Below the pieces are notes generated by a model that had not been told where the DNA came from, made no database searches, and saw only the letters and a list, made by a program, of their open reading frames with translations. From Urechis unicinctus (lineage: Eukaryota; Annelida; Polychaeta; Xenopneusta; Urechidae), in NCBI GenBank assembly GCA_034190875.2, contig CM067358.1:50202343-50266342 (forward strand): a DNA stretch of 64,000 bases, in the 5' to 3' direction. A program made the position numbers and the translations under genes. Of this stretch, positions 1-64,000 are shown one piece after another (position 1 is the first letter of the stretch; each line of letters opens with the position of its first letter).

Positions 1-877
1 ACCTATCAACTATAAATATATTGAAACCATGCATTTTGTTCAGAGTGTAAGGCAACATTGGCACTGCCGCAATGGGTGTTTGGACATTGCCAAATATGCG
101 CCACCGTGGGCGAGTGATTCAATCTTGTGTAGGGAACATAATAATTCAAATGACGTAGGGCATAGTTTTATGTAGGCTATAAATTTAAGCAATGTTATGG
201 ACATTATGGAATCTGTTGTAATAATGTTAGATAAAACTGATGCACATAATGATATCTGAAATGATATCACATCAAGGGCACAGTCAATACCTGTGACTGC
301 ACATATCTGATCACGTGCAAAATAGTACTTGATTCTAAATACAAGCCTCATTGTATGTTTATTGCTTTATTACTCAAAATAATTGTCAGTGACTTTTTTG
401 GTCGTTCTTCGTAATGATATTGAGCAATTTGGTCTGAAGCATTGTTTTATATAACAAACAAAAGTAACTTTCAGAACATGTCTTTCATGTCTAAATTTCG
501 TGTATCGTTACGGTGTGTACATTGGGACATAACCATTTACAGGCACGTATATTGGGCAGAGCCCAAGAGATACCTTATTGTTAATTGAACATCTTACGTG
601 ATCATCTCACTTCGCTTATTTATTTGGTATTAATACTTAACGTTTGTCCGATAAGTGTTAATCTGACTACATTAATTAAATGCTACTTTTCACGATCTGA
701 GCTTGGGCATTTAGATCAGGTCTGAAATTGCTTTGGCGACCACTCATAAATATCATTATGTTGTCGTTTAGGCTAACAAATGGTTGACATTTACTAAATC
801 AGCGATATGTGCATCGAAAGTGACCACACGGGACATGCACACTCTCAAAGTCATTGTCTAAATACTGCCATTGATAA

Positions 878-1066
878 ATGATGCGAGCTTATAATTCTAC
901 TCAATATGCAGTAAACGGTCTATGTGTAAATCTGACTATAAGTAACACACACAAACTTTATCGCCATCTCAACCGCTCTTCTCCCAACTCTCTTTCTGTC
1001 CACCTCGACCTCAACCTCTATTGCAGCATAAGTGCGCACCGGGCAATTACCATGTGCAGCACATAA
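878..1066 (+). pseudogene. Module X frame, copy 1 (pyrimidine-rich, decayed)
   Basis: A 62-codon frame whose protein (e.g. AYNSTQYAVNGLCVNL) matches, in the same frame, those at 53,265, 34,538 and 51,848. The second half is a pyrimidine tract ending in a TTGCAG, which resembles a 3' splice acceptor. I do not recognise a protein family. Comparing the first 40 codons with the 53,265 copy, most base differences change the amino acid, so there is no sign of selection on the protein. A pyrimidine-rich strand rarely forms stop codons, so an open frame here is weak evidence of coding. Confidence 0.2.
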
Positions 1067-1380
1067 AATATCAAAGTGAACTGCTTTTTATCTGCAGCTC
1101 AGTGCTATACCCATGGTTGATTTCACGCAAATGGTATATATAAGAACACCAATGAAACAATCTTGAATGGTGTGATAGGTATTAGGTTGCCTTTGTGTTA
1201 CGTGCACTCAAGCCATGTTTTTCTCACTCTTGCGTTGATTCGGATTATACCGCCCACGACATCCTGTTAGCAGAATGTTGTTCTACCCAGCAAAATGTTA
1301 GTCACTGACGAAACAAGTGCAGAAACAGTTTCCTTGATCATTTTTTTCTGCTTGGCACTACCACCGACAACAATTGTAAT

Positions 1381-1530
1381 TTTTTTCAGACACTCAGCAA
1401 GGTAATGGTAATAATTATTAACTCAGATCAAGTGATCGTTCATTCATGGATTATACACGGGTCCACATAAGGTGCGTGCTTCCCGAACATAACAGCATTA
1501 TCTACAGTTCTTCAAATGCAGATTAAAAGG
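1381..1530 (+). pseudogene. Module W, exon-like, copy 1 (stop-containing)
   Basis: A T-rich run ending in CAG at 1,381-1,389 is followed by ACACTCAGCAAGG, exactly as at 35,119 and 53,746. Read in the frame that starts ACT CAG CAA, this copy has a stop after about nine codons. Further down, the short peptide RCVLPEH is shared with the other copies. Family not recognised. It is best read as a decayed exon or simply a conserved stretch of the repeat. Confidence 0.25.
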
Positions 1531-3375
1531 AAGAAATATGTTTCCCTGATAGCACCATCGCTTGATTCTTTATTCGCCGACGACTTATGTTTACGAACAT
1601 TGTATTTTGCTCGTCGGTTCACGTAGTTAGCAATTTCTATACCACATTCAATTTAACTGATTTCATTTATGTGACAGAAAGTAGCCTGACCTTCAGTTGC
1701 AATTGGCAATAATTATACAGCATGTTGGAACCATATTGTGGTATTTGTACAAATAGCAATCGCATTTAGCTGTTTTGGGTAAGCTTTTTTAGCTCTCTTT
1801 GTAATGAATTACTGCCCTATAACGAAAACAATAGCGGTAGTGCGTAATGTTTATTGTAGAGGATGTTAAAGATAATCTGTCCTCATAATCAACAGATAAA
1901 CAAAGTAGCTGCAAGTTCTAGTGCTAAGCTGTGTACACTGGTGGTGACCTCACACAAATAATCAAAGCAGCAGGGGCTGAATTAAAGGAAAATCGATACG
2001 ACATATAAAGCTTATGGCTCAGCATTTGACATAAACACCGCAATCTTTACAATAGACCTTTTATCTATGCTTACCCTTTCAAGGACTGAAATAACACTCA
2101 AAATACAAGATTCCCTCCGGAAAACAAGATTTTCAAGTAAGCGGAATATGCCTTTACAAAAGTCAGGCGAATTATCAATATGCGGAAAGAACGTTTGTGT
2201 GGAATAAATAAAATTCTAAAGAATATGAAATTGTAATCTGATCAGTGCAAAGTATTCGGTGTCGATTGGTTGCCTTATGTTCGCTAACTGCAGATGGTGG
2301 TGTTACTGTGGTTCCTGGAAGTATGTGGTGCTATACGTACAAAGCCCACCTGCGTCGCTAAACGATTTCAGAGAGAATCAGTTACCGAACCATGAACCAA
2401 TGGACAGAAAGTATCCTTTTATGAGGTGGCCAGACTGACAATGGTTATTTGGCATACCTATTGCGCATAAAAATGTGTTTATATAGGCATTAAAACGGCG
2501 GTCAAATCCACCATGTGTTTAGGGTAAGGGCGCAATGATCTGTTGCAAATTCGTTGGACGTAGCAAAGAAAGGAAACTTATTTATTGCATATGGAATCCT
2601 AATTATCCCTGCAGCTTAGACTCCAATGTACCATACGTATTCACATATCAGTGATACAAATGACAGGCTACATTTGGAGGATATGTTATATCAAGTAGAA
2701 TATTGATTGCGAAAGCAAACCTATCCTAAATATATTATTTGCCGATATATTGTTCACTCACAATGTCCAATAATGGCATCGCATTTCGCCCCGCAGTCAA
2801 ACAATCTCTTGATGTAGATCATATTATCCCAAAAACAAGGTTAAAGTCTGTATTACCACCATCCACCTGTGTGATGATCTAAGTCGGGCGTGTGAATTGC
2901 TCCTAGAAATCATTGCATTCACTAGTTGCAACATATAACATGTTTGGCTGACATAACAGCCATTACACAGAAAAAAATAGTGACCCTGACCGGGGTTGAT
3001 CAACTTAGATCGGTTGCTTACAGTCATTTAAAAATCGAAGGTGTCTCTATGGCTGCAAAAGCATACTTAAGAAGTCCTTCATATTTTTAAACATCAGCGT
3101 AATAATAGCGCAATAGGATATGGCTATATTTGATTGGCCCCGACCTCGTCAGTTCATGTAGAGATGATATCTCCAAGCACGTATTCACTTATTGCGTATC
3201 GCCGGCGACGCAACTGCGTGAAATGACAAACCGGTTATTATATAGCTGGTTCATACTGAGAGAGATGACCATAGGGCATGATGAGTAATATCTGGTTGGT
3301 GTTCAGCCACCGCAAAACCTATACCAGTTACCCCCTTGAAAAGGGACAATGGTTCATAATTTGCAGCTTCTGTAG

Positions 3376-3514
3376 AAATTACATGATTACCAAGGTGTTA
3401 CCTCTGATATGGATACACAGAGCAAGTGAACACACCAGAAGCTGTTATTCATCGCGTACACTCGTGTGCCACTCATCAATGAATCATAAAACTTATCAAA
3501 CTATTTTGTCACTG
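3376..3514 (+). pseudogene. Module R, exon-like, copy 1
   Basis: About 139 bases bounded upstream by a pyrimidine-rich TTCTGTAG (3,368-3,375) and downstream by CTG/GTGAGT (3,512-3,520), which together look like 3' and 5' splice sites. The frame ending in phase 0 at 3,514 reads RTLVCHSSMNHKTYQTILSL. Nearly the same peptide occurs in the same frame at 56,261-56,353 and 45,686-45,778. The product is not recognised. The first part of this copy is frame-shifted against the others (a WCSLHKA-like start is damaged). A decayed exon is the likely reading, but conservation by recent duplication alone cannot be excluded. Confidence 0.35.
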
Positions 3515-4325
3515 GTGAGTATCCAAGTTCCTTCTTCCATTCCTCCTTCAGCGAATAATAGATGATACATTTAATCATCGCGTCATCGAAAGCTCTATTT
3601 ATGTTGACACTTCAGTTCCACGCTTGGCACCACGAAACTACCATACATTTCGGTCAACTTCTTTCAGACTTAGTCTTTGAGTAATATTAGTGTTATATAT
3701 TTACATTAGAAATGACATTGTCATTGGATCGCCGGTAATGTTTCACTTCATTAGGGGATTGCTGCAATAAGCTCGGTATGCTTAAGAAAAAAAAAATTGG
3801 AGAGGATCCCAAATACGACTCATGCTCTGGGTTCTTTGCCACTTGCCTCATCATCCAGGTGTAAAGTATGAGGGATAGTACTCCCTACTTCAGTGAACTT
3901 GTATATGACTTACAAATGCATTTGCTAAATCCATCCATTGATAAATGTAGCTAACATTGAATGCGTAGATGTGACAACAACAAGTGACACACATTCTGAT
4001 TGTAATATCAACAGCTTTATCTCTAACACACTTTCGCTCAACATATATTTCTATCTCTTACCCTGTACCTCAGTTTCGCTTGGCAATATCAATGACAACA
4101 TTCATACGAAGCTTTTTCGATATTGCTTTATATGAGCAGCGGATCAATATATCAGCGGTCGATAACATGCAAAGGGTATATATTTGGACACATAGAATAC
4201 TACACGGAAAACACCTAACTCTGTATAAAGCGTGATTGTCAATAAAGCACCAATGTGTTGACTTCTGTAAGCTCCCTTATATTCACATAATCCTACTGTT
4301 TCCTACCACAAAATGTAAACTACTG

Positions 4326-4430
4326 ATGAAAAATATGCCAAAACAGGTTGCTGTACCATTCTTTACATTGCATTTCTGTGTGCCAATGTTGACATTGAAC
4401 TCAATTCATCAACCAGCCATATTCATGTAA
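4326..4430 (+). pseudogene. Signal-peptide-like module, copy 1
   Basis: The short frame contains FFTLHFCVPMLTLN after a lysine-containing start, a hydrophobic stretch like a secretion signal. Homologous copies lie at 28,669, 47,446 and 57,166. All four can be read in one frame over the hydrophobic part, although single-base indels break the frame near the start of some of them. This copy stops soon after the hydrophobic stretch and has no mature domain. The partner protein is unknown. It is probably a relic. Confidence 0.3.
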
Positions 4431-5131
4431 TTTTTGCAAATGTCTACAATTCTGAATAGCAAACGCACACCAATATTCTACAACAAAGTGATACAACATG
4501 GAGGCAGGTGGTTAAGGCATGGTCCAATCAAAAATAACAAGTCTGTGCATGTCACTGACCAGGAATAACCACCATCACTGTCAGTAATAATTGACATTGG
4601 TTGTAAGTCTATCGTTGAATAACCGTATGTATTGCACCCTCATACCAATCAATACAATGCGGCACTGTCTGATGTTAGTAAAAGGCATATGGATAACACT
4701 TATTTACAAGTCAACCTACAATACAAATTGGCCAAAGTCATCTTCATTCCGCTTCTTGCATGCGGCCGTTTCTTACTACTAACAAAAGTGGAGCAATGTT
4801 ATTCCATTACCATTGTTGTAGCATAAAGCTATGTTTGTTCCCTAACATAGTCTTGCTTTATGTAATTAATTAATGAGGTTGGTTTTAGATTAACTCAGAT
4901 ATCCTGGCAACACAGCTGAATCCGGACTTTGTTTGAGCTACTTTTTCACACAGGAACTGTCAAGCTGCACACGTTCAGATTAATGCAGGAGACTAACTTA
5001 TAATTCCGGAAAAGAGAATGCCACAAAGCGCCATGAGGTGAGAATACACCCAGAACATGAGTAATCAATCTGATACGGTCACGTTTGTATGATTCCTGGG
5101 AGTCATCGATGGAGATGTGTACTCAATGTAA

Positions 5132-5314
5132 ATGCATAAAATGACTACCACAGCCCAATTTCGATGCATACAGACACACAAACAGTATGCATTAACTGAA
5201 CTATTTACCCGCCATGACATTTTGTTTCATCTATTCGAGCTCTTGCATAACGAACACATCTCTGAATACGGTAAGCTGTCTAATGAGGCAATCATTACGA
5301 AATCATGTCGCTGA
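5132..5314 (+). pseudogene. Module V frame, copy 1
   Basis: A frame containing HDILFHLFELLHNEHISEYG followed by GKLSNEAI. The copy near 60,040-60,170 reads the same frame with one stop just before the GKLSNEAI part. Related DNA lies at 34,300, 44,350 and 51,950. A GGTAAGC at about 5,270 could have been a splice donor. No family is recognised and no start is supported. It is treated as part of the repeat. Confidence 0.2.
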
Positions 5315-5775
5315 TATAACTACCCAACCAAGCGAAATATTGCTTGACATATTCGAAACTAATTGTATGACTAGACTTCCCGTCTTTGCTTTTGTCCTCT
5401 GGGCCCAATCAGTTGCGCAATAGGATTATTTAAACTCGATCATATGGTTGATATATCATGCGATATGAGGTACTGATAATTTTATCAAGCATTGCACCGT
5501 ACAAATTTTCTCCATATAGCAAATCAATGTCTCTTACATAGACGAGATTCGAGACATATTTCTGTTGGCCATTACTTTTATGCATTCACAACAACAATAA
5601 TAAATAGAATTAACGCGTTCCTCGGCGTTATAATTTAGACACTTCTTGGATAGCCCATTAAGATAACGATGAAGCCTTCCCGCACTTCCATTCAAACCCT
5701 ATTAGATTAGACATAAAGATTTAACTATTGATACAATGTATCGTTTTCAGAATATTTTTCGACACGTTGGCCTTT

Positions 5776-6620
5776 GTTAACAGCAAATTATATGGAGAAC
5801 CCGAGGTTAAAATATTCTTATGCCTAGGTCACACTCGACAAGTGGGATATTAAGGAGCATTTAGTGCCTTGCCGTAAGAAGCTCGTACGATGATGTGGTT
5901 ACAATTTTTAATATTTCTTAGGTATATCAAAATATTATTAATTCTAGCAAGTGTGCCTTTTTTTAAAGGTGGTAAGAGTTCAGTTATTGTGCCTCCCAAG
6001 TTTTATTGCATAGCTTTAATGCATATATTGTGTACTCCATAATTGGATTGAATTATTTAAAGCATCTTCAGGCATTAGGTGTTTTGTATATAATACTTTT
6101 TTCTTGATAAAAGAAAAACCAAATACCCTGATCAAATCACCGTTTACTACATTGACCTTCAACATACATAATTACGTATAAAACACGCGTAACATGCGGT
6201 AAATTACTATGTTTACACAAATAAAGTCCGTTAGAGCCAAGCGCTCAATATTATTATATTTGATCAAAAAGTCAAAAGTCCTGAGTTAAGTCCTTAATGT
6301 CAATTTAATTCCAGGCCTCTAACGAAACAGTCGCATATAATTCCATATACCCACACGATAAGATTATTTTGTACTAAGCCAGAACCCCAAAGTGCAAAAC
6401 GTCAGCGAGTATAAATACGCAGCAAGGACACAACAAAATGGCCGAATCAAATTGTGAGGAGCCCGTGAGAATACGGTCCTCTTAACGGCCCCACAAAACT
6501 GCCTACGGGCCTTCTACGGGCGTAAACCCGTTAGGAGACCATGTCTGGAAGTAGTTCACGTACTTTTTGGCCGCGGGTCCCTAATCAGAAAAGATGCAAG
6601 TTATCCATTATACACAGTTT
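5776..6620. other. A-specific insertion with GC-rich patch
   Basis: The homologous segments at 60,670 and about 44,800 pass directly from the sequence matching 5,775 to the sequence matching about 6,625, so these roughly 845 bases are extra here. Most is AT-rich, but 6,440-6,590 is sharply richer in G and C and in CG dinucleotides. A hairpin of TTTTTCTT and AAGAAAAA lies near 6,099-6,120. No open frame, terminal inverted repeat or target duplication was found. It could be a non-autonomous mobile element, or DNA lost from the other two copies. Confidence 0.5.
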
Positions 6621-9600
6621 TTGAATTGTTACGCAAATTGTTGACAGTAATACGTAGGTGCATGCGCATCTTTTATATATGCTTGATCTACATTAGGCAC
6701 CTAATGTGCCCCAGCGTGGACGAGTTATCACTAAATGATTCCATCTGGGTCGATAAACTGATTGCTCTGGTGCAATACGGGCAGATGGAAGTGGCGCAGG
6801 TAATGATATTTGGAAATATTTTATTTAAACGGCCCACGTCCCGTGTGTGTATTTCATCGCTCAATGGCTGATTATATATAAGGCCATTGAACATGTTGTA
6901 GTATAACTGTGATATATCTTTATTATATCATTATTCCTGTTCATTTTATCAACCATATCCATGCTAAGATCTCACCTATCCCAACTCATGGTGCTCTTTT
7001 TCTATTCAACAATAGAAGCTAGTACGAAACAATACCACCCTAGTCCCTACCTCAACTCTGCCGTCCATCTCCAACCTCACACTCCAGCGCCTTTCCACTT
7101 GATCACTTCAATTCTGGCCATCTGAGATTACTCTCACTCGCCCCCTCTACTTAACCCCAGCTCTCGTTCATCTATCGTGCACCTTATCACGCAACCATTA
7201 TGCGGGTATCTATAGCAGGATGCAGAGGCTATCCGGCAGTCACCGCGGCTACTTTGTTTGCGAAAGATCTCTGCCAATTTGATTGCCTCAAGCAAAATAC
7301 CAGAGACTGCACATAGCTGTTTAATTAACCATGTGGCCCAACATTTGGTCCTTAATAAAATGCTTCAATTCGTGCTTACGGCGATGTATATGTGAATATT
7401 GATGACCTTGTGGGGATGTTGTTCTGTTCGGCTAGAAACACATTAAATAAAAAAACGGAAATATCTCTGAGTGTTATATCGTGTATATTTGTACAAGGGT
7501 GAATTCATTGGTAACTGAACGTGTCGCGTGATCGGCTCACCATCGTAAATACGTGTCATCCGTAGGTCACTTTTACATCCGACCACGTTTTTGGTTTCGA
7601 GAAATTCGGGTGTTATCGGTTTTGAGCAAAGTTGTACCGCATATGCTGCAGAACATATTTCTTGCTATATTATCGCTAAACGTCACTGACGATGTTAGCT
7701 CTAATACTAATATAATGAGTTCTTCTTGCTTTGCTATTGCAGTTTATGTTGCGAGCCTACAAGGTGGATGTTTATCTGCTATCGCTCGTTAAATCTTGCT
7801 CGTCATGAGCTAAGCTTGAAATCAGATCCGAATTTTCTATATCCACTGCTCATAAAATGACCCTTAAATCGGTAATTCTAACAAAACTGTGCTTTCCAGG
7901 CAGCCACAGTGGACAACACTATTTATAAATGCTTTTTCCATTGCTTGTATTGCAATCTATTAGATGTAGAGATACCATTTGAAGTATTTACAAGGCGTAG
8001 TGTCGTCGTAAAATAGCAATGTCTGTTGAGTCAGGATGGTATTGAATCCCCTATTTATCGATCTGATCCTCAATGTTGACCATGTGTCCCTGTGTTTCGT
8101 CAATGTCTTGATGATTACGGTGTTTTATATATAACTTACCTTGACCTAAAATCATTTTATTTCATTATGTGTAATATCCGGTCTGAATGTGATACCATTG
8201 ATCCACAACCTAATAAGGAGTCAGTCGGTCATTGATAATGCCATGGCAAAACTATTCTGTCAACGGAACAAGATGTTATATGATGTTATCTAAAAATATT
8301 CTTTAAAAATCCGAAAGTTTTTGAGTGAAGTAAATACAATGGATGGGAAATGGAGCAACAGGAAAGCAGTAATGGTCGACCGTGTTTATACCTCATACTT
8401 GATCTGATGCATATAAATGAATTCCTAAATCGTTCCTATTATTATTTGAGCAAGTTCTTACAAAGCGAATAACAGATGAAAGGCAGAAACTGATGCTGGC
8501 GCCTGCCATGTAACGTTATTTGCTGCAATTTAAAATACCAAAATTAACCAACTGAGTGTCAAGTAGGTGGACAATTCGAGGCATGATAAACTATTCACAG
8601 TTATCTACGCAAGTCACCATCTTAAACTACCATTTATATTATATATTGCATTCAGTGGGAAGCAAATGTGATGGATCGGATTGATGCAGTATGTAAGTCT
8701 CACCTTATTATTAAGGCTTGCATTAACTTTGATAACGATTCATAAGAAAGACGCGTCTTTATTTTGATTTATTCATAGATATTGTTAACTTTATTGCTAC
8801 TCAGGTAGTAGTGACTAATTTAGGCGAAATGTCAGCTAATATACAGGTTTGCTATGGCTGTATACAAGGCGTTTGCATTCCATGCGTCACATCATTAACA
8901 TCAGTACATCCATTTAAGATAAACCGAAGGAAATATGCGAACCTGACCATGCTTCCACTTGGTTCTTGTTATTGTCCAACTGCTGTTTCACACTACAAGC
9001 CACGCACATCCACCAATAGCATGTACGATACTATAGGGAGGTGCGCAGCGATAATTGAAGATTCTTTACGCTCGGTAAAACTAATTCATTGTGTTTGGCA
9101 TCCTTAACTTTAGATAAGCCTTGAATATATCTACTCCTTCGGGTGGACTGCGTTTGGTATTTGTCTGATCAGGTGTTATCGAAATTATATTGAAATATTA
9201 TATTGCTCATAATCTAGTAAGAATAAGTGCACAAAACACGTATCATTCCTACTTCCTATACTGCTTCAACGACAAAACCGTAAAACAGAGTTGGCTTTGC
9301 ACTTGCCTGCAATACTAGTGACAAGCTACATTCTGAGGTTTTCAACAGCAAACCGCTTTCTAAACTGTAAATAATTGCTAAACGTGTTGCCCCTTAATCT
9401 AGTCATCAAACACTAGTATCATAAAACACCGCAAAAAGACTTCTTTACGAGCATTTCCAATATAAATCAATCATATGTATTGCTCTTATAAATCCATGCA
9501 TGAACTTGTTTAAATGTAACTTGTTTGGATGATTATCATCGAGTCGGCTCTGATTTTACTAAACACGACAGAATTCATTTAGCATCCTTGACCGTAAGCT

Positions 9601-9700
9601 CGGCATTTAGAGACGATATCCCCGAAAGCACGTGATAACACATATTACGTAAAGTTTGCGACGCAAGTGCACAGTCATAATATGCTGGACACAAAATTTA
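6621..9700. repeat. Diverged array monomer
   Basis: Older copy of the ~8 kb unit. Matching pieces: 6,700-6,960 with 44,910-45,065 (A0), 7,280-7,320 with 24,935-24,965, 7,765-7,850 with 25,408-25,490, 8,930-9,110 with 61,405-61,600, 9,340-9,470 with 61,880-61,980 and 31,290-31,390, and 9,590-9,690 with 62,100-62,180 and 3,140-3,230. The matches are short and broken by indels, so this copy is much older than the B/C pair. No gene is seen. Confidence 0.65.
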
Positions 9701-10041
9701 ATTCGCAGATTAAGTAATTATCAGTTCGGTCACCTAGAACATACAAATTACGCCTATATACATTATTGACACACTATTTCAGGACAATGCAACTTTCCTC
9801 GCATGCAATGATATCACTGCCCGACACATATCGACTATATAAGGAAATGCAGTGCTTAGAAGCAATTAGTTTAGTTACACAACTTGTCTCATGAGGGGAA
9901 AAATATTTTAACATTTCCATGCATCTTGTGTCAACTGTGAATAACCCAGAAACTACACACAAATTGTTAAATCTTCACACACAGCTAAATCTCACTGTAA
10001 GGTTCTAAATACATTTTTAACGGACAGTCTGTTGTATATTA

Positions 10042-10356
10042 TCAATCAAATATAAGGTTAATAGAGTTTTTCCAACCATTTCCAATGCATTTTAATGTAT
10101 AGCCTAGTGGCATAATCCTGTATGAGTTGTTACTTTTTCTGAACGCCGTGTTCGTTCCCTTGCGTATTAGAGTGCAACGCCATCCAAAAGCGCTAGAAAC
10201 GGCCAAAAAATGATTAATAGTCCTTGTTATCGCACCAGTTTCTTCTGATCTAACATTCATTTGGTATGTACCGGTGAGTTTTGATACAAATAATGACCTG
10301 CTAGACCTGGCATGACTTGATCTCAATATAAAGCGATCGAATGATGGATCAGACAC
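10042..10356 (-). other. Unassigned 104-codon open frame
   Basis: One of the longest frames outside simple repeats. The protein is basic and serine-rich at the start (SSHARSSRSLFVSKLTG) and ends in IFD. No domain, signal peptide or membrane segment is recognised. I could not find the same frame in the B or C copies. By length alone one or a few such frames are expected by chance in 64 kb, so a real gene is unlikely. A remnant of a mobile-element protein is another possibility. Confidence 0.15.
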
Positions 10357-13300
10357 ACCGAAGGGAATACGTGATCAATATGAAAACAGCACACAATGAA
10401 AGCTACAGCTGGCGAAATGGTCAATAACAGTGTCGATTGTGCCTTTTTGTGCGATAAGCTCACTGTCATCGGTTCCAACTAATCAATGACATTTATCAAA
10501 TTGCATTATCTGAGTATTAGCATGGCAACGATGCTTGATTACCCACTTCCCAAACGCTACCATTACAAAGTCGTGTTTTGTCTCAAACGAGCTATAAGAA
10601 CATCGTTACGCTATAGAGGTTCATCTTTATCCACCATTATGCTCGACCCACATAACTTCAAACTAATATATAATTTACAATTGACTTTGCGTCTATGCTC
10701 ATCTACTCAAGAACCGAGATGACGTCAATAAAATAAGTTGGCAGCACAAATGAACTAAAATTGCTAATAAAAGATTCAATGATGCGTTATGTTTCCATAA
10801 CACGGTCCTGCGTATAAGACGAATTTTGTACCGACAAGCTAACGCAGTGTTTGGATAAGTATTGAATAAATCAGTGGAACAAATGTTGGAGTTTGAAGGA
10901 CAAGTGTGGATATGATCTGATCACTAAGAACAGGGTATATGGTATAGATTGTGGTAGTATGAGTCAAGCGCATAACTATACAGCGCACACGCATAAACAC
11001 CCAACAGTTTCAATCATTTTGGGCTATGGGTGTCTCTCCGTTTCGTTATTTTGATCTCTCGTCAGCGAAATGAACAATGCCATCAATTTCAACAGAGACC
11101 ATTTGCTTTTGACGCCAATGAACGAAGACACTTGGCCACTAGTCAAAGGCATACTTAACTAAATAAATTACGTTTAGCCTTGCTGGATGCTTACATTAAA
11201 TAATGACGCTCCTCTGGATGTAATTGTAACCCTTTTCCGAAACTTAAACCGATAGCTTTTATAACACAACAGAACCACACAAGTCTCGCAAGATCTTCAC
11301 AGATTCCTAAAAGCTTTATGTAGCTGCCATTGATCTACAGTTAAAGTTAGAACTGATAATTTTTCTATAATAAGCGCCACAAGCTCTATTTTGTGGTTAA
11401 TCAAAAGCGCATCGATTACCAATCACATAGACAAAAGCTTTTATCGTTCTGACGTTAATGTCTGCAATTAGCTCCCTACCGTATTTGTGACAGATAATAC
11501 TCATTCGTCGTAGCAGTGCTAGCGTTAAACGACGATAATGTACCGATTGTGAAATAATTCAGCAGCATATATTCTTAATCGGGGATAAATTCATCCGGAA
11601 ATACAGGGGATAAGCCAAGTGATTGTAAGTAGAATTAACGATGGGGCGCCATGTTTTCCTGAGTATAAAAAGTTTTGACCAGAGAACACGATTGTTGTAG
11701 CAATCATCTTACACATAAACCGCTATGAATGATCGCATATAAAAGGCCACTCTCGCCCACACTGTACTTTTCGTAAGCTTTGTTTCATTCGTAGCTATTA
11801 GGGCCAGTGCCCATTTATGTTAGGAAGATCCGGGTAATGGCCGTAATAGGTTTAATACATGCGTCAGTGTAATTGTGATGTAGCGACATGTATTTTATTA
11901 CATTAACGGTGTAATATCAATTGTTCTGCCGGGATGACTATTGACAATTTGGAATCGAGGTCTCTGCTGTTTTACCTATATCATGCAAATATGTACCTAA
12001 CACTGAGTAACGGTTTCTGCAGTATAGCCATGATAATTTTATCAAAGTAGTATGCTGATATCAAGATTCTAAACCAATTTAATATCCAACGACAGGAACC
12101 GCGTATATATTGTAAAGTAGTTTCGAATTATGATGCACTATGGGTTTCATTTCGAGCGCAACTGCGACATAATGTGATTGATGACGACACCATGCAATAG
12201 CATAATCCATCCTATTGGAAGGCCACAACACATGCTTATTGACATTAGCGCTAACATTGCACCTTGCCTGCAAATCGGCAATTCAGAATATATCGTATTT
12301 AATGTTGACATAATTATATGGTAGTAGCTTTTGAGGTTGATCTAATTGGAAATTGATGTAGGTTGCTGTAAGATGAAGTTATACACATATAGTGCACTGC
12401 ACCATGAGAGCATATTTGTGAACTGAACATATTCTAAACCTTTTTCTGTTAAAATATAATCACATTGTATTTGCGTGATATTTGCTAGTGTCTCTAATCC
12501 CTCCTTTATGATCACACTATTTGACATGCCTTCTGTGTGGATGCAAGCAAAATGTCATGTATTGAACCTGGGCATTCCCTATGTATCAAACTGGAGAGAC
12601 CTTCTTGGTCTACTGGAAGTTATAATAGTCCTATTACCGTCAGTCATCAGATAATCCGGGATGACACGTACTTCTTACTAATAACATTCGTTTTGAATTA
12701 AATCTATGCAGAAACAGTGGGACAACGCTGGATATTTATGTATTTTTCACTATTTACATGTCAAATGTTTCACAAATTGTTTCAACTCTTTGTAACGATG
12801 GGCTAATTGACACATGGCAATAATGATTTGACAGAAATGTCTGCTGATCATACATTATGTTCAAAGACCTATGCAGTAAAACATTATGACATGCACGCCA
12901 AATCGTTGACACTGCGTCCGTCTCGCTCAGCTATGGTATATTTGATCTTATTGGAATAGCGATATTGTACAACTTGTTCCATAGCAATGATTGTTGATAC
13001 ATTGGGAATGAGTTTTACTGTGTCGTACGAAATCTGTGCCTTGCATTTCGATCAGGTTTTTGCAGAACAGTCAGGATATTCTTGTCAAGGTAGAATGACA
13101 GCATTCAATCTCTAAAGCAATTTGATAAGTGGCTTCCGATATATATATATATATTGCAATGTAGTTTTCTAAGACATTGCGCAGTTGGTTTCTATTTCAA
13201 ACGCCGTCACACGAACATAACAAAACAAATTATTTATGATGGTATGAAATTAAATAATCTGCTTTCGGTATTTACTGCATGAAATGATGACATGTCAATG

Positions 13301-14711
13301 CTTATGCCGCTTGCGTGGGCTTGATGTCGTTTGAACGTTGGCTGAGTATGGACATGCCTTGCATATGGCACAATAGCAACTCAATGGTCAACTGACCATG
13401 TCTTAAGTCTATTAGTGTCGTACACAATCGAAGGCTTTCTGTGTGAAAACGACATCTTCTTGATCTAACATTCCCGCCACTTCTCCGAGACATACATTGG
13501 CTTTATTGAACAGCTTTCACGCGTTTTATGTACATAGTAAATCTTTTCCTGTGTTGTTTGAAGGTAGATGGTTTTAACACAAAGTTGGGATGAAACCAGT
13601 GAGATCCATGTAGCAGATATGGACAACCACATTGTTTTAAGGATCGCACCCAATCCTAATACTGAACACTCCTTTGATCATCATAACTCAACAAATAGAT
13701 TTTAAAATTGGGTAGTGTGTCACCTCAATTTATTTAAATTGGTTTGTACTGCGACTAACGTGACACTGCACTTGGTATCCAGACATGACTTGACAAAATT
13801 GTTTTCGTTTATCGAGAAATAACGACAAGCTTGGTGCCCATTATAAGTATCTGCTGTATATACAAACTGGTTTATGCCATTCAGAAGTGGCAAGAATGTG
13901 TGAGCAATGAGAGGTTCAATGTCATGGATCACAAAAGGCTATGGTGGTACGATATATCGAATAGCTAGATTAAAGCTATATTCACATCACGAAACATCGA
14001 CTGCTAGTGGTGATGTCAAGTTAGCTAAGAATGGGCTTTCAACATTTCTAAAAAATAATCCTTAACTCGTGTAATATGCATAGCCATAATTTTGTCTCAC
14101 ACAAGACATAATTTTTCGAATATACTAATTAATTTATTTCTTCCACAGAATATCAATGGATCATTGGTACGGTCATCAACACGCTAAACCCAGAATATTA
14201 CACTATGATATACAGGCTATGACTATATATATATACACTATGATACCAATCATAGGGAATTCTCTTGACGGCAGAAATCCCATAAAAATTAACATGTTCA
14301 GTTCCATGTTGGAATAATTCAGACGTAACATTCAACTCTCTCTTGTAGGGAAACAAACGCAATAAACCTACCTGCGGGCTGTCATAGTGCTCCCGCTGAT
14401 GGTTTTTTTTCCCAACCCCTGCAAGATAAAGCAGCTTCCATTCATCAGACTACCTACAATCATGCTGTACGCCTAGCAATGTGTACGTACAGATGTCAAA
14501 GGGGTACAGAGTCGTCCTCAAAGATTAACTATATTGCCCATAAAACTTTAATGTTTTAGAGTGCGGTCTAATAATGAGTTTTAATGAAGATAAGACATAT
14601 TTATTAGAACGTTTAGGCAATGATGAAACAGACGTCTGGCTAATATATAAAACCAATAGAGAGAAAACGAGTAATTGACAAATTTGGTAGGCTTGATGTG
14701 GAAACTCAAAC

Positions 14712-14729
14712 TACTTGCATATGCAAGTA
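14712..14729. repeat. 18-base perfect palindrome
   Basis: TACTTGCATATGCAAGTA reads the same on both strands. It contains two octamer-like ATGCAAGT/ACTTGCAT halves. A possible protein-binding site or cruciform, but it may be chance. Confidence 0.6.
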
Positions 14730-14900
14730 CAGTTTATACATAGGTCATTTAGTAGCTAACCATTGAGAGCAGTTTTTATTTTTATTGCCAAATTAATCTA
14801 ACAACAAGCATACGATGGTTTTTGAGAAAGAATATAGTCCTATTGATATCGAAAAAGCCTACTCAAATAAAGTTCATGACTTTGTCTGGCAGAGTAAATG

Positions 14901-16330
14901 CATAGTAATTCGTCTTTGGCAAATATTAACTTCACTGTGAATTGAATATAGTAATCAACGAACGCGGAACATGAACCAATATCTATTTAAGTTAATTTTA
15001 TTCCGACCTAAAGATAAATAGTGCGCCTCGGTAGCGCTAGACCGTGCCGTTTACTTCACGCTCGGCCGATCACTACCTTGTTGGTTCTGGAAGAGATCGG
15101 CTCTACCTAAGCGTCTTAATGAGAAGCAATTCATCCACATATTATAACTGCACACAAAACACATTCACCGACCAATGGTATAAATCGTACAGTCTCAAGC
15201 ACACATGTCATTCAACATAGTTTCAGCATCATATTGGGTCAGCACCAAGAAAGAATTCCCATCTCTGATTAGAGTTGGTTCCGGTATGATCATTGCAACT
15301 TATGTCTATGTTGCTTCACTATGGTGCAATGTACAACAACTATTTATATTGAGGGTAATTTGTTCTGCTGCGATCACAGCGTCGACTGACATAGGATATA
15401 AAAACACCGGCTCGACATCAGTTGATTCCCATGAGGCAATTTCTACGGAATGAATGACAAATGTTTTGAAAATGTCTCAATTTCAATTTGATTTGAGCTT
15501 ATTTTATTGAAACGCACGAATTAGTTTCATTCAGATGATTAAGCAGAAGTACGTCATAGACCTGTATATATCCTTTCATATAACCATTGATAATTGCGTC
15601 AAGCTAACTTATATCCGCATTATGCAGTAACAGGTCCTTTCGTAGATTTGACAACAAGTACATCACCTTATGATAGCGGCTGAGTAATACAGCCATAGTC
15701 GATCTATACAAATTATACGATTCTTGCAACCAGATAGAGTACTTCAAACACGCGATATCACCAAGAGCACGTCATTTCACACATGTGTACAACTTACGTC
15801 GTAGGTGCAGTGTTCATTAAACCTAGAAGTTCTATGGTTGCTCCATACCGAGGGAGATGTTCAGCAAGGCGTATTGAGTAATCATTGGTGTTCAGTCGGC
15901 ATAAAATCTATTTCTGTCAATTGAGTACACAGTACCAAAATCACATGCTAACCAAGATGTTACATCTAACATGGATAATAGTTGCATTTTACACAAAGCG
16001 TGTGTAAAACCAGTAACTCAACACGCGACATCCGTGTGTCAATAACTATTTTAAAAACTTTCCGATATGGTTTCGCCAAAGAGCATCCAAACTACTGCTT
16101 CCCTGTTTCCAAACATACTTGAGTAGGTTATATATGTCGGCTTTAATCATTTTGCCATCAAACACTGCCTTGTACTTGATGGAAAATACCTTTGACATCT
16201 GAATCACCACGAATCTACCATGTAAACTTATTTTATTGCTCTTGTCCTGACGATTTTGCCACACATCATTTGTGTGTTAGTTAACTTGTCAACAGGATCC
16301 AATTTATGCCGATTCAATATTAGTGTTGAT
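14901..16330. repeat. Array monomer leading into unit B
   Basis: 14,925-14,985 carries the A0 signature (AACTTCACTGTGAATTGAA, compare 44,968-45,010). Then come 15,740-15,800 (matching 62,100-62,180 and 3,150), module R-like DNA at 15,935-16,055, module S at 16,140-16,240, and DNA at 16,275-16,330 like 56,690-56,720. A GC-rich island at 15,022-15,110 is not explained by the other copies. No gene. Confidence 0.6.
15935..16055 (+). pseudogene. Module R, exon-like, copy 3 (damaged)
   Basis: In the frame of the other R copies this one starts HANQDVTSNMDNSCILHKA, close to the MDSWCSLHKA of the copy at 56,236. It then loses similarity and the frame. No donor remains: the place where CTG/GTGAGT is expected has decayed. 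This copy is useful because it shows the upstream half of the exon-like module. Confidence 0.3.
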
Positions 16331-16891
16331 GTTCTATCAGACTCTATGAAAGCTGGTTAGTAGATGGCAATATATTACAAAGCACACGATGACGGTGATA
16401 TTGGCCACATGCACCATTAACAGCTTAGAGATAATGACTACCCTTATATTTAGCGGCAGTTTGATCTTACGCAGCCGTACACGTGAGATGGCTTTACTGT
16501 GGTCAATAGGGCATGTTACGTCATGAATATATTTATTGTTTCCGTATAATCTTACAGTTAATCGACGGCTCTTGGCGTACCAAGCTCACACGCACGATGA
16601 TCCTAATGTTGCCCTTTGAGATCAAAGCGTTATAGATGTCCTGGTATTATACCATAAAAAGGTTTAATGCAGCTATAACATGTGATGCCGAGGAGAGCAT
16701 TCAGTAATGTTGATATAGGAACTGTGTGGTAAATTGTAACTGCATTATACTTAGGGTTTCATCTTGTCTATGCAATTGCAACCAATGTTACAGCTAGCCT
16801 TTGCTTACTTAAATAATAAATCCCTTGTAATATATGTAAGACATAGTGTCTCGATTGAATATGATACCTCCTGAAGAACATTCATAATTGA

Positions 16892-17056
<165 letters not shown>

Positions 17057-17091
17057 GGGCTATGCGGGTGTGTATGGGAGGGTGGTTAGAT

Positions 17092-17122
17092 GGGTGGGTG
17101 GATGGGTGGCTGGGTCGGTGGG
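17092..17122 (+). repeat. GGGT-rich tract, G-quadruplex-capable
   Basis: Five runs of three G separated by one to five bases, directly after the (GT)n tract. This meets the usual four-run G-quadruplex pattern. The same property is kept, with different bases, at 37,962-37,980. Confidence 0.75.
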
Positions 17123-17940
17123 TTGATGTGCAGCGATGGGCGCAATTTTATTCAGTTAAATATTAAATGCATTGCGTTCTAGGGAAACACAACGGCTCTC
17201 TAGAAAGGATTTGTAATTGTTCCAGTATTGATTCGTAGGCACTTGCATTGCTATTACGGAATGGTAGCCAGCAGTGCTCATTATTGGCAATCTCGGTAAG
17301 TGTTCCGGTGAGGCTTCTATATGCATTGCAACTACGCACCGTGCCTTAATACTATGCCTGTGATATAACCTACATTTTTTTCATAATTGCATTTATAGCT
17401 TGCAGCAGGATATCATAACTTCAAGAGATGTGTGATATCAAATATCGCTAGATTTTATTGCAGCGAATGGTCATCAAGTATCCCTTTTGATAGTCGTTTC
17501 TAGGAGCTGCAGCAATAAGTACTTATTTACCAGGCCTTTCAATTTCCACTTTACTTCAGCACCACAAAACACAAAGGTTGATGATTTTAACCGTGGGCAC
17601 TCAACATACCAACACGATATATTGATTATGAGGAAAACACTGTTCGCAATTATTACGAACCTTTTGTGCTACTCCCTTAACAGCGCTTGTTCGTATGGGG
17701 GTAAACATGTTCTCATTTTCCCTTTACATTGCATATCATTAGCAATTTTTAACAATTTGGATTTAGTTAGTGCTCTGATTCAAATTTACGTTCTCCTTTA
17801 GAATGATAAAGCATTATTTTGTACACGATAAATATTGTTGCAAGTAAAAGGACAATCAAGACACAACTACGGAGTAGCAGCATAAAACAAGAAACATCGT
17901 TGTATTTTAGATGTCCATTGTAAGTTATGAAACCCATGCA

Positions 17941-18360
17941 TTATATCATACCTATAGCGCAACGTACTACATTAACCGATGCGACTTTAAGACATTTAGG
18001 TATCGAAATACATCTAAAGGCTCTTCTGATACCATCCCTGCACAGATGCATGTACCACTGAGCGAACCTAGTATCTACACGCATATGAGCACGGATTAGC
18101 ATTACACCGAGGGCACTACGTGCAAAGAAACTAGCTCTTTGTTCTAAAGTGCAATGTAACATGAATTGATCGAAGGAATAAACGCTTGTCATCGTCTGAT
18201 CATTATCTGCCGTCAAAATAATGGCCAGTAATATAATATAACCAACAGTCAGCGCATATATTTGGCCCAACATTAGTGTGTACAACATCGGTGTCCTGCA
18301 TACAGTAACTAGAATCTTCTCTAAGCTATAAGAGCAAATCCATGATCCGAGTACTTTCAT
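17941..18360 (-). pseudogene. Open frame of 139 codons, decaying neutrally
   Basis: The longest frame outside microsatellites. It contains a hydrophobic stretch (VGYIILLAIILTADN) and the segment HMRVDTRFAQWYMHLCRDG. The partner in unit C has the same 38-codon frame at about 38,720-38,835 without a stop, but is frame-shifted upstream. Over those 38 codons I count about 18 base differences, of which only about four are synonymous. That is what unselected DNA would give. No family is recognised. It is most likely chance or a relic, not a working gene. Confidence 0.25.
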
Positions 18361-18707
18361 ATGACATCCTTAAACCGCCACGTATGCCAATATCCACGAT
18401 CGACATTATGCACGCTTACATAATATGTACATGCATACTGTAACAGTAACATGTTTTTTGTGCAAGTATACGTCGCTACCGGATCTTCCTTTGGCATTGG
18501 TATATTTAATACAGAAAAATGTGAGGTATATGAGGGAAAATTCCACAATAAGAGTACTAGGTGCTTAGTGCATACATTAGCCTTAAATGTTTTGACGAAA
18601 AGAAATGTTAAAAATCTTGACTTGAAGATATTTAAATTAACTGTATGTCTTAAAGAGCTTGAGAGGTCATTCCACAATAATTGACCGCCAACACCAAAAA
18701 CATGCCG
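18357..18707 (-). mobile_element. LINE reverse-transcriptase C-terminal remnant
   Basis: Read on the minus strand from 18,701 the frame gives GQLLWNDL then SSSLRHTV and NIFKSRFLTFLF (core at 18,597-18,674). This matches the well-known C-terminal signature of CR1/L2/jockey-type LINE proteins, usually written WNSLP...L..FK..LK..LF. The frame is open for about 116 codons, but nothing upstream of the signature survives: a stop lies at 18,708-18,710. No polymerase motif is present, so this is a dead 3' fragment. A shortened piece remains at about 39,230-39,300 in unit C, so the insertion is older than the B/C duplication. The clade is not decided. Confidence 0.65.
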
Positions 18708-19768
18708 CTACTCAGCTGCTGACAACGTTATAGTTACTTGCAGGTAAGCATTGGTTTGCCGATCTCAATTCTTTTCCTGAAGTATAGGTAGCGATAAGAT
18801 TGGCAGACAATGAAGATACAGATACAGAGTGGTGTGATCACATTTTGAGTGTACAGTAATTAGCCTTGCTTCGATGGTTTTTTTTGTGGCAGTTGTTGTA
18901 CAAGGCATGCATAGGGAACAGCATTGCAGAAATCTATTTTTGATGTTATAAATGCATGTATCACTTGCTCTAGTGACGATTGGTCAAAAAAGGGCTACAA
19001 TGCATGCTAGAATCTATATCCAAATAAGACAGTAACGAGCCAATACATCATCGTTATCGGTCTATACTGAGTTAAATGGACTCATAAACCCTGACCGCCT
19101 TGAAAGAATACCCATTATGTCAACTTAATTACGGAGCATAAAGCCTCCTGATTTTTTATTTACTTTAGATTTTGGCCTAATATAATACCAACTCTGCTTA
19201 TAACACAACGATCGGATTTTTCTTAGTACCAAAGCAGATAGACCGTAAAAACGTCACACTGATAGCTTTGGGGACATCACTGTTTACCCTGACAGTTATT
19301 GAAGATAAATCAGGGAGTCAATTCATTTATATGCGGTCCATGAAAGCATTCTTTATACACATATAACAATCATATAGCACGAGACTGCAATACATTTGAT
19401 TAGTCGTGGGCGATATTTGTCATCTTGCAAGGGACGAACTGCTATAAAATATTGTAGTCAATACATATCGCCACACTACATACTTGGTGGCACCGAACCT
19501 AGAGGCGTTGGAACACATGGCACTTGAGTTTGGGTGATTTCACGGTAGTGCGACATGTGTACGGGCAGGTGTTTCACTTACCTGCATACTCACCGCACAG
19601 CTAGTCGGAATATGTCTTGTTAGAATAACTGTAAGCTTGTTAGCACTAGTACCTCTGTAATCAGTGGACTGAAATCATAATGAATATATAACAAAGACGT
19701 GCTTAAGTAAAAACCATTTCTTTAGTTTCAGAATTACGCTGATAAATGTTGAGTCTGCAAGCCTTAAT

Positions 19769-22120
19769 GTGGATAACCATAGTTTAAAGAGATGATGACG
19801 ACGGCCATCCAGCCTGTGTATCACGGAGATCCGTGCAAATGCTCGTTGTCTACTGAGCCGATATGTTACATCTTTCTCACGATAATACATTCTGCTCTTG
19901 CTCTAAAGTTGCGTGATGTGTATCGTGGTGTTCTATCAGAATCAGCTTATTAACTCCATAATAGTTTGCATGGTCTCTTGACATGGTCGCTGATGGGAAT
20001 AACAAGAGCATAACAAAGTTGGATTATATACTTCGTGCAATAGTTGATTTTTCTGATAAAAATATGTTGTAAAGACAACTTGAGGACTCAAATATTCCAC
20101 GACGCAATCTTAATGAGGGTCATGCCATATTCATAGCGTATAAAACTGTATTGTGGCTAGTTTGTGAATAATATACTGTCAGAAATTGATGTATTCTCTG
20201 TAGTTACGGGTGCAGAACAAATCAATATAAGACTGAATATTTAATATTTACATTATCTGGTGTGCAATACGTAACCAAGATTGGTCGTGTGCTGTGTGGA
20301 TGTTCATAAAGCCTCCTGGTTCTTTTAAATGCACCAAACCGCATGCGCTTCCGACGTGCTTCGAGATAGTTCATGACGATAACGCTCTGCAATAATCGCA
20401 TTTCAGTACTTAATTGAACTTTTTAGCTGCTTTCACAGTTCATGCTTAAGCCACAACATAATCCCTTGTCTGCGACTTTAATAGTTGTCATCAAAGTACA
20501 ACTGAATAGAACACGAAACCTTCTGTTGTTAGAATATATCTGAATACGTAAATAGCTCCACTTAAGCTTTAAGTCATGTAACTACATCGTGCCATTTGAT
20601 CAATGACAGTGATAGCATCCCGAAGCGAGATGATATCGAAAATTCCGTTAAATGGCCAGTATACGTTGAATGAGGCGGAATGGTTCCATTGATAGGTCAA
20701 ACGTACAGGACTTTATATAGGTTACAATATGCAGGGAGATGATTCGGAAAACCACGAAGAAATAATTGAAGATTAAAAGAAAGGAACGAAAATTATACAT
20801 TTACTACTAGCACTGTATGTGGTATCATGGTAAAGTTATATGAAATCAGGTCACGAGAGTACATTTAAGTTACACCTACGAAGGTAGGTACAGGTATTTT
20901 CCTCAGCGCAACAATAACAAAAAAGTCCCACAAAATGTTAGCAGGTTAGTACAAGCTTCAACAAACGGCAATCAATAAGCAGTAGAGGTTGCACTTGATA
21001 ACTGGTCCATAATGCAAATGACGAGCTACCCTACCCGATATACGAAGCAAACTGTGCGCAATGATATTGCCATCTAGCCTGTAAAACGGACGATATTCTT
21101 TGTTACAGCTTCGTTCCCCACAATCCAATTACACATGAACTAAATTTTGATGTGTTGGGTTGTATGCATTGCTTTGACAAAAATAACCCTCCTAGTTGAG
21201 AGGTAATCTGTTTAGTTGACGAATAACTGCCAGTAGTTTTCAGTCATGTAATGGCATCGCAACGACAACGATGTTACCGCATTAGTCTACGATGTACGTT
21301 TTTTGCCAATTCCGCAACATCAAGGAGCAATAACGCAATGATTCATGACCGATTATTTGTGGGACAGCTCTTGTGTGACCAAAGAACGCAAAAAAAAATC
21401 AGATCACAACGACATCGTCAATCGTTCAGATGCGATATCCTCTAGCGCATACTATGTGGCATAGTTCGAACGGCTTTTAACACTCTCAGCGTGGTTGAGG
21501 AAGATGTACTGGGCAAATAACAACTCTGAGAAGTTCTATACAACGCTGGATGAGTGATAACAGGCATATATGCGCATCGAGTAAATTTGACCAAAAATAC
21601 TGCCGAATATTATATGAAAGTCGGAACGATTATATATATATATATCCTTAAACTTCACGCTACTCACTTGCTGATTGGTTTATATTCGATAATAATAAGA
21701 CGAGTAACGTCAGTTGTTTGGATTTATCCTACTAACGTCACTATCTAGATGGATAATAGGAAAACACAAAGTTTACAGTCGTGTCAAGCAAACAAGCTGC
21801 AACCATCGCAGTTAGCTACGTTTTTAAGCGGTCCATTATAGACATATCACCGCTTGTCATCTCATAACCGTAAACATTGAAACCAATAAGCGCATATCTC
21901 GTTGCTCTAATGTCAACTGTTGTTATTGATGTGGTCATTTTCATATCGAACTAATTGCGTACCAAGGTATGACAATCGAATTTGAACAGTGTAGCAAGCT
22001 TCTGTTGGCCAACGAGGTCAAGCATATTAGTCAATAAAGTACTGATTAAACCAACATTTCAACCGCCTCAAGACTGCTTAGGTCATGTATTTCTTGCTGA
22101 TCTTGACCTTTGATGTTGGC
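19769..22120. other. B-only stretch of 2.35 kb
   Basis: Present in unit B; unit C has only about 235 unrelated bases (40,199-40,432) in its place. Around 20,331 it has GCACCAAACCGCATGC, which resembles 29,631 and 48,291, so at least part is array-derived and the difference is probably a deletion in C. A short (TA)n lies at 21,630-21,645. No gene is seen. Confidence 0.55.
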
Positions 22121-23435
22121 ATTGCGTTATCTTCTATATGAGCGCGCAATTTAATCCACTTACAAGTATTTTCGGCACTAGCATTCATATGGTTACAGTC
22201 TGTAGATGATATCTTCATACTTTGATCAAGGGTAGTGTCTGGTTGCTGCATGTTTTTTAATGATGTGTCATAAAACGATTGCGTCACAGCGCCATATGAC
22301 ATAGCCATAAGCAAAGTATCCTTTGCGGATTGACAATAAGGTCGGCTCGTTTATTTGAAGATTTAATGCTAATTGCATGGCGCATCATTGGGCAAGAATA
22401 CCGCTCCACTGTGAATAGAGCATTGATAACATGGCGATAAAGCTTGCTCGAACCATACCCAAAATGCCATAAGAGTGAGGGACATACGATGCAATAACGG
22501 TTATTTTTATAGGATTTTATGCTTTATTGCTGGCTGCATTTTATTCTGTGTGTTGGTTTTGGGTTCGTGCATACGAGGTTTCTATCAACTCGGCAATGTG
22601 TAATATGCCCCCAATATGGGCGAGAAAGCGCCTGGTTATTTGATTTTGGTCAAGGGCTTTTGAATTTTAAATTAAACCAACTTAACGATTAAAATAATCG
22701 CTTCATCTCTTATTTGATTTTCATTTATGTCAATGGAAATTGATCGCTGTCTGTAAACTCAGATTAGCCTCAGCGACATAATTAAAATCAGCGACATTCC
22801 TCGAAAGGGAATTACCGGATAAGCTAGCCTATGACTTAGGTTTGGTACAATTGAACACTAAACTATTGTACCGTCAGTTGACAACAAACCTCTTAATCGT
22901 AATTCAATACAGTAGCTATGCTAAAACACTATGAAATTATGTCTTTTGTAATAGATTGGGTCACACAAAAATTAGTATAACCGAACAACATTCTTCAGAC
23001 ATTGCCACCGCAAATGCTTTAACATAAATTTTTTGTGATTTCTGTTTCTTAATCCGAGGCCTATATCTATTTTTCGTTAGCTTTAGTACCATTCGGTTGT
23101 TACACTATTAGTCGAAATAAAACAATAGATTCTTATCTGATTACTTATATTGCTTATCGAGCTATTGACCGTTGTACGAGCCAATCATGTACTACGCATT
23201 ACGTCATAGACAGCCATACGAACGGTACTTTGACTAATTCAAAAATTACACTTTTCAACAGAAATTATGACTGAGTAGACTTTCGGTGTAAAGTAGTGCA
23301 TGAACTACCTTGTTAGTGACATAACAAAGTAATCTAGAAGATGCTCTGTTTTCTCAAATGATATCAGTATATGGTCAGTGCATAACTGTGACAACTTGTG
23401 ATCCACATATACTGTATAGCTACAACTATAGCGAT

Positions 23436-23505
23436 CTCTCTTTCTCTCTCTCTCTAACTCTCTCTCTTTACCACTCTCATTTTCTCCCTTTCTCTCCTAG
23501 TTCTG
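23436..23505 (+). repeat. (CT)-rich microsatellite
   Basis: Imperfect TCTCTC tract with interruptions; its counterpart in unit C is 42,101-42,177. Confidence 0.9.
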
Positions 23506-24311
23506 AATTGACTTTGATATATCTCATGCCTACGTATTATATAACATACGAACATCATTACTTCAGTTGGTCTTTTTGTACAAATGATACTTTATCGGCT
23601 CACAACGGATGTTCATCACCGCAAAGTGATTTGTTAAGAGCCAATGGTGTTAAGAGACAATTATTTAAGACTTAAAGAGCCAAGAAATTGGAGTGACTGT
23701 CATTACCGAATTGGTGACCATTTATGAGTTCAAAAAGATATCTTCATATACAATTTATCAACCCGTTTTGAAATGTGTGCACAATTTCTCAAATTAAAGA
23801 GGTTTTGGCATTCATTCAAGCGTCTGTCTCTTACTCGATATTTCGTTCAAGGTAAAAGTCTCTTCCGCCATGGAATATGCGCACATTGCTGTTTAGAGTA
23901 TTGTTTGGGATAACAAGTGATATGTTGTCAAAAGATGATGATCATTAATTCCACTTCTATAAAGGTTAATATTAAAACAGCTGCTAGCCAGATGTCATTA
24001 TTACCATATGTGATGATGACACAGAGACTGTCATATCAGCGACCATGTTTATCAAACATGACAGTCACAAACAATTAATGTAACAACAATCATCCTTAAC
24101 ATCAAGTCGTAGTTTTTTACCTGTTTAATGGGAATGGTTACTCCGGACTAATCCGATTATTCATAATAACATATCAACGTATTTACCATGCTGACATTGA
24201 CATTTATCGATCGAACTTAAGTTTGCAATATTAACACTGCGACGATATACGATACTGCATGATTAGTCAGAACCTACAGAATGGATATTGTTGCAAAACA
24301 TCCGCACATAC

Positions 24312-24494
24312 CTTGCAATCACTCCACGGAAGGGAAACGCCTGCATCCATGGTTATCCGATGAACGATTAAGATGTTACCCAGGAAACGGGATAGCAGCA
24401 ATAAGGCGCTAAAATTGCCGATAAAGGATTCGATTAGGCTGGATATTTCCATAAAGGGGATATAGGCATACAAGGCGCATTTATTGAAAATCAT
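24312..24494 (-). pseudogene. Minus-strand exon-like module with GTATGT donor
   Basis: On the minus strand, a 61-codon frame from an ATG at 24,494 includes a hydrophobic stretch (SFIGNFSALLLLSRFLG) and ends LPWSDCK at AAG/GTATGT, a strong splice-donor match (24,306-24,311). The counterpart at 43,054-42,868 keeps the SALLLLSRFLG part and an AAG/GTATGC, but has a stop six codons in. A third, poorer match is at 10,735-10,805. The product is unknown; the hydrophobic stretch could be a signal anchor. It is probably a decayed first exon, or a chance frame. Confidence 0.3.
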
Positions 24495-24690
24495 AAACTT
24501 GTCAAAGAAACAACTGTTTTAGATTTTATGAATAGGAACAAAGATAACTGTATTTTTTTGCAGAGTTTGTAGTATCAATTGCAGAGAAGTTTGTGAAGCA
24601 AAATCTAGGGTAAATAGGCAAACCAAACAGGCATAAATACCCAGCAATATTGGTTATTTAAGACAATGAGTGCCGCATTATAATGCTTTG

Positions 24691-25350
24691 CTTATCTCTC
24701 CTCAGGCATATGCAAAATACACGGAAATTTTACCTCGAGCCATGTGAATCGAACAACATCAATCAACTTATGTAGAACATGGAATGATATTATCTTCGTT
24801 GCTGTTATGATTATTTATATCATCTTAACTTAGCCAGAGCTTTATATAGGCTTCACGCTACAGCGCTGCTGCGATACGTATAGGTCGAAATGAAACAGGT
24901 ATACCGAATGATATCATACAACGAGCAAACAAACATACCACAGACTGCAAATATCTGATTGTCCTCCTTGTATGCTTCAAGCAATAGTACTTTGAAGAAT
25001 AGTTTGTAAAACTTGCATACATTATGAGGTGTGTTCAGGTTAGCTTTTAATAAATATACTTTTATTTGTAAATGTCGGTTATTGCATCAGCGCGCATTTT
25101 TTGATATAATTGAAATTGTTACGTGATCAGCAAATCACATAAATTACGTGTGATTAGAGCATCACTTAAAAATACGTATAATTAGCGTATCACTTAAACA
25201 TGACGTTACGTTTAACATTACCTACTTCTTGTTTTGAGTAAGTCAGGCGTTTTACGTTTTGAATAAATGTCTGACGTACGATGCGATAGAACATTGTTCA
25301 AACTTTCTTATCGTCATCCACAGTTTCTGGCGTTTGACATTGTACAGATG
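24691..25350. repeat. Unit B, segment 3 (pairs with 44,955-45,562)
   Basis: Collinear with 44,955-45,562, starting inside an A0 module. Compared with C, unit B lacks about 1.7 kb between the two segments (C 43,265-44,955); the junction in B is near 24,690-24,735. No gene. Confidence 0.85.
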
Positions 25351-26640
<1,290 letters not shown>

Positions 26641-26649
26641 ATATTTTAG

Positions 26650-26792
26650 AAATTGCATGATAACCAAAATGTTACTATTGATATAGATAGATGATGTCCA
26701 TAAGTGAACACATCAGAAAGAGTAATTCATTGCGTACACTCGTGTGCCATTTATCAATGAAGCGTACCATCTAGCAAACTATTTTGTCGCTG
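26650..26792 (+). pseudogene. Module R, exon-like, copy 4
   Basis: Begins after TATTTTAG (26,642-26,649), a good 3' splice-site match, and ends at CTG/GTTAGT (26,790-26,798). The frame shows HDNQNVT, then a damaged middle with a stop and an indel, then RTLVCHLSM and, after another stop, QTILSL. The sequence is close to the copies at 3,376, 45,645 and 56,236. Function unknown. It is clearly inactive here. Confidence 0.35.
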
Positions 26793-27179
26793 GTTAGTAT
26801 CCTAGAATGCACATCCTTTTCCTTAACTTCATCGCATAATATATAAAATCTTTAATCATCTTGTCATCGAAACCTGCCATGAGACTGATTGACAACACTT
26901 TTGACATTTCCATGCATTTTGTCAAATAGCAAATGACACGCGATGATCACCATATCTTTTGACATGCTAGAATTATGCTTACCATCGGTTTCCGTTCAAC
27001 GAAGTGTGTAGCGGATATGGCGTCAGGGTAATCATAGATATCATAGCTGGAGGTGATCTTAGTTAAATATATATCGCTGCAGTTTAAATTTTAGTATGCT
27101 TCCTTCAAGTTTTTGGATAATTTATATGTACTTTAGCAACGTGGCTCAGTTACTAAATTGCCATATTGTTTGCCCATCA

Positions 27180-27366
27180 TATCTCTCTCTCTCTCTCTCT
27201 TTCTCTCTCGCTCACACACACACACTTTCTCTCTCTCACCCTCTAGCACGCACCCTCTCTTTCATTTTCTTACCCTCTCTTGTTCGCTCTCTCACACACA
27301 TATACACTCTCTTTCTTATTCTCGCTCTCTGTATTTTGTTCCCTCTCTATCACTCTCGCTCTCTCT
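27180..27366 (+). repeat. (CT)n/(CA)n composite microsatellite
   Basis: Runs of TCTC with CACACA blocks, broken by short unique pieces. The counterpart is 45,965-46,120. Open frames over this tract are artefacts of its pyrimidine bias. Confidence 0.92.
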
Positions 27367-28668
27367 CAAACAGAACGTTAGTAGCAAACCGTAACTCCAC
27401 CAGCACAGTGGATTGTTGTAGAAATGTTCCCTTCGGATTATGATGAACGGTTTCGATTCCCAAGGGGTTTGCAACAGATATTACCATGTTTAAATAAGTC
27501 GGAATCGTGCAAAGCACACTAACGTCGGGATTTGCTCATCATTAGCTTTCCATCACACGAGCGATTTAAATCCCAAGAGTTTCAACCAGCTTGATGCAGT
27601 TGCCAAATACAATACAAATCGGAACATTGGAATTGCTGGGGTAACTTCACGGATTTACAGGGTTTTTTCGCTGTGCTTACACTGAACTCTACGTTGCTTA
27701 AACGAGTATAATTTTTGGTATACCAGAAGATGGGAACATTTATACTACGATGAAAAACAATGCTGCTAATACAAGCGGGTTTGGGGCTTGTTGGTAAAGA
27801 AATAAGCTATTGAGGCAGACATCTTGCTTAGACGCAGTTTAAATAAATGTAATAGACCAATCACCATGAGCAAGCAATATTCGGTCGTTTCGATAGACCC
27901 CTATAATAATCGCACTCATGTCTCCGATGCTTGCCGTAAACCATCAACTCTGTCATCTTCTCATTCAATGTGATCATTTTTTTTGCCTTCCAAACACTTA
28001 TTTCCAAGGAGTACATAACCTTCTTTGTTTGCTATGAGCACAAGACTTTAAAAGTAGCATTTACGTAGCTGTCATCCGCGTAGTAATGCCTCTGCAGACC
28101 GTGATTCTGCCTAATCAGGGATAAGGGTGTCGTGTAACACAATCAACAGAGGGTCTAGTCAAAGCTCAGCGGGACTTCAATCACCAAAAGACGTGAGGCA
28201 TTACCGTTACCATCTACGCAAACGGTCTCGGTACGATTGCATATGTATGATCCAGTCCAATCTAAGGCCAGACGGTCGACAGCAAAACTTCTTAGTCGAT
28301 TGACTGAGTTGCATTTAACCGTGTAAAGCGTAGATGGCTCTCAAATCCTTGCGGCGAATCCTGATTGCTCTTCTTGTAATTCACATTCGCTGAACATCTA
28401 CTTCTGTCTATCTCCCTCTATCTCTACCTCTCTTGGCAACATCCATATGAAGTTCGTTAAATATTTCTTTATATAAGCAGCTGATCAATGTATACTTGAT
28501 CTAATGCAAGGGGAATATATTTGAACACAAGGAAGACTGCATAGAACAAACCTAGCCCACCGTATAGCGTTATTGGCAATAAATCGTCATTGTGTTGATA
28601 TTGGGTAAGCTCCCCGATATTCACAGCATCCTACTGCTCACCAATACAAATTGTTCGCTACTGGTGAA

Positions 28669-28869
28669 ATGAATGCCAAATCATTTTGCTTTATCATTTT
28701 CTACATTGATTTTCTGTTGACATTGAACATTGTTATTCATGGACAAACTAATCCTATATCATCTGTGCAAATATGTACAATGCGGATGATGGACGGCACT
28801 CAGACCCATCCTTCATCATGTTGGAGCCTTCATCCAAAGCGATTATATCGCACATCAAAACGACCATAA
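28669..28869 (+). pseudogene. Signal-peptide-like small frame, copy 2
   Basis: Sixty-six codons from ATG, with a lysine after the start (MNAKSFCFIIFYIDFLL) and then VQICTMRMMDGTQTHPSSCW. It looks like a short secreted peptide with two cysteines. Compared with the copy at 47,446, the hydrophobic part is shifted by one base and brought back into frame by a second indel. The last 100 bases (28,759-28,858) differ from 47,545-47,644 at one position only, far less than the flanks. No known family. The two cysteines and the signal-like start are suggestive, but expression is unproven. Confidence 0.35.
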
Positions 28870-29140
28870 ATACCGCAAATAATTGTTGACAAGGTTGGTA
28901 TGTCTACGCATTGGACTTTGAGTGGCACAGATGATTGATCTGAACTGTGCAATATGTATTGGTATGATATCAGCGTTTTGCTTTGCACTACTCTGAATAA
29001 TGATATACAAACAAACGTTGATCATTATTGAGTTATTCACAGACATTTACATCCACATTGCTGCTCAGTAAGGTCATGGTCCAGTGTTTGTTCATTCATA
29101 CGTGCTTTTTGGGAGTAAAGAAGGTTTTTACATTATTGCC

Positions 29141-29275
29141 ATGCCAGAACCACATTTGATTCGCATGGTTACTTTTGTTGTTTTACTTTTTTGTGCATCT
29201 GATACTTTGGGTTATCGGATAAACTTTGCCCATCTCAATCTAGGAGAATGCAAATATTCTTCAAACTACAATTAA
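29141..29275 (+). pseudogene. Second hydrophobic-start frame
   Basis: Forty-four codons from ATG. A hydrophobic stretch (MVTFVVLLFCASDTLG) is followed by YRINFAHLNLGECKYSS, again like a signal peptide with a short tail. Unit C keeps the tail in the same frame through the same stop (47,859-47,948, GASDTLGY then AHLNLGEYKYSS) but has lost the start. Upstream DNA resembles module W. Product unknown; a relic is more likely than a gene. Confidence 0.25.
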
Positions 29276-29900
29276 TTGTGGCCAACATAGTGCAACTCGA
29301 GCCACGAGATGATCAATGTGAACTGAATGATTCGGAACGAGAGGCTAATGCTGATGCTACGGCCTTATCACATTTCTCCGACTGAATAACATTTTGTTCG
29401 ATTTGGCAGAGACAACATTAGTCGTGGCAGATTGAGTAGCCCGTGTTACACTTCATCAAGATAGTATGAAACAAACACTGTGATCCGGACAATGCGTGCA
29501 ATAGAATTCAGATGCAGCGTGCTCGGTCTTTGCTTTACAAATAACAACCACAATCAGCTGCTTCAGAAGAGCTAACCACGGCGGAGACAACGGCGTAATG
29601 CATTATGAAGATTGTACTCTTACTTTAAAGCGCACCAACCGCATGCCCTCTGTAAAATGGCTAATAGGTTTTTTTTCCATTTATGATGTAACTGCGATTT
29701 CTCCGAAATCGTATCTGCATTGATGATTTAAAATATGTTGTTCTGAATGTAGTAAGACACCGAAGCCGACTGTCATATAAGGTTTTAATTACTTAGCTCC
29801 GGCCTATGCCGCAGTTCGTAACACGCGCAAAACAAGTTTCGCCTACAACCATTAGCAAGCTGTGAGATCTAAGATGCAGCAACGCACGTCCCTTGCAATG

Positions 29901-31890
29901 ACTTTATTAAACTCATTGCATTACGATACTTATTCAACCTGTGTAACTGGTTTTCTGCATGCAGTATATTCAGCTCTACTTATCAGTAACAAATACGAAG
30001 CAAATTGATTTGATCATTTTGCGTATATTTATCTTTTGAATTCTATCGAAAATCCCCGATTTTACGGAATGAAATGACTAATACGTAATTATATTTAGCT
30101 TCTAGTGTGACGGCAATTACATCAGTGGGAGAAAGCGATACATATTAGTAAACATACTTCTTCGCATTGACCTAAAAGCATATTATTAAAATCAATAAAG
30201 CTAAAGGCTCATCCAGTCAAATGTCACCATGTACCATGGGCTATAGACGCCAATGAGCCACGTTACTACTCGGCACGTTACAATCGTCAACCAGAGCATA
30301 CAGTATTATCAATGATGCACCTGTTTATAAAGCTATCATTTCTATGTTTTGTGTAATATGAGGCTAAGGAATGATGGTCAAGGAAATAAGCTATTGTTTA
30401 CACATAATTCGAATAAATATAAGACCATGTGGTCAATGTGATGGGCCCCCACAATATCAGGCTCTAAGCGTGTTTGGAATACGGAGTAATTATTCTCATC
30501 AATGTAGGATCAATTTCATTTAACAGCAGGGTGTCTTTGCACTACATCACAATCTAAAGAATCGCGTGATGCTAGATTTAGCCCTTTAGCGATGTTTTAT
30601 TGTGTTCTATATAGGGAAGCTAGCACAATTTGCTCCTTTGGTTCCTAACAATTGACTATTTAGTAGAAAGCATCTCGATCCTATTGGAACTATATGTCGA
30701 TGAATACACCATATATTATGCCACAGATGATAAAAATGACTAATCATGGGATGCATTATGCAGTAGGGTCACTTTGCCAACTTAGAGATGATTGTAATTT
30801 CGTGAAGCCACAGTTGATATAAATTAAATATGCTTCTAGATTGCGCAAAAGTGTACATCAGGAATGACTTGTTCACTTTACTATTGACAATTAAATGCTT
30901 TCGAGCATGATACTAGTCAATCACAGTGAGCACTAATCTAAGTTTTGCATGAATGTTAACGCCTTATTATTGCCTCACTCCGATTTTATGCATTATGCCA
31001 TAACTGACTAGAAATTCGAGAATATGCATTGAATATTTTTGTGACACCGCTATCAGTTGGTCTTTCAGGCGATGTGATTCCCATGCGCTCAAGCCACAAT
31101 AGTAACGACAACAAACGGTTTGCATTGCACACTTCTACTAGTCAATACAGTAAACAATTATCTAACAATATTTCATCGGTATGCAGCAGGTATGCAGTTA
31201 AAGTTGAACCTGATAGATTGTCGGTGATACTAATTAGCAGCTATCATTTGAGATAACTCAATAGCGCATGGAATACAAAACACACCGATAAATGGCTTTC
31301 TAAAACGTTAGGTTGCAATATCCAATAATTGCTCAACATATGCACCTCAGTCTATCCGTCAACAATAAGTATCATATTTGCGACCACAACATCTATTGAT
31401 TAGTTGAGATAACAGTTAATTGGGTGATTGTCAACCGGAAGGTTCTGATTGTACTGAACAAAAACAGAAATCATATTGCAGACACGACTTATGCTGTGCA
31501 TGTAGCGCCGAAATCCTCAAGAGCACTGAATGTTGCTTATTGTGTATTGCAGTGTCATACATATCCGGAAATGCAATGGTCGTTTTATACTTAGACCTAT
31601 TCTCTATAAGACACAGTGCGTTATTGTTGGTGGGTGTTTTATCACAACGAGGCTCTTTTTACATAGACCTACAATAGGAAAAGCTATGCATATTACCGAA
31701 ATCACATGAAAGCAAAGATGTAACTTATGAAATGGATAACATATGCGTTTTAGTCAAAGAATGTGAACTCGCAAGAAACAGCAAGTTCATGCGCACAACC
31801 GTGTGCCTTTAAGTAATGTAGTCTATCATGTATGAACATTTTTTTTCCACAGACGAGTATCCATATTTCAGCCTCCCTATTTAATTACTT
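29901..31890. repeat. Array DNA, mostly missing from the C counterpart
   Basis: 30,095-30,230 matches 48,705-49,070. 30,530-31,250 is clearly similar to 59,080-59,600, including CACAATTTGC and TTGGTTCC blocks. 31,290-31,390 matches 9,340-9,470 and 61,880-61,980. Unit C lacks about 1.2 kb of this. A decayed module R is at 31,770-31,870. No gene: the 85-codon frame at 31,420 has no recognised features. Confidence 0.7.
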
Positions 31891-33600
31891 CAAAAGATTA
31901 TATTTTACAGGTTTAAACATTTTGTCATCGATAATTGCCTTGTGCTTTGATGGACGACAGTTGTGACATTTCAATTCCATGAGGATCACAACGAATATAC
32001 CGTGCATCTCCGCAAATTCCTTTTACACCCTGCCCTTGGGCGCAAACATTGTCTCTACCCGGGCTACAATAGGTTTACCTTGTACAATGTGAATTCAATA
32101 TTGCAAACGACATTGTCTTGAAATCGGTAAATCTTTGTCAGCACTGTTGTGCTGGCTACAATAAACTCTTAAGACACTTTTCTAGGGACGTCAACACGTT
32201 CTTCTATATCTGATAATTTGGGCAAGCACCTCATTATTTATTACCTGGCTGACTATCTGCGAGCTGGCTAGTAGATGACTTCTGGTCCATGACCGGTCAA
32301 ACAAAATCAACAATTATTTGTGACATGTTCCTCTCGCCTCCTATACACAACAGGTCGTCAGGGCGGATGGGCTGAGTTAGAGCATTACAATTGAGTCTGA
32401 CAGACAATTGTTTTGTGAATTATATGATATTATTGTTGGGATAATATTGCTTCCATAAGTTCCCATATGGCTTGTCAAATTGAATGAAAGTCTGTGTGGA
32501 CATAGTGGGCCACTACGTCAATTTCTTTCTTTATTTATGCTCTTATGTCATCTGTTTTACGATGGGCTTATTTGCACATCAGAATAATAACCAAATACCT
32601 GATAAATATGAATGATTGTGAATAACCGTCATTTGACACATGTCTAAGAGCTTGTAGATTTTAATGACATTGACCCTTACTCCACCATGGTAATAGCTTG
32701 CATCGGCCCATTTTATGTAAAGCTGCTCTGATTTGCAGAGTAAGAAATCATATTGGCTTAAGATTGTATCATTTGACTTTGGCAAAGTTTGTTCACCGTT
32801 AATCCTCAAAGCTACTAAACATTTGCGTCATGTTACAGCGCCACCGCTTACAAATCCAATGCCAATCAACACTACTGTTAGAGATAGGCTCGCAATTCAT
32901 TTAATAGTAACAAACGATTGGAAGCAAAGGTTGTTAAAACACAATAATGGAGCTATACGGGAGAACTTAATACAACCGATCCTTGTCACACTTTTTGCTG
33001 CTTGCTCCGAGGCATATATTCATTTCTAGGTAGCATTTATATAATTAAGCCATTTCATTGCTTTATGAGAATAGTAAGGTGAAAAATAAGCCACGTTAAA
33101 AACTTTACTCATTGCCCTATCATTAATCGTTGATCATTTTACCACTCTTTACACCGCATTTTATCGCGCCAAACTGTGCTCCCACATAAAGACCATTTGA
33201 TCCGATAAAGGTTAAGTATTAAGAACCTCAACGCAGACTAGATATTCACCCACTGCTGTTGGAGGCACTTTGTATACAATGCTCAATTAAAGACAGAAGT
33301 ATGGTTAAGCAAGTCACACATCTGGAGTCAGTTACAAACAGTACTCAACGCAGCTTGACAAACGTTAACCAAGCTGCACGCCCATTATCTCTAGAACATA
33401 TATTATGTCCTCACTATCTGGCCATTACCAGAGGTAGTGTCTAACGATCGCTGAGCTGCATGGTTGCCAAAAGTACAGTACAAAAGTCACGAATATTTAC
33501 AATACACCCAGCATGTTTTTACGGATCAACCCTGGTGTTCTACAGCATGTCACATAGATACGAAACACCAGGTCCTCTTAATGACATTGAGCAGGTTGTT
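31891..33600. repeat. Unit B, segment 5 (pairs with 49,535-51,435)
   Basis: Collinear with 49,535-51,435, starting with module S (TTTTGTCATCGATAATTGCC in both). Similarity is high throughout. The 98-codon frame at 32,733 is interrupted in the partner and shows no known features, so it is not called as a gene. Confidence 0.85.
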
Positions 33601-34537
33601 TGGAAGCATCGTTTTATATAAAACACGAAAGTAGCTTTCTGAACATGTCTTTTATATCTAAATGTCGTGTATCGTTACGGTGTGTGAAAATTGGGACAAA
33701 ACCATTTACAGGCGCGTATATATGGCATAGCGCAAGAGTTACCTTATTGTTAATTGAATATCGCTCATTTATGTTGTATTATTACCAAACGGTTGTCAGA
33801 ATAGTGTTAATCTGCCGTCATTCATTAAACACTACTTTTAACGAACTGGGCATTTTGCATTTTAATCAGGTCTGAAATCGCTTTGTCGACCACACATAAA
33901 TATCAATATGTTGTCGTTTAGGCTAACAAATGGTTAATATTAACTACATCACTGATGTGTGCATCTTGTCTTACCAAATCACAACTTGTCGATAGTGACC
34001 ACAGAAGACATGTATACTCACAAAGGCATTTTCTAAATCCAGTTATTGATAAATGATACAAGCTAATATTTCTCCTTAATATTCAGTACACGGTCTATGC
34101 GTAGATTTGACTAGAACTAAAAACACACCAACTGTATCGCTATCTCAACCACTCTTCCTATAGCTCTTCCTCGATCTCTCTTGCAGCATCAATGTGCACA
34201 TCGCTATAGGTGTGCCTTATATTTGCAGCTACTTATCAGGAGACGCTATCATATGCGAAACTATTTGTCCGCGAGGAGGATATGTCTTATCTATTCAGGC
34301 TCTGAGATGTAAAAGACATGCCTGGGAGTTTGAAGCTGTTCAATGAGGCAATTTTAACGCAATCAAGTGGCGGATTTATTACCCTAACTAAGCAAAAGAT
34401 GAATGGAACTATAAATTCAAAAAGACTTAACGATATGTCTGAAGATAATGATAGCTTTTTTCAGCAATTAGCTTTCAGATGAGACCAGTTATGATTCAAC
34501 TATTTATTGGGTGTATTTACGATAAATGGCTTGATAT

Positions 34538-34816
34538 ATGACTAAGCTGGATTTGGTGAACATTCAACATATAAATGTTCGAGCATATTGCACATCAACA
34601 TTCATTTTCTCCCAAGCACAAATGACAGCTACATACCCACACAAACTGTATTGCTATCTCAACCGCTCTACCTCCAACTCTCTTTCTCTTCACCTCGTCC
34701 TAAACCTCTTTTGCAGCATCAGTGTGCAACATCCACGGGTAATATCCATAAGCAGCGCAAAAAATATCCAAGTTAACTGTTTTGCATCTGGAGCTCAGTG
34801 CTATGCCCATGGTTGA
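34538..34816 (+). pseudogene. Module X frame, copy in unit B
   Basis: A 92-codon frame sharing LNRSTSNSLSLHL with the frames at 878, 51,848 and 53,265. It ends in a pyrimidine tract followed by TTTGCAGCATCAG, which is like an acceptor. No family is recognised; the pyrimidine bias of this strand favours open frames. Confidence 0.2.
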
Positions 34817-35118
34817 TTTCACGCAAAGGGTATATATAAGGACACTAATTGAACAAACTTGAATGGTGTGAAAGGTAATAGATAACCTTGTGTGACGTGC
34901 ACTCAATCCATGATTTTCTCACTCTTGCGTTGATTCAGATTAGACCACCCACAGCATCCTGTTCGCAGAATGCTGCTCTACCCAGCCAAATGTAAGTCAC
35001 TGCGGAATCAAGTGTAGAAAGAGTTTTCTTATTCATTTTCGATGTCGAATAGCTTTTGCTTGGCACTGCCATCGACAACGATTGTAAACAATACACATCT
35101 GCTTTTTGGGTTTTTCAG

Positions 35119-35255
35119 ACACTCAGCAAGGTTTTGGTTATGTTGAATCACTCAGGTCAAATGTTCGTTCATTCATGGGTTATGTCCGGGTGCACAGAAG
35201 GTGCGTGCTTCCCGAACTTTACAGCAGTATCTACATTTCATCAATTTCAGTTTAA
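35119..35255 (+). pseudogene. Module W, exon-like, best copy
   Basis: Directly after TTTTTCAG (35,111-35,118), a textbook 3' splice acceptor, a 44-codon frame opens: TQQGFGYVESLRSN, then RSFMGYVRVHRRCVLPELYS, then a stop at 35,253-35,255. The acceptor and the ACACTCAGCAAGG start are identical at 1,390 and 53,746. The copy at 53,746 is frame-shifted after ten codons but regains RSFMGYARVHRRCVLPEHYS; the copy at 1,390 has an early stop. Differences among the three are mostly amino-acid changing. It would be a terminal exon of an unknown gene, if it is an exon at all. Confidence 0.35.
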
Positions 35256-36455
35256 ACGGAAGAAACGTGTTAACCATCGTTTGAATCTTTGTTGGCCGAC
35301 GATGATTAATACAAAGCAAAAAATCTACGAACATTGCATTTCGTCCGTCAGATTACGCTGTAAGCAAGTTCTATACCACATTCAATGTAACTTATTTAAT
35401 TAGGTGACTTGAAGTAGCCGGACCATCAATTGTATCTGTCACACTGGGAATAATTATACAGCATGTTGGAACTATATCGAAGTTGCGTTGTATGTCTTTT
35501 GTGCCATTTTAAGGTGGTAGGGTTGATACTCATTTTTGGTTGTCCCAATTTACCGCTCTCAGTATAGAAAAATGCAGATGGCTTGTGAAATTCGATCAAT
35601 GGAGTTGAAAGGTGTATTTCCAGCCTTTTGTTAGTCACGCGAATGATTACACTTCATTAAGCAGCATCAACTTGGAAAGACCCCATCTGTCAGGGAAAGA
35701 CAGGTGTCGACCTTGTTACACCTGAGCAAGACCCTATAAAACAGCTGATGTGATCCGAACAATACTGTCGCCATAGAACTCCGTCTGTGGTAATTGTGCC
35801 AATAACAAACGCATTCAGCTGTTTCGGGAGAGTTTTGTCTGGGCACTCTTTGCAATTAATAACTCCCCCAATAACGGAAACAAAAGCGGTAGTGCGTAAT
35901 ATTTATTGTACCCTGCCTATATAGCGCACCCTCAGCCTCCAAACATTCGGCGGCAAAGGCCATTTGTGAAATATCTACACTATCATGTTTCATCGCCAGA
36001 TCCGGGCTGATTAGTTCACTATGTGTATGTTTCATTTGCAATGAATTGTTGGTTTATTCATATATCGTTTTCATATGAAATGTTTTGCTAGGTGTATTTA
36101 GTATGGGGTGTGTTTGGTACAGACAATAACTTAATAATGGTCACTTCGTATACCTGTCGTACTCGAACATAAATGTCACCCTTTTCTTAGTTTTGTGAAC
36201 GAAGAGCATCAATTGTGGTATTGAAAAGAATGCACACGTGACTTGCACTTGATCCTGGGTTTACTTCTCAACATTCAGCATCTACGGCATACTGACCTTT
36301 AAATGGACAGAGAGTATGGTGGAGCGACACCAACTGCAGCAGTAGATAAGATCTTAATTAAATCCTAGCTTCACCATAGTCGGTTCAAACATAGAGAGGG
36401 TTGAAGCCTGTAGGCAACAGAAGCTTTTGTATTGCAACTTTTACCGTGAATGTCG

Positions 36456-36947
36456 GCACTCTTTATGGTCGCTGAGATGAAGTCGAGACGCAAATTGAAT
36501 AGTTAGTGGAAAAAAGATGTTTATTTCTAAATGTGGGTGTACGGATTTCGCACCTCAAGTCCGAATATAAATTACAAAACTGTTACATGGAGTAACTCTG
36601 GTGACGTCCAGAGGCTACTACTGGAATTCCAAACGGCTTCGTGCCTTACAGAGTTGGTCCGTAGGACGGTGGCTATGTCGTTGCCCAAATACTGAATGTG
36701 AATTTAACTTTTGGGGCAGGAGTATTTATACAAATATGTGGCGTCAGCAAGTATGGAGGTACAAATACCTTTACCTTTATTTAAGATCAAACGGGCTGAT
36801 GTTAATTGTTATGGGGATTGATGGGTTTGTAATGTGTACGTCAAAGGGCTTTACTTGCTACAATGGGACTTTCTAATTTGGAAACTAACCCGTTCGGAAC
36901 ATTTACATCAGATATTAAGGTTAGGTATTTGAGAGATGGGGGGATAT
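36456..36947. other. B-specific insertion, about 490 bases
   Basis: Unit C runs straight from its match of 36,455 to its match of 36,948 (joined at about 54,822-54,835). The extra DNA is richer in G, includes a GC-rich start around 36,600-36,690 and holds a 91-codon tryptophan- and tyrosine-rich frame (36,601-36,876) with no recognised domain. ACCCGTTCGGA at 36,886 resembles ACCCGTTAGGA in the insertion at 5,776-6,620, so the two may be pieces of the same element. No terminal repeats found. Confidence 0.5.
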
Positions 36948-37406
36948 GACTCACACTCATAACGAGGATCGTGTTAAGGCTGATGTGGCAATATAACATT
37001 CAACAATAATGGTTCGTATTTCAATCATGGCATTGAAGACGTCAAAATGGACGATGTGCGAATACGTCATTGAACTTAAACGCGTCCGGGTCCGGTATTA
37101 CGGGCTTTCTGTTGTCCGTACTTAGAAATTCGGCTTTAATACGTTCAGCCCGCATACCTGCAGGACAAAGATTTTAATAATTGTATCCAACGATGCTTCT
37201 CATTGTCCAACATATCGGGCTACATACCCAACATGATATGAAATTATCAAATAAATTGACTACTTGATGTACAACGGCAGTAAAATCCTAGATGTATAAA
37301 GAAATTCACATTTGATTAAAATTAGATTGAAAAGGGTTTTCGGAATCAATGCTAACCCAACTAATAATTAGATATGTTATAATCTGGAGTTGCTCTATTG
37401 TACGCT
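36948..37406. other. Junction between units B and C
   Basis: 36,948-37,030 matches 54,822-54,900. From 37,031 to 37,406 I find no partner. 37,080-37,170 is rich in GC and CG dinucleotides. Module R and the start of S, expected here before the AGCACACGATGACGG start of unit C, are missing, so the junction was probably formed by deletion or insertion. Confidence 0.5.
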
Positions 37407-40198
37407 CACAGAGCACACGATGACGGTGATATTGACCACATTCACAACTTAGAGATAATGACTACCCTTATATTTAGCAGCAATTTGATATTACGTAGCC
37501 GTACACGTCAGCTGGCTTTACGGTCGTCTATAGAGGCATCTTGCGTCATGATCATATTTAGGGTTTCCGTCTTACCTAACGGCCAATCGACGGCTCTTGA
37601 CGTACCAAGCTCACACGCACGACGATCCTAATGTTGCCCTATGAGATGCATTGTATTGTTATAACGCAAGCATTATAGATTTCCAGGTCATATACCATGA
37701 TAATTTTCTATGCCGCTATAAGTGATGCCGTGGAGAGCATTAATTAATGTTGATATAGGAACTGAGTGGCCATGTTTTCATCCATGTTACCAATGTTACC
37801 GCTCTCTTACTCACTTCAATAGCTTATCCCTTGTAGTATTCAAGACATAGTGTTTTGATTGAATATGATATATCCTGAAGATTGGGGAACTGTGTTTGTG
37901 CGTGGGCGCGTGTGTGTGGGTGGGTGAGTGAGTGAGTGAGTGAGTGGGTGGGTAGGTGTGCGGGTGGGTGGGTGTATGGGTGGATGTGCAGCGATGGGTG
38001 CACTTCTATTCAGTTAAATATAATACGCATTGCGGTCCAGGGAAACACAATGGATCTGTAGAAAGAATTTGTAATTGTTCCAGTAGTGATTCAAAGGCAC
38101 TTGCACAGAGACCATTGAAAGTAAATTGCTTTGCCATTATGGAATTGTAGCTAGCAGGGCACAATATTAACAATCTCGGGAAGCGTTCCGGTGCGTCTCC
38201 TATATTTATTGCAACTACACATCGTTCTTAATTACTATCCCTGTTTTTGTGATATAACCTGCATGTTTTGAAGTGTAACCCTATCATAATTGCAGTTATA
38301 GCTTGCAGCAGGATATTATTACTTCAAGATATGTGTGATATCAAAGGTCACTGGCATTGACTGCAGCGAACGGTCGTCAAGTATCCCTTTTGATACTAGT
38401 TGGTACTAGAGAAAATATGTTCTCTTATTCCCTAGACATTGCATATAATTCGCAATTTTTAACTATTGCGATGCAGATAGTACTTGGCTGTAAAAATTAT
38501 AAAACTGAAAACCATCGGATTCCATTTTTTTCCTACGATAAATATTGCGCGTAAAAGGGCAATCAAGACACAACTAGGGAGCAGCAGTTTAAAATAAGAA
38601 ACACTGCTGTATTTTAAGTCCATTGTAAGTTACGAAACCCATACAGTATATCGTACCAATAGCGCCACGTACTACATAAACCGATGCGACTGTTAGACAT
38701 TTCATATCGAAATACGGCTAATGCTCTTCTCATACCATCACTGCACAGATACATGAACCAATGAGCCAACCCAGAATCTACACGCATATGAACAAGGATA
38801 AGCAATACATCAAGAGCAATACGTGCAAAGAAAATAGCTTTTATCGGAGGAATAAACGCTTGTCATCGTCTGATCATCATCTGCCGTCAAAATAATGGCC
38901 AGTAATATAATATAACCAACAGTCTGCGCATATATTTGGCCAACATTTGTGTAACAACATCGATGTCCTGCATACAGTAAATAGAGTCGTCTCTAAGCTC
39001 TACGAGCAAATAAATGATCCGATCACTTCCTTTTGACATCCTTGAACCGCCACGTGTGCCAATAGCCGCAATCGACATTATGCACGCCTACATAATATGA
39101 ACATGAGCACATTTGCATAGTAGATGACCACCAGATAGCATCCGTGTGGGTTTTGGCAAATATATAAATGCCATGGTTGTCATGATACTTCACCATGTCC
39201 AAGGTAATAAAAATAATAAATTATTTTCTATGGCGTAAATTCCACAAAAAGAGTGCTCTGAAATGCTAAGTGCTAGGTGCTTAGTGCAAATATTAGCCTC
39301 GATGTTACTACAATCCACAAACATATGTAAGCCATTCTGCCTATTACGTTATTATTCGCTTCAACATACATTGCTTGATTTCCCATAACCCGGTGTTATT
39401 CTCGGAATCGACTTTGTGATTGATAAGCTGGGTGTGGGCTACAATGCGCATTAGAATCTATATCCAAATGAGACAGTAACGAGTCAATACATCCTCGTTA
39501 TCGGTATATACTGAGTTAAATGGACCCATAAACCTTGGCTTCTGAAAGCATACCCATTATGTCAACTTAATTACGAAACCAAATGCCTCATGATGTTGCT
39601 ATTTACTATGGATTTTGGCCATACATAGTACCAACTCTGTTTATAAGACAAGTATCGCATTTTTCCAAACACCAGAGCAGACTGACTGAAATACATCACG
39701 CTGATAACCCTAAGGACATCACTGTTTACCCTGACAGTTATGGTTGACAAACGAGGGTGTCAATGTATTTATATGCGCTCCATAAAAGCATTCTTTAAAC
39801 ACATATAACAATCATATAGCACGAGACTGCAATACATCTGACTAGTCGCGAGCGATATTTGGCATCTGGTACGACCGGCTGTAGAATATGGGTGTCAAAC
39901 TACATCGCCACACTACATCATTGGTGGCACCGAACCTGAAGACGCTGGATCACAAGTCCCTTGTGCTTTAGGTGATTTCACCGACCTGACGACGGGCTGG
40001 TGTTTCACTTACCTGCATACTGACCGCATAGCTAGTCAAAAGGTGTTTTCTTAGAATAACTGTAAGCTTGTTGGCACTAGTGTCGCTGGAATCAGTGGAA
40101 TGCAATCATAATGAATATATAACAAAGAAGTGCTTGAGTAAATATCACTTCTTTATTTCCAGAATTACGTCGATGATTGTTGTGTCTGCAAGGCGTAA
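37407..40198. repeat. Unit C, segment 1 (pairs with 16,376-19,768)
   Basis: Counterpart of unit B segment 1. The (GT)n tract is replaced by a short mixed GT/GAGT tract, and most of the LINE fragment is lost. No gene. Confidence 0.9.
37893..37985 (+). repeat. GT/GAGT/GGGT tract with G-quadruplex motif
   Basis: TGTGTTTGTG, then GTGAGTGAG units, then GGGT units. 37,962-37,980 has four G3 runs with loops of 1, 1 and 5 bases, a canonical quadruplex pattern. It is the counterpart of 16,892-17,122. Confidence 0.85.
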
Positions 40199-40431
40199 AG
40201 AAGCATTTCACTACGAGCACAATGCATGGCCAACAATAGCATAAAGTTATTGCGTCCAACATTTAAAAAAACTCAGGCACTTTTTATATTCGTGTACTAT
40301 GCTGACGAGAGATGCAATTGCTTTGCTAGTGGACAAGTGAATTTGATCTTTCTTATCACATTGAATGCCGCTTTCAGTTGCATTTAGTATAAACATTGGT
40401 CCGAATCTCTATAACTCATCCTCTAGATATC
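40199..40431. other. Short C-only filler
   Basis: About 230 bases standing where unit B has 2.35 kb. No match found, no gene. Confidence 0.4.
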
Positions 40432-43265
40432 TTCGTTATCTTCAATATGAGCGCGCAATTTAATCCACTTACGAGTATTCTCGGGATTAGCAATCATATG
40501 GTTATAGTATGTAGATGATATCTTCACACTTTGATCAAGCGTAGTGTCTGGTTGCTACTTGCTCTTTTAATGATATGCCATAAAACGATTGCGTCACAGC
40601 GCCATATAACATCGCCATAAGCAACAGAATGCTGTGCGGATTGGCAATATACGTCATGATGTGTTCTCAGTTGAACGACAACACCACCAGTTCAATAACT
40701 ATCAACCTGCGCAGCCACGAAGGCTCTCATGATGCTAATGCAGTAAGCGCTCTTGAAGGCTACCATGGTTCCGTTTCTATGCATGGAAATATGCGCACCC
40801 GCATATTTTTTTAGCCACGCGTATTCGCACATACGAATTTTTCTCCAACGACTTTGTAATTATCCCTTGTCTGTTTGGGCTCTGACAGACATGAAACATT
40901 TCAAAACATTTAAAATTGTGCTGTAAGAGAGAAACTAGTTTTTGCGATCGGTTGAAAATGGTTAGCTGTCAAAAGGGAATATTCTTTGCTCCTCCAATGT
41001 GCATATTCAAGAGCTGGCCAAATATCTGTCCAGGCCATTTTGAAGGTGGCCATTGTTTATTTGCAGATTTAATGCTAATATCATGGCGCATCGTTGGGCG
41101 ACAATACTGCTTCACTGTGAATAGAGTATTGATATCATGGCGATAAAGCTTGCTCGAACCATAACCACAATACTATAAAGGGTAGGGGCCATAAGGAATG
41201 TATTGATGCCATACGATTATTTTCATAAGATATTATGCTTTATTGCCGGCTGCATTTTATTCTGTGTGTTGGTTTTGGGTTCGGGCATACGAGGTTTCTA
41301 TCTACTCGACCATGTGTAATATGCCACAAGTATGGGCGAGAAAGCGCCTGCTTATTTGGTTTTGGTCAAGGGCTTTTGAATTTTAATTAAACCAATTTAT
41401 CGATTTCATTTATGTCAATGGAAATTGATCACTGTCTGTAAACTCAGATTAAGCTCAGGGACATAATTACAATTGATCACTAAACTATTGTACCGTCATA
41501 TGACAACAAACCTCTAAATCGTATTTCCATACAGAAGCTATGCTAAAACATTATGAAATTATATCTTTTGTAATAGATTGGTTCACACTAAAATTAATAT
41601 AACCGAACAACATTCTTCAGACATTGCCACCGCAAATGCTTTTGTAACTGCTGTAAAGTATTAACAATTGATCGTTTACATAAATTTTTTGGTGATGTCT
41701 GTTTCTTAATCCGAGGCTTATATCTATTTTTCGTTAGCATTAGTACCATTCGGTTGTTACACTATTAGTCGAAATGAAACAATAGGTTCTTATCTGATAA
41801 CTTATTATTCTTACCGAGCTGTTAACCGTTGTACGAGTCAATTAAGTACTACGCATTACGTCATAGACCCTACCTAGACAGCCATAAAAACGGTACTTTG
41901 ACTAATTCAAAAATTACACTTTTCAACAGAAATTATGACTGAATAGACTTTCGGTGTAAAGTAGTGCATGAACTATCATATTAGTGACATAACCAAGTAA
42001 TCTAAGGTGCTCTGTTTTCTCAAATGATATCAGTATATGGTAAGTGCACAACTGTGACAACTTGTGATCCACATATACCGTATAGGTACAACTATAGCGA
42101 TCTCTCTTTCTCTCTCTCTCTCTCTAACTCTCTCTCTTTATCACTCTCACTCTCTCTCGTTCTCTCGTTCTCTCCTAGTTCTGAATTGACTTTGATAGAT
42201 CTTATGCCTACGTATTATATAACATACGAACAGCATTACTTCAGTTGGTCTTTTTGTTCAAATGCCAAACAGATAATTTATCGGCTCACAACGGATGTTT
42301 ATCACCGCAAAGTGATTCGTTAACAGCATATATCTATATGCAACGCAAATAACTTTTGGTGTTAAGAGACAATTATTTAAGACTTATAGAGCCAAGTTTC
42401 AGAAATTGGAGAGATTGTCATTACCGAATTGGTGACCATTTCTGGGTTTCAAAAGGATATCTCTTTATGCAATATATCAACCTGTTTTGAAATGTGTACA
42501 CAATTTCTCAGATCATACAGTACAAAGAGATTTTGGGATTCATTAAAGTTTCTGTCACTCGATATTTCGTTAGAGGTAAAAGTCTCTTCCGCAAGGGATA
42601 TGCGCACATTGGTGTTTGGGCTATTGATTGGAAGAAAAAGTAACATGTTGTCAAAAGGTGAGGATCATTCATTCCTCTTCTATAAAGGTTAATATTGAAA
42701 CAGCAGCCAATTTACGTGTGATTTCAGTATAACCAATTGTGATGATGTCACAGAGACTGTCATAGCAGCGACATTGTTCATCAGATCGCAATATTAACAC
42801 TGCGTCGATATACGTGATTAGTCATAACAAAAAGATGGTATATTGTTAAAAACCATAAAGCGCATACCTTGCAATCGGTCCACAAAAGGGAAACGCATGC
42901 ATCCTGTCTACCATTGTTATCCGATCAACGAGTGAGATGCTACCCAGGAAACGGGATAGCAGCAATAAGGCGCTCAAATTGCCAATAAAGGATTCAATAA
43001 GGCGGGATGTTTCCATAAGGGGGATAAAAGCATACGAGGCTCATTTATTGAAAATCATAGACTGGATCAAAGGAACAACTATTTTTGATTTTATGGATAG
43101 GAACAAAGAAAACTGGATCATTTTTGGCACAGTTTGTGGTATCAATTGCAAAAGTTTGCGAAGCAAAGTCAATGGTAAATATTCAAACCAAACAGGCATA
43201 AATACATAACAGTTTTAGTTATTTCAGACAATGAGTGCTGCACTACAGTTCTTCTTTGGTCCTTA
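40432..43265. repeat. Unit C, segment 2 (pairs with 22,121-24,690)
   Basis: Close copy. It includes an A0 module at 41,310-41,375 and (CT)n at 42,101-42,177. The extra 400 bases at about 40,655-41,050 contain module V-like DNA (TTTGGGCTCTGACAGACATG). The 87-codon frame at 42,429 and the 90-codon frame at 42,937 overlap the minus-strand exon-like module and are not open in unit B, so they are not called. Confidence 0.9.
42101..42177 (+). repeat. (CT)-rich microsatellite
   Basis: Counterpart of 23,436-23,505, slightly longer. Confidence 0.9.
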
Positions 43266-44954
43266 GAGTATTACATGACATTAACAAGAAACAACTCGAA
43301 CGTTTTATCCAATAATAGATTGGCGAGTTTCTTCAGCAGTCTCTGCCCATTATTATTCTCCATATAACTAAATATCCCAAGAGATCATGATAGGAACGTA
43401 AAATGGAAAATTTTTTTCCACTAAATACACAATAAACAAAGAACGTATAAATACAATGCGAGCGGATCGCAATCGTATAAAGGTTATTGCTTGTTGGTTA
43501 TTGTTAGTCAGCTCTTGGAGTGCACTGCTAAGCATCTTATCAGGGTGCGCAAGAGTTATGAAGGTCCCAGCCTTGTAGACTTCGAAAACTCATACTATGC
43601 TGCTCGGATTGCATCCCATACTTCTCAGCACCGGACTCTATGTCGAGTTGTCTATCGTTTTGTTAACACAGCAGCTTTTCAATATGTCCTCTATTAGCGT
43701 TCGATATCCATAACCTAGCGGAGTTAGTTGATCATTGAGGCGCTAGTGGTTAAGTAACAATGTACAGCTGGGCAGGAAACGTGGCATGTACAATATGGCA
43801 CTGACCACGTTATGTACAACGTCATAAGGATATTACTGGTGCAATTACAGGAGGAAATCGAAATGTTGTAAATGCTGTCACGTGACACTGTCACAGATAT
43901 TTTACTTGAATCTGTGGATTGACTGTGTGCCATATTTCTCAGTTACGCATCGGTAGTGTTGACAATTTTATATAACCTATGTAGGAATAGACTTATTTCT
44001 TCGGATGATCAAAACTGGACGCCAAATGACACATCCTATTATATTTGATGAGGAATTACCTTGCTAACTGGGTGATATGCACAGAGCAATTTAAAATTGC
44101 TTGCTCTAGACATTTAATTCAATTTGCCATTGAACATTCACCACGTTTTGCAATCATGATCGTCCTTTCAGATGACAGAATGATGCATAAATACAAAAAG
44201 GAGACCCCGTTTCATGGTTCAGAATACAGCCATAGCACGTTTACACAACTGACACAGCCACTTTCGGACGATTAATTGGAACTCATTTTTATACTTACAC
44301 ATACACTCGTATCCTTACAGTAGTACCTCATATTTGCAGCAGCTTGTCAACTAATTATCCGCGAAGACGTTTTGCATTATCGATATCCAGCTCTGAGATA
44401 TGAAAGATGCATCTAGGAACGTTCAGACAACTAATGAGGCAATTATAACGCAATCATGCAGCAATTATAGCACAATCGTGTGTCTGACATAATACCCCAC
44501 CTATGAAATAATCGAGTCTGCTTTTTCGGAACTCTATATCTGATCAGACTTTTTGGCTTGCTTATTTTCCCAAGAAAAGTTTGCAGCTGCGTTTGCAAGG
44601 GCTGAACGCAGTTTATATCCAAGTAATGATGTATCTAGCTATTTCTATCAGGCTTTCCTCAAACATTTATGGATTATAACTATTAGATCTAAAACGTAGA
44701 CGAAAGCGAGAATAAATTCCATCTTTTACTAACTTATAGAAATACTAACGATAAAGCCTTCTAAAAATATTTAAAATCCTGTCGAATCGACGCAAAAACC
44801 CAAAACCACGCATTGTTTTCATGATATCATGTTTTATGGTGGCTGAGTGCTTTGGTTTTGACCTCTGCCTCCTATATCAGCTAAAAGATAAGCTTTGATA
44901 TAACAAGCATCGCCGAATTTGCCTAAGCGTGGGCGAGTAAGCACTATTTGATTC
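43266..44954. other. C stretch absent from B (about 1.7 kb)
   Basis: Contains module V at 44,340-44,460 (AGCTCTGAGATATGAAAGATG, compare 34,295) and the left half of an A0 module (44,815-44,954). By order it should correspond to 11.05-14.9 kb, but the match there is weak. No gene: the frames at 43,491 and 44,045 have no recognised features. Confidence 0.55.
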
Positions 44955-45562
44955 AATCTTGGTCGAAGGCAACTTCACTGTGAATCGAACAAAATCAATC
45001 GACTGATCTAGAACATGGAATGATATTATCTTCATTGCTGTTATTATTATTTCTATCATCTTAACTTGGCTAGAGCTTTATATAGGCTCTGTGCTGCTGC
45101 GCTGCTGTGATACGCATAGGTCAAAATTATACAGGTATATGGATATCATACACAGGCACACAAACGTACAAGAGAGTGCAAATTTCTTATTGGCCTCCCT
45201 TTACGCTTCAATCAATATTACACTGAAGAAGAGATTTTAAAACTAGCATACATTATGAGGTGTGTTCAGGTTGGCAATTGATAAATATACTTTTATTTGT
45301 AAATGTCGGTTATTGCTTCAGCGCGCATTTTGCAATATAATTGATATTGTTTCGCAATCAGCCACTTACGACAATTACGTGTGATTAACGCATCACTAAA
45401 AAATGACGTTACGTTTTACGTCACTTACTTCTAGTTTTAAGCAAGTCAGTCATTTTTGGTTTTTAATAAAGGTCTGACGTATAATGCGATAGAACATCGT
45501 TCGAAATCTCTAATCTAATCCACAGTTTCTAGCTTTTGACACTGTACAGATGTAATCGACCC
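44955..45562. repeat. Unit C, segment 3 (pairs with 24,735-25,345)
   Basis: Close copy of unit B segment 3, including CAGCGCGCATTTT and ATTACGTGTGATTA. No gene. Confidence 0.88.
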
Positions 45563-45685
45563 TTGAAGCTCTTAAGAAGATGATCAGAATGTTCATCCAT
45601 TGGTCATCATTGGCGTAGAGGAGGTACTTGCTGTAGGAACATTATAACATTAACTGATATGGATACCTGGTGATCTTTACACAAA

Positions 45686-45778
45686 GCGAGTGAACACATC
45701 AGAAAGAGTAATTCATCGCGTACACTCGTGTGCCATTTATCAATTAACCATACCATTAAGCAAACTATTTTGTCACTG
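45686..45778 (+). pseudogene. Module R, exon-like, copy in unit C (first)
   Basis: Thirty-one codons open without a stop, ASEHIRKSNSSRTLVCHLS and on to KQTILSL, ending at CTG/GTAGGT. A TGA six codons upstream (where the 56,236 copy has a TGC) breaks the exon. No indel against the copies at 3,422 and 56,261 over these 93 bases, although the flanks have many. Confidence 0.35.
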
Positions 45779-45964
45779 GTAGGTATCCAAGTCAGCGCAT
45801 CTATTCCCTTAATTTGAGCGATTAATCGATAATACCTTCAATCTTCTTGTCATCGAAACCTGCCGTGCGCTTGATTGGTCATACTTTCGACATTTCCGTT
45901 CTATGCGTTTCACCATGAATCTACCATGCATTTTGGCAAATGACAAATGCCACCTTGTTTGCCC

Positions 45965-46120
45965 ATCATCTGTCTATCTCTATCTCCCTCTAGCACACAC
46001 GCTCTCGTTCGTTTTCTCATCCTCTCTCTTTCGCTCTCTCACATACACATACACTCTCTTGCTATATCTCCGCTCTCTCTCTCTCTTTCGTTCCCTCTCT
46101 CACTCTCGCGCTCTCTCAAA
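45965..46120 (+). repeat. (CT)-rich microsatellite
   Basis: Counterpart of 27,180-27,366, with fewer CA blocks. Confidence 0.9.
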
Positions 46121-47445
46121 CAGAATGTTATTTACAAACCGTGGCTCCACCGGTAAAGTGCATTTTCACATATGCTTACTTGAAAAGTTCCCTATGGATT
46201 ATGATGAACGCTTTCATTTCCCAAAGGGGTTAACAACAGATATTACCATAATGTTTAAATAGGTCTGAATCATGCAAAGCACACTTACTCTCGGGATTTG
46301 CTCATCATTTGCTTTCCATCACACAGCCCATTAAGATCCCACGGGGTTTCAACTAGCTTGATGCGGTGGCTAAATACAATACAAATCGGAACTTTTGAAT
46401 TGCTGGGTTACCTTCATGGCTTTACAGGGTTTTTTTGCCAACAAAAATTTCGCTGTGCTTACGCTGAACTCTATGTTGCTTAAACGAGTATTATTTTTGG
46501 TATACAGGAAGATAGGAACATTAATACTACGATGAACATACATGCTGCTAATACTAGCGGGTTTAGGGCTTGTCGGTAAAGAAATAAGCTATTGAGGAAG
46601 ACATCTTGCTTAGATTCAGTTAAAATAAATGTAATAGGCCAATTACCATGGGCACAAAATATGCGGTTGTTTCGATAGAGCCCCTATAATAAACGACTTT
46701 ACGTCTGGGATGTTTACCATAAACCATCTACTCTGTCATCTCCTCATTCAATGTGAGCATGTTTTGTGCCTTTCAAACACTGAATTCCAAGGAGTATATG
46801 ACCTTCCTTGCTTGCTTTGAGCACAATACGTTCAAAGTAGCATATACTTGGCTGTTATCCACGTAGTAATGCCTCAGCATAATCAGGGATAAGGGTGTCA
46901 TGTAACTAACAATCAACGGAGGGTCTAGTCAAAGCCCTGCTGGACTTCAATCACAAAAAGGAGTGAGGCATTATTGTGACCATCGACGCAAAAGGTCTCG
47001 GTACGATTGCATATGTATGATCTTATCCAATCAAAAGCCAGGCTGCCGACAGCAAAACTCCTTGTTAGTCGGTTGACTGAGTTGCAGTTAACGGTGTAAA
47101 GCGCAGATGGCTCTCAAATCCTAGCTGCAAATCCTGAATGCTCTTCCTCTGTTACACGTTTGCTCAACATCTACTTCTTTCTATCTCCTTCTATCTCAAC
47201 ATATCTTGGCACCATCCATATGAAGCTCGTTAAATATTTCTTCATATTACCCGCTGATCAATATATCAATACTTGATCAAATGCAAGGTGAAAATTTTTA
47301 AACACAAGGAAGACTACATAGAACACACCTAGCCCACCGTTTAGCGTTATTGACAACAAATCGTCATTGTGTTGATATTTGCTAAGCTCTTGGATATTCA
47401 CAGCAGCCTACTGCTCCCCACCACGCAATGATAAGTACTGGTGAA

Positions 47446-47652
47446 ATGAATGCTAAAACCTTTGCTTTATTATTTTCCACTTTGATTTTCAGTGCGTTGA
47501 TGTTGACATTAAACACTGCCATTCATGTACAAGCTATCCCCATGTCATCTGTGCAAATATGTACAATGCGGATGACGGACGGCACTCAGACCCATCCTTC
47601 ATCATGTTGGAGCCTTCATCCAAAGCGATTATATCGCACATCAATGTACTAA
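47446..47652 (+). pseudogene. Signal-peptide-like small frame, best copy
   Basis: Sixty-eight codons from ATG. The start MNAKTFALLFSTLIFSALML is a good signal-peptide pattern: one lysine, then about 20 hydrophobic residues. TLNTAIHVQA follows, with a plausible cleavage site after the final A, and the tail carries ICTMRMTDGTQTHPSSCW and a basic end (HPKRLYR). The tail DNA is almost identical to unit B (one mismatch in 100 bases). In the shared frame the other copies (4,326, 28,669, 57,166) keep the hydrophobic part but not the tail. This is the copy most likely to have coded for a small secreted peptide or a first exon. No family is recognised and no expression evidence exists. Confidence 0.4.
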
Positions 47653-48560
47653 CGATAGTCAGATAACGTGGACGGGAGGCGAGTGGTTACGGATTAGCCC
47701 AATCATTCAATCAATCACAACTCGGTCACCATCAGAAACGACCATAAATACTGCACATAATTGTTGACAAGGGTTGTATGACTTCTCATTGGGTCATTGA
47801 GTGGCACAGATGATTGATCTGAACTGTGCAATATGCATTCTAAGTATGATATCAGCATACTTTTTGGTGCATCTGATACTTTGGGTTATTCGATATACGT
47901 TGCCCATCTCAATCTAGGAGAATACAAATATTCATCAAACTACAATTAATTGTGGCCAACATAGTGCATCTCGAGCCATGAGCTGATTCATGTGAACTAC
48001 CCGGCACGAGAGGCTTATGTTGATGCTACGGCGCTATCACATTTCTCCGACTGAATAACTTTGGCAGATACAGCATTAGTCGTGGCAGATTTAGTATCAT
48101 GTGTTACACTTTACCAAGATAGTATGAAACAAACACTGTGATTCGGAAAATGCAGTCGCAATAGAATTCAGTTGCAGCGTGCTTGGTCTTTGCTTTACAA
48201 ATGACAACCACAATCAGCTGCTTCAGAAGGGCTTACCACCGCGGAGACAATGACGTAATGCATTATGAAGATTGTACTCTTACTTTAAAGCGCACCCTTT
48301 ACTCCTACATCCGCCCCCACCGAATGCCCTCTGTAAAATAGTTAACTGTTTTTCCATTTATGATATTACTGCGATTTCTCCGAAATCGTATCTCCATTGA
48401 TGATTAATAAGATGTAGTTCTGAATGTAGTAAAACGCTGAAGCCGACTGTCATATAAGGTTTTCATTGATTAGCTCCGGCCTATGCCGCAGTTGATAACA
48501 CGCACAAAACCTTCCAGTTTCGCCTACAACCTTTGGCCAGAGGTGAGATCTAAGATGCAG

Positions 48561-49534
48561 CAACTCACGTCCCTTGCAATGACTTTATTACACGCGTTGC
48601 TTTACGATACATATTCATATTGTGTAACTGTGTAAATATACTGCATGCAGTATAATTAGCTCAACACATGAGTAAACAATACATTTATCTTTTGAAACAC
48701 GTAATAATATTTGGCTATGTGTGACGGCAATTATTAACTTAAAATGAGCAACGATATTGATGAGTCATCAGTGTAAAAAAGGCAATATACAGTAGTAAAC
48801 AAAGTTCTTTGCATAATTATTGCTCATGTCAAATACTCCTCATTGTGCGTTTTCTTCCCATATTTTATTGAATTTGTCGTTCTGCAAAGCACCCTTATAT
48901 TCACAAACAATTCATTTCTTTACCAAACAATCTTAGCAACATTGTGTGCTCAGTTGTTTTATTAATATGAAAAACAAAAATATGAAAAACAAACAATAAT
49001 GGCAGCGGGTCCTGACCTAAAGGCATATTATTAAATCATTAAAGCTTAAGGCTCATCCATTGCCTCCATTCCACTGGTGGAGACCATGTTCATACCATTG
49101 TCTCAGCAATGCACCTTGTATCTATACTTATCTCTGTACACACTGCGATGAATGCAATTCAGAAAACGTAATAGGTCAATCCCCATCCAAAGAAATATGC
49201 GATCAATAGACCCCCATAATAAACGACCTTACGTCTGGGATGTTTACCATAAACCATCTACTCTGTCATCTCCTCATTCAAAGATGTTTTTGTGGCTTTT
49301 GATCACTTCCTTGCTTGCTATGAGCACAAGACGTTCAATGGTATCAATTGCAGAATAATGTGACATTATATTTCGGGCATAATAAAATGCATTAACGAAA
49401 CCCGAGAGTTTGGTTAAACCGCCCCAAACAACAACTTCATGCGAAAAAAAGTGTGCTTTTAATAAATGTTTCATATCAGCTATGAAAAAAATATTCCACA
49501 AAAGAGCATCCAAATTACAGCTTTCCTATGTATA
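48561..49534. repeat. Unit C, shortened counterpart of 29.9-31.9 kb
   Basis: 48,705-49,070 matches 30,095-30,230, with extra AT-rich DNA in C. 49,430-49,520 is a decayed module R end like 31,780-31,870. 49,185-49,275 repeats 46,670-46,755 (both with ACGTCTGGGATGTTTACCAT), a short local duplication. No gene. Confidence 0.65.
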
Positions 49535-51435
49535 ACTTACTACAGAAAATTATATTTTACAGGTTTAATCATTTTGTCATCGATAATTGCCTTGTGCTTG
49601 ATGGACGACAGCTGTGACATATCAATTCCATGAGGATCACAGCGAATATACCATGCATCTCCGCAAATTCCATTTAAACCAAGCCCTAAGTCGCAAAGTA
49701 TTGACTCTACCCGGGCTAAAACAGGATTACCTTGTACAATATGAATTCAATATTGAAAACGACATTGTCTTGGAATCGCTTAACTTTTGTCAACACTATT
49801 GTGCTGGCTACAATAAACTCCACATGCTTATGACACTTTTCTAGAGACGTCAACACGTTCCTCTATATCTGGTAATTTGGGCAAACACCTTATAATTTAT
49901 CATCTGTCTGACTATCTGCGAGCTGGCTAGTAGATGACTTCTGGTACATAACTGGTCAACGCCAAATAACAAATCACACGCAATGATCACCGTTATATTG
50001 ACATTGTAATATGAAGAGTAGTAGGAAGTTAAATTTTCTTTGACCGTGTATCGGGGTTTACACAAGAGCAACTTCATTGTTCGCTGAGCATATGTTTTAC
50101 ACTATTACAGTCAAACCAATGGTTGTTTGTGACATGCTCCTCTCGCCTTCTACACATAACAGGTCTTCAGGGCGGATGCGTGCTGAGTTTTAGCATTACA
50201 ATAGAGTCTGATTGACGGGCAATTGTTTTGTGAATGATATGATATGATTGTTGGGGTAATATTTCTTCCATACGTTCACATATGGAATGTTAAATTAAAT
50301 TCAGGTAGGTCATTGTGGACATAATTGGCCACTATGTTAATTTCTGTCTGTATTATTGCCCTAATGCCATCTATTTTACGATGGACTAATTTGCACATCA
50401 GAATAATAACCAAATGCCTTATGAATATGAATGAATGTGAATAAGCGTCATTTGACATATGTCAAAGGGGTTGTAAATTTTACGGACATTGACCCATTAC
50501 TCTAACATGGTAATATCTTGCATCGGCGCAGTTTATGTAAATTTAAGCTTATTTGCAGAGTAAGTAATCATCTGGGCTTAAGATTTTATCATTTGACTTT
50601 GGCAAAGTCTGTTGACCGTTAACCCTAAAAGCTACTGAACATTTACGTCATGTTACAGCGCCATCGCTAAAGGATCCAATGCAAATCAAAACAGCTGTTC
50701 AAGATGGGCTCGCATCTCAATAAATAGAAACAAACGCCAGCATCAATAGCCATTAAGATTGGAAGCAAAGGTTGTAATAACACAATAATGGAGCTATATG
50801 GGAGAACTTGAAACAAACCGATCCGTATCATACTTTTGGCAGCTTGCTCCGAGGCATATATTCATTTCTCGGTAGCATTTATATTATTACGCCATTCAAA
50901 TGCTTTTTGAGAACAATAAGTTGCCAATTAAACGACAAACTTTACAAGAGTTGCCTTATCACTAATCATGGCACCTTTTCCCACTTTTTTTACTGCATTT
51001 TATGTTGCCAAGCAGTGATGCCCCATAACGACTATTTGATCCGACAAAGGTTCCCTATTAAGAACCTCAATGCCGACTAGATATTCAACCACTACCGTGG
51101 AACTATGTATATAGTGCTTGTGACTTATATTAAAGACAGAAGTATGGTTAAGTCACATATCTAAAGTCAGTTACAAACAGTACTCAACACATTATGCCAG
51201 TAGTTAACCAAACTGCACACCCATTATCTCTAGAATATATATTATGTCCGAACTCTTTGGTCATAGCCAGTGGAAGTGCCTAACAATTACAATCGGTGAG
51301 CTCTATTGGTGCCACATGTATTTTACAAAAATCACGAATATTTATAATACATCCAGCTTGTTTTCACTGATCAACCCTGGTGTTTCACAGCATTTCATAC
51401 AGCTGCCATACTCCAGGTCCTCTTAATTACATCGA
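49535..51435. repeat. Unit C, segment 5 (pairs with 31,891-33,600)
   Basis: Close copy of unit B segment 5. No gene is seen; the frames here are interrupted in the partner. Confidence 0.87.
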
Positions 51436-53264
51436 GTAGTTTGTTTGGCTGCATCATTCCATATAAAAAATGTCTTAATGTCATGTATCGTTAGGGTGTT
51501 TACATGGGGAAAAAACTAGTTATAGCCACGTATATTTGGCATAGAACAGGCGTTACCTTATTGTTAATCGAACATCTTGCGTGATCAGCTCACTTTGCTA
51601 ATTTAGTTGGTAATATTACTTAACGTTTGTCAGATAAGTGTTAACCTGCCGTCATTCATTAAATTAAATGCTACTTTTCACGAAATGAGCTTGGTCATTT
51701 AAATCATGTTGTCGTTTAGGCTAACCAATGGGTAATATTTACTATATCAGTCATGTATGCATCTTGTCCAAACAAAATAAAATATGACGATAGTGACCAC
51801 AGAGGACTTATATATCTCTTCAATATGCAGTCGGTCTATGCGTAGATTTGACTAGAAGTAACACACACAAACTGCATCGTTATCTCAACCAATATTTCTC
51901 TAACTCTCTTTCCCTCCACCTCTTCTTCAATGCCTTGTCTATTCTGGCTCTGAGATGTAAACGACATTCCTGGGAGTTTGAAGCTGCCCAATTAGGCAAT
52001 CATAACGCAATCATGTGGCGGATATATTTCCCTAACTACGCAAAAACTTGATCTGAATGTACGGAACTTTTCATCCAAAAAGACTTAACGATATGTCTGG
52101 AGATAATGATAGCTTTTTATAGTAATAAGCTTCAAAATGAGACCAGTTATGATTCAGTTATGTGTTTAATGTATCATGCAATTAGGATAAATGGTTTGAG
52201 ATACAAACAATCACCAAATAAATGTTGGAGAATGATGCAACCTCGACACTCATTTTCTCCTACACAAAAATGACATCTACAAACAGCTTACGTCTAGATA
52301 ATGTGTAACTATCTGTTGCGACCAAGCTCTTACTAATTCCTTCACGCATTTAAGGAGTAATATCTACCACAAAGCCTAGAGCGAGAATATGGACCATTGA
52401 GATGCTAACGATGAAGCCTTCTACCACCACATACAAAACCTGCTGCAATAGGTGTTTGTACATCGCCGAATATGCCAGTCGTGGGCGAGTGATTCAATCT
52501 TGTGTAAGGAACATAATCATTCAAATGACGTAGAGAATAAGCTTATATAGGCTATACATTTAAATAATGTTATGGATATCCCGGGATCTGTTGCAATAAT
52601 GTTAGATTAAAGTGATGCACATAATGATGTCGGAAATGATATCACATCAAGGGCACAGTCAAAACCTGAGACTGCACATTTTCCATTACGTGCAATATAG
52701 TACTTGATTCTCAATATAAGCCTCATTTTATGTTTATTGCAATATTCCGCAAAAGAATTGTCAGTGACTTTTTTTTCTTCTTAATGATATTGTGCGGTTT
52801 GGATGGAAGCATCGTTTTTTATACAAAACGAAAGCAGCTCTCAGAACATGTCTTTAATGCCTAAAATTCGTGCATCGTTACGGTGTGTACATTGAGACAT
52901 AATCATGTATAGACACGTATATTGGGTAAAGCCCAAGTGCTACCTTATTGTTAATTGAACATCTTACGTTATCAGTCCATTACGCTCATTTATTAGGTAT
53001 TATTACTAAACATTTGTGAGATAAGTGATAATATGCCGTCATTCATTCAATAATAATTTTCACGATCTTCTCTTGGGCTTTCAAATCAGGTCTGAAATTG
53101 CTTTGTCGACCACACATGAATATTATATGTTGTCGTTACAAATGGGTAATATTAACTACATCAGTGATGTTTGCATCGTGTCCAATCAAAATATAATTTG
53201 GCGAAAGTGAACACAGGGGACGTGTATACTCACACAATCATTGTCTAAATCCAGCCATTGATAA

Positions 53265-53531
53265 TTGTTGCAAGCTTATAATTCTCCTCAATATTCTGCA
53301 AACGGTCTATGTGTAAATCTAACTAGAAGTAACACACACAAACCGTATCGCTATCTCAACCGCTCTGCCTCCAACTCTCCTTCTCTCCACCTCGTCCACT
53401 TTTTGCAGCATCAATGTGCAACATCTACGGGCAATATCCATATGCAGCGCATAACATATCAAAGTGATCTGCTTTGTATCTGCAGCTCATTGATATGCCC
53501 ATGGTTGATTTCACGCAAAGGGTATATATAA
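53265..53531 (+). pseudogene. Module X frame, copy in unit C
   Basis: An 88-codon frame starting MLQAYNSPQYSANGLCVNLT, near-identical in frame to 878-1,066 over the first 40 codons. It runs into a pyrimidine tract and CACTTTTTGCAG, an acceptor-like site. Same caution as for the other X frames. Confidence 0.2.
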
Positions 53532-53745
53532 CGACCCTAATAAAACAAACTTTTTTGTTACGTGCACTCAATTCATGTTTTTCCACTGTTGCGTTGATTT
53601 GGATAAGACCGCCCACAGCATCTTGTTAGCAGAATGCTGCTCTACCCAGCAAAATCATTTATCATTTTCTATGTTGAATTTTGTCTGCTTAGCACTACCA
53701 TTGACAACGATTGTATCCACACATCTGCTTTTTGAATTTTTTCAG

Positions 53746-53934
53746 ACACTCAGCAAGGTTATGGTTATACTGAATCGTGTTCGTTCATTCATGGGTTATG
53801 CACGGGTGCACAGGAGGTGCGTGCTTCCCGAACATTACAGCATTATCTATCGTTTTATGTATTTGTGGGGTGGTGGGGTGGATACTTATTTTTGGTCGTC
53901 CCAATCTATCCCTCTCAGTATAGAACCGTGCTGA
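53746..53934 (+). pseudogene. Module W, exon-like, copy in unit C
   Basis: Follows TTTTTTCAG ending at 53,745. It opens TQQGYGYTES and is then shifted by a deletion of about 14 bases. In the restored frame it reads RSFMGYARVHRRCVLPEHYS and runs on to a stop at 53,932-53,934, through a G-rich stretch (53,868-53,882) fused from a different part of the repeat. Inactive if it was ever an exon. Confidence 0.3.
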
Positions 53935-54900
53935 TGGTTTGTGAAATTCGATCAATGGAATTGAAATGTGTATTTCCAGCCTTTAGTTGATCACGCGAAG
54001 GTTTACATTTCACTAAGTAGCTTCGACTTGGAAAAGACACCCTCTGTCACGGACAGAAAAGTGTCGACCCTGTTACATCTGAGCCAGACCCTATGAAACA
54101 GCTAATGTGACCAAAACAGTACTGTCGTCATAAAACTCAGGTGCATCGACCTCGGTCTGTGTTAATTGAACCAATAACAAACGCATTCAGCTGTTTCGGG
54201 AGAGCTTATCCGGGCTCTCTTTGCAATGAATCACTCCCCCAATAACGGAGGCAATAGCGGTAGTGAGTAATGTTCATTGTACTCTGCCTATAAAGCGCAT
54301 CCTCAGACTCCATTTCTTCTGCCACGGAACGTCCCAACATTAGGTGGCAAGGGCCATTTTTAGACGTATCTACACTATCATGTTTTCATCGCCAGATCCG
54401 GGCTGATTAGTTCACTATGTGTATGTTTCATTTGCAATGAATTATTGGTATATTCATGTATCGTTTTCATATGACATGATTTGCTAGGTGTATTTCGTAT
54501 GGGGAGTGTTTGGTATAAATAATAACTTTGTAAACCTGTCGTGCTCGAACATAAAATGTCACCCTTTTCCTAGTTTTGTGAAGGAAGAGCCTCACTTGTA
54601 GTATTGAAAAGAATGCACACGTGACTTGCACTTGATCCTGTGTTTACTTCTCAACATTCAGCATCTACGGCATACTGGCCTTTAAATGGACAGAGAGTAT
54701 GATGGAGCGGCACTTACTGCAGCAGTAGATAAGACCTCAATTTTAGCCGAGCTTCATCGTAGTCGGTTCGAAAATCAAGAGCCCTTAGGTAGCAGTAACT
54801 TTTGCAGTGTAATTATTGTACACTCATTATGAGGATCATGTTTAGGCCGATGTGGCGACATGACATTCGAAAATAATGGTTCTGATATCAATCAAGTAAT

Positions 54901-56225
54901 GCACACACGATTGGAAACAATTCCATTAAGAACACACATGCAATTAGAAGAGATGGTCATTTGGTTGCAGCATCGCATGATTTTGCTGTCTTGCAAGATA
55001 AGTAACCTAGTTAGTCATGCAGATATTCCGTCTCCATAAAATGTGCAAAAATTATTAGAGGATGTAAAGTGTTATCCCTTTTCACAATCAACATATAAAC
55101 CAAGCACGCTGCTGCCAGTTTTATGGAAATGCTTTGTACACTGGTGGTGACACCACACAAATAATCATAGCAGCGGGGGCCGAACTAAAGCAAACTTGAT
55201 CAGACCTATAAAGCTATATGGCTCAGCATTTGACATACATTCAACAAACTTTACAATTGACATTGTATATATGCTAACCCCTCCAAGGACTGAAATAATA
55301 AATCTTAGAGAGCGAGATGACATTTGGAAAACAAGAAGGCGGCAATAATGCACTAAACCTTTCCTAAAAAGCGGAATATGTCTTTGCAGAGGTCAGGCAA
55401 AAAATCAATATGCGAAAATGACGTTTTGCCAAAAAAAATTAATTTCTAAGGATAATTAAAAAGTAATCTGATCATTGCAAAGTATTTGGTGTCAACTGGT
55501 TTCCTTATGTACAATAACTGCAGATGGTGGTGTTCCTGGAAGTAGGCGGTGCTATATATGGATGTGCAAAGCCCACTTTGCGTCGCTAAACGATCTCGGA
55601 TAGAATCAGTTTACCTAACCATAAAACCAATGGACAGAAAATTTATGAGGTGGCCAGAATGATACTAGTTATTTGACATACCTATTACGCATATAAAGGT
55701 GTTTACGTAGGCATTAAACGGCAGTCAAATCCACCGTTGGCTAGTAATTTGCTTTGGGTAACGGCGCAATGATCATTGTATATTCGTTGGACATAACACA
55801 GATAGGAAACTCATTTATTGCATTTGGCATCCTAAAAATTACTGTAGCTTAGGATGCAATGTGTCATACGCATGTACATATCCGTTAATCAAATGACAGG
55901 TACCTTTTGAGGATATGTTATATCAAGTAGAATATTGTTTGCTTATATATTGTTTACTAATAATGGCCTCTAATGGCACCGCATTTTGCCCCGCAATCAA
56001 ACTATCTCTTGGTTTAGATCATGTTATCACAAACGAAGATTAAAGTCTTTATTACAAACATCTACCTGTGTGATGATCAAAGTCGGCTGTATGAATTGCG
56101 CTTAGATAGAAATTCAATCACTAATTGTAACATGTAACATGTTTAGCAGACATAACAGCAATAACACAGAATGAAAAAATTGACCCTGACCGAGATTGAT
56201 CAAGTCAGATCTGTTGTTTACCGTC
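54901..56225. repeat. Array DNA matching 1.9-3.0 kb
   Basis: 55,135-56,225 matches 1,925-3,035 closely, e.g. GTACACTGGTGGTGAC in both. 54,901-55,060 has no firm partner. No gene. Confidence 0.8.
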
Positions 56226-56235
56226 ATTTCGAAAT

Positions 56236-56353
56236 GGATAGCTGGTGCTCTTTACACAAAGCAAGTGAACACACCAGAAGCAGTAATTTATCGCATACAC
56301 TCGTGTGCCACTCATCAATGAATCACAACACCTATCAAACTATTTTGTCACTG
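56236..56353 (+). pseudogene. Module R, exon-like, most intact copy
   Basis: From MDSWCSLHKASEHTRSS through HTLVCHSSMNHNTYQTILSL, 39 codons without a stop, ending at CTG/GTGAGT (56,351-56,359), a near-perfect donor. The upstream acceptor is missing because DNA corresponding to 3,030-3,410 is deleted, joining the exon-like part to unrelated repeat DNA. Against the 3,376 copy I count five amino-acid-changing and two silent differences over 31 codons. Three cysteines and several serines, no family recognised. Confidence 0.4.
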
Positions 56354-57400
56354 GTGAGTACCCTAGTTCTTCAGCGAATGATAGATGATATATTGAATCA
56401 TCGTGTCATCGAAAGCTGAATTGTAGTTGACATTTCCACCATGCATTTCGGTCAACAGCCTTCAGACTCAGTCCTTGAACAATATAAGTATTATATATTT
56501 ACATTACAAAAGTCACTTGCTGTTGCATCGCCTGTAATTTGTCACTGCTGTGATGATTGCTGTAATAAGCTCGTTATGCTTATGACATTTCGTTGAGAGG
56601 GTCCTTAATACGTTTCTTGCTCTGGGATCTTTACCACTTGCCTCACCTTCCAGGTGTAAAGTATGAGAGATAGTTCTCTGTTCTTCACTTAACTTGTCAG
56701 CAGGATTCAGTTCACGTCTATTTGCATTGATTGATGATTCTCTTTTCATGAGATTGCTGATTGATGACTAAGTCTGCACAGATGACTTCCCTAACGTTTG
56801 ACATGATAATAGAGAAAGCCGTGTACATTTAGACCTGCTTGAACCAGCTTACTATCGGATTCCTTTAAACGAGATTTGTCTCTTAGCGGTATGGAACCAG
56901 GGGTACGTTCTCGTAATCAGAGTATAACTTGAGCCTACAACGTTCATATGAAGCTCGTTCGATATTGCTTCTTATTAGCAGCTGATCGATAGATCAGTAG
57001 TCGATCTCATAAAAAAAATGTTTATATTTGGACACAGAGAATACTACATAGAACACACCTAGCGCATTGTCAAGCTTTATTAGCAATAAACCGTCATAGT
57101 GTTGACGTGGGTATGCTCCACAATACTCGCATGATTCCCACCACAAAATGTAAGCTACTGGCGAAATGAATGCCAAAACAATTGGCTCTATCATTCTTTA
57201 CATTGCATTTCTGCGTTGACATTGAACTGTGTAATTCATCTACCAGCCATACTGCGAACGCACACCAATATACTAAAAATAGTACGATAACGTGTAGGCA
57301 GGTGGTTATGGCATGGTCCAATCAAGAAATAACAACTATGTGCATGTCACTGACCAGAAACGACCATCAATACTGAAAGTAATGATTAACTTTGGTTGAA
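56354..57400. repeat. Array DNA matching 3.5-4.6 kb
   Basis: Collinear with 3,515-4,600, including module S (56,390-56,455), the pyrimidine-poor relic of module X (56,880-56,960) and the signal-peptide-like module at 57,166. In that module the hydrophobic LALSFFTLHFCV is kept in the shared frame but then lost. Confidence 0.8.
56513..56749 (-). pseudogene. Minus-strand 78-codon hydrophilic frame
   Basis: From ATG at 56,749: RRELNPADKLSEEQRTISHT, then HLEGEASGKDPRARNVLRTL. Balanced, charged composition that looks more protein-like than most frames here. The homologous stretch at 3,720-3,900 reads the same frame (HTLHLDDEASGKEPRA) up to a stop. A third, short match is at 16,275-16,330. NPAD is reminiscent of a motif near the RNase H/integrase part of BEL/Pao retrotransposons, but four residues are not enough to assign it. 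A decayed exon or mobile-element piece. Confidence 0.3.
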
Positions 57401-59539
<2,139 letters not shown>

Positions 59540-60670
59540 TGAATAACCGTTTGCATTTCACGTTCCTACCAATCATTACAATGTGGCAAGGGTTAATGTT
59601 ATTAAAAGGCATTTTGATAACACTCATTGACAACATGAAATGGCCAAAGTAATCTTCATTCCGCTTCTTGCATGCGGTCGTTTCTTACTACCAGCAAAAG
59701 TGAACAAAGCAATTCCATTACCATTTTGTACCACAAAGCTATGTTTTTTCCTAATCATGATCTTATTTTGTGTAAATAATTAATGAGGTTGGTTTTGGCA
59801 ACACAGCTGAAACCGGACTTTGTTTGAGCTACTAGTTCAAGACAGGAACAGTCAAGCAGCACGCGTTCAGATTAATGCAGGAGACTAACTTATAAATCCG
59901 GAAAAGAGAATGCCACAAAGCGCCATGCGGTGATAATACACCCAGAACATGAGTAATCAATCTGATACGGTCACGTTTGTATGATTCCTGGGAGTCATCG
60001 ATTCAGATGTGTATTCAATGTAAATGTATACAATGACTACCACAGCATACACATTAACGGAACCTTTTACCTGGGATGACATTTGCTTTTATATATTCAG
60101 GCTCTCACGTAAAGAACACATCCCTGAATAAGGTAAGCTGTCTAATGAGGCAATTATTACGAAATCATGCCTCTGACATAACTACCCAACCAAGCGAAAA
60201 TTAGTCGACATATTCGAAACTAATTGTCCGAATAGATTTTCTGCCTTTGCTATTCGTCCTCTTAGCCCACTCAGTTGCGCAATAGGACTATTTAAACTCG
60301 ATCATATGGTTAATATATGATGCGATATGAGGTACTGATAATTTCATCAAGCTGGATGTGTTAAACATTCCCAATATCAATACTCGATCATATTGCGCCA
60401 TACGTATTATCTCCCAATAGCAAATCATTGTCTCTTACATAGACGAGATTCAGGACATATTTCTGTTGGCCGTTACTTTTATGCATTCAAAACAGCAATA
60501 ATAAATAGAATTAACGTGTGCCTCAGAGTTATTATTTAGACACTCCATGGATAGCCCATTGCGATAACGATAAAGCTTTCCCGCACTTCCATTCAAACCC
60601 TATTAGATTAGATATAACGAGATAACTATTAATACAATGTATCACTTTCACAATAGTTTTCGACACGTTT
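59540..60670. repeat. Array DNA matching 4.6-5.8 kb
   Basis: A very close copy of 4,615-5,775; for example both carry CCCGCACTTCCATTCAAACC. It includes module V at 60,040-60,170 with a stop. No gene. Confidence 0.9.
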
Positions 60671-62770
60671 GCTGCACTATGATGGCTTTGAATTGGCTTT
60701 GACTTCGGCCTCTAAAATTAGCTTCCATCAATATGTTCAGACGAGGGAGCCTATGTGGTTCGATCCGAGTCAATGAATTGAATAAAATCAATCGACTGAC
60801 ATAGAACAACATACCGTCTTTTCTGTTATTCTTGTCATTTCAACCTGATGGCAGAGTAATTTGGTAAATATAAAAAACAACACAATGATTGACTTTTTGT
60901 GCGCTGCTCTTGTGCAATACACATCATCATTCTCTCGAATTGTTTCACTCGTCAACAAAATGTTCAGTTTTGACAACAAAGAGGGGGTAACTGTTTGATT
61001 TACCATTTTATTTGTATATTTTTGTGCCAATAGAGAAAGAGAAATGTTGTTTCCTTGTCATTCGGGCTCATAATTCAGAGGTATATTTGGTAATGTTGGA
61101 CCCTGCCTTCAAACGTCATTCATTTTCAATTCAATATAGAAAAGCTAATCAGATGAGGGAGAGGTAGGTAGAGAAAAAGATAATGGATCTGATCTAAGCA
61201 GCGTAAAGTCGTAATTCGTGCTTTGGGTTTCTATAGCGAAAGACTTACAAGGAAGGCACATTTGAACTTGGATTTATTCACATGTTCTTATTACTGTTAG
61301 GTAAGGTATCGGAACTAATAAATCACTCCGAACTGGTGCTTACTGATATATTGAGGCTCTATCGGTGCACAGAATTCACACTTTACAACTAATGTACAGT
61401 ATACCTTTCTCGGATTACACGAATATGTAAACCTGATCACACTTTTACTTGGTTCTTCGGTTTTTCTCAATGTTTCATCATCCAAGCCATGCACATACAC
61501 CTACAGTATGTAATTCGCTATAGGTAGGTGCGCAACAAGCACATGCAAATTCTTTGGCCTTAGTACAGGTAAGAAACTCATTTAAAGTGTTTGGTATCAC
61601 AATATTAATTTGTAGCTGATGCTTGAATATATAATTTAATAGCTTTTAGGATCATTGCGGGTATTATACAAAATCGATTTTTAACTGAAAATAATGTATT
61701 TCCTTAAGTACTTTCTAACATTTGGTCAGACAAAACAATCATTATTTCTACTAACATGTTGTCACAGGCATATCAGTGAAGCACTAATCTGTGTTTGATC
61801 ATGATGCGGGTAAAGTTGCATTTATCAGCAATACAAAAGGCAAGCGACTTTTACGGAGAGACTAGTTATAACAAAAGCAAACCGATGTCATATAAATTGC
61901 TTTCCAAACTGTTACTATCTACAATTGCCCATAAGCTATCCATCAAACATTATTTACGTAAAAAAACCCCAGTCAGTCGTTTATATTGATCTTACGAATC
62001 TTAAAAATTAACTTAGATGTTACTTACTTGAATAGTTATCAAAGGCATGGTTCTGATTTTATTAAACTACGACAAAAATCACATCGCAGCGAGCGTCTCG
62101 GCTGTTCATTAAGTGACGATAACTAGAGCACGTAATGTCACATATTACGTAAAGCTTTTGACGTACAGTGTAATACAACACTGGAAATCAAAGGAGGTGT
62201 TCAGTAAGATATATTAATCAATTATTGGTTAGAGATCAATCTCTGTTTATAAAGGTTCTTGCAACAAGGACTTTCGTTCATAAGCTGTACATATTGTCAC
62301 CATCACATGAAAACCAAGACTTGTCTTCATACGAAATATATCAGCACCAATAAGCCAACGCGCTCATGCGTGAGACATTAATTAACGTAGCATAGCAACT
62401 ATCAACACATTTTGTTCACTGGTTATCATCCACACTACGGCTTTCCCGTTTCCCAACTTGTTTGAGAAAATTATGCACAACAGCTTTAATTCTTTCGTCA
62501 TCAAACGATGCCTCTTGCTTCATGGGCTACAATTTTGACCTTTCCGCTCAATTTCCGTAAATTCATTTTTAAACCTAGACCCTCCGCAAAACTCATGGCT
62601 TGTTTCCAGAATTTTGACAGGTTAACTTTCTACACCGACAGGAATCGCATAATCATATTTCAAACGGAATAATCTCGGAAACGCCTAATGTTTGTCAACA
62701 GTAATGTGTTGTGAGGGTATTTCTTGTTTTTTCTTCTGTGGTGGCCTGAGCAGTATACTCAGATATATCA
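60671..62770. repeat. Last, diverged monomer of the array
   Basis: A0 at 60,690-60,800, then 61,405-61,600 (matching 8,930-9,110), 61,880-61,980, 62,100-62,180, a decayed module R at 62,350-62,440, module S at 62,490-62,580, and 62,650-62,745 (matching 49,740-49,805). Similarity to any other copy ends at about 62,770. No gene. Confidence 0.65.
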
Positions 62771-63632
62771 AGACTTCACTGCGTACGAGATATACTTATT
62801 GACTACGATACCAACACCGCGTTATAACCGGTCTTATGCTGTATATATTGGAGTCGCGTCCACCCGCTTCGGATCCTGGGGGTAAGCTCCCGAAACTTGG
62901 ACACTCCATCGATATATACCCAATCCCATGTACCCTCATGAGACCAGCTCTACCTGTAATTGGCTGACCAATCACAGGCGGCCACTGTACTGACCGATTA
63001 CAACGAGGCCCATACATATTATGTCACAGTGGAGTATACCTTTAAGGGCATGATGTGGAGTTGAAAATAAACGGATTAAACCATACAACATTATCCCTTT
63101 CTATAAAATTTGTACTTCCACTGTACAAACATTAAAGTGAATCAAACATGACATATACTAATATATAATAACTCTCATGTACATTAAGACATTTGTTCAC
63201 ACGTAAAAGTTCTCAATTATAGACTAAGATTTTCCTTCATATTAAAACATAAAAACACATATTGCTCATTCAGACAACGTTAACTCTTTGTTTGAATCAG
63301 GCCTTTGAATATCTGAATAATATATAAATCCATTATCTTATTAACCAACATTATCCCTTTCTATAAAAGGTGAGTACATCACTACATTATATAACACAAA
63401 AATTTAAATGATAATAATAACAAATGAATCACAGCAATTCACATACACCATGGGACAATCGACAAACAAATTAACATACATATATCTTACAGGCCGTGGC
63501 AAATTGGCAGCAATCAGTGATGCATGAATAGCCTGAATACATTAGAGATGAAGCTGAAACCCCAGTATTTAAACTTATCGAACTACTCCGCGCATTTGCA
63601 ATTTTAAATCTGTTAATTGGATACAATTTACA
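62771..63632. other. Unique flank beyond the array
   Basis: No similarity to the array. 62,840-63,060 is GC-richer and includes ATTGG-CTGA-CCAAT, an inverted pair of CCAAT boxes (about 62,959-62,972), as found in promoters or element ends. A 7-base hairpin TTTGTAC/GTACAAA lies at 63,109-63,129. A 23-base direct repeat is at 63,086 and 63,346. The rest is AT-rich with nothing recognised. Confidence 0.5.
63086..63368 (+). repeat. 23-base direct repeat flanking 237 bases
   Basis: CAACATTATCCCTTTCTATA plus three A occurs at 63,086-63,108 and again at 63,346-63,368. It could be a long target duplication, a deletion-prone direct repeat, or the ends of a small element. Confidence 0.8.
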
Positions 63633-63999
63633 TTAGAGAAAGGTAACGCGGGCGAATTCAGTAGAACTTAATTGGATTTTGTCAGCCACATGGGAATAAG
63701 ATTGCACCCACAAAGGAATTACATTAAAGCAGGTAAACAACATTTGCATGAGGGTAGACGCATCACACGATACGACAAGTCCGTTGAGAATGGTTGGGGG
63801 GTCATGAAACTCCAGTCGCTTTAATAGTCTGCGGAGACCGTCACAAGCCAACCTTAACAACTCTCGGGATGTAGTCTTGTGTTGTCTTAGCGTCGATGAA
63901 AAGGTCGTCGTCAGTAGCCATGTGGGGGTCGTGGTTAGCAAGGTGGTAGATGGATTGGTAGTGATAGAGAAGGGGGTTGGTAATGCCGGGAATGTTGGT
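63633..63999 (-). CDS. Possible coding end running in from beyond the window
   Basis: Two overlapping minus-strand frames reach the window edge. The first (63,999-63,841) has ordinary protein composition: GITNPLLYHYQSIYHLANHD, then MATDDDLFIDAKTTQDYIPR, ending VVK and a stop after three more codons. The second frame becomes protein-like just where the first ends (LACDGLRRLLKRLEFHDPP, then ILNGLVVSCDAST) and stops at 63,633-63,635. The simplest reading is one reading frame broken by a single frameshift near 63,855, so a pseudogene or mobile-element gene. AAG/GTTGGC at 63,853 could also be a weak splice donor. No family recognised; the start lies outside the window. Confidence 0.35.
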   Translation of the reverse strand, partial: PTFPALPTPFSITTNPSTTLLTTTPTWLLTTTFSSTLRQHKTTSRELLRLACDGLRRLLKRLEFHDPPTILNGLVVSCDASTLMQMLFTCFNVIPLWVQSYSHVADKIQLSSTEFARVTFL

Positions 64000-64000
64000 G

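Follow-up and report, generated by a model that had tools for sequence, protein, structure and literature searches.

The locus examined here raises the question of what kind of DNA can recur in kilobase-scale units along a chromosome without carrying any recognizable gene. The window, meaning the whole stretch of 64,000 nucleotides that was analysed, occupies C17:50202343–50266342 (C17 is contig CM067358.1) in an assembly of 1.19 Gb and 926 contigs. A preliminary description had listed a sex- or B-chromosome block among its options; since the array lies inside a contig of 71.7 Mb, it is no small unplaced block. The reading favoured here, with a probability of about 0.78, is that this stretch of CM067358.1 represents a gene-free megasatellite organized in higher-order repeats and restricted to a single locus.

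The preliminary description of the window had proposed a long-period nested tandem array and had named off-diagonal lines in a self-comparison as its test. Self-BLAST with simple repeats masked bears this out, with 112 direct and no inverted self-matches (39,566 bp aligned) in the window versus none of either kind in each of five second-order Markov control sequences. Matches within the window cover 67% of it, a share that rises to 92% once the fetched flanks are added. Strong diagonals are present at offsets of 17.2–21 kb, where 16.4–37.0 kb aligns with 37.4–54.9 kb at 73–92% identity, and at 52.4–54.9 kb, where 0.06–5.8 kb aligns with 52.4–60.7 kb at 68–80% identity; the latter diagonal continues from 8.9–9.7 kb onto 61.4–62.2 kb at just 60% identity. 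Weaker diagonals at about 5–14 kb (58–74% identity) form an older layer.

The sequence examined comprises the window with 50.08–50.21 and 50.26–50.33 Mb (250 kb), plus three additional segments that add up to 29.5 kb, giving 279.5 kb in total, with part of the fetched flank reading N. The array exceeds the window; it was read without interruption over 50.14–50.33 Mb, matches extend as far as 50.42 Mb, and another block occupies 51.335–51.361 Mb. Direct matches in the contiguous part amount to 298,140 bp versus 151 bp of inverted matches, and 89.5% of this region is array, while on its left side (50.08–50.14 Mb) related matches occur in both orientations. Profiles of six modules produce 159 matches, every one on the + strand (A0 27, M1 31, T 28, T' 27, K 29 and P 17), the T and T' profiles overlapping so that these are not 159 independent sites. 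The ten copies originally counted are thus surpassed by 27 A0 and 31 M1 matches in 279.5 kb. The proposed period of about 8 kb is right as an order of magnitude but not as a fixed length, the A0 spacings (n = 21, 50.14–50.33 Mb) having a median of 5.8 kb and a range of 1.9–28.7 kb; the median M1 spacing is 5.1 kb and module medians overall span 4.5–7.9 kb. Units longer than 2 kb in tandem agree with the usage of the term megasatellite in PMC2588610.

Table 1. Features of the window (positions in nucleotides from its first letter; left-out E is the E-value of a copy against the A0 profile from which it was omitted)
Feature	Position	Strand	Evidence or further copies
Array part within window	1–62711	+	112 direct, 0 inverted self-matches; 92% matched with flanks
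DNA unrelated to array	62712–64000	.	No array match; array resumes right of window
Block A, partner of 52440–62170	64–9669	+	Collinear, gapped matches; offsets 52.4–54.9 kb; 60–80% identity
Block B, copy of C	16377–37027	+	Collinear matches; offsets 17.2–21 kb; 73–92% identity
Block C, copy of B	37408–54894	+	Collinear matches; offsets 17.2–21 kb; 73–92% identity
Block D, overlaps end of C, partner of A	52440–62170	+	Same A–D collinear matches
A0	65–272	+	Left-out E 2e-25
A0	6670–6826	+	Left-out E 1e-8
Marginal A0	14882–14999	+	Never in model; E 1.5e-5 to 0.13 in 6/9 models, none in 3; absent at E ≤ 1e-3 in six-module profile search
A0	22575–22766	+	Left-out E 1e-17
A0, 3' half better kept	24685–24919	+	Left-out E 7e-12
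A0	41291–41460	+	Left-out E 1.5e-16
A0	44880–45152	+	Left-out E 3e-33
A0	52441–52647	+	Left-out E 3e-13
A0 by position	60695–60915	+	Left-out E 2.4; collinear between P (60.1 kb) and M1 (62.0 kb)
K	406–1039	+	Other copies strong (33.6, 51.4, 52.8 kb) or weak (3.9, 7.8, 15.6, 23.4, 25.4, 34.6 kb)
T-R	945–1858	+	Copies at 34635–35910, 53332–54281
M1	3136–3669	+	Window profile matches E 2e-29 to 2e-135, alignment; others start near 9.5, 15.7, 26.4, 31.4, 45.6, 49.4, 56.2, 62.0 kb
P	5199–5560	+	Copies near 34.3, 44.4, 51.9, 60.1 kb
N	42783–43253	+	Copies at 24220–24688 and about 10.7 kb

Linked matches give a recurring module order of A0, K, T, R, S, M1, T' and P (Table 1). The ten A0 sites of the preliminary description were reassessed with a profile of eight copies, each omitted in turn (nine models overall). 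Seven of them (0.1, 6.7, 22.6, 24.7, 41.3, 44.9 and 52.5 kb) are firm, being recovered when omitted with E-values of 1e-8 to 3e-33, several with a close sister still inside the model; those at 14.9 and 60.7 kb are weak, and that at 33.3 kb, recovered by none of the nine models, is wrong. Comparison with block C (51.9–53.3 kb) suggests that A0 and K were lost from block B by a deletion near 34.6 kb. The short words first associated with A0 are present, yet are weak evidence by themselves: GTGGGCGAG occurs in the window three times on the + strand and once on the − strand, and GATTCAATCTTGG with up to two mismatches occurs five times versus 2.2 expected.

Genome-wide searches place the modules at one locus. 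All matches of two module searches (22/22 and 10/10) are on C17, as are 43 of the 47 matches of a third, the remaining four being about 75–90 bp long. Among the matches listed for another genome search, the array-like ones belong to C17 while a CT-rich stretch accounts for the others, and among the at least 60 listed for a further search at least 27 lie off C17, every one of them within a single dispersed segment some 110 bp long. Megasatellite units in the usage of PMC2588610 carry interspersed transposable elements. In the window, dispersed elements of about 95–110 bp at 6484–6577 and 39191–39300 match many contigs; neither matched an element family or a Pfam transposon domain. Besides such short dispersed bits, DNA searches located no parent sequence on other contigs. 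The array could in principle be an artefact of assembly, made of unmerged haplotypes or misjoined copies, and the block at 51.34 Mb, which is mostly 94–97% identical to 50.37–50.41 Mb, could indeed be misplaced. Most copies, however, are 57–89% identical, far past haplotype difference, and are nested, and an artefactual origin is extremely improbable.

Ungapped pairwise identities over matches of at least 150 bp (shorter ones were left out of the histogram) have three modes, at about 63–71%, 81–87% and 96%, indicating that copying took place in waves. Over their long matches the copies at 50.377, 50.411 and 51.340 Mb mostly agree at 94–98%, with poorer stretches in places. Trees of K, T' and M1 contain nested pairs and triplets of differing age. 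Identities of the P module are 0.87 for A–D and 0.83 for B–C versus 0.56–0.57 across these pairs; in the P module and the trees, a block of several diverged monomers resembles its partner block more closely than its own monomers resemble one another, as in a higher-order repeat. The K copies are nearly equidistant (0.78–0.84) and lack a higher-order pattern. Sister blocks share deletions and insertions. Identity shows no relation to how far apart the copies lie (Spearman 0.07, p = 0.17; 413 matches), which argues for block-wise copying and not solely for copying between neighbours.

Classical satellites have short, homogenized units; here the copies are mostly 60–87% identical, and TRF (periods to 500) reports nothing but simple repeats. 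Recent segmental duplications have 90% identity or more, a level that most matches fall below and that a minority, such as those among L029–L031, reaches. The earlier verdict, which denied that the array is satellite DNA or an ordinary segmental duplication, was fair, but the kind is already known from human gene-free megasatellites with higher-order repeats (PMC2588610). A kilobase-scale tandem array at a single locus might also be a chromatin boundary or a centromere-type array, like DXZ4, in which the organization of the repeats is what matters. The units are nevertheless diverged and not homogenized, and a CTCF-like motif is not enriched, with 15 occurrences versus 17.2 expected, leaving this explanation very improbable.

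The claim that the window holds no intact gene stands within the ORFs and stretches examined. Pfam searches covered 150 of the 276 ORFs in the window and, among the 310 in the flanks, 103 of at least 70 codons, low-complexity ORFs having been dropped; they produced only isolated weak matches, the best E-values being 0.0042 and 0.0012, respectively. Stop-to-stop ORFs of at least 55 codons number 295 (276 after the low-complexity filter) versus 236 in a first-order Markov sequence, an excess that was rejected as a sign of coding since the filtered counts at 80, 90 and 100 codons (50, 24 and 18) match the null (51, 26 and 14). Across the array, 2,059 open blocks in 619 matches carry no overall codon signal (mean third-position z 0.049, sd 0.90); the phase totals of 9667, 9778 and 9972 are descriptive, since open blocks overlap. 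A GC-rich ORF at 6458–6868 was considered as an exon and rejected (best Pfam E 0.13, no PDB match); its last part matches array copies, one of which, at 50.423 Mb, has six stops, and a short dispersed element accounts for about 95 bp of the ORF.

Multi-kilobase tandem units in a single orientation resemble gene clusters, and the array could accordingly be read as a decayed cluster with one gene per unit whose exons have rotted, as the preliminary description had suggested. Three of the five close copies of the N module are open over 68–87 codons with a third-position excess (z 2.1–2.7), and a frame of 113 codons is common to L029 and L030. As a gene, however, the N-module ORF was rejected, with frame-changing gaps in two close copies and loss of the frame in distant ones, and the 113-codon stretch is mostly missing from L031. 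Mismatch phases are even between the youngest copies examined (2–6% apart), no Pfam match falls below E 0.001, the codon signal is lacking array-wide and the searches for a parent sequence gave the result described above. No coding remnant is found in the window or the scanned flank ORFs, and the one gene or pseudogene per unit of a tandem gene cluster is not seen; a decayed cluster is decidedly unlikely. Over the ORFs and stretches examined the unit contains no gene, in keeping with the megasatellite usage in PMC2588610.

Substitutions are distributed nearly at random along the modules. In 12 of 12 modules (4–21 copies) the variance-to-mean ratio of parsimony changes per site is 0.65–1.08, close to Poisson. 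Differences in pair A–D and pair B–C are independent at homologous columns (odds ratio 1.30, p = 0.14), with M1 alone giving an odds ratio of 2.5 (p = 0.044). A single slow 20-column patch reaches p < 0.05 among 12 tests (T-R, p = 0.010). Rate variation is mild, with 9 of 60 tiles above the 5% cut versus 3 of 72 null simulations; these 60 of 149 tiles are those kept after omitting tiles with fewer than six copies, and the detection rate for simulated elements of 60 bases was 12–79% depending on the tree, power being low on short trees. The variance between windows exceeds twice the binomial value in 6 of 19 long matches. An initial impression of conservation in M1 and T-R was not upheld, as no clustered constraint is left after 12 tests, the mild rate variation remaining. 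On these comparisons strong constraint in the well-sampled modules seems unlikely, and weak or local constraint is possible.

The same rate variation in T-R and M1, the TATA-like and splice-like strings that recur by eye in copies of these modules and the single orientation throughout would be consistent with a non-coding transcription unit (a lncRNA or piRNA source), for which transcription and not sequence would matter. Tandem duplication would produce a single orientation just as well, however, and no clustered conservation survives correction. Rfam yields no match at the gathering score and one match with an E-value of 2, far below its cut-off, and ARAGORN (bacterial setting) reports no RNA gene. 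The predicted fold of M1 has only six pairs with one two-sided change and lends no support. A role of this kind appears unlikely.

For the megasatellite reading, the following history is proposed. A non-coding unit of about 5–8 kb would have been tandemly duplicated long ago, after which at least two subsequent waves would have added head-to-tail duplicates of blocks of several diverged units (17–21 kb, and larger); the copies would since have accumulated point mutations and small gaps as well as larger deletions and insertions, decaying in a near-neutral manner and without homogenization. The data show head-to-tail units, nesting of blocks, three modes of identity, near-Poisson substitutions and a lack of detectable genes. 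Copying presumably proceeded by unequal crossing-over of misaligned copies, involving several units per event, and the array presumably has no sequence-dependent function.

Several observations run against this reading, the rate variation, the M1 and T-R values and the excess variance in long matches described above among them. Crossing-over from neighbour to neighbour predicts that identity falls with distance, and no fall is seen; in addition, a young block lies 0.93 Mb away and matches in both orientations are present at 50.08–50.14 Mb. Because there is no distance effect and because of the distant young block, a replication-based route or a separate relocation is possible, provided that the 51.34 Mb block has not been misassembled. 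The locus might further be a long-lived duplication hot spot, where non-coding DNA went through distinct bursts of renewed amplification at a single site, neither homogenized nor selected for its sequence, and from which a young wave seeded a block about 0.9 Mb off. This extension is doubtful; if true, the locus would preserve such bursts as a layered record, perhaps driven by replication-based amplification or a transmission advantage and not by ordinary crossing-over between neighbours.

Most tandem arrays are homogenized and their history is erased. The present locus retains at least three age layers, all in one direction, so that the order and size of duplications can be read and tests of array growth become possible. 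The array also serves as a caution that apparently unique intergenic DNA can be an old tandem array missed by standard repeat finders (TRF).

A literature search made without the species name gave no obvious description of this array, and its relation to known systems is as follows. Alpha-satellite higher-order repeats likewise have two levels, with diverged monomers and more similar blocks, but their monomers are 171 bp long, centromeric and homogenized, whereas those here are about 30–45 times longer and not homogenized. DXZ4 (PMC3218863) is likewise not obviously coding, single-locus and kilobase-scale; it is an uninterrupted 3 kb array with a CTCF role, in contrast to the absence of CTCF-motif enrichment here. 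The human macrosatellites TAF11-Like, SST1, PRR20 and ZAV (PMC3018141) also have large tandem units at few loci, but are polymorphic and expressed, while the present array is known from the sequence of one assembly and its copies are far more diverged. The nearest described kind is the human gene-free megasatellites, with 3.5 kb LTR (MaLR) units in six-monomer higher-order repeats (PMC2588610). Common to both are kilobase-size non-coding tandem units, higher-order repeats of diverged monomers and later insertions copied along with the blocks, and unequal crossing-over has been proposed there too (PMC2588610). The human LTR arrays occur on about 12 chromosomes and derive from one LTR class (PMC2588610), whereas the present array is confined to one contig and has longer units of mostly unidentified sequence, with monomers just about 60–70% alike; unlike the human arrays, it keeps three layers of different age, with identities as low as about 60%.

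The array-unrelated DNA that begins at 62712 continues past the right edge of the window (62712-64000 within it). Because array sequence picks up again farther right, this stretch appears to be an insertion. An open reading frame on its minus strand (63636-63998) gave no match in a Pfam search.

Related sequence also occurs elsewhere on the same contig (C17). Repeats in both orientations lie to the left of the array at 50.08-50.14 Mb (pieces L009-L015), and an array block is found 0.93 Mb away from the main array (L031, C17:51335001-51345000). This block is mostly 94-97% identical to the sequence at 50.37-50.41 Mb and may represent either a true relocation or a misplacement.

Transitions and transversions number 1091 and 1416 between the old copies, which form the long matches inside the window, a low ratio of 0.77, compared with 364 and 382 between the young copies, which are 2-6% apart. 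Blocks B and C share a short patch with 98% identity, against 87% in the surrounding sequence; the copies at 4.1 and 57.0 kb lack this patch.

Features within the array
Feature	Position	Length	Strand	Remarks
Long GT, AT and CT runs	16892-17054, 25990-26188, 58701-58866	~80-100 units		Tandem-repeat finding
Patch in blocks B and C	28770-28857 (B), 47560-47645 (C)	~85 bp
Dispersed short element	6484-6577	~95 bp		Similar short stretches on many other contigs
Dispersed sequence	39191-39300	~110 bp		Present on many contigs
Reading frame	18360-18707		-	Reminiscent of LINE

Of 111 candidate matches to the ~95 bp element, 40 were scored, and those outside the array show 77-90% DNA identity; in a protein search the element matched a run with a ~1.44 kb period on another contig, C675. 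The ~110 bp sequence accounts for 27 of the 60 matches listed in a DNA search of the genome contigs. A database search with the reading frame returned no hit; its sequence is reminiscent of the end of LINE reverse transcriptase open reading frames.
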